This document shows, one piece after another, positions 1-64,000 of a stretch of 64,000 bases of DNA. The stretch covers positions 3,936,001 through 4,000,000 of the forward strand of contig NZ_CP047491.1 in the NCBI RefSeq assembly GCF_009931115.1. The letters run 5' to 3'. The DNA comes from Microbulbifer hydrolyticus. Lineage in GTDB: Bacteria > Pseudomonadota > Gammaproteobacteria > Pseudomonadales > Cellvibrionaceae. The position numbers were made by a program, and so were the translations under genes. Positions within the stretch are counted from its first letter, which is position 1. Each line of letters starts with the position of its first letter. Under the pieces are notes generated by a model that was not told the origin of the DNA, ran no database searches, and saw only the letters and a list, made by a program, of their open reading frames with translations.

Positions 1-142
1 GCGGCCGTCCTGGCCGCAGACGGTCCCGCGTACAACCACCCGGTATCAAAGCCTTAACTTCAGGCTGGCGAGCTACTTGAGATTATGGAGAAATTCGCTC
101 GCAGCTCTGGCTGAGCCCTGAAACTCGAAGAGAAGGTGCTGA

Positions 143-238
143 TGCCGATACAAACTTGCCAGACCTTCCGCGAGAGGGACCTCGCGGAAGAGCCCCCAGG
201 GATGGGTTTACGGCGTGTCTGGCAAGTTTGTATCGGCA
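143..238. repeat. Nested inverted repeat, REP/MITE-like
   Basis: Two 22-bp arms that are exact reverse complements lie at 143-164 and 217-238 (TGCCGATACAAAC... and ...GTTTGTATCGGCA). Inside them is a second perfect 10-bp inverted repeat, CTTCCGCGAG at 165-174 and CTCGCGGAAG at 181-190. The rest of the interior is a GC-rich stretch. The shape suggests a dispersed intergenic repeat or a non-autonomous element downstream of gltD. No open frame inside is convincing. Copy number elsewhere cannot be seen here. Confidence 0.7.
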
Positions 239-299
239 GCAGTACCGCCACCTAAGCAGCTAGCGGTACCACAGAGGAAAAGAAAAACTGCGAAGCTAA

Positions 300-1733
<1,434 letters not shown>

Positions 1734-4700
1734 TTATTCGCCGCGCTTGCGTACATCGGACAGCAGGCCGGCGAGGCTGGCCGCCTTCGGCTTGACCAAC
1801 CAGAATTTGTTGAGGTAATCGTCGAAGTTATCCAACAACTCCTCACCCCAGGCACTGCCGGTCTCGGCCACGAACTCTTCAATGACTTCGCGCAGGTGAC
1901 TCTGGTATTCCTCCACTGCCTCACTGCTGATGCGGCGCAGTTCGATCAGCTCGTGGTTGCACTTGTCGAAGAAATCGCGGTCCATATCCAGCACGTAGGC
2001 AAAGCCGCCAGTCATACCGGCACCGAAATTCACCCCGGTTTTGCCCAAGACCGCAATCATGCCGCCGGTCATGTACTCGCAGCAGTGGTCGCCCGTACCT
2101 TCGACCACCGCAAAGGCACCGGAGTTACGTACGCCAAAGCGTTCGCCGGCGCCACCGGACGCAAACAGTTTGCCGCCGGTTGCGCCGTACAGGCAGGTGT
2201 TACCAACAATGCTGGTTTCCTGAGAGGCAAATTCACTGCCTTTCGGTGGACGGATTACCAGCTTGCCGCCGGCCATGCCCTTGCCCACATAGTCGTTGGC
2301 ATCACCTTCCAGATACATCTCCAGGCCACCGGCGTTCCACACGCCGAAGGACTGACCGGCAACGCCAGTGAGACGCAGCTTGATCGGAGCGTCGACCATA
2401 CCCTGGTTGCCGTGACGCTTGGCGATTTCACCAGAAAGGCGTGCGCCGATGGAGCGGTCGCAGTTGGTCAGCTTGAAGCTGAATTCACCACCGGCCAGGT
2501 TTTCAATCGCTGGCAGGGTTTCTTCCACCATGCGCTCGGCCAGCAAGCCCTTGTCCCAGGGCTCGTTTTTGGCCTGCTGACAGGTCTGCGGTTTGCTGTC
2601 GAGCAGCGCATCGGTGTGCAGCAGCGGTGACAGGTCCAGAGTCTTCTGCTTGGCCGTCTTGCCCTCAATGGCTTCCAGCAGGTCTACACGACCAACCAGT
2701 TCATCGAGCGTGCGAATGCCGAGGCCCGCCATCCATTCGCGCACTTCTTCTGCCACGAACCTGAAGAAGTTCATCGCCATTTCCACGGTACCGATGTAAT
2801 GCTCGTCCCGCAGATCCTTGTTCTGGGTGGCGACGCCGGTAGCGCAGTTGTTCAGGTGACAGATACGCAGGTACTTACAACCCAGGGCCACCATCGGCGC
2901 AGTGCCAAAGCCGAAACTCTCCGCACCGAGGATAGCCGCCTTGATCACATCGAGACCACTCTTGAGGCCGCCGTCGGTCTGCACGCGGACCTTATCGCGC
3001 AAGTCATTGGCACGCAGGGTCTGGTGGGTTTCCGCCAGGCCCAGCTCCCACGGGGAGCCCGCGTAGCGAATGGACGTGATCGGACTCGCGGCAGTACCGC
3101 CGTCGTAACCGGAAATGGTAATCAGGTCTGCGTAGGCCTTGGCCACCCCGGCGGCGATGGTGCCGACACCGGGGCGGGATACCAGCTTCACCGATACCAG
3201 CGCATTCGGGTTGACCTGCTTGAGGTCGTAGATGAGCTGCGCCAGATCCTCGATGGAGTAAATATCGTGGTGCGGCGGCGGCGAGATCAGCGTCACGCCG
3301 GGCACCGAATAACGCAGGCGCGCGATCAGCTCATTGACCTTGCCGCCGGGCAGCTGGCCGCCCTCACCGGGCTTGGCCCCCTGGGCCACCTTGATCTGCA
3401 GTACTTCCGCATTGACCAGGTAGTGCGGGGTCACGCCGAAACGGCCCGAGGCGATCTGCTTGATCTTGGAAACCTTGTCGGTGCCAAAGCGCACCGGATC
3501 CTCACCGCCCTCACCGCTGTTGGAACGACCGCCGAGACGGTTCATGGCCTGGGCCAGCGCCTCGTGCGCTTCCGGCGACAGGGCACCGAGAGACATTGCC
3601 GCAGAATCGAAGCGGCGCAGGATATTTTCCACCGGCTCGACGTCATCGAGCGGAATCGGCTGTACATCTTTTTTCAGCGACAGCAGGTCGCGCAGGGTTG
3701 CTACAGGGCGCTGGTTAATCAACGCGGCGTAGTCGCGCCAGGCTCCGTAGTCACCCGAGCGGACGGCCTCCTGCAGCGCCTTGACCACATCCGGGTTGAA
3801 CGCGTGGTATTCCTCGCCGTACACAAATTTGTGCAGACCGCCCGGGGAAACCTTCTTGCGCGGCTTCCACGCCAGCTGCGCGCGCGCGCGCATGTCGTCT
3901 TCCAGCTCGGCAAAACCGGCGCCCAGTACCCGCGCGGGGGCTTCCGGGAAGCACAGGTCAATCACATCCTGGGACAGGCCCACCAGTTCGTACAACAGTG
4001 CACCACGGTAAGAGGCAATGGTGGAGATCCCCATCTTCGACAGGATCTTCAGCAGGCCCTTGATGATACCGTTGCGGTAGTTCTTCTGAGCAGTAGCCGC
4101 ATCCAGCAACAGCTCACCGGTTTCGATCAGGTGATTGATGATGCTGTAGGAAAAATACGGGTGCACCGCAGTGGCGCCGACGCCAATCAGGCACGCCAGC
4201 TGGTGCGAATCCCGCGCGGTTGCGGTATCGACGACGATGTTGGAATCGCACCGCAGCCCGGTGTGGACCAGGTGGTGGTGCACCGCACCGGTAGCGAGTA
4301 GCGCGTCGATTGGCAGCTTGCCTGAATCGATATCGCGGTCTGAAAGTACCACGATCACGGTGCCGTCGTTGCGCACCGCATCCGCCACATCACTGCACAG
4401 CTTTTCGATCGCACTCTTGAGATCCAGCTGTGCCGGGTCGTAGTTGAGGTCGAAAACCTTCGCGGTAAATTCTTCGCGCCCCAGGTCCAGTAGCGCGGTG
4501 TACTTCATGTGCGACAGCACAGGGGAAGACAGGATTACCCGGTCGGCATGGTCGACAGTTTCCTCGAATACCGATTTTTCACGACCCAGGCAGGTTTCCA
4601 GGGACATGACGATGGTTTCCCGCAGCGGATCGATCGGCGGGTTGGTGACCTGCGCAAACTGCTGGCGGAAATAGTCGTAGAGGCAGCGGTTACCTTCAGA

Positions 4701-6185
4701 CAGCACCGCCATTGGCGTGTCGTCACCCATGGAGCCAACCGCTTCCTGGCCGGATTCCGCCAGCGGGCGCAACACCTGGTCACGCTCTTCCAGGGAGGAA
4801 CTGAACAGCTTCTGGTAAACCTTGAACTGCTCCATGGAGAAATTGTTGTCGACCGGCGCAGTCACCAGGGTGGAGCGGATACGGCGAGCCTTTTCCTTCA
4901 TCCACTTCTTGTATGGCTGGGTCTGCTTGAGCTCGTTGTCGACATCCGCAGTGTGGCGGAGCTCGCCCTTCAAGGTATCCACAGACAGAATCTGGCCCGG
5001 ACCGAGACGGCCCTTGGCAACCACATCCGCGGGATCGTACTGGTAAGTACCCACTTCCGACGCAACGGTAATGAAGTCGTCCTTGGTGATCACCCAGCGG
5101 GACGGGCGCAGGCCATTGCGGTCGAGCGTACATACCGCGTAGCGACCGTCGGTCAGCACCAGGCCGGCAGGGCCGTCCCAGGGCTCCATATGCATGGAGT
5201 TGTATTCGTAAAAGGCGCGCAGGTCCGAGTCCATGGTGTCCACGTTCTGCCAGGCCGGCGGTACCAGCATACGGATCGCGCGGTGCATGTTGATGCCGCC
5301 CACCGTCAGGAGCTCAAGCATGTTGTCGAGACTGGAGGAGTCGGAACCGACACGGTTGACCAGTGGCTTCAGGTCGGAGAGTTCCGGCACAAGATCAGTG
5401 ATGAACTTGTTGGTGCGCGCAACAGACCAGTTGCGGTTGCCGGTGATGGTGTTGATTTCGCCGTTGTGCGCCAGCATGCGGAACGGCTGCGCCAGAGGCC
5501 AGCGCGGCATGGTATTGGTGGAGAAGCGCTGGTGGAACACACAGATCGCGGTTTCCAGGCTCGGGTCGGCCAGGTCCGGGAAGAACTTTGGCAGGTCCGC
5601 GGGCATCATCAGGCCCTTGTAAGACACCACCGCAGTGGAGAGGCTGGCAATGTAGGTGTCTGCTGTCAGCTGCTGTTCGGCCTTGCGACGAGCGACAAAC
5701 AGACGCGCGTTGAACTGCGCCTGCTCATAGGCTGCTTCCGCGTTGTTGATCAGCAGGTGCTCAAAGCGGGGCAGAGACTCCCGCGCAATAGGGCCCAGGC
5801 ACTCTTCGTTAGTGGGCACAACGCGCCAGCCAGCGACCTGAAGCCCCTGCTCCTGAAGCGCATTTTTCAGAATTTCGCGCGCCTTCGCAGCTTCTGCCTC
5901 ATCCAGCGGCAACATGATGGAGCCAACGGCATAGAGGTCGCTCAGTTCACTGCCGAAGGTGTCTTTCGCCACCGCACGCAGAAAGCGGTCCGGCTTTTGC
6001 AGCAACAGGCCACAGCCATCCCCGGTTTTGCCATCGGCGGCAATACCTCCGCGGTGAGTCATGCAAGTCAGCGATTCAATCGCCGTCTGTAACAACTTAT
6101 GGCTGGTCTCGCCCTTCAGATGGGCGATCAGACCAAAACCACAGTTATCTTTGAACTCATCCAATCGATACAGACCGCTACCCAT
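1734..6185 (-). CDS. gltB: Glutamate synthase (NADPH) large subunit GltB
   Basis: 1483 residues. The open frame extends to 6329, but the start at 6185 is preferred. It has GAGG seven bases upstream and gives [15 protein letters not shown], matching Pseudomonas GltB, where a short propeptide is cleaved to expose Cys15, the type II glutaminase nucleophile. The order is amidotransferase domain, central domain, FMN-binding synthase barrel and GXGXG C-terminal domain. The 3Fe-4S cysteines are in the [12 protein letters not shown] segment. It releases ammonia from glutamine and channels it to 2-oxoglutarate. It is the first gene of the gltBD operon; M39 of the longer frame (6215) is a less likely start. 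Confidence 0.96.
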
Positions 6186-6410
6186 AGAATTCCTCAAAGT
6201 GTTATCGGTACCCATACGTCCTGATGCATCACATTTGACCGGTCGCGATGAATTCGCAGTGAATCGCAGTGCCTTTATTGCAGTAAATCGCAGCAAAAGA
6301 ACCGCAGTGACAATCAGTGCACAGCCCACAGACTGTGCCGGGGGGTATATTTATCTACTTTCGAGCCAAAGGTGCCGCAGATTCCACTGACATTTCAGTG
6401 GCCCAATGAC
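6186..6410 (-). promoter_or_regulatory. gltB leader with direct repeats and a hairpin
   Basis: This gene-free stretch between gltB and the aroB terminator must hold the gltBD promoter. A 14-bp direct repeat differing at one base (GCAGTGAATCGCAG at 6256-6269, GCAGTAAATCGCAG at 6280-6293) has a 24-bp period, about two DNA turns. A perfect 7-bp inverted repeat (CCACTGA/TCAGTGG) lies at 6384-6401. No clear -35/-10 pair was found. Binding of a regulator is inference. Confidence 0.4.
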
Positions 6411-6434
6411 AAAAAAAGCCCGCATGAGGGGCTT
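6411..6434 (-). terminator. Intrinsic terminator of the pilM-aroB operon
   Basis: Read leftward, a stem AAGCCC/GGGCTT with a 7-base loop is followed by seven T. It lies about 215 bp past the aroB stop. Between the two are further hairpins: a GCTCGC/GCGAGC pair at about 6442-6458 and a GGGGGC/GCCCCC pair at about 6501-6527. Confidence 0.75.
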
Positions 6435-6648
6435 GGGTGTTGCTCGCTTTGTGCGAGCCTGCGTTTCTTGTTATCAGCTCATTTCCCCGGCTTTCACCGA
6501 GGGGGCGCGCAATATTACTCGTGCCCCCCTGCAATTGCAAGATTCACCAGTTTTTTTCGCTGTTCGCGATAGCTTTAACCGATTTATCTTCTTTTCGTTA
6601 CCGCTTGCGTTAAAGAATCCTCAGCATCGTTGTCTGCCCAACGCTTCA

Positions 6649-7734
6649 TCACCCTGCACCGCAGGCACGCAACGCGTCCATCAGCTGGTCTTTGGGGGTA
6701 TCGGCGACAATCTGTGCATCTCCAAGCGCACGGAGCAGCACAAGACGCAATTTGCCGTCCTGCACCTTTTTATCCACAGACATTGCCTGCAAATAGTCGT
6801 CCACAGTCATACCTTCAGGGGATTGTTGCGGAAGATTGGCTTTACTTAGCAGCGCGCGTAAGCGCTCCACGTCCCGAGCAGAAATCCAACCGCGGCGGCA
6901 GGAAAGTTCGGCCGCCATGACCATACCTGCAGCCACCGCTTCGCCGTGCAGCCAGTTACCGTAACCCTGTACGGCCTCGATGGCATGCCCGAAGGTGTGG
7001 CCAAAGTTGAGAATGGCGCGCCGGCCAGATTCTCGTTCATCTTCGGCAACCACCGCTGCCTTGTCGGCACAACTGCGGTCGATCGCATAGGCAAGCGCAT
7101 CCGGATCCCGTGACAGCAGTGCGTCCATATTGGCTTCGAGCCACTCAAAAAATGGGGCGTCACAGATCATTCCGTACTTGATCACCTCAGCGATACCCGC
7201 GGAAAGTTCACGATCCGGCAGAGTCGTTAGCGTTTCAATATCAATCAGTACCAGCTGCGGCTGGTAGAAAGCGCCAATCATATTTTTGCCCAGCGGGTGG
7301 TTCACACCGGTTTTACCACCGACTGACGAATCCACCTGGGAAAGCAGCGTGGTCGGCACCTGCACGAAGTCGACGCCTCGCTGATAACAGGCGGCGGCAA
7401 AGCCGCTCATATCACCGATCACCCCGCCGCCCAGCGCCACAATCGTGGTACTGCGGTCATGGCGCTTTTCCAACAGGGTATCGAATACGCGGTTGACGGT
7501 ATCCAGCGTTTTGAAAGCCTCACCATCGGGCAGCTGCACCGTGTCTATCTTGGCAAAGCCGCTCAGCGCCGCGAGCACCGTTTCGAGGTACAGCGGGGCT
7601 ATCGTCTCGTTGGTGACAATAAGCACCTGTTTGCCGCGAATACATTGCTCAAAATAGCGGGGATCTTTCAGCAGGCCGGAACCAATCAGAATTGGATAGC
7701 TGCGGTCACCCAGATCGACGTGAAGACTGTGCAT
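6649..7734 (-). CDS. aroB: 3-dehydroquinate synthase
   Basis: 361 residues, full length. Second enzyme of the shikimate pathway: converts DAHP to 3-dehydroquinate using NAD and a divalent metal. The NAD-binding GGGVIGD motif is near residue 101. The [17 protein letters not shown] stretch and HTFGHAIE and H-G-E-A-V motifs supply metal and substrate ligands. It follows aroK after 149 bp in the same direction. The pilMNOPQ-aroKB order is conserved in pseudomonads and relatives. It is the last gene before an intrinsic terminator. Confidence 0.96.
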
Positions 7735-7883
7735 GGCTACTCCCTTTCGCGCACATCTAGCGAGATATATCAGAAATGGCGCTCACTCTAGCACAAGTGG
7801 CTGCCTGCAAGGATATCGAAAGGACAACAAGAGGAGGAAGGAAAAGGGAAACGGAAAAAGAAAGTCAGCCAGCAAAGCGCGAA

Positions 7884-8408
7884 TCAAGTTTCCACGCTGG
7901 AGAGTAACCGGTCCGACACCATGGTCGACGCCTGCCTGGGCGAGCAGTCGTCAGTATCACAGACAAGGTCGGCAACCTCGCTGTAAAAGGGCTCTCGCTG
8001 GAGGAGTATTTCCCGCAACTTGGCCTTGGGGTCCGCCACCTGCAACAGTGGGCGGTTATTGTTTTTTGACGTGCGCTCCACCAGCTGATCCAGACTTGCA
8101 CGCAGATACACCACAAACCCGTGCGCCTTTAGCAGCGCACGGTTTTCCGGCATCAGCACAATCCCGCCCCCAGTAGCGACTACTTGAGGCTCACCGGTGC
8201 AGAGATCTTTCAGCACCTCACTTTCACGTCGGCGAAATCCCGCCTCTCCTTCGACATCAAAGATCCAGGGAATATCGGCACCGGTACGGTCTTCGAGGAC
8301 TTTATCCGAATCGGCAAAAGGCAGCCCGAGCTGGGCTGCCAGTAATTTGCCGATTGTGGACTTGCCGGCCCCCATGGGACCGACAAGGAAGATGGGCTGA
8401 GTAATCAC
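7884..8408 (-). CDS. aroK: Shikimate kinase
   Basis: 174 residues, typical for the family. It phosphorylates shikimate at the 3-hydroxyl. The P-loop GPMGAGKS is at residues 10-17, the shikimate-binding DSD near 33-35, and ATGGG near 78-82. The lid arginine region is RTSKNNNRPLL. The start is GTG and overlaps the pilQ stop by four bases (GTGA), which indicates translational coupling with the pilus operon. Confidence 0.95.
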   Translation of the reverse strand: MITQPIFLVGPMGAGKSTIGKLLAAQLGLPFADSDKVLEDRTGADIPWIFDVEGEAGFRRRESEVLKDLCTGEPQVVATGGGIVLMPENRALLKAHGFVVYLRASLDQLVERTSKNNNRPLLQVADPKAKLREILLQREPFYSEVADLVCDTDDCSPRQASTMVSDRLLSSVET

Positions 8409-10624
8409 TTGCTGAAGGACAAAAACTCGTCTTGCATGATGCGCGGCGTGATGAAAATCAGCAGCTCGCGCTTGTCTTCCTGCTTGGTGGTGGTCTTGAA
8501 CAGGTGACCGAGGAACGGAATATCACCAAGCACCGGCACCTTCACTTCGCCCTCAATGGCCTGAGCTTCGAAGATGCCGCCCAGTACGATAGTTTCACCG
8601 TTGGAAACGAGAACTTTCGTCTGCAGCGAGTTCACGTTGATCGCCGGAATTTGCGCACCGGTAATCACGTTGGTGAAGAGCTCACCGACGCTATTCTGGT
8701 CGATGTTCAGGCTCATGATGATGTTGTCATCCGGTGTGATCTGGGGGGTCACATTCAGCAACAGTACCGCTTCCTTGAAGGTCACCGAAGCGGCGCCGGA
8801 GGAGGTGGCTTCCAGATAGGGAATTTCCACACCCGAGCGGATGCTCGCCTCCTGCTTGTCTCCAGTCACAACTTTCGGCTGGGAAACAATCTCTGCCTTA
8901 CCCACATCTTCCAGCGCGGAAAGTTCGAGGCCCAACAGGAAATCTTCTTTCAGAATCGCATAGGCGACACTGCCGGCCGGATTACCGACCCCTAGATCAA
9001 CCAGCATTGGGTCATGCAAAGTTGTCGGCGCGGACAAATCCGGGCCATTGCCGTTACCGTCGGATATACCCGGAAGCTGAGAGCCAGAGCCGATACCAAT
9101 GGAATCGTCACTCATATTGTGATCTTCCAGATAGCTCCAGCGCACACCCAGGCTCTTCTCGAAGTCGGTGTTCGCGGTCACAATGCGGGCCTCGATCATC
9201 ACCTGACGGATCGGGATATCGATCGCGTTAATCAGATCGCGAAACTGGACGATCTTGTCTTCGGTATCGGTCAGGATGATGGTGTTGGTGCGCTCATCCA
9301 CAATGGCACTACCGCGCGCTGACAGAATGCTGCGGCTATCCTGATCCTCGCGACCTCCAGCAAAATTACCGCGACCACCGCCCTGGCCACCGCCCTGCTG
9401 TCCGGCAAACAGGGAGAACAGTTCACGCGCATCGGCGTAGCGAATCTGGATATATTCGGTGCGCAGCGGGGCCAGCTCCTCCAGCTGCTTGCGGGTTTCC
9501 AGTTCGCGACGCTCGCGCTCGGCGATCTCAGCCGCCGGCGCGACCATGATCACGTTGCCTTCTTGACGCTTGTCCAGACCCTTGGCCTTAAGAATCAGCT
9601 CGAGCGCCTGATCCCAGGGCACACCGTCAAGACGCAGGGTAATGCGACCCTGGACGGTATCACTGGCCACCAGATTGAGATCGGTGAAATCCGCGATCAG
9701 CTGAAGTACCGAGCGTACTTCGATGTCCTGGAAGTTCAGGGACAGCTTTTCACCGGTAAACTGGAACTCTTTCTGCTTTTCACGCACTTGCGCGACAGTC
9801 AGCGGCTTCACACTCAGCACGTATTCGGTATCCGCCTGATACGCCAGATAGTCGTACTCTCCGTCGTGAGGATCTACTGAGATGACGGTGTTACGGCCAT
9901 CGTAGTCGACGCTGATGCTGTTTACTGGAGTGGCAAAGTCGGTGACATCAAGGCGCTGACGCAGTTCAGGCGGCAGCTCGGCACCCAGGAAAGTCAGGAC
10001 AATTTTTCCACGGGTACGTTCTACATCGATATTTACCGCCGGGTCCGTAAGGCTGACAATGACCTTGCCCTCGCCGCTTTCGCCACGACGAAAATCCACA
10101 TTGTTGATTGCCACATTGCCGGCCGGCTTGAACTGCGCACTTCCACCAATATTGGTGCTGCTGTGCATTGGGGCCGCAGCGACCGCGGCAGTGGTGGCCG
10201 TATCGGCGCCCACCTCCAGAACCACCTGGTTACCCACGCGCTCGCTGGTATAAACCGGCAGCTCGTCAAGGTTCAGAATGAGACGGGTGCGGTCGTCGCT
10301 GGAAACGATCACAGCACTGCGAGCAGCACCGATGTCCAGTGAGTACTTCTTCTCGGGAAGAACACTCTCGACGCCAGCAAAGTCCATAACAATACGAGCG
10401 GGCTGTTCGATGGTGTAACCGGTGGGCTCCGGCGGCACGTCACTGAAGGTGAGGCGCAGCTGAAGTCGGCTACCCGGCAATTCAGAAAACTGAATATCGT
10501 TCAACTGGCTGGCCAGGGTTGGCGCCGCCAACGGCAGTAACAGCAGGCCCATTAGCAGCGCTTTGGCGCGCGGCAGTATAATGGCGACCCGCGCCAATAC
10601 TCTGGCGAGTTGCTTGGTGATCAT
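8405..10624 (-). CDS. pilQ: Type IV pilus secretin PilQ
   Basis: 739 residues. Forms the outer-membrane gated ring through which type IV pili pass. A signal peptide (hydrophobic stretch to about residue 38, LPLAAPTLAS) precedes two AMIN-type domains, which bind peptidoglycan in this family. An STN/secretin N domain follows (FQDIEVRSVLQLIADFTDLN), then a Gly-rich linker near 410-425 and the secretin domain ending in VPVLGDIPFLGHLF. It sits 2 bp downstream of pilP and overlaps aroK by four bases. The start is ATG at the family position. Confidence 0.95.
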   Translation of the reverse strand: MITKQLARVLARVAIILPRAKALLMGLLLLPLAAPTLASQLNDIQFSELPGSRLQLRLTFSDVPPEPTGYTIEQPARIVMDFAGVESVLPEKKYSLDIGAARSAVIVSSDDRTRLILNLDELPVYTSERVGNQVVLEVGADTATTAAVAAAPMHSSTNIGGSAQFKPAGNVAINNVDFRRGESGEGKVIVSLTDPAVNIDVERTRGKIVLTFLGAELPPELRQRLDVTDFATPVNSISVDYDGRNTVISVDPHDGEYDYLAYQADTEYVLSVKPLTVAQVREKQKEFQFTGEKLSLNFQDIEVRSVLQLIADFTDLNLVASDTVQGRITLRLDGVPWDQALELILKAKGLDKRQEGNVIMVAPAAEIAERERRELETRKQLEELAPLRTEYIQIRYADARELFSLFAGQQGGGQGGGRGNFAGGREDQDSRSILSARGSAIVDERTNTIILTDTEDKIVQFRDLINAIDIPIRQVMIEARIVTANTDFEKSLGVRWSYLEDHNMSDDSIGIGSGSQLPGISDGNGNGPDLSAPTTLHDPMLVDLGVGNPAGSVAYAILKEDFLLGLELSALEDVGKAEIVSQPKVVTGDKQEASIRSGVEIPYLEATSSGAASVTFKEAVLLLNVTPQITPDDNIIMSLNIDQNSVGELFTNVITGAQIPAINVNSLQTKVLVSNGETIVLGGIFEAQAIEGEVKVPVLGDIPFLGHLFKTTTKQEDKRELLIFITPRIMQDEFLSFSK

Positions 10625-10626
10625 TT

Positions 10627-11154
10627 TTAGTTGTCCTTATCTTCCAAAGTCAGAGCCCGCGGCCGCTCAATCCAGCCACCGGTGCCGTCCGGCACAATTT
10701 CCAGTACATCGATCTGAGCCGATGAGGCGTTGACTACACGCCCGTGGTTCTTGCCCATGTAATTGCCAATAGTGATGCGGTGAATCCCCCCGTCACCGTC
10801 ATTCACCAGCGCCCACAGCTGTCCGCCGCGGGATAAAGTGCCCACCATGGAAAGGGCATCAAAGGGGTAGCGCTCCAGCAGTTCTCGCTGCCGGTTCTGG
10901 TCCGGAGCCACGTCGAGCCTGCGACCGACCAGCCGCTGGTCCGCCTCCAGTACCGGGCGGACAAACGGGCTGCGCAGTGCCGCAGCACTGTATACGTAGG
11001 GGCTGTAAGGCGTAAAAGTGGGGATAGGCTCAATCTGGCCCCTGGGCTTGTGCTTTACCGCTGCCATCTTCTGGCGCAGGTCACTGTTGCTGCCATCCAG
11101 GCTACAACCAGCCAGCGCCAGCAGTGCCGCGGTCAGAGCGAAGTATTTTTTCAT
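10627..11154 (-). CDS. pilP: Type IV pilus inner-membrane lipoprotein PilP
   Basis: 175 residues with a lipoprotein signal peptide and lipobox LAGC (Cys17). PilP links the PilN/PilO inner-membrane dimer to the PilQ secretin across the periplasm. A proline-rich unfolded part after the lipid anchor is followed by the compact beta domain (RYPFDALSMVGTLSRGGQLWALV...). The start overlaps the pilO stop by four bases. Confidence 0.93.
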   Translation of the reverse strand: MKKYFALTAALLALAGCSLDGSNSDLRQKMAAVKHKPRGQIEPIPTFTPYSPYVYSAAALRSPFVRPVLEADQRLVGRRLDVAPDQNRQRELLERYPFDALSMVGTLSRGGQLWALVNDGDGGIHRITIGNYMGKNHGRVVNASSAQIDVLEIVPDGTGGWIERPRALTLEDKDN

Positions 11155-11771
11155 CCTTCCTCTCCCTGATCCTTGTAGCGATAGGTTTTCGCATTCACCA
11201 CCATGTTCAGCAGGGCTTTGCCATCTTTGCGGGTCTCGATTTCGAAATTGTGCAAAGTAACGATACGCGGCATACCGGCGATTCCGCTGATAAAGGCACC
11301 AAATTCGTGATAGCCACCCTGTACCTCGATGCGGATGGGGAGCTCTACATAGAACTCACCGACCTGCTCACCTTCAAGGGCAATCTTCTGGATCGTCAGA
11401 CCGCTGCCGCGACCGAACTCATCAATATCTTCAAGCAGACCAGGAACCTCGGTGTCTTTCGGCAGCTGCTTCAGCAACGCACCAAAGGTCTCCTCCATCT
11501 CCGCGAGCTGGTCGCGATAGGCGTCGAGGTTGGCCGCCTCGAAGGATTTGCGCTCGAACTGGGTAAACAGTTCCCGCTCCTTGTTGGCCGCAAACTCGAG
11601 CTGGCTGTAGCGATCCTTGATCATGAAGAAATAGCCGCCGCCGACCAGCGCTGCTGCGATTACTATCAGCAGCACTACCCGCCCAGCCAGAGGCCAGACG
11701 CCGACGCGGGAAAAATCGATATCATTGATATCCAGCTGATTGAGCTGTTTGAGAGTATCTTCAAGCGCCAC
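11151..11771 (-). CDS. pilO: Type IV pilus alignment protein PilO
   Basis: 206 residues. One N-terminal membrane segment (about 28-47), a coiled coil (about 50-95), then a periplasmic ferredoxin-like domain. It dimerises with PilN in the alignment subcomplex. It is two bases from pilN and overlaps pilP, as is usual for this operon. Confidence 0.92.
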   Translation of the reverse strand: MALEDTLKQLNQLDINDIDFSRVGVWPLAGRVVLLIVIAAALVGGGYFFMIKDRYSQLEFAANKERELFTQFERKSFEAANLDAYRDQLAEMEETFGALLKQLPKDTEVPGLLEDIDEFGRGSGLTIQKIALEGEQVGEFYVELPIRIEVQGGYHEFGAFISGIAGMPRIVTLHNFEIETRKDGKALLNMVVNAKTYRYKDQGEEG

Positions 11772-11773
11772 GG

Positions 11774-12364
11774 TTACGCTCCACTGTTGGCGCCGTCAGC
11801 GCTTTGATCATCTTCTTCTTTTTTGCGACTGCTGACTCTGACCGTCATCTCGAACGCACTGGCCTGCTCGCCAAACTCCGGCTTCGCAGTCACCCCGGTG
11901 AGGTTCGGGGATTCGTACCATTCAGACTGATCCAGGCTGCGCATAAACGAGGAAACGCGATTGTTTGATTCGGCCACACCGGAAATCTTCAGCGTCTTGC
12001 CGCTGCGCTTCAGGTTGGTTAGCCACAGCCCTTCCGGCGCCGCACGCACCATATCGTCGAAATAACGCACCGACAGCGGGCGGTTGCCCTGCAGCTCCTG
12101 AATAACCCGCATGCGGTCAATCAGCTCCTGGCGACGCTTCTTGAGATTCTTGATCTCGCGCACCTGCTTGTTGAGCGCGGTAATTTCGGTATTAAGTAGC
12201 TGATTGCGCTCGTTCTGATTGGCAATCTGGGCGTCAACCGTCTTCATCCACATAAACACGGAGACACAAGCCGCAATCACCACCAGCCCCGCAACCTGCT
12301 GGAACTCTTTCTGTTTCTGCGCCCGGTACTCCTGGCGCCAGGGTAAAAGGTTAATCTTTGCCAT
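11774..12364 (-). CDS. pilN: Type IV pilus assembly protein PilN
   Basis: 196 residues. The short cytoplasmic tail carries the conserved INLLPWR motif (residues 4-10), which docks into PilM. A single membrane segment (about 24-42), a coiled coil and a periplasmic domain follow. The C-terminal tail is charged. It is three bases downstream of pilM. Confidence 0.93.
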   Translation of the reverse strand: MAKINLLPWRQEYRAQKQKEFQQVAGLVVIAACVSVFMWMKTVDAQIANQNERNQLLNTEITALNKQVREIKNLKKRRQELIDRMRVIQELQGNRPLSVRYFDDMVRAAPEGLWLTNLKRSGKTLKISGVAESNNRVSSFMRSLDQSEWYESPNLTGVTAKPEFGEQASAFEMTVRVSSRKKEEDDQSADGANSGA

Positions 12365-12367
12365 GTC

Positions 12368-13598
<1,231 letters not shown>

Positions 13599-16292
13599 AT
13601 GACCGATAAAGCCCGCAACCGCCTGTTTTCCCTGCTGTGGCTGATTCTGGCCGGGGCCGCCGCTGGCGCCATGGCGTTTTCCAGCATCTATCTCTATCTG
13701 AAGCCCGGACTGCCGTCGGTCGAGAGCCTGCGCGATATCCGCCTGCAGACCCCGCTGCGCATCTATTCCCGCGACATGAAACTGATTGGTGAGTTCGGCG
13801 AGAAGCGTCGCAGCCCCATCACCATCGAGCAGACCCCGGAGATGTTCATCAAGGCGATCCTCGCCGCGGAGGACGATAGCTTCTACTCCCACAGCGGGGT
13901 TTCCATCAAGGGCCTGATGCGCGCGGCACGGCAGCTGGTCGCGAGCGGCTCCATCCAGTCCGGGGGCAGCACCCTGACCATGCAGGTAGCCCGCAACTTC
14001 TTCCTCAGCCGGGAACAGCGCTTTGTCCGCAAATTCAACGAGATCCTGCTGTCGCTGCAAATCGAGCAGGAACTCAGCAAAGACGAAATTCTCGCCCTGT
14101 ACATCAACAAAATCTTCCTTGGCAACCGCGCATACGGCTTCCAGGCAGCCGCGCACGTCTACTACGGGGAGGACATCAACGAGCTGAACCTGGCTCAGTG
14201 GGCGATGATGGCCGGTTTGCCGAAGGCACCATCCACCTACAACCCCATCGCCAACCCCTCGCGAGCACTGGTGCGCCGTAACTGGATCCTGAAGCGCATG
14301 CTGGATCTCGGGTATATTGACCAGGATCAGTACAAGAACTCCATTACCGCTCCGGTCACCGCCCGCTATCACGGCCGCGACCTGGACCTGGATGCACCCT
14401 ACGTCGCGGAAATGGCGCGCAAGGAGGCCGTGGACCTGTTCGGCGATGCCGCCTATACCGATGGCTACCAGGTCATCACCACGGTCGACAGCCGCCTCCA
14501 GGACGCCGCACGCAAGGCCCTGCAAAATGGCCTCGAAACCTACGATGGGCGGCATGGCTACCGCGGGCCCGAGCAGCGCCTGGATGCGGAGCTTCTGGCT
14601 GATAATGACCAGCTGGTCGACCTACTCAAGGAGATCCCGGTCCTCGGAGGCCTCGAACCGGCGGTGGTCACAACCGTCGCTGAAAAAAGCCTGAGCGTGC
14701 AATTACGCGACCGTCGCGTGATCGAGATTCCCTGGGAACACGGGCTCAGCACTATCCGCCCGTACATTTCCGAAAATGCCCGCGGCGCCCGCCTGACCTC
14801 GGCCGAGGAGATGTTCGCACCCGGCGATGTTATTCGCCTGCGCCGGGTCGTCATCTCGGCGGAAGAGGTGGCCCGCGAGCAGCGCGAGGAACAGGGGCAG
14901 GTCGTGGAATCAGCCGCGGAAGCACTCGCGGACACGGATATCACTGACGATCCATTTGCCACCCCCGAAGGACTCGAGAAGCAGGCGCAGGAGGAACTGC
15001 CCCAGGCCCGCGAGGAATGGCACCTGACACAGATCCCGGAGGCCCAGGGTGCACTGGTCTCGCTGGAGCCGGAAGACGGCGCTATCCGGGCCCTGGTGGG
15101 CGGCTATGACTTCCACCAGAGCCACTTCAACCGGGTAACCCAGGCCGCACGTCAGCCCGGCTCCAGCTTCAAGCCATTTATCTATTCCGCTGCGCTGGAA
15201 AATGGTTATACCGCTGCATCCATCATCAATGATGCTCCGATCATCTTCGAGCAGACCAACCTGGAGGATGTGTGGCGTCCGGAAAATGACGGCGGCACCT
15301 TCCTGGGTCCGACCCGCCTGCGCAAGGCCCTCTATTTGTCCCGCAACATGGTGTCCATTCGCCTGCTGCAGGCACTGGGGCTGGATCGGGCACTGACCTT
15401 CGCCGAGGGCTTCGGCTTCGAGCGCAGTAAACTCGCAAGAAACCTTTCCATTGCGCTGGGTAGCTCTGCGCTTACTCCCCTGGAGATGGTGCGTGGCTAT
15501 GCCGCCTTCGCCAACGGCGGTTTCCGGGTGGAGCCCTACCTACTCGATCAGGTGCTGGATGTACACGGCGACACCGTATACCAGGCATTGCCACTTACGG
15601 TCTGCCACGACTGCCCGGCAACCGGCGAGGATCAGGTCCCGGGGGCCGAACCGATTGATCTGCAGGCGGTACAGCAACAAGCCGCACTTGAACCGGAAGA
15701 AGACGAGCCGCTGGAGCTGCGTACCCTGCCGGTTGCACCGCTCCACGCGGATGAGCAGGCGCGCCCGCGCGCGCCCCGTGCCATGGCCGCGGAGACCGCT
15801 TACATCATGGACTCCATGCTGAAAGACGTGATCAAGCGCGGTACCGGGCGCAAGGCCCTGGTCATGAAGCGCGGCGATATCGCCGGCAAGACCGGTACCA
15901 CCAACGGCCCGCGGGACGCATGGTTCTCCGGCTACAGTCCCTACCTCGCCACCAGCACCTGGGTCGGCTTTGACGACAACACACCCATCGGGCGCAATGA
16001 GTACGGCGGTTCCGCAGCCCTGCCCATATGGATCGAATTCATGTCCGCGGCGCTGGACGGGTTACCCGAACGCCACCTGCCGCAACCAGACGGTATCGTC
16101 ACCACGCGCATAAACCCGCGCACCGGACTGCGCACTTCCCGCGGCGGGATCTTCGAAATCTTCCGCGCAGATCGCGTACCCGGCCGCGAGACTTACGGTA
16201 ACTACCCGTCGATCTACTCCAACGACCGCCCCGATTCACCGGATAGCGGTAACGAGCGGGCCCAGGAGGCGCTGCCCGAGGAGCTTTTCTGA
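13599..16292 (+). CDS. mrcA: Penicillin-binding protein 1A (class A bifunctional)
   Basis: 897 residues. Polymerises lipid II and cross-links peptidoglycan at the inner membrane. One N-terminal membrane anchor (about 9-33). The GT51 domain has the catalytic Glu91 in EDDSFYSHSG and the QVARNFFLS helix. An OB-like insert follows, then the transpeptidase with Ser522 in SSFK, SRN at 581-583 and KTGT at 764-767. An acidic low-complexity insertion lies near 680-725. The gene is divergent from pilM, as in pseudomonads where it is called ponA, and ends at a symmetric terminator. Confidence 0.96.
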   Translation: MTDKARNRLFSLLWLILAGAAAGAMAFSSIYLYLKPGLPSVESLRDIRLQTPLRIYSRDMKLIGEFGEKRRSPITIEQTPEMFIKAILAAEDDSFYSHSGVSIKGLMRAARQLVASGSIQSGGSTLTMQVARNFFLSREQRFVRKFNEILLSLQIEQELSKDEILALYINKIFLGNRAYGFQAAAHVYYGEDINELNLAQWAMMAGLPKAPSTYNPIANPSRALVRRNWILKRMLDLGYIDQDQYKNSITAPVTARYHGRDLDLDAPYVAEMARKEAVDLFGDAAYTDGYQVITTVDSRLQDAARKALQNGLETYDGRHGYRGPEQRLDAELLADNDQLVDLLKEIPVLGGLEPAVVTTVAEKSLSVQLRDRRVIEIPWEHGLSTIRPYISENARGARLTSAEEMFAPGDVIRLRRVVISAEEVAREQREEQGQVVESAAEALADTDITDDPFATPEGLEKQAQEELPQAREEWHLTQIPEAQGALVSLEPEDGAIRALVGGYDFHQSHFNRVTQAARQPGSSFKPFIYSAALENGYTAASIINDAPIIFEQTNLEDVWRPENDGGTFLGPTRLRKALYLSRNMVSIRLLQALGLDRALTFAEGFGFERSKLARNLSIALGSSALTPLEMVRGYAAFANGGFRVEPYLLDQVLDVHGDTVYQALPLTVCHDCPATGEDQVPGAEPIDLQAVQQQAALEPEEDEPLELRTLPVAPLHADEQARPRAPRAMAAETAYIMDSMLKDVIKRGTGRKALVMKRGDIAGKTGTTNGPRDAWFSGYSPYLATSTWVGFDDNTPIGRNEYGGSAALPIWIEFMSAALDGLPERHLPQPDGIVTTRINPRTGLRTSRGGIFEIFRADRVPGRETYGNYPSIYSNDRPDSPDSGNERAQEALPEELF

Positions 16293-16316
16293 TTCAGTAT
16301 CGGGGTCACTTGAAAG

Positions 16317-16355
16317 CCATAAAAAAAGCCGCTCGTTGAGCGGCTTTTTTTATGG
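16317..16355. terminator. Bidirectional intrinsic terminator, perfect 18-bp arms
   Basis: The arms are exact reverse complements across a 3-base loop: CCAT, seven A, GCCGCTC, then GTT, then GAGCGGC, seven T, ATGG. It can terminate mrcA rightward and the chpA-chpC unit leftward. Confidence 0.93.
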
Positions 16356-16374
16356 CAATAGAAAATGAAATCGA

Positions 16375-16866
16375 TCAGCGGCGGCTGCGGTACTCCAGAC
16401 AGGCCTCTTCCAGGGCCGAAAGATCGGGAATAACCGCGGCTTCACCGGAAAGCGCCACATGCATCAGTTCACCCATCGCGCATTCTCCCTCGCGGCCAGC
16501 AAGTTCTTCCGGGGTTACCCGCACCAACCTCGGCGTCCCCTGCAGCACGACCGCAAAAAACGGCAGATCACCCTCGCTGTTTCCGCTGCTCAGCACCGCA
16601 ATCCGGCAGTTACTGCGCAGTGTCGGCATAGGGTTACCACGCATTACCTCAAACGAGACCAGAGGCAAGCGCAGCTCCCGCCAGTGCAGCTCACCCATGT
16701 ACCAGTCCGGTGCGTCAAAGGCAGAAACAGGGCTTTGCAGCGCGATAATTTCGGACAGGGTCTCCACCGGAACCAATAACTGGCCATCCGCCAGTGGCAG
16801 CAGCAAACTGCTGACTTCCTGGGGCACTTCGGTGGTTGGCACTGTGCCTACGCCAGTTCCGCTCAT
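16375..16866 (-). CDS. CheW-like protein, ChpC-type
   Basis: 163 residues. The frame is open to 16977 but would overlap chpA, so the ATG at 16866 (MSGTGVGTVPTTEVP) is preferred; ChpC of Pseudomonas is of similar length. A CheW-type fold follows a short polar tail: LLPLADGQLLVPVETLSEII, GELHWRELRLPLVSFE and a C-terminal helix. It probably couples another receptor or input to the ChpA kinase. It lies 70 bp after chpA and before the shared terminator. The CheW family is secure; orthology to ChpC rests on position. Confidence 0.75.
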   Translation of the reverse strand: MSGTGVGTVPTTEVPQEVSSLLLPLADGQLLVPVETLSEIIALQSPVSAFDAPDWYMGELHWRELRLPLVSFEVMRGNPMPTLRSNCRIAVLSSGNSEGDLPFFAVVLQGTPRLVRVTPEELAGREGECAMGELMHVALSGEAAVIPDLSALEEACLEYRSRR

Positions 16867-16936
16867 GCTCTGATATCTCCAGCGCCCACCAGGGCTTCTA
16901 TACGTTCGTTGGTCACGGTCATCCGGGCCACCAGCA

Positions 16937-19900
16937 TCAGCTCTCAGCCTCCACACCGGTAAAGTCGTGGATGGCACTCAGCAGTACTTCTTCCTGATAG
17001 GGTTTGCCCAGGTAGTGGTTCACGCCGAGTGACAGTGCATGGTCGCGATGCTTCTTACCGGTACGGGAGGTGATCATGATGATCGGTATATCCCGCAAGC
17101 GGCTGCTCGAGCGGATATTCCGCGCCACCTCAAAGCCGTCCATACGCGGCATTTCGATATCCAGCAGCATCACATCCGGAATCACATCCTGTAGCTGGAT
17201 GATGGCGTCCTGGCCGTCTTTGGCGGTAATTACACGGTAGCCTTCCCGTTCCAGGAAGCGCGTGGTTACCTTGCGCACGGTGACCGAGTCATCCACCACC
17301 ATGACCAGCTTCTGAGTCACCGGCTCCTCGCGGCCGCTCGCCTCGGGCAGCTCCTGCAGCAGGGGTGCTTCCGGACGCGCCAGCAGGGCGGCGTGCTTAC
17401 GCAACAGCGCGTGGGCATCGAGAATCACTACCACGGTTCCGTCACCGGTCACCGTTGCACCGGACACCCCCTGCACACTGGCAAACTGGGGACCAAGGCT
17501 TTTCACCACGATCTCTCGGCTGCCCATGATGGCGTCCACCTGCAGGGCCATGGCGGTGTTTTCCGTGCGCACCAGCAGCACCGGCATCTGCATGTCTTCC
17601 ACGACCAGGCGCGGTTGCGCACTGGACTGCAGCAGACTGCCGAAATAGTTCACCTGATAAGGTTCGCCGGCGTATTCAAAGCGCGCCTCCGGGGTGCGAT
17701 AGTAATGCTCCAGCTCAAACGGGCTCAGGCGCACGATACCTTCGATGGTGTTCAGCGGCAGGGCGAACAGGTCCTCCCCCACTTTCACCATGAGTGCGCG
17801 GTTCACGGATACGGTGAACGGCAGGCGCACGACAAATTCGGTGCCCTGGCCGGCCTGCGATCCAATGGTGACAGTGCCACCGATCTGCTTGATCTCGGCA
17901 GAAACCACGTCCATGCCGACGCCACGGCCAGAAATCTGGGTGACCTTGTCCGCAGTACTGAAACCCGCCTGCAGAATAAACTGCATGATTTCGTTGTTGG
18001 ACAGCTCCGCGTCCGGACGCATCAGACCGCTTTCAATCGCCTTCTCGCGCACCCGCATCAGGTTGATACCAGCGCCATCGTCACTGATGGTGAGGACAAC
18101 CTCACTGCCTTCCCGGGCCAGTGCCACGGAGATACGCCCACGCTCAGCCTTGCCCGATTCGCGACGCTTCTCCGGGGACTCGATACCGTGGTCCACCGCA
18201 TTGCGGAGCATATGTTCCAGAGGCGCCACCATGCGCTCAAGCATGGAGCGGTCCAGCTCACCCTCCACGTTGGAGAACACCAGGTCCACCTGCTTGCCCA
18301 GCTCCGCGCTCACCTGACGCACGATCCGGCGCAGACGCGGTACCAGGCGGGAGAATGGCACCATGCGGCTTCGCATCAGGCCTTCCTGCAGTTCGGTATT
18401 TACCCGCGACTGCTGCAGCAAAAGGGTCTCGGTATCCCGGGCTTTATGGCCCAGGGTCTGGCGAAGCTCCAGAAGGTCCGACGTAGATTCCAGCAGTGAA
18501 CGCGACAGCTGCTGGAAGGACGAGTATCGGTCCATTTCCAGCGGGTCAAAATCGACATCCTGCTCGGCCAGCTGTTCCTGACGGAACTGGATCTGGGCTT
18601 CGGTTTCCTTGTCCAGGCGGCGCAGCTGCTCATTGAGTCGCGACAGCGTGGAGTCCATCTCGTCCAGAGCCAGGCCGAATTCGCCAACCTGCTCTTCGAG
18701 TCGACCACGGGATATGGACGTCTCACCGGCGAGGTTTACCAGCTCCTCAAGCAGTTCCGAGGCGACCCGCACCATTTCCTGGGGCTGGTTGCGAGGCTGG
18801 CCGCCGTCGCGGTCACCGACATTTTTCGACTTCCGGATAAACGGCAAAACATTGCTTGAGGCAGCCGGCGCCTGGGGCTGCAACGCCATGCCTCTCTCGA
18901 TGACTTCTACTTCAGGTGCCCGCTCTGTCGGCTCAGCCGCAGCATCCGGTTGGTCGGCGGCCGGCTCGTGCGCGGCGGCTGACGGCGGCAGGTCCTCCTC
19001 GGACTCCATACCGTAATCCACCGGGCTGGCATCGACGGCAACCTGCTCGTCTGCCCAGCTGGTTTCCAGCAGTGCGCAGAAAGCTTCCAGCTCTTCGCCA
19101 CCCATCCAGGCGCGCACGGTTTCGACCCCCGCCGCCAGGCGGTCGTAGATGCCGTGGGCATCGGCAAAGAATTCGGCAGAGGGCGAGCTCCCGCTCTGCA
19201 TATTTTCGATCACGGTTTCAAACCGGTGCGCAACTTCACCGAGGCCCATCAGAGCCGCCATGCGAGCACCACCTTTGAAGGTGTGCAGCATACGCTTGAG
19301 CGCCTCCGGTGACTCGCCGTCGTCTGGTGACTGCTCCCAGTTCTGGATCAACTCCTCGAGCTCATCAACCAGGTCGCTGGCTTCTTCGAGGAAAACCTCC
19401 ACAACATCCGGGTCGATATCTGTCAACAATGCACGCTGCGCATCGGTGATACCGCCCGCGGACGCAACTTCGACAGCGGATTGAACTTCCGCCGTGTCGG
19501 CTGCGGGCGAAATATCGTCTGTCACACCAGCCAGCACTGCAGCGCTGCTTTCCACCTCAAGAGTACGGTCAGCCTCGGAGACACTTCCCGCTTCCGGGCT
19601 ATCCTCCCCGGAGCGACTTGCCGTGGCCGTTTCGTCCACGGTGCGTGGTTCATCCGATGAGAAAGCGCCGGCGAGTTCGCCGACTTCCAAATCAAGGTCG
19701 ATATCGAGACCGGCTGGATCGAGCGCTTCCACTTCGGGCACATTCTCGCCCGCGGATTCCGCGGAACCGTCCTCTGCGGACAGCTCGGCTTCAAGCCACT
19801 CGACGGTGAGCTCCGGCTCGGCGCTTTCGGCCGGTTCGACCGCGGCTCCCTCAGATATGCCTGCGGCAGTCTCGGCCGCGACCAGGTCGTCAAAGCTGAA

Positions 19901-22900
19901 TGCTGTTTCATCAGCTTCGCTGTCGGTCTCTACGGTTACAGCCGCTGGGGTCGCGTCCTCACCAGAGAGCTCTTCCTCGGCAAAATTGTCATTGGCAAAA
20001 TTGAATTCACTGCTGTCGATACCGTATTCTGAAAGATCGATATCTTCGTCGTCACCGCCGTCATCGCCCTGGGCCAGGTAGCGCAGGGCTTCGCCCACGG
20101 CTTCGCTCACCGGCGGCAGGTCGGTGGATGCGGCAACCGCATCGACCAGATCAAGCAACTCGTTGTGTCCCTGCTCCAGCGCAGCCCAGAGTGCCGGCTC
20201 CTCTTCCAGATGACCATCAATGACCTGGCGGTAAACCGCCAGTAACAGTTGCGACAACTCCTGCAACGTGGGCAGCTGCGCCTGGCCTGCAGCCTGCTGG
20301 AGCACATCCAGCTCTCCGGCGACCGGCAACAGAATCGACTTTTCGCCCGGATGCTGACGCCACTGGTTCAGCATCTCGTCCGCGTCGAGCAACACCTTCA
20401 TACCGTCAGCCATAATGACGGCAAGCAGCTGCGGGTCGACCGATTTCGGCTCGTTCGCTTCGCGCTCACGGATCAAGTGTCCTACGGCACGCTCTTGCAG
20501 CTCGGCGACGCGTGCCAGGAATTGTTCACTGCGCTCAACATGCAACGGTTCGCCGCTGTAAATCTGATTCAGTACCGCCTGCACATAGCTGCGCGCATCG
20601 CTGATCAACTCAAAAATATCGCTGTCGATGGCGACCTGGTAGGTGCGCAGCTCCTTGGCAAACCGCTCTAGCGGTCCCATCAGCTCCGCCACCTGGGTGA
20701 CTTCCGCCATGTGCGCGGAACCTTTCAGTGTATGCAGCGCGCGGTGCAGCGGATCAGACGGCACCCCGTACAGCGGTGCCGCGCGCTCCATTTCACCGAG
20801 GAACTCATCGACGGTCGCCAGGTGGGTTTCCGCCTCCTGGGCAAAGATTTCCCAGAGTTGTGCGTTATCGTCTACGTCAGCGCACGCCTGATCTTCGATC
20901 TGCTGCGGTGTTTGTTCAGCCGATGTTGCCGCATCTGTATTGGCTGACTGCAACAGTGCTTCCGGCACCTCGCCATGAGACAGCTGCTTCGCCCAACCTT
21001 CCAGCTCGGCGGTGCGCGCGGGGTCCGGGTCACCGGTGCGCGTGCGGAATCCTTCGACCATGGAGGGCAGTTTTGCCAGTACCTGCTCAATCAACAGTAC
21101 ATGACCGCGAACCGGGGTGACGGTTTCGTCAAGCACCCGGTTGAGCATATTTTCGACCGCCCAGGCCAGCTCGCCAACTTCCAGAGCTTCCACCATGCGG
21201 CCAGAGCCTTTCAGGGTGTGGAAACCGCGACGGAACTCCACCAGCGCTTCACGGTTATCGAAGTTCGAAGCCCATTGTGGAAAGTAGTGATCGATGGTTT
21301 CGAGGACTTCACCAGCTTCCTCGAGGAAAATTTCCACGATTTCATCGTCGATGATGCTGGTATCGTCGTCGTCTTCCATGGCCGGGGCCTGCGGCGCCGG
21401 CTCTGCTGAAGCTTCGGCGACGGGCTCCGGTGCAGAAACGCTATCCGTATCCGTGTCACCGGCAAACCAGCTCTGCTCGATCAGAGACGGTTCATCGGCC
21501 TCCGCCGCATCCTCAGCCGGCTCTTCGATAACCGCCTGTGACAAGCCTGCCAGCGGGTCTTCACTGGTCTCGGTAGCTTCAGTGGCACCGTCAGCGCCGA
21601 CGTCGGTCAGGTCGAGGGTGTATTCAAAGCTGTCGAGAGCGCTCTGCTCCTGTTCGTCCGCGGCAGCGGCTTCGGGAGCATCCTGTTGTTTGGCCGGCGC
21701 ATCCTCGAACGGTTGTGACCCGGGCTCGGCAACGACGCCATCCCCGTCCGCTACGGCGTAGCCGAGGGTGGCGACGCTGTCCTCAGCCAGGGCCAGCAGC
21801 ATATCGGCATCCTCGATGCCGTCTGCGCGTCGCTCGAGATAATATTCAACGCTGGTCACCGCATCAGCGAGGGTGTCCAGAAGCTTCCAGTCGGGCTGGT
21901 CGCCGGCATTGATCAAACGCTCTTCAATGTAACTTTTGCACGCGCCAACAATTTCAGCGGCGCGCTGATAGCCCACCATGTCCAGGCCACCGCAGACTTC
22001 CTGCAGCCGCTTGGGAACCAGTGAAAGATGACCTGCATCCCAGTGGCTGGCGATGTACTCCACCACCGCCTCTTTGACGGTCTCAAGGCCGATGCGTGCC
22101 TCGCGCAATACTTGCGCAGTAGCCTCACCCATCAGCGGTGATTCACTGTCAATCTTCTTGTCACGCTCGGCCGCTGCGGCAAGGCCGGAATCCAGTTGCA
22201 CCAGCTCCGAAGCCGCCTGCATCAACAGGTCATCCGGAGCCTGGACGCGCGACGCATCGCGCAGGTATTCATAAATACTGCGGGCACGGGTGCGCTGGTT
22301 TTCCAGCCCGAGTACGCCCAGGGTATCGGCTATACGTTTGGCCACGACCGCAGTGTCAGCCAGTGGCGGGCGCTCGCTGTTTGTGATGCTTGGGTCCAGC
22401 GCCTCGCGCACACTGGCGAGCTCTTCGCGCAGCGCGGCCACCGCGGTGCCCATGGCTTCCGGCCCCATCGCCAGGGCGTCTTCGGTATCCGGGCGCGGAG
22501 TCCCGGGTACGGCCCGGTCAAGGGAGAACTTTGTATACAACGCCTGTGTGCGCGGTCCATTGGGGCCGCATAGATAGACATAAAACAGCAGGTTGCGGCA
22601 CAGGTCACGATCGGGGCCCAAATCCAGCACCCGCGCGCCCTGCCCCTGCAACAGGCGGAACTCCACATCGATTCGGCGTAACAACTGACGCAGAGCCGGT
22701 AATACGTTGACGCGGTGATCGGCAATACCTTCGAGCAGCCCGCGCAGGATTTCCCACAGGTGCTGGCGCTGGCTGCCGCTGTACAACAGCGACATTTTTT
22801 CGCTGACTTTATCCAGGTAGGCGAGACTTTCCCCGCTGTTCACATCGCGGATCAGCGAAGCGGCGGCAACGTGGTACATCTTGCGCAGCTTGACCACCAG

Positions 22901-23419
22901 CTCCTGTAACTTGGCCGAATTACCAAGTAGTGCCTGGCGGTTACCACTGGCTTGGCCCAAGGCGCTCAGGTCGGGAGCGAACAATGCGCCCTCGGTAATC
23001 AGGCGCTCGCGGCGCACGGCGCGCAGGTCGTTCAGCAGGGGAAGCAGTAATACCGGGTTATCGCGACGCTGGAAGGCAATTTTTTCCAGATATAGCGGTA
23101 ATTCCAGCAGCGCACGCATCAGGAATTCGCGGGTTTCATCGCTGTTTTCGACTTCACCGCTGGCCAACGCCTGCACCAGCTGCTCCATCTCTTCGGCGAG
23201 CATGGCTGCGCCGGTCAGCTCCGCCATGTGCAAACTGCCGTGCACCTGGTGGATCAATTCAAGGCAGTTTTTCAGTAGCGCGGATGTGTCTGTGGTCGAA
23301 CCCGCGGTGGAGGAATCCGAGGCAAAGGTCTCGAGTTGCTGGCGCGCCTGGGCCAACGTTTCGTTGATTTCGCCTATCAGCCAATCCAGGGCTACAAAAT
23401 TGGGATTGTCGCGACTCAC
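16937..23419 (-). CDS. chpA: Chemosensory hybrid histidine kinase ChpA
   Basis: About 2160 residues. The GTG at 23419 (SRDNPNFVALDWLIGEI) is chosen because GAGGA sits six bases upstream and it aligns with Pseudomonas ChpA; the frame is open to 23479. An N-terminal FimL/Hpt-like region holds HQVHGSLHMAEL (about 23.2 kb). Hpt domains follow at FHTLKGSGRMVEA (about 21.2 kb), LHTLKGSAHMAEV (about 20.7 kb) and LHTFKGGARMAAL (about 19.3 kb). They are separated by long acidic linkers. The kinase core has MLRNAVDHGIES (N box, about 18.2 kb), then a CheW domain and a C-terminal receiver (VMVVDDSVTVRK; Asp in LLDIEMP). It controls type IV pilus twitching in this family. Confidence 0.94.
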   Translation of the reverse strand: MSRDNPNFVALDWLIGEINETLAQARQQLETFASDSSTAGSTTDTSALLKNCLELIHQVHGSLHMAELTGAAMLAEEMEQLVQALASGEVENSDETREFLMRALLELPLYLEKIAFQRRDNPVLLLPLLNDLRAVRRERLITEGALFAPDLSALGQASGNRQALLGNSAKLQELVVKLRKMYHVAAASLIRDVNSGESLAYLDKVSEKMSLLYSGSQRQHLWEILRGLLEGIADHRVNVLPALRQLLRRIDVEFRLLQGQGARVLDLGPDRDLCRNLLFYVYLCGPNGPRTQALYTKFSLDRAVPGTPRPDTEDALAMGPEAMGTAVAALREELASVREALDPSITNSERPPLADTAVVAKRIADTLGVLGLENQRTRARSIYEYLRDASRVQAPDDLLMQAASELVQLDSGLAAAAERDKKIDSESPLMGEATAQVLREARIGLETVKEAVVEYIASHWDAGHLSLVPKRLQEVCGGLDMVGYQRAAEIVGACKSYIEERLINAGDQPDWKLLDTLADAVTSVEYYLERRADGIEDADMLLALAEDSVATLGYAVADGDGVVAEPGSQPFEDAPAKQQDAPEAAAADEQEQSALDSFEYTLDLTDVGADGATEATETSEDPLAGLSQAVIEEPAEDAAEADEPSLIEQSWFAGDTDTDSVSAPEPVAEASAEPAPQAPAMEDDDDTSIIDDEIVEIFLEEAGEVLETIDHYFPQWASNFDNREALVEFRRGFHTLKGSGRMVEALEVGELAWAVENMLNRVLDETVTPVRGHVLLIEQVLAKLPSMVEGFRTRTGDPDPARTAELEGWAKQLSHGEVPEALLQSANTDAATSAEQTPQQIEDQACADVDDNAQLWEIFAQEAETHLATVDEFLGEMERAAPLYGVPSDPLHRALHTLKGSAHMAEVTQVAELMGPLERFAKELRTYQVAIDSDIFELISDARSYVQAVLNQIYSGEPLHVERSEQFLARVAELQERAVGHLIREREANEPKSVDPQLLAVIMADGMKVLLDADEMLNQWRQHPGEKSILLPVAGELDVLQQAAGQAQLPTLQELSQLLLAVYRQVIDGHLEEEPALWAALEQGHNELLDLVDAVAASTDLPPVSEAVGEALRYLAQGDDGGDDEDIDLSEYGIDSSEFNFANDNFAEEELSGEDATPAAVTVETDSEADETAFSFDDLVAAETAAGISEGAAVEPAESAEPELTVEWLEAELSAEDGSAESAGENVPEVEALDPAGLDIDLDLEVGELAGAFSSDEPRTVDETATASRSGEDSPEAGSVSEADRTLEVESSAAVLAGVTDDISPAADTAEVQSAVEVASAGGITDAQRALLTDIDPDVVEVFLEEASDLVDELEELIQNWEQSPDDGESPEALKRMLHTFKGGARMAALMGLGEVAHRFETVIENMQSGSSPSAEFFADAHGIYDRLAAGVETVRAWMGGEELEAFCALLETSWADEQVAVDASPVDYGMESEEDLPPSAAAHEPAADQPDAAAEPTERAPEVEVIERGMALQPQAPAASSNVLPFIRKSKNVGDRDGGQPRNQPQEMVRVASELLEELVNLAGETSISRGRLEEQVGEFGLALDEMDSTLSRLNEQLRRLDKETEAQIQFRQEQLAEQDVDFDPLEMDRYSSFQQLSRSLLESTSDLLELRQTLGHKARDTETLLLQQSRVNTELQEGLMRSRMVPFSRLVPRLRRIVRQVSAELGKQVDLVFSNVEGELDRSMLERMVAPLEHMLRNAVDHGIESPEKRRESGKAERGRISVALAREGSEVVLTISDDGAGINLMRVREKAIESGLMRPDAELSNNEIMQFILQAGFSTADKVTQISGRGVGMDVVSAEIKQIGGTVTIGSQAGQGTEFVVRLPFTVSVNRALMVKVGEDLFALPLNTIEGIVRLSPFELEHYYRTPEARFEYAGEPYQVNYFGSLLQSSAQPRLVVEDMQMPVLLVRTENTAMALQVDAIMGSREIVVKSLGPQFASVQGVSGATVTGDGTVVVILDAHALLRKHAALLARPEAPLLQELPEASGREEPVTQKLVMVVDDSVTVRKVTTRFLEREGYRVITAKDGQDAIIQLQDVIPDVMLLDIEMPRMDGFEVARNIRSSSRLRDIPIIMITSRTGKKHRDHALSLGVNHYLGKPYQEEVLLSAIHDFTGVEAES

Positions 23420-23554
23420 GCCAAGTCCTCGGTAATTCAGGTTGCTCGCTGACAGGCGGCCGCCAATGCATGGAGCCACCCGTCTGCTGCTTTACACCGC
23501 GGGGCCATATGCCCCGCCAGCGTCCGCTTTATCGTTATCGGTATATGCGGCGGC

Positions 23555-25732
23555 TCAGGCCATTACCCGCTCATTGCGCTCGTCTTCAGACAGCGCAGAG
23601 AGTCCATCTTCCTCGGCGGCGACACCTTCAACGGTCTCCTCTTCCAGCATCGGGAACTCTTCGGAGAGCTCGGCCAGATCACCATCGTACAGATCGCTCT
23701 CACCTTCCACATCGTCTTCGTTCGGCAGCTTGAAGCCGGCAACGGAGTCGCGCAGGGCGGAGGCGGTCTGGGCCAGGTTACCAATCGACTGTGCGGTAGC
23801 TTGTGTACCGGCAGAAGTCTGCGAGGTAATTTCCTGAATCACGTTCATCGTGTTGGAGATGTGACCCGCGGACGAGGCCTGCTGGCGCGCCGCGTTGGAG
23901 ATGTTCTGAATCAAGGAAGCGAGGTTGGTCGATACCGTTTCGATCTCTTCCAGGGCAACACCCGCATCCTGTGCCAGGCGTGCACCGCGCACCACCTCGG
24001 TGGTGGTGGATTCCATCGATACAACCGCTTCGTTGGTGTCCGACTGAATCGCTTTTACCAGACCTTCAATCTGTTTGGTTGCGGCAGCGGAACGCTCCGC
24101 AAGTCGCTGAACTTCGTCCGCAACCACCGCGAAGCCGCGGCCCGCATCACCCGCCATAGAGGCCTGAATCGCAGCGTTAAGTGCCAGAATGTTGGTCTGG
24201 TCGGCAATGTCGTTAATCAGGCTTACGATGTCACCAATCTCCTGGGAAGACTCACCCAGTCGCTTGATTCGCTTGGAGGTATCCTGAATCTGCTCGCGGA
24301 TGGTATCCATGCCCTTGATGGTGTTCTGTACCACCTTGGCACCGTTACTCGCGATCTGTACCGAGCGTTCCGCTACCTGCGCCGATTCGGCGGCGTTGGC
24401 AGATACCTGGTCAATCGTTACCGCCATCTCGTTAACCGCCGCGGAGGCGCCGGCAATTTCCTGGGCCTGGTGCTCAGAGGCTTCGGCCAGGTGCAAGGCG
24501 GTCTGCTGGGTTTCCTGCGACAGCGAGGATACTTCCTGGGCCGCGCCGGTGATTCGAGATACCAGCACCCGCAGCTGGTCGATCGTGTAGTTGATGGAGT
24601 CCGCAATCGCACCGGTGAAGGCCTCGGTTACCGTTGCGGAGGTGGTCAGGTCACCGTCTGCGAGGTCGGCCAGTTCGTCCAGCAGCTGCATAATCGCCTG
24701 CTGGTTGCGCTCGTTGGTTTCGGACTCTTCCTTCAGGCTGCGGCGAGTACCGGAGAACGCGGTGATCATCATGCCGAAGATCAACAGTACGAACACACCG
24801 GCAATAATGAAGATGGTTTGCTGGTTTGGCTGACGCTCGTCGGACAGGTTCACGATGCGGTCGTTCAGGGTAGAAAGCGCTTCCAGCAGCTGCGGAGATG
24901 AGGTCGCAATACCGTCCGCCGCCTGGCGGGTGGCAAACAGGGCCGGAGTGGCTTCGAAGATTTCACGGACGGACGAGCTTACGAACTCGAACAGCTCAGT
25001 AATCTCTTCAAGGGATTCCCGGGCTTCGGTGTCAGTCACGCGGGAGATACCCATCACCACGTCACCGCCTTTCATACCCTCAACCACTTTACCGAACAGG
25101 CTCGCGTCGGTGTTGAACTGGTCGGCAGCAGATTCCGCGTCGTCACCACCCTGCAGCATCTTGTCGATGTTTCGACCGATACGCTCAGCGCGCCATACCT
25201 GCAGCTGGGCCTGCTCTACCTGGTTCGCCGGAGCGTTATTGGCCAGCAGGATTTCCACGATATTGTTGTGCTCTGCCTGCAGTTCCGGCAGCGAGTCGTT
25301 CAGGGTACTCGCCACGTCGTTCAGGAAGATGATCGAGTCCTTGTTACCAATAATGGTATCGGCCTGCTCACGCAGTTGGCGCCATACCTGGCCGTAGCTC
25401 GCCAGCTCCTGCTCCAGCGCGCGACGGCTGCCCGGATCCATGCCCTGCAGCTCGTTCCAGGTTGCGGCCATCTGGTTGACGGTGCGCTCAAGGTCGGCAA
25501 ACGCCTGCTCGTCGCCGGCGGTCGCCGCCGGGGCGTAGGACACCAGCTGGTAGGACAGTGCGCGCAATTCCGCCACATCTTCCAGATATTCCTGGTCACG
25601 TTCGGCATGATTCTGCACCAACCAGATGCTGGCGATCAGCCCCACCAGTGTGGCGATTACCAGCAAACCCATAAACAGCGCGGCAGGGTTACTACGTAAC
25701 GCGGAGAATGAACTCTGGGAGCCTGTTTTCAT
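23555..25732 (-). CDS. pilJ: Methyl-accepting chemotaxis protein PilJ
   Basis: 725 residues. Membrane segments lie at about 18-39 and 304-325, with a long helical periplasmic sensor (PilJ type) between them. A HAMP-like segment and the coiled-coil signalling domain follow. The hairpin tip [18 protein letters not shown] and [18 protein letters not shown] are typical, with Ser where many receptors have Glu. An acidic tail ends the protein. It feeds the ChpA kinase through PilI. It lies between pilI (273 bp upstream) and chpA (135 bp downstream). Confidence 0.93.
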
Positions 25733-26005
25733 AATTTACTCCTGGCGGACCTGTGTGTGCCTCAGGCCAATTCTTGTTATTACCACTTAATTGAGACCCA
25801 GCGGCCTCATATCCCGTACTGCCCAGCGAAACGCGGGCACCCCCAAAAAATCAACTGCCACCGACAACGGTTTGCTCCTGCTTACTCAGGAAAATCCGCA
25901 TCTGGCTAAGGTTTGACGCACAGCCGGCGCCACACCTCATTCGCCACCTGAATAAATTGGCAGCGCGCCCGAATTAACGGGCTTCAGAGAGCACAAAGCC
26001 GCCGC

Positions 26006-26548
26006 TCAGTGAGCCGCGGCATCTGCAAACTGAAAATCACTTAACAATGCCTGCAGGTCGAATACCAGCCATCGCTCCTGCTGCAACTGGAACTGGCCAC
26101 TGACCATTGGCGCAAACGCCTCTACCAGATCGGAAGGCGGCATCTTGCCGTACTCCAGAGCCAGGTGCTGCATCCCGTGAAGCTCATCGACGATCAGGCC
26201 TGCATAGACTTTGTCGTACTCCACGACCAGCACACGGCGGCGCTGGCGAGCACTGCTTAGGTGGCCGCCAAAAAAGGCAGCCATATCGAAGAGAGGCAGC
26301 AGGCGGCCACGCACGTTGGCCACGCCACGCACCCAGGGCTGAGCCCCGGGAATGAAGGTGTACTGAGGGAGCTCCAGCAATTCCACCACGTCTTCCATGG
26401 AGGCAACAAAGCGGTGTCCCAGCAACGAAAATCCGATGCCCGTCCAGTAGGGTTTAACTTCCTGGCGGGCAGGCAGCCCCTGCGCCTGCGCCTTGGCACG
26501 ATTGGCGATATCAACCAGAGCAAGATAAGGGGTTAGAGTTGAATGCAC
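26006..26548 (-). CDS. pilI: CheW-like coupling protein PilI
   Basis: 180 residues, apparently GTG-initiated. One CheW domain (about 40-170): GFSLLGHRFVASMEDVVEL, VRGVANVRGRLLPLFDM and VVEYDKVYAGLIVDELHGM. Couples PilJ to ChpA at the cell pole. It starts 18 bp after pilH. No strong ribosome binding site precedes the GTG, so translation may be coupled to pilH. Confidence 0.9.
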   Translation of the reverse strand: MHSTLTPYLALVDIANRAKAQAQGLPARQEVKPYWTGIGFSLLGHRFVASMEDVVELLELPQYTFIPGAQPWVRGVANVRGRLLPLFDMAAFFGGHLSSARQRRRVLVVEYDKVYAGLIVDELHGMQHLALEYGKMPPSDLVEAFAPMVSGQFQLQQERWLVFDLQALLSDFQFADAAAH

Positions 26549-26566
26549 AGAGACTCAATGCCGGCC

Positions 26567-26929
26567 TCAGGCCAACACCTCCTCAATAGTGCCCAACAGC
26601 TTGCCCTCGTCGACCGGCTTGGTGAGGTATGCGCGCGCACCCTGGCGCATGCCCCACACCCGGTCAGTGTCCTGGTCTTTGGTGGTCACGATAACGATGG
26701 GAATACCGCTGGTCTGATCGCCCTTACTGAGCTGGCGAGTTGCCTGGAAGCCGTTCAGGCCCGGCATCACAATATCCATCAGAATGACATCGGGACGCTG
26801 TTCGCGAGCCACGTCCACGCCGTTCTCGCCATTGGTGGCAGTCAGCACGGCGTGACCATTCTTTTCCAGAATGGTGGTCAGCTTGTGAGTTTCGGTTGGC
26901 GAGTCATCTACGATAAGCACTCTGGCCAT
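26567..26929 (-). CDS. pilH: Response regulator PilH (single receiver domain)
   Basis: 120 residues. ATG at 26929 has a purine-rich GGGGGAAAAG directly upstream; the frame is open to 27028 but that extension is not family-like. A single receiver: VLIVDDSPTE acid pocket, phospho-acceptor Asp in ILMDIVMPG, VTTKDQ and LTKPVDE (Lys). In Pseudomonas PilH and PilG act oppositely on pilus retraction and extension. It lacks an output domain. Confidence 0.92.
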   Translation of the reverse strand: MARVLIVDDSPTETHKLTTILEKNGHAVLTATNGENGVDVAREQRPDVILMDIVMPGLNGFQATRQLSKGDQTSGIPIVIVTTKDQDTDRVWGMRQGARAYLTKPVDEGKLLGTIEEVLA

Positions 26930-27160
26930 CTTTTCCCCCGAGATAGTGTGCCGCCCTGACCTTCTGTCACAGCCAGGCGGATTGTTGTTGGTACCGGCCG
27001 CACAGAGAATTGCTCGGCACGGCCACACGCTTTGTTATGTGCTGCTGACTTTCGCGGAATTCGTGTGCCACTACGGGCACACACCGAACAGGCGGCAGCA
27101 AGTCGCCATAGTCTACGCCATTTATGCAAAAGGTTTCACGCCCTAAGTGAGAACTATCTC

Positions 27161-27556
27161 TCAGGCGGCGTGGTGCGGCTTGGCATGGGCAGAGATCGCA
27201 CCCAGCAGCTCGCTCTTGCTAAACGGCTTGGTGAGATACTGATCGCACCCGACAACGCGACCCTTGGCCTTGTCGAACAGGCCATCCTTACTGGACAGCA
27301 TCACCACGGGTGTACTGCGGAATTCGCTGTTGTTCTTGATCAACGCGCAGGTCTGGTAACCATCCAGGCGCGGCATCATGATGTCTACAAAAATAATATC
27401 CGGACGCGAATCAGCGATCTTGGCCAATGCATCAAAGCCATCGGTGGCGGTGACAACCGCACAACCCGCTTTCTGCAGCAGCGTTTCCGCGGTGCGACGA
27501 ATGGTTTTACTGTCGTCGATCACCATAACGGTGAGACTTTCCCAGTTGAGCTCCAT
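27161..27556 (-). CDS. pilG: Response regulator PilG (single receiver domain)
   Basis: 131 residues, ATG start. A receiver domain with VMVIDDSKTIRR, Asp in IFVDIMMPRLDGY, MLSSKDG and YLTKPFSK. It is first in the leftward pilG-pilH-pilI-pilJ-chpA cluster and 231 bp upstream of pilH. It is divergent from gshB, the same border as in Pseudomonas aeruginosa. Confidence 0.93.
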   Translation of the reverse strand: MELNWESLTVMVIDDSKTIRRTAETLLQKAGCAVVTATDGFDALAKIADSRPDIIFVDIMMPRLDGYQTCALIKNNSEFRSTPVVMLSSKDGLFDKAKGRVVGCDQYLTKPFSKSELLGAISAHAKPHHAA

Positions 27557-27934
27557 AGTGTATTCCTGAATCCCCTTTACTTATTTTCGGGCGCCGGTGA
27601 TTGTTTCGTTGTAACCGCGGCAGCGCCCTTATGTGCAACCTCATTACGGGGTCCGATCGTCGCAGCCATTGGCCACCGGCCAGCAGGCGCAGATCAGGGG
27701 GAAACTTTTATCACAGATACCAAAGTGAATCTAGCGACGGCCGACCCCGCAACCGAGGTCTGATCAAATTGTGAGCAAAGCCGCACTTCTGGCGCACCGC
27801 CCACCCCACACAGCGGCTTGCACATGGAGCCCGCTACTCTTACCTTACCCGGAATGACGACCGCACCACGGGCCACCGCCTCGCCCGCGCACCACCGTCA
27901 ACCCGCCCCACCTTGAGAAATACGGATAACCGGT
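27557..27934. promoter_or_regulatory. Divergent pilG / gshB intergenic region
   Basis: 378 bp between two divergent genes, so it must hold both promoters. No convincing -35/-10 pair, no long repeat and no credible small gene was recognised. The region is GC-rich near gshB and more mixed near pilG. Confidence 0.3.
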
Positions 27935-28891
27935 ATGAGCCACACGCTCGGCGTGGTCATGGACCCAATCGCCAACATCAGCTACAAGAAAGACACCACC
28001 CTGGCACTGTTGCTGGCCGCCCAGCGCGCAGGATTCGAACTGCATTACTTCCTGCAGTCCGACCTGTACCTGGATGGCAGCGTGCCTATGGGTAACGGCT
28101 CGCGGCTTGAGGTGTTTGAGGACCCAAAGAACTGGTTCTCCCTGGGTGAGCGCAAACCCATGCACCTGGGCGACCTCGATGTACTGCTGATGCGGGTGGA
28201 CCCTCCGTTCGACAACGAATATATCTACTCGACCTATATTCTCGAGGCCGCCGAGCGCGCCGGCACCCTGGTGGCCAACAAGCCCCAGTCCCTGCGCGAC
28301 TGCAATGAAAAGATCTTCGCCACCCACTTCGCCGACTGCTGCCCGCCACTGATTGTCAGCCGCGATATGGCGCAACTGCGCGCGTTCCACGCCCAGCACC
28401 AAGACGTTATTTTCAAACCGCTCGACGGCATGGGCGGCACCGGCATCTTTCACGTCAAACCGGACGGCAGTAATATCGGCGCAATCCTGGAAACCCTGAC
28501 GGACAATGGCAAGCGCCAGATCATGGGGCAGCGCTACCTGCCGGAAATCAAAGACGGCGACAAACGCATCCTGGTGGTTGATGGCGAGCCGGTACCCTAT
28601 TGCCTGGCGCGCATCCCACAGGCCGGCGAAACCCGCGGCAACCTGGCCGCCGGCGGTCGCGGCGAAGCACGACCGCTGTCCGAGCGGGACCTCTGGATTG
28701 CCCGACAGGTCGGCCCGACGCTGAAGGAAAAGGGACTGCTGTTTGTGGGACTGGACGTGATCGGCGACTACCTCACCGAGGTCAACGTCACCAGCCCCAC
28801 TTGCGTGCGTGAAATCGATACCGCCTACGGCACCGACATCGGCGGCCTATTGATGCGCGCGATCACAGACCGAATGGCACAAAAAGGGTAA
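27935..28891 (+). CDS. gshB: Glutathione synthetase
   Basis: 318 residues, the prokaryotic length. Adds glycine to gamma-glutamylcysteine with ATP. The N terminus LGVVMDPIANISYKKDTT and the ATP-grasp loop KPLDGMGGTGIF (about 156-167) are typical, as is EVNVTSPTC near the C-terminal metal site. It is followed by the tonB-like gene within 30 bp. The same gshB-tonB-yqgE-ruvX order borders pilG in Pseudomonas. Confidence 0.96.
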   Translation: MSHTLGVVMDPIANISYKKDTTLALLLAAQRAGFELHYFLQSDLYLDGSVPMGNGSRLEVFEDPKNWFSLGERKPMHLGDLDVLLMRVDPPFDNEYIYSTYILEAAERAGTLVANKPQSLRDCNEKIFATHFADCCPPLIVSRDMAQLRAFHAQHQDVIFKPLDGMGGTGIFHVKPDGSNIGAILETLTDNGKRQIMGQRYLPEIKDGDKRILVVDGEPVPYCLARIPQAGETRGNLAAGGRGEARPLSERDLWIARQVGPTLKEKGLLFVGLDVIGDYLTEVNVTSPTCVREIDTAYGTDIGGLLMRAITDRMAQKG

Positions 28892-28916
28892 ACTGTTGCA
28901 CTCCTGCCGGAGCCCG

Positions 28917-29939
28917 ATGCGAGTAAACCTTTTCACAGCGCGGGGCCCCGGCGGTTTCACGGCAGTAGTAAAAGCAATAACCACAATGACCGCAGCAGCC
29001 AGCCAATCCCGCGCGGGAGGCACCAAACAAGCCTCGACCCCAGCGCCGACACCAGCATCGCCCGCCACTCAGGGGGATCGCTTCACCTTTGCCCTGTTCC
29101 TGGCTTGCGCCCTGCATGCGCTGCTGATTTTCGGTGTGGCGTTTACCGCTCCTGAAGCCAAAGAAGCCCCTCCCACCCTGGAGGTGACACTGGCACAGCA
29201 CAGGTCACTCGACGCCCCGGAAGACGCGGACTACCTGGCCCAGCACAACCAGCAAGCCAGCGGCACTGCGGAAACCCCGAAAGAGCTTTCCACCGATCGC
29301 CAGGCAGAAATCGCCGACACCAGCATTCGCCAGGTCAGCCCGCTACCCCAGCAACAGGCCGCGCGCCCTGCAGATCAGCTGCGCCAGCTGATCACCACCA
29401 TCGGCGACAGCCCGCAACAGGCCCCGGAGCTGCCCGCGGAAGACAAGCGCTCGGAAGAAAAGCGCGGTGATGCCCCCTCCGACCTGCCACCGACCAACCC
29501 CGAAATCGCCAGCCTGCAGGCGCGGCTCGACAAGATTCGCCAGACCATCGCGCAGCGCCCGCGTGTGCGCCGCCTCACTTCGGTCGCGACCAGGGCCTCT
29601 TCCGACGCGGCCTACCTGCACGACTGGCGGCAGAAAGTGGAAGCCGTCGGCAATGACAACTTCCCCGAAGAAGCGCTGGCGCGCCAGATCACCGGTGACC
29701 TGCGTATGATGGTGCGACTGCTGCCCACCGGCGCCGTGGAAGAGGTGGTCATCCTGGAATCCTCCGGCGAACGCATTCTCGACGACGCCGCCCAGCAGAT
29801 CGTACGCCTGGCCGCGCCCTTTGCGCCCTTCCCCACGGAAATCCGCAAAGAGGCTGATCGCCTGGAAATCATCCGCACCTGGCGCTTTGAAATGACCGGT
29901 TTCTCCACCGCGGCCGGAAAGACACCCAGCCGCGGCTAA
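28917..29939 (+). CDS. TonB family protein (TonB3-type)
   Basis: About 340 residues. Start is uncertain: ATG at 28917 has GGAG four bases upstream; a TTG at 28896 and an ATG at 28986 are alternatives. One membrane segment (FALFLACALHALLIFGVAF) follows a Thr/Ala-rich cytoplasmic tail. A long Pro/Gln-rich periplasmic stretch leads to a C-terminal TonB domain (RMMVRLLPTGAVEEVVILES...). In Pseudomonas the gene at this position, tonB3, is needed for twitching motility, so a link to type IV pili is likely by context. Confidence 0.8.
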   Translation: MRVNLFTARGPGGFTAVVKAITTMTAAASQSRAGGTKQASTPAPTPASPATQGDRFTFALFLACALHALLIFGVAFTAPEAKEAPPTLEVTLAQHRSLDAPEDADYLAQHNQQASGTAETPKELSTDRQAEIADTSIRQVSPLPQQQAARPADQLRQLITTIGDSPQQAPELPAEDKRSEEKRGDAPSDLPPTNPEIASLQARLDKIRQTIAQRPRVRRLTSVATRASSDAAYLHDWRQKVEAVGNDNFPEEALARQITGDLRMMVRLLPTGAVEEVVILESSGERILDDAAQQIVRLAAPFAPFPTEIRKEADRLEIIRTWRFEMTGFSTAAGKTPSRG

Positions 29940-29988
29940 GCCCGTAGCGCGCTAAACTTAATCTCCATGTGCCAACCTCGTGTGCCCC

Positions 29989-30573
29989 ATGCAGCCATCC
30001 AGTATCGACAGCGACCTCACCCACAACAGCCTGCGCGGGCAGTTTCTGATTGCCATGCCGGGCATGCAGGACCCCCGTTTTCACCAGGCCGTGGCTTTTG
30101 TCTGTGAGCACGGGGCCGATGGCTCCATGGGCATCGTGGTCAACGCGCCCAGCAAGGTGACCTGGAAAGAGGTGTTTGAGCAGCTGTCGCTGGACGACAC
30201 CAGCCTCAGGGGCGACGAACCCGTACTGGTGGGTGGCCCGGTGGCACAGGAACAGGGCTTTGTGCTGCACGGGCGCGGCATGCAGTTCGCTTCCACGGCC
30301 GAGGTATCCGAGGACATCAGCCTCACCGCCTCCAAAGACATTATCGAATCCCTCGCCTGCGGCCGCGGCCCGGACGACGTCCTGCTGGCGCTGGGCTATG
30401 CCGGCTGGGGACCCGGGCAACTGGAAGAGGAGATCGCCGAGAACGCCTGGCTGACGCTCCCCGCCGAACCGGAAATCCTCTTCGCCACCCCCTGGGACAA
30501 GCGCTGGCAGACTGCCGCGGCCCGCCACGGTATTGACCTGGGTGGTATCGGCACCCAGTCCGGCCACGCCTGA
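29989..30573 (+). CDS. yqgE: UPF0301 / YqgE-AlgH family protein
   Basis: 194 residues from the ATG at 29989; a GTG nine bases upstream is also possible and neither has a clear ribosome binding site. LRGQFLIAMPGMQDPRF and GSMGIVVN near the N terminus and GYAGWGPGQLEEE later are the family signature. The molecular role of YqgE is not firmly known. It precedes ruvX by 9 bp, the conserved pair in gammaproteobacteria. Confidence 0.9.
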   Translation: MQPSSIDSDLTHNSLRGQFLIAMPGMQDPRFHQAVAFVCEHGADGSMGIVVNAPSKVTWKEVFEQLSLDDTSLRGDEPVLVGGPVAQEQGFVLHGRGMQFASTAEVSEDISLTASKDIIESLACGRGPDDVLLALGYAGWGPGQLEEEIAENAWLTLPAEPEILFATPWDKRWQTAAARHGIDLGGIGTQSGHA

Positions 30574-30582
30574 GCCCCTCGC

Positions 30583-31014
30583 ATGCGCAAACCTCTCACC
30601 GCCCTCGCCTTTGACTTCGGCACCCGCTCCATCGGCCTCGCCTATGGGCAGAGCCTCACCGGCAGTGCCCGCGAACTGGATCCACTGCCCGCCAAAGACG
30701 GCAAGCCCGACTGGGATCAGGTCCAGCGTATCGTCAAGGAGTGGCAGCCACAGCTGCTGCTGGTGGGCCTGCCACTCAACATGGATGGCAGCGAAAGTGA
30801 ATTTGGCGTCCGCGCCCGTAAATTCGGCCAGCGCCTGCACGGCCGCCTCGGCCTGCCGGTGGAATACGCCGACGAGCGCCTCAGTACCCGCGCCGCCAAG
30901 GAGGAAGCCCGCGAGCGCGGCCACCGCGGCAACTACGCCAACCAGCCGGTGGATTCCATCGCAGCGCGCATCTTTCTAGAAGACTGGTTGCGGCAACACA
31001 GTACCGGTAACTAG
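30583..31014 (+). CDS. ruvX: Holliday junction resolvase-like RuvX (YqgF)
   Basis: 143 residues. RNase H-like fold: AFDFGTRSIGLA (first Asp), VGLPLNMDGSES, and ADERLST (Glu). Family members act in 16S rRNA 5' maturation or in resolving junctions. It is 9 bp downstream of yqgE; hemC follows after 69 bp. Confidence 0.93.
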   Translation: MRKPLTALAFDFGTRSIGLAYGQSLTGSARELDPLPAKDGKPDWDQVQRIVKEWQPQLLLVGLPLNMDGSESEFGVRARKFGQRLHGRLGLPVEYADERLSTRAAKEEARERGHRGNYANQPVDSIAARIFLEDWLRQHSTGN

Positions 31015-31083
31015 CCAGTTCCCCCTCTCGAGCCGGCAAACTGGTAGAATTGCGCGGAAATTCCTATCGATCCCGTTCCGCGC

Positions 31084-32028
31084 ATGACAGAAACCACCAA
31101 GACCACAATCACCACCGTCCGCATTGCCACGCGCGAAAGCGCCCTCGCTCTGTGGCAGGCCAATTACGTCAAGCAACAGCTGGAATTACACCACCCCGAC
31201 CTCAACGTGGAACTGCTGCCACTTACCAGCCGCGGCGACCAACTGCTGGACATTCCCCTGAGCAAAGTGGGGGGCAAAGGCCTGTTCGTGAAAGAGCTGG
31301 AAAAAGCCATGCTCGAGGGACGCGCGGACATCGCCGTGCATTCAATGAAAGACGTGCCGATGGAATTCCCGGAAGGCCTCCACCTGCCGGTCATCTGCGA
31401 GCGCGAAGATCCTCGCGACGCCTTTGTGAGCAATCACTACGGCTCTATCGAAGAACTGCCGCAAGGTGCGGTGGTGGGCACTTCCAGCCTGCGCCGCCAG
31501 TGCCAGGTTCTGGCGCTGCGCCCGGACCTCGAAGTGAAGTTCCTGCGCGGCAACGTCAATACCCGCCTCGCCAAGCTGGATGCCGGCGACTATGACGCCA
31601 TCATTCTCGCTGCCGCCGGGCTGTTGCGCCTTGAAATGCGCGACCGTATTGCCGCCTTTATCGCACCCGAAGTACTGCTTCCCGCTGGCGGCCAGGGTGC
31701 GGTGGGCATCGAATGCCGTCGCGACCCCGAGCTCGAGGCGCTGCTCGCGCCGCTGCATCACACCGACACCAGCCACCACCTGATCGCCGAGCGCGCCATG
31801 GTGCGCCGTCTCAATGGCAGCTGTCAGGTGCCCATCGGCTGTTATGCCATTTTTGCTGACGACGACAAGAGCCGGCTGTATGTGCGCGGCCTGGTTGGCA
31901 GTCCCGACGGCACCACCATGCTCAACAGCGATATCCACGGCGACGTCGCGGAAGCCGAGACCCTCGGCACCCGCCTCGCCGAACAGCTGCTCGAGGCCGG
32001 CGCCGACAAAATCCTCGCCGCGATCTGA
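31084..32028 (+). CDS. hemC: Porphobilinogen deaminase (hydroxymethylbilane synthase)
   Basis: 314 residues. Polymerises four porphobilinogens into hydroxymethylbilane. [13 protein letters not shown] at 14-26, VHSMKDVP (catalytic Asp90) and [11 protein letters not shown] with Cys247 for the dipyrromethane cofactor. It is followed at 16 bp by hemD, hemX and hemY, forming a haem gene cluster. Confidence 0.96.
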
Positions 32029-32044
32029 AGCGCGCACCCTCGCC

Positions 32045-32866
32045 ATGACCAGCCCCTGCGAGACGCTCGCCGGCCGCCGCATCCTGATCACCCGCCCCGC
32101 GCACCAGAGCGGCGGCTGGTGTGACCTGCTGCAGGCGGAAGGCGCGCTCACCGACTGCATCCCTATGCTGGATATCGTTCCCGTGGGTGCGGGCGAAGGG
32201 AGCCAGAGCGACACCCAGGCAATCAAAAACCTGATCCTGGATTTCGACCAGTTTGACCACGCCATCTTTGTCTCCCAGAACGCGGTGCAATACGGCTTCG
32301 ACTGGCTGGATAATTACTGGCCGCAACTGCCACAGGGCCCGCGCTTTTATGCCATCGGCGCCGCTACCGCACGTGCCATTCGCGCGCGTGGCGCAGCCCC
32401 GGAGACCGGCAATACCGGCGGCGACGAACCCAGCACCATGGATTCGGAAGCCCTGCTGGCACTGCCGACATTGCAGCAACCTGCCGGCGAGCGGGTGATC
32501 ATTTTCCGCGGCCAGGGCGGCCGCACGCTGATCGGTGACACGCTCATCGAGCGCGGCGCGCGCCTGGACTACTGCGAACTCTATCAGCGCGCGCTGCCCG
32601 CAGATGCCGTCGCAAAAATGCGCGCATATCATCACATCCCCGATGCAGTTACCGTGCACAGCGGCGAAACGCTGGAGAACCTGAACCGGGTCCTCGACAC
32701 CAGTGGCCGCACCGCCTTGCGCCAAAGCCTTCTGATTTGCCCGAGCCCGCGCGTGGCGGATACTGCGCGCGCGCTCGGCTTCCCCCGCGTGTACGCCGCC
32801 AGCAACGCCGGCGACAGTGCCATGCTGGCGACATTGAAAGACGCTCTGGCCGCCGACCATTCCTGA
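32045..32866 (+). CDS. hemD: Uroporphyrinogen-III synthase
   Basis: 273 residues from the ATG at 32045; the longer frame upstream overlaps hemC and is rejected. HemD closes hydroxymethylbilane with D-ring inversion. The sequence is divergent as usual for the family, but the ILITRPAHQSG start, FVSQNAVQYG and a conserved Tyr region (YCELYQR) fit. It is 16 bp downstream of hemC. Confidence 0.9.
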   Translation: MTSPCETLAGRRILITRPAHQSGGWCDLLQAEGALTDCIPMLDIVPVGAGEGSQSDTQAIKNLILDFDQFDHAIFVSQNAVQYGFDWLDNYWPQLPQGPRFYAIGAATARAIRARGAAPETGNTGGDEPSTMDSEALLALPTLQQPAGERVIIFRGQGGRTLIGDTLIERGARLDYCELYQRALPADAVAKMRAYHHIPDAVTVHSGETLENLNRVLDTSGRTALRQSLLICPSPRVADTARALGFPRVYAASNAGDSAMLATLKDALAADHS

Positions 32867-32935
32867 TTAAACGCCAGAGTCGGTAAAAAATTTCATTTCC
32901 GCGCCAGACTCCGTATAAAGAACCGCTGCAGTCGC

Positions 32936-32941
32936 TATAAT
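32936..32941 (+). promoter_or_regulatory. Possible -10 element before hemX
   Basis: A perfect TATAAT lies in the 214-bp gap between hemD and hemX. The hexamer 17 bp upstream is a poor -35. It could give hemXY a separate promoter. Confidence 0.3.
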
Positions 32942-33080
32942 TTGGCGACAAAATTTCTTTCAGCAATCGGGACCGCCTTCGCTGGCCCTATGCACGACCA
33001 GCCCTGTAATGACGAAACCGATAATGATAGAAACGCAGGTGTGACATGCACCCCGGCATCCATTCTGAGCAAGCGAGTCC

Positions 33081-34583
33081 ATGAGCGATAAAAAAGCCCC
33101 GCCGCCGTCCACCCCGGGTAAAACCGATAACGCCAAAAGCGATGACAAAGACGTGCCGATGGTGACCCGCAAAGCCGAGCCCAAAAGCAATTTTGCCAAA
33201 GCCGCGGAAACACCCGGCAAGCGCGAAGGCAAAGCAGCAACCAAGTCAGGAGCGGGAAAGAAGCCACCCAAGGCCCGCACCACCAGTAAACGCCGCGGCT
33301 GGACCTGGTTCTGGCTACTGATACTGGTGCTAATTGCCGCCGCGGTCGCGGCCTGGTACCTGGTCCCCGGTGTCCGCCAGCAGGTGGGGCAGCAGCTGCA
33401 GTCCCTGCCGGTGATTGGCAAGCATTTCACGGGCATTGCCAGCAGTCCTGAGACAATCTCACCACCAACGCAGAACGCGGCAACGGCCCAGGGTAGCCCG
33501 AATACTCCTGCGCCAAGCCAACAGCAAGACACCGGCGCCGTCAGCGCTCAACCCGGCTCCGAGACCCCGCCAGAGCAGTCCGCACCCTCCGAGCAACCGG
33601 TGCGACAAGCCGATGAATCGCGACCCGCGACACCTGCGAACACCTCACCGGTTCCACCAAAGGACCAGAGTGCGCAACTGATCGGCGCACTGCGCCAGCA
33701 ACTGTCCCAGCAAAACCAGCAGCTGTCCCAGCAGGGACAGACCATCCAGCAGCTCCAACAACAGCTCGCCGGCCTGCAGCGCAACGTCACCGCTCAGGGC
33801 AACCGCCTGAGCCAGCTCGGTAATGCCAGCCGCGAAGACTGGCAACTGGCCGAGGCCGATTACCTGTTGCGCCTTGCGAACCAGCGATTGATGCTCGAGC
33901 AGGACAGCCGCGCCGCTCTCGGCCTGCTACAGGAAGTGGACACCATCGTGCGCGATGTGGACCTGCCCGATCTTTACGGCGTGCGCCAGCAACTGGCGCG
34001 GGACGTCACCGCCCTCAAACTGGTGGAAAATGTGGACCGGGAAGGGCTCTACCTGCGGCTGCGCGCGCTGGAAGAACAGATGGTAAAACTCAATATCCAG
34101 CCCCAGTTCGACCTCGCCAAACGGGACGCCGCCGCAGCCCAGAACCAAGCGCAGACTGAGGACGTTGGCGAAGCCCATTTCCGCTCCAGCTGGGACAACT
34201 TCGTCGACTTCCTGAAAGGCTCGGTACGCATCCGCGACGGCGAAGTCGACCCGGTACTACTGTCTCCGCAGAGCGAAACCCGTTTCCGCCAGAGCTTGCG
34301 CCTGAACATGGAACAGGCCGAGCTGGCGGTATTGCGCGCGGACGAAACCGTCTACAAAGCCTCCCTGACCCAGGCCCGACAGCTACTGCTCGACTACGGC
34401 GTGGACAATCCCCAGCGCCAGGTGATCCTGCGCGAACTGGAAGAACTCAGCCAGGAGACCATCAAAACCGATCTGCCCAACCTCAGTGCCTCGCAGAGCG
34501 CGCTGCGCAGCTACATCGACCGGATGCACAAGGTCTCCTCCGGACAAGCGGACGACAGCGGTAACGGAGGCAGCTTCCAGTGA
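33081..34583 (+). CDS. hemX: HemX family membrane protein
   Basis: 500 residues. A long Lys/Ala/Pro-rich cytoplasmic tail (1-70), one membrane segment (about 74-94), a Gln/Pro-rich linker, a Gln-rich coiled coil (about 195-250) and the HemX domain (WQLAEADYLLRLANQRLMLEQD). It lacks the SUMT methyltransferase domain, so the old name uroporphyrinogen methyltransferase does not apply. It overlaps hemY by four bases (ATGA type). Confidence 0.9.
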   Translation: MSDKKAPPPSTPGKTDNAKSDDKDVPMVTRKAEPKSNFAKAAETPGKREGKAATKSGAGKKPPKARTTSKRRGWTWFWLLILVLIAAAVAAWYLVPGVRQQVGQQLQSLPVIGKHFTGIASSPETISPPTQNAATAQGSPNTPAPSQQQDTGAVSAQPGSETPPEQSAPSEQPVRQADESRPATPANTSPVPPKDQSAQLIGALRQQLSQQNQQLSQQGQTIQQLQQQLAGLQRNVTAQGNRLSQLGNASREDWQLAEADYLLRLANQRLMLEQDSRAALGLLQEVDTIVRDVDLPDLYGVRQQLARDVTALKLVENVDREGLYLRLRALEEQMVKLNIQPQFDLAKRDAAAAQNQAQTEDVGEAHFRSSWDNFVDFLKGSVRIRDGEVDPVLLSPQSETRFRQSLRLNMEQAELAVLRADETVYKASLTQARQLLLDYGVDNPQRQVILRELEELSQETIKTDLPNLSASQSALRSYIDRMHKVSSGQADDSGNGGSFQ

Positions 34584-35833
34584 AACGCTTCCTTTTCTTT
34601 GCCCTGGTACTACTGCTCGGCGGCGCCCTGCTCGCCGAAGCCATGCGCTCCTATCCCGGATACTTACTGCTGACCGTAGGCGGTGATGCGGGCAAGCGTA
34701 TTGAAATGAACCTGTGGGTGGCCGTAGGTGGCCTGGTGCTTGGCCTGCTTGCCCTGTTCCTCGCCATCTGGCTTTTGCGTAGTGTTGCCCGCGCCATTGA
34801 AGGCAGCGTCAGCCGGATTCGTTTTGGCCGCAGCCGCATGGCGCGCAGGCGCCTGACCAACGGCCTGGTGGAGTATATGGAGGGCAACTGGGCCCGCGCC
34901 CGCCGGCTCTTGCTAAAAAGCGCCGCGCGCTCCGACGCCCCCATCATCAACTACCTGGCCGCCGCCCGCAGCGCATTTGAACTTGGCTACCGCGACGAAG
35001 CCAACGAACTCCTGGCCAAGGCCGAGGCCACCGGCGATGACACCCAGCTTGCTGTCGCCATCAGCCAGGCGCGTATGCAGTTACTCGATAAACACTACGA
35101 ACAGTGTATCGCCAGCCTGCAACGCGCCATGCAGGAAGAACCGAACCACCCCGCCCTGCTGCAATTGCTGCGCCAGGCTTACTACCATATCGGTGAATGG
35201 AATGGCCTCCGGGAACTGCTGCCGCGCCTGGAAAAATACGGCACCATGCCGGAATCCCAGCTGCAGCAACTGGAACTCGAGGTGTACCAGAACCTGCTGC
35301 GTGAGGCCGCCAATCGCAAGGACCGGGAAAAGCTTCGGGAAATCTGGCAAAGCCTCAATGGCCGCTGGCAGCGCAATATCGAGCTGCGCAACCTGTACGG
35401 GGAAATGCTGCACAAGGTAGATGACGACGTCGAAGCGGAAAAACACCTGCGCTGGATCCTGAACCGCGAATGGCGCGGTGATACCGTACGCCTCTACGGT
35501 CACCTCACCGGCGCCGACGCCAACCAGCAACTGGGCGTCGCCGATGGCTGGCAGAAAGAGTATGGAGAAAACGCCGACCTGCTGACCTGCCTGGGCCGCC
35601 TTTGCCTGCGCAATGAAATCTGGGGCAAGGCGAGACAATATTTTGAGAAGAGCCTGCTACTGCGCTCGGATCCCGTCACCTCCGCAGAGCTGGCGCGGCT
35701 CCTATATGCACTGGGAGAGAAAGAACAGGCTGCACGCCTCTATGAACAGGGCTTGCTACAGGCCGTCTCCGACTTGCCACAGCTTCCCTTGCCTGATGGG
35801 AACAGCAGCATGCTCAGTACCAAAGCGTCCTGA
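34580..35833 (+). CDS. hemY: HemY family TPR protein
   Basis: 417 residues. Two N-terminal membrane segments (about 4-22 and 42-66) with the HemY_N motif around AEAMRSYPGYLLL, then helical TPR-like repeats (LLKSAARSDAPIINYLAAARSAFELG and onward). It is distinct from the protoporphyrinogen oxidase also called HemY in Bacillus. It is last in the hem cluster and coupled to hemX by overlap. Confidence 0.92.
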   Translation: MKRFLFFALVLLLGGALLAEAMRSYPGYLLLTVGGDAGKRIEMNLWVAVGGLVLGLLALFLAIWLLRSVARAIEGSVSRIRFGRSRMARRRLTNGLVEYMEGNWARARRLLLKSAARSDAPIINYLAAARSAFELGYRDEANELLAKAEATGDDTQLAVAISQARMQLLDKHYEQCIASLQRAMQEEPNHPALLQLLRQAYYHIGEWNGLRELLPRLEKYGTMPESQLQQLELEVYQNLLREAANRKDREKLREIWQSLNGRWQRNIELRNLYGEMLHKVDDDVEAEKHLRWILNREWRGDTVRLYGHLTGADANQQLGVADGWQKEYGENADLLTCLGRLCLRNEIWGKARQYFEKSLLLRSDPVTSAELARLLYALGEKEQAARLYEQGLLQAVSDLPQLPLPDGNSSMLSTKAS

Positions 35834-35959
35834 GCACTGCCACCGGGCGGCGCCAGCGATATAAAATGCGCAGCCCGGGCAACGCGGAACTACACCCGAA
35901 GCCACTCTTCTACTTAATTTCTCTAGGGATCATACCCGGCCTGGTCGGGAAACTTCCCA

Positions 35960-36310
35960 TCAGCGGTAAAACACCGCCAACCAAATCGTGACCTGGTCCG
36001 GGGCAGTCCAGCTGACCCGGTGACGACAACCCGCGGGGATATTCAGGTAGTCCCCCGCTTCAAGCGCGACCTCGTTGACCGAAGACTCGTCGGAATCACC
36101 GGCGGCAGTTTCGAGGATCACGCGGGCAGCCCCCTGCAATACGATTACCCACTCGTGCTCTTGCTGGTCGTACCAGTCGCCCTCTGGCGTCTGTTGCCCT
36201 CGGGAGACAATGCGTTCGATTCTTACGCTGCCCGCGTGAACAAGCTCTTCAAACACCTCACCGGACAGCGCATCGGGCAACGCTGCGAACACGTTGCCAT
36301 TATCCGTCAA
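35960..36310 (-). CDS. Cupin-domain protein
   Basis: 116 residues with a TTG start. A single small cupin barrel: HEWVIVLQGAARVILE forms motif 1 and LEAGDYLNIPAGCRHRVSW motif 2, with His residues in the metal-ligand places. Similar small cupins are annotated as quercetin-dioxygenase-like or phosphoribosylaminoimidazole-associated, with no settled role. It is convergent with hemY. Confidence 0.8.
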   Translation of the reverse strand: MTDNGNVFAALPDALSGEVFEELVHAGSVRIERIVSRGQQTPEGDWYDQQEHEWVIVLQGAARVILETAAGDSDESSVNEVALEAGDYLNIPAGCRHRVSWTAPDQVTIWLAVFYR

Positions 36311-36340
36311 CGTCCGCGCCCCATCAGGCCAGCTGCCATT

Positions 36341-36517
36341 TCACCCGGCGCGTCCGCCCGGACCCAGCAGGAACCAGGCGATCAACCCGATAACCGGAAG
36401 AATCAGCACGATCAGCACCCAAACCAGCTTCTTGAGACCGCTCGCCGAACTCTGCACGATCTTTACGATGGCGTAGATATCCGCTATCAGAATCAGTAAC
36501 CCTAGAATCCCTTCCAT
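36341..36517 (-). CDS. Small membrane protein, PLDNc-like
   Basis: 58 residues. The ATG at 36517 has AGGACAGG upstream. Two membrane segments joined by a short loop (ILGLLILIADIYAIVKI; VWVLIVLILPVIGLIAWFLLG), matching the phospholipase D N-terminal membrane domain found alone in many small proteins. The frame is open to 36553. It is 30 bp upstream of the cupin gene in the same direction. Confidence 0.75.
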   Translation of the reverse strand: MEGILGLLILIADIYAIVKIVQSSASGLKKLVWVLIVLILPVIGLIAWFLLGPGGRAG

Positions 36518-36574
36518 AGACCTGTCCTCTTGTGCCCTATTAACAGTAAGCACACAGTATAGATTGCGCCCGCA

Positions 36575-36976
36575 TCATTCCACGCGCCGCCAGACCTCGT
36601 ATTCAACCCTGACGTCACCGTCCCAGCGGGCGTTACGCCAGTAGCTTCCATCCAGCTCTGCCGTGAAGGCAAAGCGCGCACCCGGCTTCTCGCCAAAGGA
36701 ATTGAATTTGAGCTGCTCCACATATTCCCCATCCACGAAGGAGTATGTACCCGTTCCCGACGCCCAGAACTTGTCCGCCTTCATCGAAGTAAAACTGAAA
36801 TGTGTACCAGAGAGTATCTTCAATGACTCAAGGCCAATGGTGTCATAGGCAATCATTTCACCATGCTCATTGCGATATTCGCCGGAAACCAGCTCCCACA
36901 CGCCCTCAAGATCGGCAGCCCTTACGTCCGCGGCCAGGAAAAAGCCGACCAACAAGAGACTAGAGATAAACCTCAT
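36575..36976 (-). CDS. Secreted lipocalin-like protein
   Basis: 133 residues from the ATG at 36976, where a signal peptide begins (MRFISSLLLVGFFLAADVRA, cleavage near 20-21). The rest, LEGVWELVSGEY...ILSGTHFSFT...GTGTYSFVDGEYVEQL, resembles the small DUF4488/lipocalin-like beta-barrel family. The frame is open to 37045 without family support. It is AT-richer than the genes to its left and could be a decayed cassette. Confidence 0.65.
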   Translation of the reverse strand: MRFISSLLLVGFFLAADVRAADLEGVWELVSGEYRNEHGEMIAYDTIGLESLKILSGTHFSFTSMKADKFWASGTGTYSFVDGEYVEQLKFNSFGEKPGARFAFTAELDGSYWRNARWDGDVRVEYEVWRRVE

Positions 36977-37065
36977 ATATAACCACCTAATTACAAACTT
37001 GTGCGATTGAAGAGCGTCGCGCGATTCAGGAAGAAGAGCCAACAACGAGTTCGCTCGTATTTTTG

Positions 37066-37260
37066 TTACTTAACCTTGAGAACACCAAGGACGAGACAAA
37101 TAGCTCCCCCAACCATCCCAGCCCACGCCTCAATGGGGCTATTGCCACTTAGCGCTCGTCCAATCTGTGCGCTCGCAGAGTCATAAATGTTGTAACCCCA
37201 GAGCGCCAGTGCAACACCAACGACAATTAGTACAATCCCAATACTTTTATTCGTACTCAT
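37066..37260 (-). CDS. DUF3185 family membrane protein
   Basis: 64 residues with two membrane segments: SIGIVLIVVGVALALWGYN and WAGMVGGAICLVLGVL, flanking a YDSASAQIGRALSG loop. This is the DUF3185 pattern. Its stop codon is formed inside GTTACTT (37065-37071), the geometry seen in the cassettes to the right, although no clear attC follows. Confidence 0.75.
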   Translation of the reverse strand: MSTNKSIGIVLIVVGVALALWGYNIYDSASAQIGRALSGNSPIEAWAGMVGGAICLVLGVLKVK

Positions 37261-37345
37261 TCAAACTCCAGATAGTTTTCTACTAGCGGGTTGGCGCCCG
37301 GCGGGACTCAGGCACGCAATAAATTGCTCCGCCTTGGCATGCATT

Positions 37346-37705
37346 TTAACCATATTTTCCTGGCCCAGCTTGTGTGGACAAGACTTTGTTATACAAGTCG
37401 TGAGGAAACTTGAAGTGTGCATATATCAGCGCAAGCACCAAAAGGCCAAAGGAAACTACTCTGAAACTCGATGATGCCGCGTAAATTTGACCCAACACTA
37501 GCGATCCGATGGCAATTGCTGAAAGCGTATTAAAGAATCTCGATGATTTCTTATTGGAATATATTACTTTAGAAGACAGGATCTTATCCTGTATATTTCC
37601 ACCGCATTTGGGACAAAGGAACCCTACTTTATACCCTTGATCAAATCCATCAACGGCCTCCACCGCATTGAAATTTTTATCACAAAGACAGCATTTGTAT
37701 TTCAT
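37346..37705 (-). CDS. Zinc-ribbon membrane protein
   Basis: 119 residues. An N-terminal zinc finger (CCLCDKNF... and CPKCGG, CxxC pairs) is followed by two membrane segments (FFNTLSAIAIGSLVLGQIYA; VVSFGLLVLALIYAHF). The function is unknown. It lies immediately left of the last recognisable attC site, so it is either the first gene outside the array or a cassette whose attC has decayed. Confidence 0.6.
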   Translation of the reverse strand: MKYKCCLCDKNFNAVEAVDGFDQGYKVGFLCPKCGGNIQDKILSSKVIYSNKKSSRFFNTLSAIAIGSLVLGQIYAASSSFRVVSFGLLVLALIYAHFKFPHDLYNKVLSTQAGPGKYG

Positions 37706-37725
37706 GATTTACCGTTATGGATAGT

Positions 37726-37806
37726 ACTTAACGCTCGCGGCACAGGCGAGCAATTTGTTGCGAGTCCAGCGCACAAAGTGCGCGATTGTGTCGGCACTTG
37801 TTAAAT
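37726..37806 (-). repeat. attC of cassette C30 (81 bp, short class)
   Basis: Cores ACTTAAC (37726-37732) and GTTAAAT (37800-37806), both matching consensus. The inner palindrome is around GCGCACAAAGTGCGC. This is the last recognisable attC on the left. Confidence 0.85.
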
Positions 37807-37811
37807 GGCTA

Positions 37812-38048
37812 TCAGCACCGCCCCTTAATATGCTTAATTAGATAATACGCCCACTTACCCAGCAACATTACTCCCGCGAATCCTGCGCAATAGGATAGAT
37901 ATAGCCATTCATATCCGGGCTTTAGGAATTCGGTAGTTCGCCCGACCCGATAAAGAACTTCAAAAATGATGCCCAAAAATAAAATACTAAATGCTAACGG
38001 GCTCATGGCTAAGGAAAAAATGAAAAACTTCTCTAATTTACGAAACAT
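37812..38048 (-). CDS. Cassette C30: two-TM membrane protein
   Basis: 78 residues from the ATG at 38048 (MFRKLEKFFIFSLAM). The frame is open to 38096, but the first 16 codons lie in the neighbouring attC. Two membrane segments: FFIFSLAMSPLAFSILFLGIIF and WLYLSYCAGFAGVMLLGKWA. No family recognised. Confidence 0.6.
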   Translation of the reverse strand: MFRKLEKFFIFSLAMSPLAFSILFLGIIFEVLYRVGRTTEFLKPGYEWLYLSYCAGFAGVMLLGKWAYYLIKHIKGRC

Positions 38049-38066
38049 CTTTAAAGCTATATGACG

Positions 38067-38147
38067 CTCTAATAACCGGTAGCCAAAGCACATCATAGGC
38101 TGCCCGGCGCGCGTCTTTTGCGCGCGAAGTTAATTAGTTTGTTAGGC
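38067..38147 (-). repeat. attC of cassette C29 (about 81 bp)
   Basis: The right core GTTAGGC (38141-38147) is perfect; the left core around CTCTAATAAC is degenerate. The interior closely resembles the attC at 38539, sharing ATAACCGG.AGCC and TAGGCTG.CCGGCG. Confidence 0.75.
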
Positions 38148-38150
38148 ATA

Positions 38151-38519
38151 CTATCCAACGAAATAGTCGAGAACATCAGAAATACGATTTTTGGGACAAC
38201 GGTATACCTCCGTGTAATGACAGCGCCTGCAGGACACCGTAGTGAATTTAGAAGACTGAATATCAAACATTTTGGCGAGCCCACTGCCTGCGGCATGAAA
38301 CTCTCCTATATCGTAGTTTTCATGGCCACACTTTGCACAAATATGCCTCATTTTCCCTTCGATCCTGAGCGCTGGATTTGGATTTGGCTGCGGTTCCGAG
38401 TCACGAATTTCAATCCACTTTTTGATCTCTTCAAACCGTTCCGGATATTCGCTTACATTTATCGAACAGTATGCTTGCTCCAGTTCATCTCTTGTGTATT
38501 TAGAATAATCAATTTTCAT
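38151..38519 (-). CDS. Cassette C29: zinc-ribbon protein, DUF2082-like
   Basis: 122 residues. The C-terminal half is a zinc ribbon of the DUF2082 type: CAKCGH, then a GEFHAAGSGLAKMFDIQ loop and FTTVSCRRCHYTEVYR. The N-terminal half has a helical YTRDELEQAYCSINVSEYPER segment. Such ribbons are thought to bind nucleic acid, but no role is established. Soluble. Confidence 0.75.
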   Translation of the reverse strand: MKIDYSKYTRDELEQAYCSINVSEYPERFEEIKKWIEIRDSEPQPNPNPALRIEGKMRHICAKCGHENYDIGEFHAAGSGLAKMFDIQSSKFTTVSCRRCHYTEVYRCPKNRISDVLDYFVG

Positions 38520-38538
38520 TTTCTGATGCCTGTAAATT

Positions 38539-38622
38539 GCCTAACGTTGCCATAACCGGCAGCCTGAGCATAGCGTAGGCTGTCCGGCGCCGCGAGACCC
38601 GAAGTTCATGGCCATGTTAAAT
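38539..38622 (-). repeat. attC of cassette C28 (84 bp, short class)
   Basis: Cores GCCTAAC (38539-38545) and GTTAAAT (38616-38622). The right core supplies the TAA stop of C28. Confidence 0.85.
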
Positions 38623-39132
38623 ATTTTCCCTGAGCAAGGTAACTTGCAAATCACCTCTGACCTTCTCCCCACTATAAAAGCGGCCAGTGCTTCCAATTTG
38701 TAACTCAGATAATTGAGCGCTAAAGGTATGAAAACCTTCTTTTTCAATTATGATGTAATTCTCCAACCCCGAGAATCCTTCATAAGGAGCGCAGTTCTCT
38801 ACCTTAAAATCTTCCTCTACTGCAGAAGGATCAAAGCCATATCTCGCCAACACAGGATTTAGAGTGAGTTTTCCATTAGGGTCAGTGGAGCCTTCAACTG
38901 ACCTTAGTCCAATGAAAGTATTCCACTCTTTTTTTGTTCTATCACCTTTTCGATCTAGCTTTACAATTCGAATTTTAGCTCCTTGAACCGGCTTGGCATT
39001 CGGCTCAATGAGAGAAATCTCTATAGGGGTCTCACTCTCTCCATCCCACGTAACCCCGCTGCAATCTTCAGCTGCGGAAATAATACTTATATGTGTGATA
39101 AAAAGTGCAGTAACTAGCTTAATTATTCTCAT
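38617..39132 (-). CDS. Cassette C28: secreted protein
   Basis: 171 residues with a signal peptide (MRIIKLVTALFITHISIISA). The mature part begins AEDCSGVTWDGES and has ...EISLIEPNAKPVQGAKIRIVKLD, which suggests a carboxypeptidase-regulatory-like beta sandwich (variable segment followed by DPNGKLTL). Two Cys (DCSG, ENCAP) could form a disulfide. Function unknown. Confidence 0.65.
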   Translation of the reverse strand: MRIIKLVTALFITHISIISAAEDCSGVTWDGESETPIEISLIEPNAKPVQGAKIRIVKLDRKGDRTKKEWNTFIGLRSVEGSTDPNGKLTLNPVLARYGFDPSAVEEDFKVENCAPYEGFSGLENYIIIEKEGFHTFSAQLSELQIGSTGRFYSGEKVRGDLQVTLLRENI

Positions 39133-39134
39133 AT

Positions 39135-39278
39135 ATTTAACGCCGCCAGCAGGGGCAGATTAATTTGTGCGTTTTTTGCGCGAAAATGGGAGCGCAGCGA
39201 CCCGCGCAAAACGTGCACAAGGTAAGCTGCCCCGCGGAGGGCCGCAGGCCTGGAGCGAATTGCCCGGCCTTGTTATGG
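39135..39278 (-). repeat. attC of cassette C27 (144 bp, long class)
   Basis: Left core ATTTAAC; right core GTTATGG, imperfect. The lateral hairpin is GGCCGCAGGCC. The right core supplies the C27 stop. Confidence 0.87.
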
Positions 39279-39617
39279 CCTCCACCATGTGGCGATCAGG
39301 AATAAAAAAGACACCACTGACAGAACCTGTGCATAAAGCCTATATCTTGCAAATTTCTTGAGTCTTGAATCACCCATTTTATTCCATTCACTCTTTCTCA
39401 TGAACTCTGCGTATTTTGTGAGCGAACTATCTCGTGACAAATCTTTAACAATTTGCGATTTTCCAAAAATTGGATACTTGGTAAATATTGATGGTGAGCC
39501 AAGTTCCTTGAATTTCATGGGGTGAGTCAGTTTTAACTGACTCAAGAAGCGACTGTGGCAGTACAGAGAAAATACTAATCCTATCCATACTGCAATGAAG
39601 GGTACTAAGTCAGTCAT
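39273..39617 (-). CDS. Cassette C27: two-TM protein, UspB-like layout
   Basis: 114 residues: an N-terminal membrane segment (FIAVWIGLVFSLYCHSRF), a basic cytoplasmic middle (HPMKFKELGSPSIFTKYP...) and a C-terminal segment (VLSVVSFLFLIATWW). The layout and the HP..F..LG.PS motif recall universal stress protein B-type proteins, but that is only an architectural likeness. Confidence 0.6.
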   Translation of the reverse strand: MTDLVPFIAVWIGLVFSLYCHSRFLSQLKLTHPMKFKELGSPSIFTKYPIFGKSQIVKDLSRDSSLTKYAEFMRKSEWNKMGDSRLKKFARYRLYAQVLSVVSFLFLIATWWRP

Positions 39618-39628
39618 TTCTTATCGTG

Positions 39629-39775
39629 CCATAACGCCGCCAGCAGGGGCAGCCTACTTTGTGCGCTTTGATGCGCGATAATGGGAGCGAAGCGACCCGC
39701 GCAACAAAGTGTACAAAGTAGGGCGTCCCGCGGAGGGCCGAAGGCCCGGAACCTTGCTGCCTGGCATTGTTATAG
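39629..39775 (-). repeat. attC of cassette C26 (147 bp, long class)
   Basis: Left core CCATAAC and right core GTTATAG, both with one or two mismatches. Lateral hairpin GGGCCGAAGGCCC. The longest site in the array. The right core supplies the C26 stop. Confidence 0.87.
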
Positions 39776-40255
39776 GTTTGGTGGATCATTCTTCTCAGTA
39801 ATGGAGAAATTCAAAAGCCTAACTCCAAATACAGACTTGGCTTGATTTTTTGACAAGTTAGCATTCCCAATAGAGAAACTTTCTCCATTAGAAATAATAT
39901 TAGAGCCTCCATAGGGATATTCTTTCCCTAAAAATTCCAGCAAAGTGCTACAACTTGGAGTTTCAAATACAAGCGACTTGCCTTTATTCAACTTAAAAAA
40001 TAAGCCCTCTTCAACTTTTTGACTCCATTTGAAGTACCAATCACCACCTCCACAGCTACGATCCACATATACGCACTGAACGGGTATAACTTTGGATTCA
40101 CTGCCACTCGCGGTTTCGATTGAGGCAGAAAGCGAAAGATCATAGATCTTTTTTTCTGGAAATTGTTCAGAGTTTGTAGCGCAAGCTACTACTGTTGCTG
40201 TAGCCACACACCCACTTAATAAGAACGCTGGGACGAGTAGAAAGAGTTTTTTCAT
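39770..40255 (-). CDS. Cassette C26: lipoprotein
   Basis: 161 residues with a lipoprotein signal peptide and lipobox LSGC (Cys16). The mature part has four further Cys, including CVYVDRSCGGGDWYFKW. No family recognised. Confidence 0.65.
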   Translation of the reverse strand: MKKLFLLVPAFLLSGCVATATVVACATNSEQFPEKKIYDLSLSASIETASGSESKVIPVQCVYVDRSCGGGDWYFKWSQKVEEGLFFKLNKGKSLVFETPSCSTLLEFLGKEYPYGGSNIISNGESFSIGNANLSKNQAKSVFGVRLLNFSITEKNDPPNL

Positions 40256-40262
40256 GCGTGAC

Positions 40263-40380
40263 CTATAACGCCGCGCTCAGCCGCGGCTAACGTTGCGCAC
40301 TTTATGCGCGATAATGGGAGCGAAGCGACCGCGCATAAAGTGCGCAACGTTAGGCGTCGGTCCGCAGCGCTTTGTTAGGA
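40263..40380 (-). repeat. attC of cassette C25 (118 bp, middle class)
   Basis: Left core CTATAAC, right core GTTAGGA (40374-40380). No lateral hairpin. The C25 reading frame runs 31 bp into it before stopping. Confidence 0.83.
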
Positions 40381-40907
40381 GTCTGCGCACTAATATAGCC
40401 GGACTCGAGCCTTAGATCGCCCTCGACAAAATCCAAACTAAACTCGGCGGTTGATACTTGACCGACTGAATCCACTATTTTCACATAGAACATATGGTCA
40501 TCAAGCGCCCTACAAGTCGAGCCAACTTCAAATGACCAAGTGACATAAGGAGCTACAGCATATTCATTTCCCGACCATTTTTCGGCATTAATTGGGAGCT
40601 GGACCTCAGCACCCTCTTTATCAACAAATTTCGCGGTGACATCGACTCCATGCGGAGTCTGCACAATGAAAGTAGATCTATCTTCATTTAGAAAACCAAC
40701 CGGAATAATTGGAGGCAGAGGTATTACTGGAGAAACTGCGATTGACTTAACTTCTTCAGGACAATTTACATGCACTCTGTAGTCAGACTTCCAATTTTCC
40801 TTAGTAACTATGCTTATTGATAGTCGATTATATTTCGAAGCTGCACTTACAGCACAACCAGATAGAGCTATAAAAGAAAGCACAACAAGTAAACGCGAAA
40901 TCTTCAA
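40350..40907 (-). CDS. Cassette C25: lipoprotein with attC-encoded tail
   Basis: 185 residues, TTG start. Leftward, AGGAGG sits four bases before the TTG and is formed at the cassette boundary from the GTTAGGA core. Lipobox LSGC (Cys18). The mature part looks beta-rich (VHVNCPEEVKSIAVSPVIPLPP; VTWSFEVGSTCRALDDHMFYVKIVD). The last ten or so residues (...PNKALRTDA) are encoded by the attC. Function unknown. Confidence 0.65.
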   Translation of the reverse strand: MKISRLLVVLSFIALSGCAVSAASKYNRLSISIVTKENWKSDYRVHVNCPEEVKSIAVSPVIPLPPIIPVGFLNEDRSTFIVQTPHGVDVTAKFVDKEGAEVQLPINAEKWSGNEYAVAPYVTWSFEVGSTCRALDDHMFYVKIVDSVGQVSTAEFSLDFVEGDLRLESGYISAQTPNKALRTDA

Positions 40908-40913
40908 TGGGCC

Positions 40914-41029
40914 TCCTAACGCCGCAATCAGACGCGGCTTACTTTGTGCACTTTTTGTACAAAAATGGGAGTGCAGCGACCGTGCAAAAAGTGCACAAAG
41001 TAAGACGTCGGCTGCATTGCATGTTAGCT
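40914..41029 (-). repeat. attC of cassette C24 (116 bp, middle class)
   Basis: Left core TCCTAAC, right core GTTAGCT. Main stem around ACTTTGTGCACTTTTT and AAAAAGTGCACAAAGT. The right core supplies the C24 stop. Confidence 0.85.
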
Positions 41030-41446
41030 GTATCTCTCAGACTCGAAATCTGCGTTGGACCACGACTTGCCCATTTTGGGACTTTCTAACTTCCAGGTAG
41101 AAAAGACACAGCCGTACGACTGAGATACTTCACACATAAACTCTACCCAGGCAATGAAATCTGATTTTTCAAATTCGACTCCATAAGGGCGTGTAGTTCC
41201 AGTGAGTTGAAAATAGCCCTTTTCATCAGGCCCAGAAATATCTACCTCATAGTTTTCAGAGAGCTGCTTAGATTGCTTTTCTATGCTCTCTTTATCATTT
41301 CCAAAATGCTCGAAGTCTAGTGCAAAAATTGTATTGCCTGACACTCCATCTTGATGGAGTTGCTCCCAAGCCATTTTGGACTCATCAATCTTCCTATTTA
41401 GAATTCTCTCGTAGTACTCAGACCATATCTTTTGAGGATCTTCCAT
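41024..41446 (-). CDS. Cassette C24: RraB-like protein
   Basis: 140 residues from the ATG at 41446, with AAGGA five bases upstream; the frame is open to 41545 only through the attC. The layout resembles the RraB family (regulator of ribonuclease E activity B): ALDFEHFGNDKESIEKQSKQL, a Gly-Tyr-Phe strand, TTRPYG, and WVEFMCEVSQSYGCVFSTW. RraB binds and inhibits RNase E in E. coli. Assignment is by pattern only. Soluble and acidic. Confidence 0.6.
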   Translation of the reverse strand: MEDPQKIWSEYYERILNRKIDESKMAWEQLHQDGVSGNTIFALDFEHFGNDKESIEKQSKQLSENYEVDISGPDEKGYFQLTGTTRPYGVEFEKSDFIAWVEFMCEVSQSYGCVFSTWKLESPKMGKSWSNADFESERYS

Positions 41447-41461
41447 AACGTTCCTTCGGAC

Positions 41462-41605
41462 AGCTAACGCCGCCAGCAGGGGCAGCTTACCTTGTGCGCG
41501 TTTTGCGCAAAAATGGGAGCGCAGCGACCCGCGCAAAATGTGCACAAGGTAAGCTGTCCCGCGGAGGGCCAGAGGCCCGGAGTATTCTGCCTAGCATTGT
41601 TAATT
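41462..41605 (-). repeat. attC of cassette C23 (144 bp, long class)
   Basis: Left core AGCTAAC, right core GTTAATT. Lateral hairpin GGGCCAGAGGCCC. The right core supplies the C23 stop. Confidence 0.88.
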
Positions 41606-41932
41606 GGGACCGCGTGGCTTCGAACAGATACACACGTTTTCCTTCGCAGAGCAAACTTTGGTTAATGGCGGCTGGCACTGAACTGGAACATTTCGATCAC
41701 CCACGAAAGATTCGTCATCTTCTTTGCCAGTTGACTCGAGTACAGCCTTAACGATTCTCTTGTCAGCCTCAAACCCCGCTTTCATACCAGAATGATCGTA
41801 GGTTTTTGTGTCTAGCACTGATTTATCACGGTTTTCAAAATCGTTAAATTTTTTATCGACGGCCATCCCGAGAACTGTACAACCAGGAAGGACTAAAGAT
41901 ATACATAGAATAAAAAAAACTGAAGATTTCAT
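41600..41932 (-). CDS. Cassette C23: small lipoprotein
   Basis: 110 residues. Lipobox LPGC (Cys18) after MKSSVFFILCISLV. Several Cys near the C terminus (CQPPLTKVC, CSAKENVCIC in part) suggest disulfides. No family recognised. Confidence 0.62.
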   Translation of the reverse strand: MKSSVFFILCISLVLPGCTVLGMAVDKKFNDFENRDKSVLDTKTYDHSGMKAGFEADKRIVKAVLESTGKEDDESFVGDRNVPVQCQPPLTKVCSAKENVCICSKPRGPN

Positions 41933-41948
41933 CTATACCCGAATTTAC

Positions 41949-42092
41949 AATTAACGCCGCCGGCAGGGGCAGCTTACCTTGTGCGCGATTTGCGCAAAAA
42001 TGGGAGCAAAGCGACCTGCGCAAAACGTGCACAAGGTAAGCTGTCCCGCGGAGGGCCGAAGGCCCGTAGCAAATTGCCCGGCCTTGTTATAC
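41949..42092 (-). repeat. attC of cassette C22 (144 bp, long class)
   Basis: Left core AATTAAC, right core GTTATAC (42086-42092). Lateral hairpin GGGCCGAAGGCCC. Confidence 0.88.
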
Positions 42093-42103
42093 GGCACTGC
42101 ACT

Positions 42104-42361
42104 TCAACGTTTCCTGTCATCGCCCGCCTTCATAATATCGCGGATTAAATTTCCTGCAGTTAGCCACATTGACGCCCACATACATACCAATAAGCAAAGC
42201 AAGTACACAATCTCTGGTAGCTCTAATCCATGCGCAGAAGATAACCACTCACGAAGCATATAAACGCCGTAGCCAGAAATAATTATTGCAGGGACCGAGA
42301 TAAAACAAGAAACGCCGATAACTCGCCATAAAGTTGGATTCGTAGATTCGCCTTTGACAAT
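42104..42361 (-). CDS. Cassette C22: two-TM protein without a canonical start
   Basis: The only long leftward frame in this cassette reads (I)VKGESTNPTLWRVIG... to ...IRDIMKAGDDRKR and stops with TGA at 42104-42106. An in-frame TAA at 42362-42364 lies directly before an ATT codon. No ATG, GTG or TTG precedes the first membrane segment (VIGVSCFISVPAIIISGYGVYM); the second is IVYLLCLLVCMWASMWL. So either ATT initiates (85 residues), or the start has been lost and the gene is broken. Function unknown. Confidence 0.5.
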   Translation of the reverse strand: MVKGESTNPTLWRVIGVSCFISVPAIIISGYGVYMLREWLSSAHGLELPEIVYLLCLLVCMWASMWLTAGNLIRDIMKAGDDRKR

Positions 42362-42384
42362 TTACTCAATTCTCTCGCAATGCC

Positions 42385-42465
42385 GTATAACGCCAAGCTT
42401 TGGGGCGGTCTGCGAAGCAGGCCGTCCCAGCAGCCGAAGGCTGCGACAACAGCGCCTTGTTAGGC
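42385..42465 (-). repeat. attC of cassette C21 (81 bp, short class)
   Basis: Left core GTATAAC, right core GTTAGGC. The main stem is GGGGCGGTCTGC/GCAGGCCGTCCC. It also carries a small lateral hairpin CAGCCGAAGGCTG, unlike the other short sites. The right core supplies the C21 stop. Confidence 0.83.
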
Positions 42466-42792
42466 ATTTGCACGGAGTTTACTACGCAAACGATTTTGTG
42501 TGGTTTCATTACCGCTTCCCCACGCGTCAAAAAGCCCAAACCAGTACAGCCGTTCGTTTAATGTTAAGCCGCCAATATTGTCTATTGCGACACTTTTAAA
42601 TTTTTGGAATTCAGAATGGAACTTGTTTGAGGCATCCGCTTCTTGGAACCAAACATTCCCATGCCATTTTCTAATTAAGTCAGTAAGCACCTCTATATCT
42701 TTATCATCTTGCTTCCACTCTCCCACGCAGTGCGAGAGATTCTCTCTCAAATCGCTTTCGGGAATGGAGTTTACTAACTCATCAAGATTCAT
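42460..42792 (-). CDS. Cassette C21: soluble protein of unknown function
   Basis: 110 residues from the ATG at 42792 (MNLDELVNSIPE); the frame is open to 42882 only through the attC. Helical and acidic, with Trp-rich motifs (EWKQDDKDIEVLTDLIRKW; ERLYWFGLFDAWGSG). No signal peptide or membrane segment. No family recognised. Confidence 0.6.
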   Translation of the reverse strand: MNLDELVNSIPESDLRENLSHCVGEWKQDDKDIEVLTDLIRKWHGNVWFQEADASNKFHSEFQKFKSVAIDNIGGLTLNERLYWFGLFDAWGSGNETTQNRLRSKLRANA

Positions 42793-42798
42793 TGAGAT

Positions 42799-42942
42799 GC
42801 CTAACGCCGCCGGCAGGGGCAGTTTACCTTGTGCACGTTTTGCGAAAAAATGGGAGCGTAGCGACCTGCGCAAAACGTGCACAAGGTAAGCTGTCCCGCG
42901 GAGGGCCGAAGGCCCGAAGCAAACTGCCCGGCATTGTTATAA
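42799..42942 (-). repeat. attC of cassette C20 (144 bp, long class)
   Basis: Left core GCCTAAC, right core GTTATAA. The main stem is near perfect over about 28 bp (CTTGTGCACGTTTTGCG on one arm). Lateral hairpin GGGCCGAAGGCCC. Confidence 0.9.
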
Positions 42943-42950
42943 GTGGCCCA

Positions 42951-43205
42951 CTACTTATGTTTGAAGTATTTATACAGCTCCACGAAAGAGGAACCAACGA
43001 GAAAAACAAACAACCCTAGCCATACAAGAAGGCTTTGCCAATAGGTACCCTCGCCAGGTGTTTTTACATGGGTTTCATGTGAGCGCCTTCCGACGGATTC
43101 CACTTCTCCTGATGTAAAACCGCTGATAAAAAACATTAACGGAAGCACGGCGATAGCAACGCACACTATGAAATTCAGAAAATGATTCGGCTTCTTCTCA
43201 CTCAT
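42951..43205 (-). CDS. Cassette C20: two-TM protein
   Basis: 84 residues. Membrane segments FLNFIVCVAIAVLPLMFFISG and LLVWLGLFVFLVGSSFVELY flank a polar loop (VESVGRRSHETHVKTPGEG). Charged ends. Function unknown. Confidence 0.6.
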   Translation of the reverse strand: MSEKKPNHFLNFIVCVAIAVLPLMFFISGFTSGEVESVGRRSHETHVKTPGEGTYWQSLLVWLGLFVFLVGSSFVELYKYFKHK

Positions 43206-43218
43206 ATCTTTATCTTAC

Positions 43219-43362
43219 TTATAACGCGCACAGCAGGGGCGGCTTACCTTGTGCGCCTTTTGCGCGAAAATCGAAGCGTAGCGACCCGCGCAAAAGGTGC
43301 ACAAGGTAAGACGTCCCGCGGAGGCCCGAAAGGCTGTAGCAAACTGCCTGTGATTGTTATGG
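43219..43362 (-). repeat. attC of cassette C19 (144 bp, long class)
   Basis: Left core TTATAAC, right core GTTATGG. The lateral hairpin is degraded here (GGCCCGAAAGGCTG). Confidence 0.86.
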
Positions 43363-43380
43363 TTAATTGGCACGAGGTAC

Positions 43381-43824
43381 CTACTTATTACTGTCATTTA
43401 CGAGTTTGGAAAGCACCAACTCCCTTGTTTCGAGACACAAAGCGCTGTCGGTAGTTATGGATCCATTGCCATTCAGCGTTACCGACGGACTTGGCTTCAC
43501 ATTAAGAAATATCCGTGAATTTTCGATGTGTTCTTTTGAAACGCACATAGATAGGAGCACACTTCCGAAACCTGGACGATCTAATGCTGGAGTGACCTCT
43601 GCCACCACATTATTGTTTCCATCGATAATATTTAAGTAAGCGGAGTCGATATATCGATTTTTATTCTCAATAAACTCTTTGAGAAGTATCTGGACCGATG
43701 TACAAGATTGCCCCTGATGCTGGAACACCATTACATCTCGGACAAATTCCTCTGCCCCAGACTCTTCACATGCAAAGCTATAATTTGCAATAACAGCAAC
43801 GATCCCCAGAAGTATATTTTTCAT
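43381..43824 (-). CDS. Cassette C19: secreted protein
   Basis: 147 residues with a signal peptide (MKNILLGIVAVIANYSFA). The mature part has four Cys (CEESG, CTSVQ, CVSKE, CLETRE), probably disulfide-bonded after export, and a repeated beta pattern. Function unknown. Confidence 0.63.
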   Translation of the reverse strand: MKNILLGIVAVIANYSFACEESGAEEFVRDVMVFQHQGQSCTSVQILLKEFIENKNRYIDSAYLNIIDGNNNVVAEVTPALDRPGFGSVLLSMCVSKEHIENSRIFLNVKPSPSVTLNGNGSITTDSALCLETRELVLSKLVNDSNK

Positions 43825-43839
43825 TGTGCTCTCTATGAA

Positions 43840-43958
43840 CCATAACGCCGCGCACAGGGGCGGCTTACTTTATGCGCGTTTTGCGCGAAAATAGGAGCGC
43901 AGCGACCAGCGCAAGACGTGCATAAAGTAAGCCGTCCCTTTGCTGCGCTTTGTTAGGC
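43840..43958 (-). repeat. attC of cassette C18 (119 bp, middle class)
   Basis: Left core CCATAAC, right core GTTAGGC. No lateral hairpin. The right core supplies the C18 stop. Confidence 0.85.
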
Positions 43959-44384
43959 GCGCCGCCCTCGCAGCAACCCCCTGAGCAGGAAAAATCCTGC
44001 TAAAAATGATACGAGGCCACCAGCGAACATTACATACATATTTCGATATGGCGACCCAACCAAGTGAATGTAGTCATAATTTTTAGGTGAATACACAACC
44101 TTAACTATTTCTTTTTTCGAAAGATCATCTTTATGGACAAGATACATAATTCTGCCATTAACGCTCAATTCGTGCTTATAAAATGATCTATATCTATCGA
44201 TTAGATGAAGATCACAAAGAAGATCTCTTGGATTGCACTTTCTTTTACTGAATGTGGAAACGCTCAATATTTTGGCTTTTTCTTCTACGCCCAAAATTCC
44301 CAAGTAGAAAATTTTGGGAACTGATTCATATAGCAGAAATACTCCAGCCAATATAAAAACGATACCTAAAGCGTTTACTCTCAC
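43953..44384 (-). CDS. Cassette C18: DUF3592-like membrane protein
   Basis: 143 residues, GTG start. Two membrane segments (ALGIVFILAGVFLLYES; MYVMFAGGLVSFLAGFFLL) flank a beta-rich loop ending EIVKVVYSPKNYDYIHLV. This is the layout of DUF3592 proteins, whose role is unknown. Confidence 0.6.
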   Translation of the reverse strand: MRVNALGIVFILAGVFLLYESVPKIFYLGILGVEEKAKILSVSTFSKRKCNPRDLLCDLHLIDRYRSFYKHELSVNGRIMYLVHKDDLSKKEIVKVVYSPKNYDYIHLVGSPYRNMYVMFAGGLVSFLAGFFLLRGLLRGRRA

Positions 44385-44405
44385 CAGAACCTAGCTCTCT
44401 AAGCC

Positions 44406-44549
44406 GCCTAACGCCCGCAACAGGGGCGACCAATGCTATGCACATTTTGTGCGAAACTGGGAGCGCAGCGACCTGCACAAAATGTGCATGGCGTTGGGCG
44501 TCCCGCGGAGGCCCGAAGGGCCGTAGCATACTGCTTGCGCTTGTTAGGT
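44406..44549 (-). repeat. attC of cassette C17 (144 bp, long class)
   Basis: Cores GCCTAAC and GTTAGGT, both matching consensus. It belongs to the subtype with GCAACAGGGGCGACCAAT. Lateral hairpin GGCCCGAAGGGCC. The right core supplies the C17 stop. Confidence 0.9.
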
Positions 44550-44921
44550 TTTACGCGCCGCGCCCAATGAATGATGTCCTCGGCACTCATGATAAAGATC
44601 AGAAACATTCCGTAATTTATATTTTTTCCAATGGCTATCAGGTAGTTTTTCCCACTCACCGCCCATTACTTGGCCGGAGGCAGAATAAAAAACGATGTGA
44701 TCCATACCGTTCTTAAACTTGAAGAAGACAATATAAGGGTGACCACCCTTATAAATTTTTTCATCCTTATCCCAATCTGGGCATTGCTGAATTGCGAACC
44801 CTTCCAACCCAGGATTTTTTTCATGAATATTCATAATTTCCCACCCGCAAGGTGGCGGGAGGGAAGCATTTGCTAAAGATGAAGTAACCAGAACAAAAAT
44901 AGACAGAATATATTTTTTCAT
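44544..44921 (-). CDS. Cassette C17: secreted protein
   Basis: 125 residues with a signal peptide (MKKYILSIFVLVTSSLANA). The mature part is SLPPPCGWEIMNIHEKN...CPDWDKDEK...HPYIVFFKFKNGMDHIVF. Three Cys. No family recognised. The last residues are encoded at the attC edge. Confidence 0.62.
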   Translation of the reverse strand: MKKYILSIFVLVTSSLANASLPPPCGWEIMNIHEKNPGLEGFAIQQCPDWDKDEKIYKGGHPYIVFFKFKNGMDHIVFYSASGQVMGGEWEKLPDSHWKKYKLRNVSDLYHECRGHHSLGAARKT

Positions 44922-44934
44922 ATGACTGATTGAA

Positions 44935-45078
44935 ACCTAACGCCGCCAGCAGGGGCAGCTTACCTTGTGCACGTTTTGCGCAAAAATGGGAGCGCAGCGA
45001 CCCGCGCAAAACGTGCACAAGGTAAGCTGTCCCGCGAAGGGCCGAAGGCCCGTAGCATACTGCCTGGCATTGTTATAT
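44935..45078 (-). repeat. attC of cassette C16 (144 bp, long class)
   Basis: Left core ACCTAAC matches consensus; right core GTTATAT. Lateral hairpin GGGCCGAAGGCCC. The right core supplies the C16 stop. Confidence 0.9.
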
Positions 45079-45318
45079 GAATGGGTTTTCTCCGGATTCA
45101 ACGGCGCTCCGGTCCATTAAAACCTTAAGCGCAGCAGCTAAGAATGACCCAACAATATAGATTCCAATTAAAATTATACTAGGGTCATGGTCATTCAGAA
45201 CTGACAGTAAAAAGTGAACTACTGTGCAGAAACCAATAAAGCAAACAGCTTGAAGCAAGACAGCTTGCTTTGGATTTTCCATTGTCAAGTCTTTTACACA
45301 TCGGTTGAGTATCTTCAT
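45073..45318 (-). CDS. Cassette C16: two-TM protein
   Basis: 81 residues. Membrane segments AVLLQAVCFIGFCTVVHFLLSV and IILIGIYIVGSFLAAALKV. An ATG 12 codons in (MENPKQAV, 45282) is an alternative start. Function unknown. Confidence 0.58.
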   Translation of the reverse strand: MKILNRCVKDLTMENPKQAVLLQAVCFIGFCTVVHFLLSVLNDHDPSIILIGIYIVGSFLAAALKVLMDRSAVESGENPFI

Positions 45319-45330
45319 CTATCCGTACTC

Positions 45331-45450
45331 ATATAACGCCCAGCGCAGGCGCAGCCAGCGCGGAGCGCATTTTTTGTTAATGTTTGAGCGCCAGCGAGTA
45401 ACACAAAAGGTGCGTAGCGTTGGCTGTCGCTCTGCCGCTGTTTGTTAGGC
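45331..45450 (-). repeat. attC of cassette C15 (120 bp, middle class)
   Basis: Left core ATATAAC, right core GTTAGGC. First of three consecutive, nearly identical sites with the CGCCCAGCGCAGGCGCAGCC left arm. Confidence 0.87.
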
Positions 45451-45459
45451 ATAGCTGTG

Positions 45460-45882
45460 CTAATCAAGGGTGCCGGTAAAATGATCCTGCCAATCCCATT
45501 CACTTGCGGCCTCATCTGTAGATAGCACGTAAATGGCATTCCACTTCCTGGAATTACTAAGTTCTATCCACGTGCTATCTCGCCTTCCGACGTAAACATC
45601 GTAATTTAGCTCCGCCCGCTCCAGATTAACTTTGAGCCAAAACGGATATACGTTACATTCAAAATCTTCCACTAAACCAACGCAAGAAATGCTTCTCTCG
45701 TCCTTTCTGAGCGTGTGGAAAGCTTGGTGGCCGTCCCAGCGTGTGCAAATGAGGTATAAAAACTCGATCATGTCAGATTCAAGGTCAGGCCTAAGACCTA
45801 GCTCATTCCTGTAATCCTGTAATTTTGGATGAGCATCGTGGATCACTTCTCTAATCTTTCTATGGATTGCAGTTAATTCCAT
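45460..45882 (-). CDS. Cassette C15: soluble protein of unknown function
   Basis: 140 residues. Acidic and Trp-rich (RWDGHQAFHTL; STDEAASEWDWQDHFTG), with no signal or membrane segment. The mixed alpha/beta pattern (ELNYDVYVGRRDSTWIELSNS) resembles small immunity- or SMI1-like proteins only loosely. No family assigned. Confidence 0.58.
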   Translation of the reverse strand: MELTAIHRKIREVIHDAHPKLQDYRNELGLRPDLESDMIEFLYLICTRWDGHQAFHTLRKDERSISCVGLVEDFECNVYPFWLKVNLERAELNYDVYVGRRDSTWIELSNSRKWNAIYVLSTDEAASEWDWQDHFTGTLD

Positions 45883-45887
45883 CTCAT

Positions 45888-46007
45888 GCCTAACGCCCAG
45901 CGCAGGCGCAGCCAGCGCGGAGCACTTTTTGTGTTAATGTTTGAGCGCCAGCGAGTAACACAAAAGGTGCGTAGCGTTGGCTGTCGCTCTGCCGCTGTTT
46001 GTTATGG
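45888..46007 (-). repeat. attC of cassette C14 (120 bp, middle class)
   Basis: Left core GCCTAAC, right core GTTATGG. Second of the three related CGCCCAGCGCAGG sites. Confidence 0.88.
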
Positions 46008-46011
46008 TTTT

Positions 46012-46500
46012 TCATTCCTCGAAGCACCAAAGGTAGCGGTCCCGATAGTACTTGTACGGATTATCCAACCGCACAATCGGTGGATCTTCGAAGTTATACT
46101 GGATTAATGCAACATCGTAGACCCCGTGGTTTAGATCTTCTTTATCAAAATTGCAATTCATTGACTTTCTCTTTCCTTTTGCAATTTTTATATAAAGAAC
46201 ATCACCCATCTCGCTATCATGGGCACTAAAAATGCCGTGCTCAATTTCCATTGTTTGCAAATCAAGATCAGTAAGCTTTGCCCTCTCCGAATCGGAGAAA
46301 CTGACTAGCTTTCCATCTACAGTCAGAGAAATATTTTTTAGATCATCATTTTCCGGATCTAGATCTATTTTCACAGACACATTTTTATATGGCTCAGGAA
46401 GAACTCCCTCTACATAGACATGATGAGAATGCAATTTGGTTGTGTCATAAGCAGCTGCAAACATTGGGAAGACAGCTAGCAAAAGTATGAAATTTTTCAT
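46012..46500 (-). CDS. Cassette C14: secreted protein
   Basis: 162 residues with a signal peptide (MKNFILLLAVFPMFAAA). The mature part begins YDTTKLHSHHVYVEG, is beta-rich, and has two Cys (NCNFDK; LWCFEE). No family recognised. Confidence 0.62.
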   Translation of the reverse strand: MKNFILLLAVFPMFAAAYDTTKLHSHHVYVEGVLPEPYKNVSVKIDLDPENDDLKNISLTVDGKLVSFSDSERAKLTDLDLQTMEIEHGIFSAHDSEMGDVLYIKIAKGKRKSMNCNFDKEDLNHGVYDVALIQYNFEDPPIVRLDNPYKYYRDRYLWCFEE

Positions 46501-46513
46501 GGGCTCTCAGGAA

Positions 46514-46633
46514 CCATAACGCCCAGCGCAGGCGCAGCCAACGCGGAGCGCCTTTTGTGTTAATGTTTGAGCGACAGCGAGTAACACAAAAGGCGCGTAG
46601 TGTTGGCTGTCGCTCTGCCGCTGCTTGTTATGA
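46514..46633 (-). repeat. attC of cassette C13 (120 bp, middle class)
   Basis: Left core CCATAAC, right core GTTATGA. Third of the three related CGCCCAGCGCAGG sites. The right core supplies the C13 stop. Confidence 0.87.
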
Positions 46634-47050
46634 GTCCGGACGCAGCTTACGGAGTTCGGCGTACTTCAACTCGCTTAACTGCTCAAATATCTTTGCAGCA
46701 TGAGTGTATTTCCCGGTTAGACAGCGATCTACCACTCCCTCTTTATCCACTACGAATAGATAGGTTGAAGCTACGTGCAATTTTGGCCCGCCAAAGTGTT
46801 CAGGCGATTGTGACCGCACAACAGCATCTTTCTCTATATTTCCTTTATACAATTCATAGAGTTCAAAATTCGCTGCGATATACCAGGTATCCTTACGTTG
46901 ATCAATCCATGCTTTTACGACCTTGCCTCTGAAAATAGCTACATCATCGAGAGCAAATATCTCTTCCGCGGTCTTCTGATCTCCACAACTTCCGAAGTAA
47001 GCATGAGTAGAGCTACAGAAAAATAGAAGGAAAAAAATGACCATTCGCAT
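46628..47050 (-). CDS. Cassette C13: secreted protein, TIMP/NTR-like
   Basis: 140 residues from the ATG at 47050; the upstream ATG at 47065 lies in the attC core. A signal peptide (MRMVIFFLLFFCSSTHA) is followed by YFGSCGDQKTAEEIFALDDVAIFRGKV. The pattern, with Cys near the N terminus, a FRGKV strand, LYKGN, and STYLFVVDKEGVVDRC, recalls bacterial TIMP-like/netrin-related domains. Family likeness is tentative. Confidence 0.58.
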   Translation of the reverse strand: MRMVIFFLLFFCSSTHAYFGSCGDQKTAEEIFALDDVAIFRGKVVKAWIDQRKDTWYIAANFELYELYKGNIEKDAVVRSQSPEHFGGPKLHVASTYLFVVDKEGVVDRCLTGKYTHAAKIFEQLSELKYAELRKLRPDS

Positions 47051-47061
47051 GATACTAAGAC

Positions 47062-47205
47062 TCATAACGCCGCGAGCAGCGGCAGCTTGCTTTGGGCGCT
47101 TTATGCGCGAAAATGGGAGCGAAGCGACCTGCGCATAAAGTGCACAAAGTAAGCTGTCCGGTGAAGGCCCGCAGGGCCGGAACGAAATGCCTCGCCTTGT
47201 TATAA
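47062..47205 (-). repeat. attC of cassette C12 (144 bp, long class)
   Basis: Left core TCATAAC, right core GTTATAA. Subtype GCGAGCAGCGGCAGCTTGC, shared with the site at 51673. Lateral hairpin GGCCCGCAGGGCC. Confidence 0.88.
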
Positions 47206-47211
47206 ACCGAA

Positions 47212-47430
47212 TTACGCTGGAACCTCACTATCTCGCGGTAGGTCTTTTTTGAACATTAAAAAAACAACATAAACTAGACCAAAAATTGGAATGATAGAGA
47301 ACACTGCTCCAAGCAACGCAGCTAATACCGGTGTCTCGGTTTTACGTCTACCAAGGTAGTAGCTGACAGCAGCTATCACTACCGCAAATATGGTTATGAA
47401 TTGCCCGATGACCGTCAGACTTATATTCAT
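47212..47430 (-). CDS. Cassette C12: two-TM protein
   Basis: 72 residues. Membrane segments VIGQFITIFAVVIAAVSYYLG and VLAALLGAVFSIIPIFGLVY, joined by RRKTETP. The C terminus is polar. Function unknown. Confidence 0.58.
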   Translation of the reverse strand: MNISLTVIGQFITIFAVVIAAVSYYLGRRKTETPVLAALLGAVFSIIPIFGLVYVVFLMFKKDLPRDSEVPA

Positions 47431-47461
47431 TGGAGTGCCTCTTTATTCTCGTGACTAGGGT

Positions 47462-47605
47462 TTATAACGCCGCCAGCAGGGGCAGCTTACCTTGTGCGCT
47501 TTTTGCGCGAAAATGGGAGCACAGCGACCCGCGTAAAAAGCGCACAAGGTAAGCTGTCCCGCGGAGGGCCGAAGGCCCGGAGCAAACTGCCTGGCTTTGT
47601 TAAAA
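47462..47605 (-). repeat. attC of cassette C11 (144 bp, long class)
   Basis: Left core TTATAAC, right core GTTAAAA. Lateral hairpin GGGCCGAAGGCCC. Confidence 0.88.
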
Positions 47606-47621
47606 ATTATGGCTCGCGGCT

Positions 47622-47870
47622 TCACCCTGGAAACATTAGCGCCAAAATTACAGCTAGCACAAGATACAAAATTATTGAACCGAGCCCAATCAATATTGCG
47701 TAAACGTACTTTCGGCTAGTGGGAATATCTTTGGTAAAGATAGCCATATTTAGTGCTACTGCGAGGCCCCCACAAAGCCCTCCAATTGCTCCCCCGACTG
47801 ATACCAATGCTATTGGCAGCAGGCAGACCACCTGTTCATACCACTTCAAAGATTTTGATTCTCGTTCCAT
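47622..47870 (-). CDS. Cassette C11: two-TM protein
   Basis: 82 residues from the ATG at 47870, preceded by GAGAAG; the GTG at 47897 lies inside the attC. Membrane segments VVCLLPIALVSVGGAIGGLC (with more Gly-rich sequence) and VYAILIGLGSIILYLVLAVI. Function unknown. Confidence 0.6.
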   Translation of the reverse strand: MERESKSLKWYEQVVCLLPIALVSVGGAIGGLCGGLAVALNMAIFTKDIPTSRKYVYAILIGLGSIILYLVLAVILALMFPG

Positions 47871-47884
47871 AAACTTCTCGAGAT

Positions 47885-48028
47885 TTTTAACGCCCACAGC
47901 AGGGGCAGCTTACCTTGTGCGCATTTTGCGCGAAAATGGGAGCGTAGCGACCTGCGTAAATTGTGCACAAGGTAAGCTGTCCCGCGGAGGCCCGGAGGGC
48001 CGTAGCATACTGCCTGTGATTGTTAGGC
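47885..48028 (-). repeat. attC of cassette C10 (144 bp, long class)
   Basis: Left core TTTTAAC (one mismatch), right core GTTAGGC. Lateral hairpin GGCCCGGAGGGCC. Confidence 0.88.
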
Positions 48029-48033
48029 TGGAC

Positions 48034-48399
48034 CTAGCAACTGTGGGTACGGTCAAACTCCTTTAGCTCTTGAGGTATCTCTCCGTAAATCTTTGCTCTT
48101 CTTATGGACTCTTTAGCTTTTGCCACTTTACCCGAATCAATGTATCTACTGGCTTTTGAAATGTGATACTCGAAGCGCCGCTTCCTTATGAGGTCGCCCT
48201 CATTTTGGAACCTATTTTCAGCGATCCAGAAACCAACAAATGTAAATGGAACGCCAAGCCAAATAAACCAATCATTCTTTGTTAAGAATGCAACTCCGAA
48301 AGCTATGGAGAATGCGACGACTACTGAAAAGGCAGCACCGATACACCCGATACCATTATTACTCGAAGGTTGCCTGTATCCGTATCTTTTGTACCACAT
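48034..48399 (-). CDS. Cassette C10: two-TM protein with basic tail
   Basis: 121 residues. Membrane segments IGAAFSVVVAFSIAFGVAFL and DWFIWLGVPFTFVGFWI, then a basic, helical cytoplasmic tail (IRKRRFEYHISKASRYIDSG). Function unknown. Confidence 0.6.
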   Translation of the reverse strand: MWYKRYGYRQPSSNNGIGCIGAAFSVVVAFSIAFGVAFLTKNDWFIWLGVPFTFVGFWIAENRFQNEGDLIRKRRFEYHISKASRYIDSGKVAKAKESIRRAKIYGEIPQELKEFDRTHSC

Positions 48400-48409
48400 C
48401 TCTAAATTA

Positions 48410-48553
48410 GCCTAACGCCGCCAGCAGGGGCAGCTTACCTTGTGCGCGTTTTGCGCGAAAATGGGAGCGCAGCGACCCGCGCAAAAAGTGCACAAGGTAA
48501 GCTGTCCCGCGGAGGGCCGAAGGCCCGGAGCATCCTGCCTGGCTTTGTTAACT
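48410..48553 (-). repeat. attC of cassette C9 (144 bp, long class)
   Basis: Left core GCCTAAC, right core GTTAACT. Lateral hairpin GGGCCGAAGGCCC. The right core supplies the C9 stop. Confidence 0.9.
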
Positions 48554-48859
48554 GCTGAATGCAACGTAGGCCACCAAGCTGACGATACCGATGAAAAGAA
48601 GCGAGTAAATTACGTACACGACTGCAAACGTGGCTCGCCAGCCTTTACCATCCTGCTTTTGACAGCCCTTGCCATACGCTACTAAAGGACCTGCAACTGC
48701 GGCATAGTAACCCAACGCCAATAGGAAGCTCTTGCCGAGTAAGCGAATAATTTCATCATCAGTGGACAGAGTATTCAGAAAAAGCATGGCTATCGCCATA
48801 CATAAAACGAAGTACGATACCCCGCCGATAACATGATCTTTGATAATACTTATTTTCAT
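48548..48859 (-). CDS. Cassette C9: three-TM protein
   Basis: 103 residues. Three membrane segments: VSYFVLCMAIAMLFLNTL, FLLALGYYAAVAGPLVAYG and VVYVIYSLLFIGIVSLVAYV, with a basic loop (CQKQDGKGWR). Function unknown. Confidence 0.6.
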   Translation of the reverse strand: MKISIIKDHVIGGVSYFVLCMAIAMLFLNTLSTDDEIIRLLGKSFLLALGYYAAVAGPLVAYGKGCQKQDGKGWRATFAVVYVIYSLLFIGIVSLVAYVAFSS

Positions 48860-48888
48860 TATCTATCCGGACTTTGCCGACTAATTGC

Positions 48889-49032
48889 AGTTAACGCCCA
48901 CAGCAGGGGCGGCTTACCTTGTGCGCTTTTTGCGCGAAAATGGGAGCGTAGCGACCCGCGCAAAACGTGCACAAGGTAAGCCGTCCCGCGGAGGCCCGAA
49001 GGGCCGTAGCAAACTGCCTGTGTTTGTTAAGG
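48889..49032 (-). repeat. attC of cassette C8 (144 bp, long class)
   Basis: Left core AGTTAAC, right core GTTAAGG. Lateral hairpin GGCCCGAAGGGCC. Confidence 0.88.
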
Positions 49033-49036
49033 CTTG

Positions 49037-49327
49037 CTAGCAACCAGAGCCGAAAAACCCAGAAACACTATTGGGAGCCATGTATAGCGCCTGCCCACTG
49101 TACCAAGCCATGATAAGTAGCACTATAAACACGGTAGTCACACCCACTCCGATCATCAAAGAGTTACCTGAAGCCCGATAACTCGCCGCCACAGACAATA
49201 AAAAACTTGCTCCAGCTATGGAAGTAACAGTTTGCCGAACCGAAATGTAACCACCACACTGGTAGAAACCAAGGAACACAACGCCGGCCAAAGCTACAAA
49301 CATTGAGATAATTGCGAGTAGTTTCAA
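49037..49327 (-). CDS. Cassette C8: three-TM protein
   Basis: 96 residues. Membrane segments LLAIISMFVALAGVVFLGFY, VTSIAGASFLLSVAASY and MIGVGVTTVFIVLLIMAWY. Function unknown. Confidence 0.6.
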   Translation of the reverse strand: MKLLAIISMFVALAGVVFLGFYQCGGYISVRQTVTSIAGASFLLSVAASYRASGNSLMIGVGVTTVFIVLLIMAWYSGQALYMAPNSVSGFFGSGC

Positions 49328-49343
49328 TGTAGTTCTCGTGGTG

Positions 49344-49487
49344 CCTTAACGCCCGCAGCAGGGGCGGCTTATCTTGTGCGCATTTGGCGCGAAAATGGGA
49401 GTGTAGCGACCTGCGCAAAATGTGCACAAGGTAAGCCGTCCCGCGGAGGCCCGAAGGGCCGTAGCAAACTGCCTGCGTTTGTTAGTG
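49344..49487 (-). repeat. attC of cassette C7 (144 bp, long class)
   Basis: Left core CCTTAAC, right core GTTAGTG. Lateral hairpin GGCCCGAAGGGCC. The right core supplies the C7 stop. Confidence 0.88.
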
Positions 49488-49904
49488 AGTTTGACCACAG
49501 TACTGGTCTCCGTGCTCAACAAATGAGCCCTGGTAATTTTTGGATAGCCAGCTCTTAAGTGATTCTGCCAGTTCAATTGCAGGTGCGTCACCTGTTCTTG
49601 CTTTGTCATATGTTGCTACTGTAAAGCAAGATCTATCTAAAACGTTGTTGACAGAAAACTCATAGCTTTGGCTATTTATGTATATTGCGAAAAGGAAGTT
49701 TTCTTTAACCTCCGGCTTCATATTCCCGCCACCTTCCTGCAGCTTTTTAAAGCCATGCTCTTTGGCGTACTCATCTAAAGCCGGCAAGAGCTCAGCTTTT
49801 CTTATGTTTCCTGCTGAAAAATGAAACCCGGCTATTGCAGGGTAAACTTCTCTAGAGCATGAGACGACTATAAAAGCAAAAAATATTAGGAATAATGCTC
49901 TCAT
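49482..49904 (-). CDS. Cassette C7: lipoprotein
   Basis: 140 residues from the ATG at 49904; the longer frame to 49988 is attC. The short lipoprotein signal MRALFLIFFAFIVVSC gives Cys16. The mature part has a helix-rich start (AELLPALDEYAKEHGFKKL) and beta strands (NFLFAIYINSQSYEFSV). Function unknown. Confidence 0.62.
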   Translation of the reverse strand: MRALFLIFFAFIVVSCSREVYPAIAGFHFSAGNIRKAELLPALDEYAKEHGFKKLQEGGGNMKPEVKENFLFAIYINSQSYEFSVNNVLDRSCFTVATYDKARTGDAPAIELAESLKSWLSKNYQGSFVEHGDQYCGQTH

Positions 49905-49915
49905 CTCTAATTGCT

Positions 49916-50059
49916 CACTAACGCCCGCAACAGGGGCGACCAATACTGTGCACATTTTGTGCGAAATTGGGAGCACAGCGACTCGCACAAAATGTGCATA
50001 GTGTTGGGCGTCCCACGGAGGCCCGCAGGGCCGGAGTCAACTGCTTGCGCTTGTTATGA
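49916..50059 (-). repeat. attC of cassette C6 (144 bp, long class)
   Basis: Left core CACTAAC, right core GTTATGA. Subtype GCAACAGGGGCGACCAAT. Lateral hairpin GGCCCGCAGGGCC. The C6 frame ends inside it, 23 bp before the site's outer end. Confidence 0.88.
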
Positions 50060-50357
50060 GTACCTCCAGGAGGAGCAGCGCAAAGAAGAGAAAAAAGAAT
50101 ATGAATGATACCTCATACCTTCTTTTTACCCGTATTTTCGACGCTAATACTTCCTTTGGTAGATCCTCTCGCTCCAGTTCCGCATTGCCAAATATCAGCC
50201 CCCAATAATAATAGGAACGATTAAAAGGCGAAAAATACTTTTTGTGAAGATCCGGTCGTTCGTTCTTTACAGCCTTTAAAAGTCTCCCACCTGAAACCGT
50301 AGCAAAGAGAAACAACCCAAACCCCAAAGTAAAACAAAGTATTCCTATAACTAGCAT
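50037..50357 (-). CDS. Cassette C6: two-TM protein with attC-encoded end
   Basis: 106 residues. Membrane segments LVIGILCFTLGFGLFLFATV and VSFIFFFLFFALLLLEVLI with a basic middle (NERPDLHKKYFSPFNRSYYY). The last seven or so residues (ITSASS) lie in the attC. Function unknown. Confidence 0.6.
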   Translation of the reverse strand: MLVIGILCFTLGFGLFLFATVSGGRLLKAVKNERPDLHKKYFSPFNRSYYYWGLIFGNAELEREDLPKEVLASKIRVKRRYEVSFIFFFLFFALLLLEVLITSASS

Positions 50358-50372
50358 GCTCTCAGTACGTAC

Positions 50373-50450
50373 TCATAACGCCGCCAACACCGGCCGAGCG
50401 TAGCGAGGTCCAGCGCACGCAGTGCGCGATGGTGCTTGGCATTGTTAAGT
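50373..50450 (-). repeat. attC of cassette C5 (78 bp, short class)
   Basis: Left core TCATAAC, right core GTTAAGT. Its inner part AGCGCACGCAGTGCGCGAT resembles the site at 37726. The right core supplies the C5 stop. Confidence 0.83.
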
Positions 50451-50723
50451 GTTCGACTCATGATGTGCCTTAATGTTTTTGTAGCACTCTTCGCAAACAA
50501 CCGAGAAGTCGCAGAATTTACAAAAACGCTCCGTTTTATCTTCTTCTTGCAAGAACATGTGCTCACAGGCATAACACCAGCCTTGAAGATCACCTGGCTC
50601 CGAACTATTTTCGATAAAGCCTAAAGGAGCACCATTATTGCTTATCAAATGGCAGCAGACCGTAGCAGCTATACCCTTACCATGTTTCTCACAATCTATG
50701 TTCAATTCGTCGATTTCCATCAT
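50445..50723 (-). CDS. Cassette C5: Cys-rich metal-binding protein
   Basis: 92 residues (tandem ATG; 50720 is the alternative). Ten Cys: CEKHGKG..TVCCHL, then WCYACE, then FCKFC and CEEC. The HG..C.HL and WC..CE signature occurs in a widespread uncharacterised family likely to bind zinc. Soluble. Role unknown. Confidence 0.68.
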   Translation of the reverse strand: MMEIDELNIDCEKHGKGIAATVCCHLISNNGAPLGFIENSSEPGDLQGWCYACEHMFLQEEDKTERFCKFCDFSVVCEECYKNIKAHHESNT

Positions 50724-50728
50724 TGGAC

Positions 50729-50812
50729 ACTTAACGTTTCAATAAGGGGCCGCCGCAGTTCGGCGGTCCCAGCACGCGCTTTTTGCGTGCGATCTTGATT
50801 GGCTTGTTATGC
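50729..50812 (-). repeat. attC of cassette C4 (84 bp, short class)
   Basis: Left core ACTTAAC (consensus), right core GTTATGC. Interior GGGGCCGCCGCAGTTCGGCGG. The right core supplies the C4 stop. Confidence 0.83.
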
Positions 50813-51070
50813 ATGCATTAAGATGGTTGCTAAACTCCAAACGCCAACCCCTAATAGTGCTGCAGCTACTAAACTGCCTAATGGTAAGAATACTTTTTTA
50901 GTTAATGCAGCCGTTTTTTCAATACCATATTTGTTTACCCACATTTTTGCCTTAGGGCTTGTTTTAAGATAATTCATCATTTTTTCTTCACTTATAAGAT
51001 GAATGATATTTCGTATTAAAAAATATCCCCCGGCTAAAACTGCCAATACGGGAAATAGTAGTTGTTCCAT
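50807..51070 (-). CDS. Cassette C4: two-TM protein
   Basis: 87 residues. Membrane segments LLFPVLAVLAGGYFLIRNI and LGSLVAAALLGVGVWSLATI with a basic loop (KTSPKAKMWVNKYGIEK). The gene is the most AT-rich of the set. Function unknown. Confidence 0.6.
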   Translation of the reverse strand: MEQLLFPVLAVLAGGYFLIRNIIHLISEEKMMNYLKTSPKAKMWVNKYGIEKTAALTKKVFLPLGSLVAAALLGVGVWSLATILMHA

Positions 51071-51095
51071 TTAATCGTCTCCTTTTTTATTTTTT

Positions 51096-51215
51096 GCATA
51101 ACGCCCCGCTCACCTGCACATACTGCGGAGAGCGTTTTTGTGTGAAAATGGAGCGCAGCGACACACACAAAAACGAGCGTAGCAGTATGTGTCAGAGTGC
51201 AGCGGTTTGTTATGC
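51096..51215 (-). repeat. attC of cassette C3 (120 bp, middle class)
   Basis: Left core GCATAAC, right core GTTATGC. The arms ACATACTGCGG... and ...CAGTATGTGT differ from the other families, so it is a singleton. The right core supplies the C3 stop. Confidence 0.85.
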
Positions 51216-51662
51216 ATTTGCTAGCTCTCTAAACTGTTTTAAAGGAAAATCGTGCTCCACCCAACGCTCCTTATATTGTTCTGGACCTATATTTTGATGA
51301 ATATTCCACAGTACCGTTGATATTTGTTGAATAATTCTCTGCGTTTTGCATTTGCCAGATAGAACCGATTTGTAATCTGATTCCGGATGCATATTCCAGC
51401 TCGCCCAATCACTAAACCAACGAGCTTCGTAAGATGCCACTTCGTTTTCTACCGAAACTAAAAACTGTAATTCACCTGGCTCATCCATAAACACAACTTT
51501 CGATTCTTTAACTCCGTTTTTTAAGTCAACAGCCATTTGAGCAAGTTCACCGAGACTATCATGCAGATATGAAACTGCCGAGTCGCATGATTTTTTCCCG
51601 TCAGTTAGTACGACAGTCGCCCATCCGTGATCTTCAAGCTTGTATTCAATTGCGAACTTCAT
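51210..51662 (-). CDS. Cassette C3: soluble protein of unknown function
   Basis: 150 residues. MKFAIEYKLEDHGWATVVL..KKSCDSAVSYLHDSLGELAQ, then a Trp-rich part (ARWFSDWASWNMHPES) and a helical end. No signal peptide or membrane segment. No family assigned. Confidence 0.6.
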   Translation of the reverse strand: MKFAIEYKLEDHGWATVVLTDGKKSCDSAVSYLHDSLGELAQMAVDLKNGVKESKVVFMDEPGELQFLVSVENEVASYEARWFSDWASWNMHPESDYKSVLSGKCKTQRIIQQISTVLWNIHQNIGPEQYKERWVEHDFPLKQFRELANA

Positions 51663-51672
51663 GTGATTTTAT

Positions 51673-51816
51673 GCATAACGCCGCGAGCAGCGGCAGCTTG
51701 CTTTGGGCACTTTATGCGCAAAAATGGGAGCGAAGCGACCTGCGCATAAAGTGCACAAAGTAAGTTGTCCGGTGGAGGCCCGAAGGGCCGGAACGAACTG
51801 CCTCGCCTTGTTAGAA
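51673..51816 (-). repeat. attC of cassette C2 (144 bp, long class)
   Basis: Left core GCATAAC, right core GTTAGAA. Subtype GCGAGCAGCGGCAGCTTGC shared with 47062. Lateral hairpin GGCCCGAAGGGCC. Confidence 0.88.
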
Positions 51817-51818
51817 AT

Positions 51819-52190
51819 TTACATCTCGTATATATATGTCCTTGATTCGCTACGCCAAAAAGTAACTACGCTCAAATATTTTTCCCCAGTTTTTAATGAT
51901 TCCCTTAAAACTGTGTACTCGGAAAAATCGTCAAATTCTTTTTTTTTGGAAAATCCAACATAAGCCTTCCTTATCTGAGCCAGTTCATCTTTTGTATATT
52001 CATTCAAAATCTCGCGATATTTTTTAGCTACCCTGGCATTTGCGCAAAATAGCGCAATTTCGACATCTCCACTCTCTAAGCCCAACAGGAAAGTGTCCCA
52101 AGCCAACTCGGGAGTTTTGCAGTTTTCTTCAGCTTGCGCGTGTAACGCAGGGAAACAGAAAATAACCAGAAAAAAAATTATACGGTACAT
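51819..52190 (-). CDS. Cassette C2: secreted protein
   Basis: 123 residues from the ATG at 52190, which has GGAG six bases upstream; the longer frame to 52331 is attC, and the ATG at 52202 is possible. Signal peptide MYRIIFFLVIFCFPALHAQA. The mature part (CKTPELAWDTFLLGLESGDVEIAL...) looks like the small NTF2-like/DUF4878 type. Role unknown. Confidence 0.62.
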   Translation of the reverse strand: MYRIIFFLVIFCFPALHAQAEENCKTPELAWDTFLLGLESGDVEIALFCANARVAKKYREILNEYTKDELAQIRKAYVGFSKKKEFDDFSEYTVLRESLKTGEKYLSVVTFWRSESRTYIYEM

Positions 52191-52207
52191 ACGAATCTCC
52201 ATTTCAT

Positions 52208-52351
52208 TTCTAACGCCCGCAACTGGGGCGACCAATGCTATGCACATTTTGTGCGAAACTGGGAGCGTAGCGACCCGCACAAAATGTGAATAGCGTTGGG
52301 CGTCCCGCGGAGGCCCGAAGGGCCGGAGCATCCTGCTTGCGTTTGTTAAGC
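52208..52351 (-). repeat. attC of cassette C1 (144 bp, long class)
   Basis: Left core TTCTAAC, right core GTTAAGC (consensus). Subtype GCAACTGGGGCGACCAAT. Lateral hairpin GGCCCGAAGGGCC. Confidence 0.88.
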
Positions 52352-52352
52352 A

Positions 52353-52775
52353 CTAGATTTGGCACTCGTATACGGTACAGCGATACTCGGTACCCAACCC
52401 GGGCTTTTCCTTTGTGATTTCAAATGTTGCAAGCTTTCTGCTTGGCTGCAAGCGCCAGTAGATATCAATAATTATAACTCGCCCGTCATCCTTTTCTTTA
52501 TAGGTGATATTTTCCGGTGACGAATACTCTTTGTACTTCCTTATAAGCTCATAGAGATCATCATTAGTAGATGGCATGCCATTAAGTGTAATTTTTGTCC
52601 AAGGCTCAGCATATGGTTCATAAACAATATGGCGCATGTAGGGGCCAGTGGGAAGAGTAGCCTCAAGATCCAGTTCGCCTTTTACTGAAGCCGATTTTTG
52701 GGTGAGGTAAATCCCTATGGCACCACATAGCAAAATCCCTACAGCAAACAGAATTATTAGATTTTTAACTTGCAT
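52353..52775 (-). CDS. Cassette C1: membrane-anchored protein
   Basis: 140 residues, first cassette. One N-terminal membrane anchor (NLIILFAVGILLCGAIGIYL), then a periplasmic domain with beta strands (KITLNGMPSTNDDLYELI; DDGRVIIIDIYWRLQPS) and two Cys near the end. Function unknown. It lies 10 bp inside the terminal recombination core. Confidence 0.62.
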   Translation of the reverse strand: MQVKNLIILFAVGILLCGAIGIYLTQKSASVKGELDLEATLPTGPYMRHIVYEPYAEPWTKITLNGMPSTNDDLYELIRKYKEYSSPENITYKEKDDGRVIIIDIYWRLQPSRKLATFEITKEKPGLGTEYRCTVYECQI

Positions 52776-52785
52776 GCTCTCGTGT

Positions 52786-52868
52786 GCTTAACAGTTATAT
52801 CGTGGGCGTGTGCATATCTGCACACACTCAAATAGTGTCTATATCTGCACACACATGTGCAGATATAT
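52786..52868. other. Terminal recombination core with flanking inverted repeats (possible attI relic)
   Basis: The core GCTTAAC (52786-52792; GTTAAGC leftward) ends the array, without an attC on its right. Next come an inverted repeat GTGTGCA-TATC-TGCACAC (52808-52825) and a second with 11-bp perfect arms (ATATCTGCACA/TGTGCAGATAT, 52841-52866). They share a 14-bp direct repeat ATATCTGCACACAC at 52814 and 52841. This is where attI would lie in a complete integron. The second hairpin may instead terminate the 52873 gene. Confidence 0.5.
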
Positions 52869-52872
52869 CCAT

Positions 52873-53274
52873 TTACAGTTCGATACTGGCATCTATATCA
52901 GTACAGCTTTCGGCGAGACCGTCTTCTATGCGGTGCGTTAGCCCTAGTATGATGGCTTTATCTCGGGTGGTGATCCACGCCTGAAGCTGCCTGCTCCATT
53001 TGCCGCCCAGGTGTTTGATGGCGCGGCGAATCTCTGCCTCTTCGTAGTGCACCTTCAGGGCTACTGGTTGCTGCAGTCTCTGCGCATGCTCAGCTTTCAG
53101 TGAGATGCCCTGTGGCGTTTTCTGCCGCTCATCAACAATGACTTCAACGGTAGTAAAGACTTTGGCACCACATTCGGATTTACGATATCGCACGGCGCAC
53201 AAGCGATTGCCATAGCGCTCAACAAAACGCTTTGCACCGCGTTCGTGCGGACGCATTGTTTTTATAACTTTCAC
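52873..53274 (-). CDS. Conserved protein with GG-W motif, function unknown
   Basis: 133 residues. A basic N-terminal part (MRPHERGAKRFVERYGNRL...VRYRKSECGAKVFTTVEVIVDE) precedes a short domain EAEIRRAIKHLGGKWSRQLQAWIT. The GG.W....W pattern occurs in small DNA-associated domains, such as beside transposons and helicases, so a nucleic-acid link is possible. No catalytic residues are evident. It is the first gene right of the array, where an integrase might be expected, but it has no tyrosine-recombinase motifs. Confidence 0.65.
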   Translation of the reverse strand: MKVIKTMRPHERGAKRFVERYGNRLCAVRYRKSECGAKVFTTVEVIVDERQKTPQGISLKAEHAQRLQQPVALKVHYEEAEIRRAIKHLGGKWSRQLQAWITTRDKAIILGLTHRIEDGLAESCTDIDASIEL

Positions 53275-53329
53275 AGCCGCTCCCTGGCCTTCCTAAAATT
53301 TCCGATATTTAGGTATCGTTAATCTTGTT

Positions 53330-54793
53330 TTACAAGCCCAGCTTATCCCAGATTTCATCCACTTTCTGGGTTACTTCGGGATCTTTCACAATCGGACGCC
53401 CCCACTCCCTAGAGGTTTCGCCTTCCCATTTATTGGTCGCATCGAAACCAATTTTGGAGCCGAGCCCAGATACCGGGGAGGCGAAATCCAGATAGTCGAT
53501 CGGGGTATTCTCCACCATGACGGTATCCCGCGCCGGATCCATTCTGGTGGTCATGGCCCAGATTACATCATTCCAGTCACGGGCGTTTACGTCATCATCG
53601 GTGACGATGACGAACTTGGTGTACATAAACTGCCGAAGGAAGGACCAGACGCCCATCATCACGCGCTTGGCGTGTCCCGGGTACTGCTTCTTCATGGTGA
53701 CGACCGCGAGGCGATAGGAACACCCCTCCGGGGGTAAATAGAAGTCGACGATTTCCGGAAACTGCTTGCGCAGGATCGGCACGAACACTTCGTTCAGCGC
53801 CTCGCCCAGTACGGCAGGCTCATCTGGTGGCCGGCCGGTATAGGTACTGTGGTAGATCGGATCTTTACGGTGGGTGATTTTTTCCACGGTAAACACCGGG
53901 AAGCGGTCGACTTCGTTGTAGTAGCCGGTGTGGTCACCGTATGGGCCTTCATCGGCCATGTCGTCCGGATAGATATAGCCTTCCAGTACGTACTCGGCAC
54001 TGGCCGGAACCTGCAGGTTGCTGAGCTTGGCTTCCGCCACTTCGGTCTTGCCGCCGCGCAGCAGGCCGGCGAAGGCATATTCTGAAAGCGTGTCTGGTAC
54101 GGGAGTGACAGCCCCGAGGATGGTGGCAGGGTCGGCGCCCAATGCCACAGCTACGGGGAAGGGTTCGCCGGGGAATTGCTGCTGCCAGTCGCGGAAGTCG
54201 AGAGCCCCACCGCGGTGGGAGAGCCAGCGCATGATCAGGCGGTTTTTACCAATCAACTGCATCCGGTAAATACCGAGGTTCTGGCGCTTCTTTTCCGGTC
54301 CGCGGGTGATCACCAGCGGCCAGGTGACAAGGGGGGCCGCATCGCCGGGCCAGCAGGTCTGGATCGGCATGCTCGTCAGGTCGATATCGTCGGTATCTAT
54401 TTCATACTGCTGGCAGGCCGCTTTGCTCACCACTTTCGGCCCCATGTTCATCACCTGCTTGAAGACAGGCAGCTTTTCCCAGGCATCGCGCAGCCCTTCC
54501 GGTGGCTGCGGCTCCTTCAGGAAAGCGAGCAGCTCACCCACTTCCCGCAGTTCGCTGACGGATTCCCGCCCCATACCCAGAGCGACGCGCTCAGGCGTAC
54601 CAAACAGGTTGGCGAGTACCGGGGTGTCGTAGCCGGTGGGGTTTTCAAACAGGAGTGCTGGACCGCCGGCGCGCAGCACGCGGTCGGCAATTTCTGTCAT
54701 TTCCAGGTAGGGGCTGACAGGGTGTTTGATGCGTTTCAGCAGGCCGCGCTTTTCCAGCAGGCGGATAAAGTCACGCAGGTCTTTGTATTTCAT
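53330..54793 (-). CDS. ubiD: 4-hydroxy-3-polyprenylbenzoate decarboxylase UbiD
   Basis: 487 residues, full length. Decarboxylates the prenylated benzoate intermediate of ubiquinone synthesis with prenylated FMN supplied by Ubi[20 protein letters not shown] at the N terminus; the prFMN region includes [17 protein letters not shown] and [20 protein letters not shown]. It stands alone, 165 bp from the RRM gene, and marks the core chromosome beside the cassette array. Confidence 0.96.
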
Positions 54794-54907
54794 GCTTTAC
54801 CGGACAATTGAATGGCAGGGGCCAGTGTAAAGCAGTCGGGACAAAATGGGGAATGTGCGCCGCGCCGGGGAAATGGCGGAGTGCAGAAAAGGAAGGATTT
54901 ACAGCAA

Positions 54908-54927
54908 CCCGCAGCTCTCGCTGCGGG
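54908..54927 (-). terminator. Possible terminator hairpin of the RRM gene
   Basis: A perfect 7-bp stem CCCGCAG/CTGCGGG with a 6-base loop lies 31 bp past the RRM-protein stop. There is no T tract on the leftward side, so termination is uncertain. Confidence 0.4.
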
Positions 54928-54958
54928 CTGTGTCACTTCAAGACGCTATAAATAGGTC

Positions 54959-55237
54959 TTAGAAGCGTGGGCGACGCGGACGGTCACCACGGTCTTCGCG
55001 CGGCTTGGCTTCGTTAACACGGATGTTACGGCCAGACAGCGGCTGGTCATTCAGTTCTTCGATTGCCTTACGCGCTTCGTCGTCGTTCGGCATTTCTACG
55101 AAACCAAAACCTTTAGAACGGCCAGTTTCCCGGTCAGTGATTACAGTAGCCCGGGAGATTTCACCGAATGCACCGAAAGCTTCGTGCAGTTCGTCAGAGG
55201 TTACGCCGTAGGCCAGATTTCCGATATAGATATTCAC
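54959..55237 (-). CDS. RRM-domain RNA-binding protein
   Basis: 92 residues: one RNA recognition motif with RNP2 IYIGNL (3-8) and RNP1 KGFGFVEM (42-49), then an Arg/Asp-rich tail (KPREDRGDRPRRPRF). Small bacterial RRM proteins of this kind bind single-stranded RNA and are often cold-induced. A 200-bp leader lies upstream (55238-55440). Confidence 0.92.
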   Translation of the reverse strand: MNIYIGNLAYGVTSDELHEAFGAFGEISRATVITDRETGRSKGFGFVEMPNDDEARKAIEELNDQPLSGRNIRVNEAKPREDRGDRPRRPRF

Positions 55238-55489
55238 AAAAAAGTCTCACTAGAGTCAGTGGGCTGTCGAGCAATTCACAAATGGTAACCAGCTCCACCG
55301 AGTTATCCATTTGAGATTGGTCCAGAGTCGCTCGACTTCCCAGCCGGGCGAGACCAATTCGGGCGTGCTGAAATACTGTTCAACACTTCAATGTTGGCCT
55401 TTATATGCCTAACGCAATGCCTTTTCAACTGAATTCGGCGTAATTTCACGCCTCATTTGTCGCATTGCAACAATTGTCCCTTCGATGCA

Positions 55490-55519
55490 AAAAAGGCCTG
55501 CAGATTGCGCAGGCCTTTA
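55490..55519 (-). terminator. Intrinsic terminator of rho
   Basis: Leftward, the stem AAAGGCCTGC/GCAGGCCTTT with a short loop is followed by a run of T. It lies about 15 bp past the rho stop. Confidence 0.88.
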
Positions 55520-55532
55520 TTCTGATTCGGAA

Positions 55533-56792
55533 TTATTTCCGTTTCATGGACAGGAAGAACTCGTCGTTGGTCTTGAAGTCCTTCAGCTTGTCGATGAGGA
55601 ATTCGGTGGCGGCCAGATCTTCCATATCGTGCAGCAGCTTGCGCAGGATCCACACACGCTGCAGCTCGCCTTCCGGCATCAGCAGCTCTTCGCGACGGGT
55701 ACCGGAGCGGCGCACGTTGATGGCCGGGTAGACGCGCTTCTCGGCGATCTTGCGGTCCAGCTGCAGCTCCATGTTACCGGTGCCTTTGAACTCCTCGAAG
55801 ATCACTTCATCCATCTTGGAGCCGGTGTCGACCAGGGCGGTGGCGATGATCGAGAGGCTGCCGCCCTCCTCGATGTTACGCGCCGCACCAAAAAAGCGCT
55901 TCGGGCGCTCGAGTGCGTGCGCATCCACACCACCGGTAAGCACCTTGCCGGAGCTCGGTACGGTGGTGTTGTAGGCGCGCGCCAGACGGGTGATGGAGTC
56001 CAGCAGGATCACCACGTCTTTCTTGTGCTCTACCAGGCGCTTGGCCTTTTCAATCACCATCTCGGCCACCTGCACGTGACGGGCCGGCGGCTCGTCAAAG
56101 GTGGACGCAACCACTTCGCCGCGTACGGAACGCTGCATTTCGGTCACTTCTTCCGGGCGCTCATCGATCAACAGTACGATCAGGTGGCACTCGGGATTGT
56201 TGCGGGTGATGGCCTGCGCAATGTTCTGCAGCATGATGGTCTTACCGGCCTTGGGCGGTGCGACAATCAGACCGCGCTGGCCTTTGCCGATAGGCGCCAC
56301 CAGGTCGATGATCCGGCCGATCAGGTCTTCGGAAGAGCCGTTACCGCACTCAAGGCCGAGACGATCGTTGGGGAACAACGGCGTAAGGTTTTCAAACAGA
56401 ATCTTGCTGCGGGCATTTTCCGGCTTGTCGAAGTTGATCTCGCTTACCTTCAGCAGTGCGAAGTAGCGTTCACCTTCTTTCGGGGGGCGGATCTTGCCGG
56501 AAATGGAGTCGCCGGTGCGGAGATTGAAGCGGCGGATCTGACTGGGAGAAACGTAGATATCATCGGGGCCTGCGAGGTAGGAAGAGTCGGCAGACCGCAA
56601 AAAGCCGAAACCATCCTGAAGAATCTCCAACACCCCTTCGCCGTAGATATCTTCGCCGCTCTTGGCGTGACGCTTGAGGATATTGAAAATGATGTCCTGC
56701 TTACGCGAGCGGGCCAGGTTTTCGAGCCCCATGCCCTTGGCAATTTCAATCAGCTCTTCAATGGGTTTGGTTTTTAATTCAGAAAGGTTCAT
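55533..56792 (-). CDS. rho: Transcription termination factor Rho
   Basis: 419 residues, standard length without insertions. N-terminal helical domain, then the cold-shock-like RNA-binding domain ([23 protein letters not shown] in part), and Walker A PPKAGKT (179-185). Walker B is [17 protein letters not shown] and R loops follow. Hexameric RNA helicase that ends transcription at rut sites. trxA lies upstream, the conserved trxA-rho pair. Confidence 0.98.
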
Positions 56793-57225
56793 ACCAATTG
56801 CTTTATTTAGGTTTCTTCTGTCAGTTGGCGCGGACGCACCGGAATTTTTTGAGGGGGGATTTGAAAGTTCGATCTTGATAATACCCGTATCGACTGGTCG
56901 ACGGATTAGCTGTCCGCACGCTACTCACTTGAACACAACCTGACTACAGGTTACCACTCACATTTGCACACTTGGCTTGGCGAAGGTGCCAGAGGGGAGA
57001 TCGTTCAACTTGAGGAGTTTGCGCCGGAGAGGCTGCGACGACAGCGGGGTTGGCGACTTGGCTCAGGTCTGGACTGAACAGTTACTTTGATTACTAGGCA
57101 GTATAACGGTACTTCGGCATCCTGCAAGGCCTATTTCCAAGCCCCTCAAGTCACCTGGGCCGACCAGGCCCGGATACGACACAGGGCGCCCCATTATTGG
57201 TAGGAAGCGCCCCGCTCAGGCCAGA
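56793..57225. other. trxA-rho intergenic region
   Basis: 433 bp with no credible gene. Leftward it holds a hairpin with GGGCGC/GCGCCC arms at about 57184-57215 just past trxA and another around GGGCC/GGCCC at about 57160. Neither has a T tract. The remainder should contain the rho promoter and leader, where Rho regulates its own synthesis in other bacteria. Confidence 0.5.
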
Positions 57226-57552
57226 TCAGATCTGGCTGTCGATGAACTCGGTCAGCTGTGCGCGAGACAGCGCACCAACCTTGGTGCCTTCCACATTACC
57301 GCCCTTGAACAGCAGCAGGGTGGGGATACCGCGCACATTGTACTTGGCGGCGGCTTCCTTGTTGGCATCTACGTCCACTTTGACGATTTTCAGCTGCTCA
57401 CCGTAGTGACCGGCCAGATCTTCCAGTACCGGGGCGATCATCTTGCAGGGACCACACCACTGGGCCCAGAAGTCCACCAGTACCGGGCCGTCGGCCTTGA
57501 GTACTTCGGCTTCAAATTCTGCATCGGTTACGTTGACGATGTTCGCGCTCAT
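57226..57552 (-). CDS. trxA: Thioredoxin 1
   Basis: 108 residues from the ATG at 57552 with AGGA seven bases upstream; the frame is open to 57651 but that is not family-like. Active site WCGPC at 32-36, cis-Pro in RGIPTLLLF, and [12 protein letters not shown] at the C terminus. General protein disulfide reductase of the cytoplasm. Confidence 0.97.
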
Positions 57553-57723
57553 AGTGCTTTCCTGTGGTTCTGTTTCTTCAGGCCTCGCTGACCTGCCGGC
57601 AGACATGATAAGTACGGCCAGCAGGCCCCGCAAGGCAAATGGGCTCGCCACCGTTGACGTTTTGTCTTAACAGTTGGCATTTCGACCTATATGAGGGCCA
57701 CCACCCGCTTTTCAAGAGTCGCC

Positions 57724-58986
57724 TCAGTCTTCCGGCAGGAACCGCTGTAGAACCTCGTCCACATAGTCATAGCCAAAGGCGGTGGTGGCGATGCTCGGCC
57801 CCAGAGGCTCAACCAGCTCCATTGCCTGCAACCGCGACCACGGCCGCTCGAGTGCGGATAGCGGCAGCCCCGTATAGGCGGGAAACGTGTCTGCGGGCAC
57901 CCCCGTCGCCAGCCGCAGGGTGTTCATAAGGAACTCCAGCGGCCGCTCCGACGGCGCCACATCAGTCACCTTCGGCAGCGGGAACTCCAGCCCCCCTTCG
58001 CCCAGGGCGCAGCCCAGTGCCAGGTAGTCCCGCGGCGTGCGCGTGCGTTGCGTGCGGATGATGCGGCCGCTCCCCGGCAGGGTGAACTTGCCGTGGGCAC
58101 CGGCACCAATGCCGATGTAATCCGCAAACGACCAGTAATTGAGGTTGTGGCGGGAGGCGAGATCGGCGCGCGCATAGGCAGACACTTCGTAGCGGCCATA
58201 GCCCTCCCCGGCCAGGTACGCCCTGCCGGCGCGCTGAATCGCAGCGATCTGCTCGGATCCCGGGGTTACCGGCGGCGCGGAATAAAACGCGGTATTGGGC
58301 TCGATGGTCAGCTGATACCAGGAAATATGCTCTGCGCCGAGCGCAACGGCGCGCCGCAGGTCCCGCAACGCATCGATCTCTCCCTGCCCCGGCAGCCCGT
58401 GCATCAGGTCGATATTGATGTTGTCGAACCCCGCCTGCCGCGCCTCGGTGGCGGCGGTCTCGGCCTCCGGACCGGAGTGGATACGGCCCAGGTTCTGCAG
58501 TTGCAGCGGGTCAAAACTCTGCACCCCAATCGACAGGCGATTGACCCCGGCACTGCGATAGCCGGCGAATTTGGCCTGCTCAAAGGTACCGGGGTTGGCC
58601 TCGAGGGTGATTTCAATACCCGGCTCGAAGCCCACCAGGGACTCAGCCAGGTTCAGGATGCGTTCGATGGCCAGCGGGGAAAACAGGCTCGGGGTGCCAC
58701 CGCCGAAGAATATGGAGCCCAGCTTGCGCCCCTGCACCCAGCCAAGCTGGCTGCGCAGATCCCGCTCCAGCTGATCCACATATTCGGCCTCAGGCAGCTG
58801 CGCGTCGGCACGTTCGGTTTGACTGGCATGGCGGATATCCACATGTGCGCCTGCGGCAACCGCAATAGCGCCGGTGGCGACCTCATGCGAGTTGAAATCA
58901 CAATACGGGCATTTGCGCACACACCAGGGGATGTGCACATACAGGCTGAGAGGCGGAAGCTTGAGGGCCGGGAAATCTTGACTCAC
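57724..58986 (-). CDS. hemW: Radical SAM haem chaperone HemW
   Basis: About 420 residues from a GTG at 58986 just after the rdgB stop; an ATG at 59019 overlapping rdgB is the alternative. The CxxxCxxC cluster is C22, C26, C29 (WCVRKCPYCDF), followed by GGGTPSLF and the HemW signature. Once annotated as coproporphyrinogen III oxidase, the family lacks that activity and delivers haem. An insertion of about 30 residues (AIAVAAGAHVDIRHASQTE...) follows the cluster. The rdgB-hemW pair is conserved. Confidence 0.92.
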   Translation of the reverse strand: MSQDFPALKLPPLSLYVHIPWCVRKCPYCDFNSHEVATGAIAVAAGAHVDIRHASQTERADAQLPEAEYVDQLERDLRSQLGWVQGRKLGSIFFGGGTPSLFSPLAIERILNLAESLVGFEPGIEITLEANPGTFEQAKFAGYRSAGVNRLSIGVQSFDPLQLQNLGRIHSGPEAETAATEARQAGFDNINIDLMHGLPGQGEIDALRDLRRAVALGAEHISWYQLTIEPNTAFYSAPPVTPGSEQIAAIQRAGRAYLAGEGYGRYEVSAYARADLASRHNLNYWSFADYIGIGAGAHGKFTLPGSGRIIRTQRTRTPRDYLALGCALGEGGLEFPLPKVTDVAPSERPLEFLMNTLRLATGVPADTFPAYTGLPLSALERPWSRLQAMELVEPLGPSIATTAFGYDYVDEVLQRFLPED

Positions 58987-58996
58987 GGTATTCAAC

Positions 58997-59641
58997 TCAA
59001 AGCAGCTTCTTGCCGGCATCTACATTATGGAGCTTGTCTGGCAACACCATTTCCTCGTGCCACAGCTGCTCGAATTTCTTCACCGCCTGGGCGCGGTGGC
59101 TGAGACGGTTTTTCAGCTCCCGCGGCAGCTGCGCGGAAGTGAGTTTTTCCGAAGGCACATAAAACAGCGGGTCATAGCCGAAACCCTGATCGCCTGCTGG
59201 CCGGTTGAGGATCAGGCCGGGCCAGTGCGCAGTACACACCAGTGGCACCGGATCTTCCGGGGTGCGCACGAAGGCCAGCGCACAGTGGAAGGCAGCGGTG
59301 CGCTTTTCCGCGGGGACGCCCTGCAGGGTTTCCACCAGTTTGCGATTATTGTCTTCATCACTGGCGTCGGCACCCGCATAACGCGCGGAGTAGATGCCTG
59401 GCGCACCATCAAGGGCATCCACCGCCAGGCCCGAATCATCCGCCAGCGCCGGCAGGCCACTGGCGCGGCTGGCATGACGCGCCTTGATCAGGGCGTTCTC
59501 AATAAAACTGAGACCCGTTTCTTCCGCTTCCTGCTCGAGAAATTCCGATTGAGGCAACACGGCAATCTGCCAGCCCGCAAACAGTTGGGAAAATTCCTTG
59601 AGCTTGCCGGCGTTACCGCTGGCGAGAACGATCTTATCCAT
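58997..59641 (-). CDS. rdgB: XTP/dITP diphosphatase RdgB
   Basis: 214 residues. Cleans non-canonical purine nucleotides from the pool. SGNAGK at 8-13, LADDSGLAVDALDGAPG (metal Asp), and GFGYDPLFYVP. It precedes hemW by about 10 bp and follows an intrinsic terminator. Confidence 0.95.
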   Translation of the reverse strand: MDKIVLASGNAGKLKEFSQLFAGWQIAVLPQSEFLEQEAEETGLSFIENALIKARHASRASGLPALADDSGLAVDALDGAPGIYSARYAGADASDEDNNRKLVETLQGVPAEKRTAAFHCALAFVRTPEDPVPLVCTAHWPGLILNRPAGDQGFGYDPLFYVPSEKLTSAQLPRELKNRLSHRAQAVKKFEQLWHEEMVLPDKLHNVDAGKKLL

Positions 59642-59660
59642 AAACAGAATTCAGGCTCCA

Positions 59661-59694
59661 AAAATAAAAACAGCGGGCATAACCGGCCCGCTGT
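59661..59694 (-). terminator. Intrinsic terminator of the metXW unit
   Basis: Leftward, a perfect 9-bp stem ACAGCGGGC/GCCCGCTGT with a 7-base loop is followed by TTTTATTTT. It separates the DUF4426 gene from rdgB. Confidence 0.9.
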
Positions 59695-59715
59695 CGTTTA
59701 ACGCTTCAACTTCCG

Positions 59716-60165
59716 TCAGTTTTTGTGCAATTGTCGGCGGAAGGTCAGCTGTTGTGAGCTGCCATCCGGCATGACCAAGTCGATGTTGAAAGTAAGGCTT
59801 TCTTCATTTTCAAAACGCAGGGGGGCAAGGTAGTAGACCGCATCCTGATCGCGAATTTCCTTGAACTCGAGCGGACGAGACTGCTGGATAAGATTGGTTG
59901 CATTACCGGATACGCCGGCACTCGTGCCCTGTAAATCACCCTTTTTACTGACGGAAATATTCACGAAGGCGCGGTCCCGTGCACGCACCAGGTTGTACTG
60001 GCGGGCCACTTCGGGAGGGATGAAATCACTGTTGAACACCGAGTAGGTCACCCGGTAGTCGCCAAAGTCTTTATGGCTTTCAATAATTTTGGCACCTTGG
60101 GCCGCAGCCGCAGCGGCCCACAGCAGCAGGGCCATGGAAAAAAATGAAGCAAACAGACGTTTCAC
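59716..60165 (-). CDS. DUF4426 periplasmic protein
   Basis: 149 residues. The GTG at 60165 has AAGGAGG five bases upstream, better than the open frame to 60222. Signal peptide KRLFASFFSMALLLWAAAAA with cleavage near AQG. The mature part (IIESHKDFGDYRVTYSVFNSDFIPPEVA) is the DUF4426 domain. Its place after metW is conserved in pseudomonads; role unknown. Confidence 0.88.
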   Translation of the reverse strand: MKRLFASFFSMALLLWAAAAAAQGAKIIESHKDFGDYRVTYSVFNSDFIPPEVARQYNLVRARDRAFVNISVSKKGDLQGTSAGVSGNATNLIQQSRPLEFKEIRDQDAVYYLAPLRFENEESLTFNIDLVMPDGSSQQLTFRRQLHKN

Positions 60166-60238
60166 GGCGTCCTCCTTATGTCCTGAAACCGGCCCCCTCC
60201 CGAGAGGCGGCGCGTTTAACAACTTTCTGCCTCTAATA

Positions 60239-60832
60239 TTAGCGAGTCAGATGGTAAATCGCCGTTTCTCCAAAAAGATTCGGCAAGAAATCCTTCAAAA
60301 CCCCTGAAACCGGGGATTCAGAGACTACCTGACGGTGCAGGATTTGCCAGCCGTGTTGCCGACAGAGCACCTCAAAGTCTTTGAAAGTACAAAAGTGAAT
60401 ATTGGGTGTGTCGTACCATTCGTATGGTAATAAGTCGGATACCGGCATACGCCCGGAAACCGCCAGGTGCCAGCGCGCCTTCCACTGGCCAAAGTTGGGA
60501 AAGGTGATAATGCACTCACGCCCCACACGCAGCATCTCCTCCACCACCAGATGCGGGAAGCGCAGCGTCTGCAGGGCCTGTGTCATCACCACGGTATCGA
60601 AGCTCTGGTCGGCGAAATTTTTCAGGCCGTTGTCGAGGTTCTGCTCAACAACATTGACCCCGCGCTCGATACACTTCTGGATCTGGTCCGGGTCGATTTC
60701 CAGGCCATAACCGCCGACCTGTTTTTCTTTGGACAGCCTTTCCAGCAATGCACCATCGCCACAACCAAGGTCGAGCACCCGCGTCTCGGGCGCAATCCAG
60801 TTGTGAATAATATCGAGGTCTTTACGAATCAT
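60239..60832 (-). CDS. metW: MetW methyltransferase-fold protein
   Basis: 197 residues. SAM-binding [14 protein letters not shown] near 20-33, then the class I methyltransferase fold. MetW works with MetX in methionine synthesis, though its exact reaction is unsettled. It overlaps metX by four bases. Confidence 0.95.
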
Positions 60833-62052
60833 GCCGCCACCTCATTTTCGCGCTTGCTGCTTTTCTCGCTGGCGACATTGTTCATATATGCGGAAAACAG
60901 GTTTTCGTAACGCGCATTGGGCAGCAGGAAAGCATCGTGCCCCATGGGCGACTCCACCTCCGCATAGCTCACCGGGAGGTTCGCGTGCATCAGCGCGTCG
61001 GCAATCTCACGGGAGCGCTCCGGGGCAAAGCGCCAGTCCGAGGTGAACGACACCAGCAGGAACTTGCAGCGGGCATTGGAAAACGCTTTTACCGGATCAT
61101 CATCGTACTCGCGGGCCAGATCGAAATAATCCAGCGCGCGCGTCATCAGGATATACGTGTTGGGATCAAAACTGCTGGAAAAGGTATCGCCCTGATAGCG
61201 CAGGTAACTCTGTACCTGAAACTCAACCAGCTCCTCCACACCCTGCTTGAAGGTACCGGAGCGCAACTCGCGGCCAAACTTCTTGCCCAGGCCATCATCG
61301 GAAAGGTAGGTGATGTGTCCGATCATCCGTGCCACGGCCAGGCCATGGCGCGGCAGGGTTTCCTCTTCCAGATAGCGTCCGTCGCGGAAGTCCGGGTCGG
61401 AGGTGATGGCCTGGCGGGCGGTCTCGTTAAACGCGATATTCTGCGCAGACAGCTTCATCGCCGATGCAATCACCACGCAGTGGCGCAATCGATCCGGATA
61501 TTCCAGCGCCCAGCGCATGGCCTGCATACCCCCAAGACTGCCGCCCACCACGGCGGCCCACTGCCGGATGCCCAAATGGTCGGCCAGCTGAGCCTGGCTG
61601 TGCACCCAGTCGCGCGCGCGCAGCGGCGGAAAGTCCGGGCCCCAGGGCTTGTCCGTCTGTGGATTGATCGATGTAGGGCCGGTAGAACCGTGACAACCGC
61701 CAAGGTTGTTCAGGGCAACCACAAAAAACTTGTTGGTATCGATCGGCTTGCCGGGACCAATATAGTGATCCCACCAGCCGGGCCGCTTGTCATCTTCGCT
61801 GTGATATCCGGCGGCGTGGTGATGGCCAGAGAGCGCGTGACAGATAAGCACGCCGTTATTCTTGTCGGCGTTGAGGGTGCCGTAGGTTTCATACACCAGC
61901 GTATATTCATCCAGCACCCGACCGCAGGCCAGTTTGAAGGGCCCGGGGAAAGTGTGGCTCTGGGGCTCGACGATACCGACCGAGTTTGCCGGCAGTCCTG
62001 CCGGCTTTCCTGAACTGGGAGTTTGCGCTTCCGTGGTCAAAATCTTTCGCAT
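60829..62052 (-). CDS. metX: Homoserine O-acyltransferase MetX
   Basis: 407 residues from the ATG at 62052 ([14 protein letters not shown]); the frame is open to 62118. Alpha/beta hydrolase fold: [11 protein letters not shown] oxyanion region, nucleophile Ser in GGSLGGMQ, Asp in FTSDWRF and His in MGHDAFLL. It activates homoserine for methionine synthesis. Whether it uses acetyl- or succinyl-CoA cannot be read safely; the Pseudomonas MetX is a succinyltransferase. Translationally coupled to metW. Confidence 0.93.
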
Positions 62053-62185
62053 GTGGTTGCTGGGCGGGGCGCCAAGTTTACGAAAGGTAGGGGCGGGAGT
62101 ACACCGCAGTGACCCCATTACCCCTAAAGCGATTTAATGCGCAGGAGTGGACAGCGGGGATCGCCCCCACTGCCCTGGCAAACCA

Positions 62186-64000
62186 CTACGACGTAGCGGG
62201 CGCCTTCAGTGGGGTCACGTTATTGGCGACCGGCGCGGGTGGAATCGGCTGGGGCGCGGCCTGGGTCTGCTTGAGCAGATCTTCCAGCCCTCCCAACGCG
62301 TTGTGGTTGCGCACCAGCTCCTCTTCCAGCGCGCGCAGGTCGGTGCGCTTGCTCTGGGTTTTCTGCTTCAGCTCGGTGAGCTTGATCAAATGGCGGTTTA
62401 GCAGGTGCTTCTGGTACTGCACATGCTGCCGCAACGGCTCGAGTACGGAATCAAGCCAGCCATCCACCGCGGAGATCATCTGGCTGTACATGCGCCCTAC
62501 CTCGTTCGCCAGCGTCGCCACAAAGCGCTCGGTCAGGCGGTTGCGCCGGGCCAGCAGCAACTGGGGCGAGCGGCGCAGTTGCGCAGCCTGGCGATGCAGG
62601 CCGCGCAGCGCAGCGCGGAAGCCGGCAATATCCAGGTGTTGCTCGGCGGAAATGATGTTGTTCAGCGTGGAGCGGTCGTAGATGGCATCCACCAGACGGT
62701 TTGCCTGATCCACTTCGCGCTCAAGGTTCGCCAGCTGGTGTTCCACGCCGCCCATAAATCCATCGATGGCGCGGGCCAGGCCGAGAGGGGACCAACGCTC
62801 GTTCAGTGCGCGACGGGTCTCGTCGATGAGCTGCTGCAGTTGCTGGCTGGAAACCGGAGCCAGCAGTGAGGCGCGCTGACGAGCAAGCATGCGCTGGCTG
62901 GACTTCAGGGTGAGCAATTCCTGGTGGCAGAACTTGTGCTGCTCCTTGGCGGTTTGATGCAACTGCTTCAGCTCCTCGACCTGCTCCGGACTGGTCGCAC
63001 CGTGGCGCTTCAGGTGCTCAAGTGTGGAGCGGCCGCTGTTCAGGCGGCGCTTGAGCAAATCGCGGGTGTCCGCCATGAGCGTCAGCGCCTGATGCAGTGA
63101 GCGATGATTGGCCACCTTGTCGCGATGCTCCATCAGACGTTGCACCAGCAGCTTTTCAAACTCACCAAAACAGCTCTGCTGCAGCAGCACCGGATCGCGC
63201 TCGGCGCGGGCCAGCAATGCTTTTTTCGCGGATACGCCCACTACGTTTTCCTGTGGAAGGTCTAACAGCTTGCTCACCTCGGCGCGCATCTTGCGCAGCA
63301 TCTGCTCGGCGTCTTCGTCCGGGTCATCCCACAGCACGTCGATCTTGTTCAGCAACGCCATCACCGCAGTGCCGCGATGCTCTTTCAGCGGCACCAGGTG
63401 GGTCTCCCACATATTCAGGTCAGTCCCACTGACACCGGCATCGGCAGACAGCAGGAAAGCCACAGCCTGGGCACTGGGCAGTGTGGATAGGGTCAGTTCC
63501 GGCTCGTTACCGAGGGCATTCAGCCCGGGGGTATCGATGATGCGCAGCCCCTGCGCCAGCAGCGGGTGCGGTAGTGAAATCAGCGCATAGCGCCACGCCG
63601 GGATCTGTACCAGGTTGCCGTTGGCATCCAGGTGACGACGATCGAAGCCGTAGCGCGCGGCCTCTTCCGGGGTCACGGCTTTGCTGTCGGCGACCTTCAT
63701 CAGGGCATTGCGGGTGGCTTCGGCATCGTCCGGGTCGAAGTCAAAATTGACCCACTTCTGCGGAATGCGGCGAAAACTCTCGAGGCTGGTATTGGTCGCC
63801 AGGGTCTCGATCGGCAGCAGGCGCACGGAAGCCTGCGCCGAACCGTCACTGAAAATTTCCGTTGGACACATGGTGGTGCGGCCCGGGCGCGAAGGCAGCA
63901 GACGCTTGCCGTACGTGTGCGACAGCAGTGCATTGATCAGCTCGGTTTTGCCCCGGGAGAACTCGCCCACAAGGGCCACGGTAAACTGGTCTTCCACCAG
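62186..64000 (-). CDS. Dynamin-like GTPase (N terminus beyond window)
   Basis: At least 604 residues; the gene runs off the right edge, and the GTG at 63997 is probably internal. P-loop GEFSRGKTE, G3 DTPGLNALG, G4 NKID. Two long helical coiled-coil regions follow, with an Arg-rich middle, and an Ala/Pro C-terminal tail. Bacterial dynamin-like proteins remodel or protect membranes. It is 133 bp upstream of metX in the same direction. It differs from the classical two-gene dynamin pairs as far as can be seen. Confidence 0.85.
   Translation of the reverse strand: MVEDQFTVALVGEFSRGKTELINALLSHTYGKRLLPSRPGRTTMCPTEIFSDGSAQASVRLLPIETLATNTSLESFRRIPQKWVNFDFDPDDAEATRNALMKVADSKAVTPEEAARYGFDRRHLDANGNLVQIPAWRYALISLPHPLLAQGLRIIDTPGLNALGNEPELTLSTLPSAQAVAFLLSADAGVSGTDLNMWETHLVPLKEHRGTAVMALLNKIDVLWDDPDEDAEQMLRKMRAEVSKLLDLPQENVVGVSAKKALLARAERDPVLLQQSCFGEFEKLLVQRLMEHRDKVANHRSLHQALTLMADTRDLLKRRLNSGRSTLEHLKRHGATSPEQVEELKQLHQTAKEQHKFCHQELLTLKSSQRMLARQRASLLAPVSSQQLQQLIDETRRALNERWSPLGLARAIDGFMGGVEHQLANLEREVDQANRLVDAIYDRSTLNNIISAEQHLDIAGFRAALRGLHRQAAQLRRSPQLLLARRNRLTERFVATLANEVGRMYSQMISAVDGWLDSVLEPLRQHVQYQKHLLNRHLIKLTELKQKTQSKRTDLRALEEELVRNHNALGGLEDLLKQTQAAPQPIPPAPVANNVTPLKAPATS

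Follow-up and report, generated by a model that had tools for sequence, protein, structure and literature searches.

Thirty gene cassettes follow one another on the minus strand of the window, by which we mean the whole 64,000-nucleotide stretch of the Microbulbifer hydrolyticus chromosome that was analysed (Table 1). No gap separates successive cassettes. An attI-like site precedes cassette 1, and the gene for the GG-W protein lies behind this site. A previous reading of the same DNA, made from sequence alone, had described a gapless array of thirty attC sites, and this array is real: a covariance model finds 30 of 30 sites, and 29 of 30 cassettes contain an open reading frame of at least 72 amino acids (51 is the most in the cassette body at 42093-42384). 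The array does run from 37726, but its first cassette begins at the cut point, 52791, rather than at 52792 as that reading had it.

Table 1. Features of the array and its head, read from right to left along the window.
Feature	Coordinates	Strand	attC	Remark
GG-W gene, 133 aa	52873..53274	-		marker of integrase-less platforms
Imperfect palindromic repeats between GG-W and core	52809..52872			window units do not fit strict repeat motif
attI-like core	52788..52808	-		21 bases identical to IntI-2 attI region at 1.292 Mb
Whole array, 30 cassettes	37726..52791	-		read right to left from attI-like cut point 52791
Cassette 1	52214..52791	-	52208-52351	covariance model
Cassette 2	51679..52213	-	51673-51816	covariance model
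Cassette 3	51102..51678	-	51096-51215	matches cassette 2 of the intI-2 integron at 577/577 bp
Cassette 4	50735..51101	-	50729-50812	covariance model
Cassette 5	50379..50734	-	50373-50450	covariance model
Cassette 6	49922..50378	-	49916-50059	covariance model
Cassette 7	49350..49921	-	49344-49487	matches cassette 3 of the intI-2 integron at 572/572 bp
Cassette 8	48895..49349	-	48889-49032	covariance model
Cassette 9	48416..48894	-	48410-48553	matches cassette 1 of the intI-2 integron at 479/479 bp
Cassette 10	47891..48415	-	47885-48028	covariance model
Cassette 11	47468..47890	-	47462-47605	covariance model
Cassette 12	47068..47467	-	47062-47205	96% identity to cassettes of arrays D and E
Cassette 13	46520..47067	-	46514-46633	covariance model
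Cassette 14	45894..46519	-	45888-46007	covariance model
Cassette 15	45337..45893	-	45331-45450	covariance model
Cassette 16	44941..45336	-	44935-45078	matches cassette 2 of the intI-1 array at 396/396 bp
Cassette 17	44412..44940	-	44406-44549	99.2% identity to cassette 2 of array G
Cassette 18	43846..44411	-	43840-43958	covariance model
Cassette 19	43225..43845	-	43219-43362	covariance model
Cassette 20	42805..43224	-	42799-42942	covariance model
Cassette 21	42391..42804	-	42385-42465	covariance model
Cassette 22	41955..42390	-	41949-42092	ORF of 51 aa only
Cassette 23	41468..41954	-	41462-41605	covariance model
Cassette 24	40920..41467	-	40914-41029	covariance model
Cassette 25	40269..40919	-	40263-40380 (hand list)	regex cut instead at 40291
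Cassette 26	39635..40268	-	39629-39775	hand list and covariance model
Cassette 27	39141..39634	-	39135-39278	covariance model
Cassette 28	38545..39140	-	38539-38622	covariance model
Cassette 29, Zn_ribbon_13 protein	38076..38544	-	38070-38147	hand list and covariance model; regex missed attC
Cassette 30, end of array	37732..38075	-	37726-37806	hand list and covariance model

The list compiled by hand has thirty attC sites between 37726 and 52351, of 78-147 bp each. It had been a concern that attC models might fail to score these repeats, but the covariance model matches all thirty (E ≤ 0.0096). This model was built from 17 long attCs, so those 17 are found by construction; the other 13, which lie outside its training set, have E values from 1.1e-24 to 0.0096. 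(This is the structure model, R2, so its matches to those 17 sites are circular; a sequence-type model, R1, misaligned the hairpins and had no base pairs.) The best minus-strand match outside the array, within 30000-60000, has E = 0.93. A regular expression for attC has 29 matches in the array, where 200 Markov shuffles give a mean of 0.8 and a maximum of 4, and it matches the same strand outside the array once more, at 25779. Other searches were less informative: no Rfam family reached its gathering score in the window, a strict RYYYAAC...GTTRRRY search yielded 9 pairs over the whole window and left most of the attCs undetected, and a complementarity scan discriminated poorly: set to its loosest threshold, it proposed 55 candidates, of which 27 fell in the array. 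We folded 14 of the 30 attCs as DNA. Eight sites of at least 116 bp have z-scores of -2.6 to -8.8, and six sites of 78-84 bp are weaker (-0.7 to -3.0). Only one attC, at 48410-48553, was folded on either strand, and its better fold is on the strand opposite the gene (-46.7 versus -41.9 kcal/mol).

At the head of the array, the cut falls at G^TT, between 52792 and 52791. The core shares 21 bases with the IntI-2 attI region, and 17 of these lie on the platform side. Judged by sequence, from this 21-base identity and its canonical place, an attI stands ahead of the first cassette, as in a complete integron. An attG would be an entry site that is neither attI nor attC, and the sequence here is instead attI-like and conserved. 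The sequence-only reading had found no recombination platform at the high-coordinate end and took GG-W for the next gene there. We disagree on both points: the attI-like site stands there, and GG-W, which marks such platforms in 15 relatives, belongs to the head of the array.

We count 9 occurrences of the core pattern in this genome (0 for a reversed control) and 105 in 48 genomes of the genus (6 for the reversed control). We examined 96 of these 105 sites, and 83 of the 96 have at least 2 kb of sequence downstream. An attC-like site lies within 3 kb downstream of the core in 69 of the 83; the other strand gives 3 of 83. As for the 14 cores without a regular-expression attC within 3 kb, L220 and L221 gain one attC each by the covariance model, and L217 and L234 (TCGATAAA) are apparent coding coincidences. 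All told, this genome has two intact intI genes versus eight attI-like sites that head attC arrays, plus one variant. GG-W is single copy in this genome; two more of its platforms, G and H, have similar repeats and no adjacent GG-W. A scan for a sigma-70-like site (Pc) on the minus strand at 52700-53400, which is a weak kind of scan, found none.

Integrons are described as one intI gene and one array, typically with one attI close to intI. A search of the 64-kb window gave no IntI match, including none between the array and ubiD. The genome is a single contig of 4.21 Mb, and two IntI matches in it exceed the TIGR02249 cut-off, at 1.42 Mb (IntI-1) and 1.29 Mb (IntI-2), which bears out the earlier statement that no intI adjoins the array. 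In contig coordinates, the nearest intact IntI is 2.57 Mb away. The catalytic residues are retained in both proteins (from an alignment read by eye). Both also align nearly full-length with the solved IntI4 (2a3v). The array was classed before as a CALIN, and by definition it is one: our covariance model finds 30 attCs, and a neighbouring integron integrase is absent. The intI gene that adjoins the array in a complete integron is lacking.

Four of the window's cassettes (3, 7, 9, and 16) are 100% identical over their full length to cassettes of the two intI-bearing arrays, and the attC family of the window array is common to both of those arrays. Cassettes 9, 3, and 7 match the first, second, and third cassettes of the intI-2 integron (479, 577, and 572 bp), which is over a million bases away. 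G^TT bounds the identity at both ends, and beyond it the downstream flanks are different. With exact copies in a distant integrase-bearing integron, a distant enzyme probably runs the window array. The sequence-only reading had suggested that an integrase elsewhere in the genome may mobilise the array, and this possibility gains support because there are two intact IntI genes and four cassettes that are identical from cut to cut. New cassettes enter next to attI, which serves as a rule for dating, and the transfer may have gone from the window array to the intI-2 integron and not the reverse.

We therefore think it likely, judging from these sequences, that the array is an integrase-less integron platform with its own attI-like head, whose cassettes are recombined in trans by an IntI of the same genome. 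The head would consist of the GG-W gene, then the palindromic repeats, then the attI-like site, and IntI made elsewhere in the genome would recombine the window's cassettes. IntI-2 (1.29 Mb) is the best candidate enzyme, and IntI-1 (1.42 Mb) is possible. An IntI may act on the window site today, and GG-W might bind the repeats and help or regulate the site.

The same locus in relatives bears on the strongest alternative, that an ordinary integron here lost its intI and kept attI and cassettes, with GG-W as an unrelated neighbour. We could read the hemY-ubiD interval in 34 of 47 relatives (in the remaining 13, the genes are on separate contigs, one gene is lacking, or the sequence was not fetched). 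By the covariance model (E ≤ 0.001), attCs are present in 15 of 15 relatives with intact GG-W and in 0 of 19 others (Fisher test, 5e-10, which overstates the evidence because the relatives are not independent). Two of the 19 intervals without GG-W, L145 and L154, have a single regular-expression match each. At this locus, 15 other Microbulbifer genomes have GG-W, repeats, and core without intI. The arrays of these 15 relatives hold DNA matches to 3 of the window's 30 cassettes, so the platform appears to be the same across relatives while its cassette contents differ. Decay of intI does occur in this genome: array A pairs an attI of the IntI-2 type with a broken piece of intI. Nevertheless, an origin by decay seems unlikely to us, given the lack of any IntI match between the array and ubiD, the intI-less platforms of the 15 relatives, and the fact that 7 of the 20 loci from other genera also have GG-W, repeats, and core; each loss would have had to spare both GG-W and the site.

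Two single genomes speak against our reading. G041 has a broken GG-W beside ubiD and no attC there, and G015 has a repeat-type site, with GG-W not found.

Ten loci outside the genus have at least 7.9 kb behind GG-W, and in 5 of them it stands at the head of an attC-like chain; the remaining ten loci end within 2.5 kb. Both the CTGTTA core and the strict repeat motif are absent from 4 of the 5 chain loci (L308, L314, L318, and L321), so the complete module has good support only in and near Microbulbifer. In the five long loci without a chain, the GG-W match is weak, partial, or interrupted, and in the chain-bearing L318 and L321, GG-W is likewise interrupted or split. The core of the GG-W platform agrees with the intI attI of the same genome over 12 genomes (P = 0.003), but within Microbulbifer the agreement is not significant (P = 0.17). 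G010 has a core of the IntI-2 type, yet only a type-1 intI was found. In a sample of the order, intI at E ≤ 1e-60 is absent from 4 of 23 genomes with GG-W. These findings weigh against our reading, as do platforms G and H of this genome and the single regular-expression matches in L145 and L154. Some GG-W proteins weakly resemble DUF5710 (PF18974), which has weak matches in 7 of 25 (best E = 0.0024), unlike the window's own protein, which the profile does not match.

Large cassette arrays are often stable, and the window array could be an inert store that is no longer recombined, with the identical cassettes reflecting older exchange or segmental duplication. We consider this a little less probable than decay. 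Identity of 100% that stops at the cut points, with differing flanks beyond, argues against it, as does the position of the shared cassettes as the first ones of the intI-2 integron. The weakest alternative is that a distant IntI placed cassettes in a chance GTT and the array grew from there: such attG-type insertion is a published route to CALINs (according to the available parts of PMC8618304 and PMC12444791), but it is very improbable here, as the site is not a chance GTT (it shares 21 bases with the attI-2 region, and the head is conserved across species) and none of the 19 hemY-ubiD intervals without GG-W contains attCs by the covariance model.

How does a platform served in trans compare with known systems? 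CALINs share with it an attC array and the absence of a neighbouring intI, while the window array also has an attI-like site of its own and a head gene that is conserved. It also has 30 attCs, versus an average of almost 6 per CALIN in the part of PMC9024848 available to us. Sedentary chromosomal integrons are similar in having an attI-like site and ordered cassettes, and the attC family is that of the genome's intI-bearing arrays, but the window array has no intI in cis and its platform gene is GG-W. The conserved-locus CALINs of Xanthomonas likewise occupy recurrent chromosomal loci that are separate from the intI locus, yet as far as the accessible text of PMC12444791 goes, neither an attI at their heads nor a head gene is mentioned. 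The same text states that functional IntI can mobilise CALINs in trans. So trans-mobilised CALINs are already a known idea, and it is the dedicated platform that looks new: among titles and abstract openings, we found no description of such a platform and none that joins Microbulbifer, integron, and attC.

More tentatively, and with somewhat less than an even chance in our estimation, GG-W, the palindromic repeats, and the attI-like site may form a dedicated module. This would be a distributed integron, in which one or two integrases run many platforms in trans and the docking sites that IntI serves are marked, bent, or controlled by GG-W, in Microbulbifer and partly in other genera of the order. 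What we see, on the chromosome of a marine bacterium, is two intact integrases alongside eight attI-like sites at the heads of attC arrays, with signs of recent exchange among the arrays. If our explanation is correct, then many CALINs that have been filed as remnants may be active components of a multi-site system, and GG-W would offer a way to find such arrays and would also be a candidate for a new recombination factor of integrons.

The window array contains the 30 attC-like sites that the sequence-only reading had counted, all on the minus strand between 37726 and 52351, and attC models do score on these repeats. A covariance model trained on the 17 long sites recovers 30 of 30, with E values of 1.1e-24 to 0.0096 for the 13 sites outside the training set, and its best minus-strand match beyond the array in the region 30000-60000 has E = 0.93. 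In DNA folding of 14 attCs, the eight that are at least 116 bp long fall well below shuffles (z of -2.6 to -8.8), and the six short ones are less clear (z of -0.7 to -3.0). In 29 cassettes there is an ORF of at least 72 aa; the remaining one (body 42093-42384) has a 51-aa ORF at most and is perhaps a decayed gene. Just one of the 29 cassette proteins scanned, a Zn_ribbon_13 protein, passed the Pfam cut-off. At the far end of the array is a 119-aa gene (37346-37705) with no match in the hemY-ubiD intervals of 34 relatives.

A profile search with a cut-off of 265 bits found no integron integrase (IntI) inside the 64-kb window, and the array is, as had been claimed, a CALIN (an attC cluster without a neighbouring intI). 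The integrase that might lie elsewhere in the genome, a single contig of 4,209,307 bases, exists twice over: IntI-1 and IntI-2 are both intact. Each aligns over nearly its full length with the solved IntI4 (2a3v), and, judging that alignment by eye, each retains the catalytic residues.

Integrases, attC clusters, and the head of the window array (window coordinates for the last three rows, genome coordinates otherwise; cassettes counted by regex)
Feature	Position	Cassettes	Remark
IntI-1	1421951-1422892		410 bits (cut-off 265)
IntI-2	1290774-1291709		367 bits (cut-off 265)
Broken intI piece (L021)	286656-286922		adjoins array A
Array A	282-286 kb	5	attI-like type 2
Array B	396-398 kb	3	attI-like type 1
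Array C (IntI-2)	1292-1306 kb	18	attI-like type 2
Array D (IntI-1)	1423-1458 kb	61	attI-like type 1
Array E	1523-1542 kb	32	attI-like type 1
Array F	2308-2312 kb	5	shorter attI-like variant
Array G	2821-2825 kb	7	attI-like type 3
Array H	3511-3523 kb	20	attI-like type 3
Array I (window array)		29 (one missed)	attI-like type 3
GG-W gene	52873-53274 (-)		first leftward from ubiD
Palindromic repeats	52809-52872		between GG-W and core
attI-like core	52788-52808		21 bases equal to the IntI-2 attI region, 17 of which lie platform-side of the cut

Same-kind attCs form at least nine clusters in this genome (small ones may be absent from the best 150 matches), with 180 cassettes in total by regex, and an attI-like site immediately precedes the first cassette in nine of nine. 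Type 1 sites (D, E, and B) resemble each other at 72-75% identity over 123-251 bases, in a stretch that contains AAGCC..GGC repeats, type 2 sites (C and A) terminate in GCCCACGATATAACTGTTA, and in type 3 sites (I, H, and G) palindromic repeats precede the core; the sites of I and H share 88% identity along 65 bases. Array A, with the broken intI piece alongside, retains an IntI-2-type attI. The IntI-1 array (1423247-1458120; L019 and L020; about 61 cassettes) contains repeated identical cassettes (17 = 23 = 57, 20 = 50, and 22 = 37).

The core pattern matches nine sites in the genome, versus none for a reversed control, and 105 versus 6 over 48 genomes of the genus. Eight of the nine head an array; the ninth (3614953, L214) has degenerate repeats and no attC was found behind it, and it may be an empty platform or a relic. 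In ten single-contig genomes of the genus, 6 of 34 cores adjoin an intact intI, 1 adjoins a broken one, and 27 have no adjacent intI among the IntI matches listed (one of the 27, G001:2515314, resembles a coding coincidence). G014, G015, and G017 (L244, L246, L247, L249-L253, and L255) have yet another type of attI-like site, partly beside intI, in which a GGTCG..ACGATATAACTG stretch precedes the cut.

The window array shares cassettes with the integrase-headed arrays. Window cassettes 9, 3, and 7 (numbered leftward from the cut point at 52791) recur in the IntI-2 integron as its first, second, and third cassettes, with 100% identity over 479, 577, and 572 bp, and cassette 16 is cassette 2 of the IntI-1 array (100% over 396 bp). 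Less exact matches link cassette 17 to cassette 2 of array G (99.2% identity) and cassette 12 to copies in arrays D and E (96%). We established these matches by whole-cassette comparison plus a boundary check: the identity is bounded on both sides by G^TT. For these six pairs, agreement is 0.22-0.47 over the downstream 60 bases and 0.28 to 0.93 upstream, where attCs abut. As incoming cassettes are inserted beside attI, these matches are most simply explained by IntI having picked up cassettes at dispersed positions of the window array and placed copies in attI-2. Transfer in the opposite direction, from the attI-2 integron to the window array, or from a common outside source, is possible. Whichever the direction, the shared cassettes are likely due to site-specific recombination rather than segmental duplication.

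GG-W encodes a protein of 133 aa. In 15 relatives the arrangement is the same: GG-W, the repeats, the core, and, judged by eye, a different first cassette. We read the hemY-ubiD interval in 34 of 47 relatives: attCs are present in all 15 that have an intact GG-W adjoining ubiD and, at E <= 0.001, in none of the 19 without (Fisher 5e-10, kinship ignored). One of these 19 has a broken GG-W, and two have a single regex hit. No IntI is found in the interval of the 15 GG-W relatives among the matches listed. UbiD of the window genome matches M. aggregans at 94%; in G034 (C1:2850920-2852379), UbiD is in two overlapping pieces, from a frameshift or a sequencing error. At the DNA level, only 3 of the 30 window cassettes are matched in the arrays of the 15 relatives. 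At this locus, the platform persists while its cargo turns over.

Beyond the genus, a profile of 25 sequences finds GG-W in 23 of 390 genomes of the order (3 of them Microbulbifer) and in 11 of 143 genera. IntI is present at E <= 1e-60 in 171 of 390 genomes, apparently the same draw; of the 23 GG-W genomes, 19 have it (Fisher 1.3e-4, kinship ignored). A CTGTTA core plus strict repeats lies within 420 bases at 7 of 20 GG-W loci outside Microbulbifer (L305, L306, L307, L309, L310, L311, and L316); at some of these, we inspected the neighbouring ORFs by eye, and none resembled UbiD. Ten loci have 7.9 kb or more behind GG-W: five have chains of 8-16 same-strand attC-like sites (Markov maxima of 4-8), and a chain is absent in the other five. 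The chain loci are from another genus of the same family (L305, the only one with core and strict repeats too) and from two further families (L308 and L321; L314 and L318). With the covariance model made for Microbulbifer, attCs were confirmed in L305, L317, and L318, with one in L321 and none in L308 or L314. The GG-W platform core resembles the attI of the genome's own intI in G145, G316, G369, and the window genome; this agreement has P = 0.003 over all 12 genomes and is not significant inside Microbulbifer (P = 0.17), and G010 is a clear mismatch.

The fold of GG-W is predicted with fair confidence and has a clear structural match to nothing, and its family links are weak. We infer that GG-W may act at the repeats as a DNA-binding or regulatory protein. 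The repeats also occur at platforms G and H, where no GG-W adjoins them; this fits either a trans-acting factor or a bystander.

CALINs and their mobilisation in trans have already been described (PMC12444791), and the origins proposed for them are off-target insertion, intI loss, or rearrangement (PMC8618304). The window array is a CALIN by definition but has a conserved attI-like site and head gene of its own, which these proposed origins do not predict; we found no description of a platform of this kind in the literature that we searched. Judging from the sequences, it is likely that an IntI encoded elsewhere, most simply IntI-2, would recombine the window array in trans.
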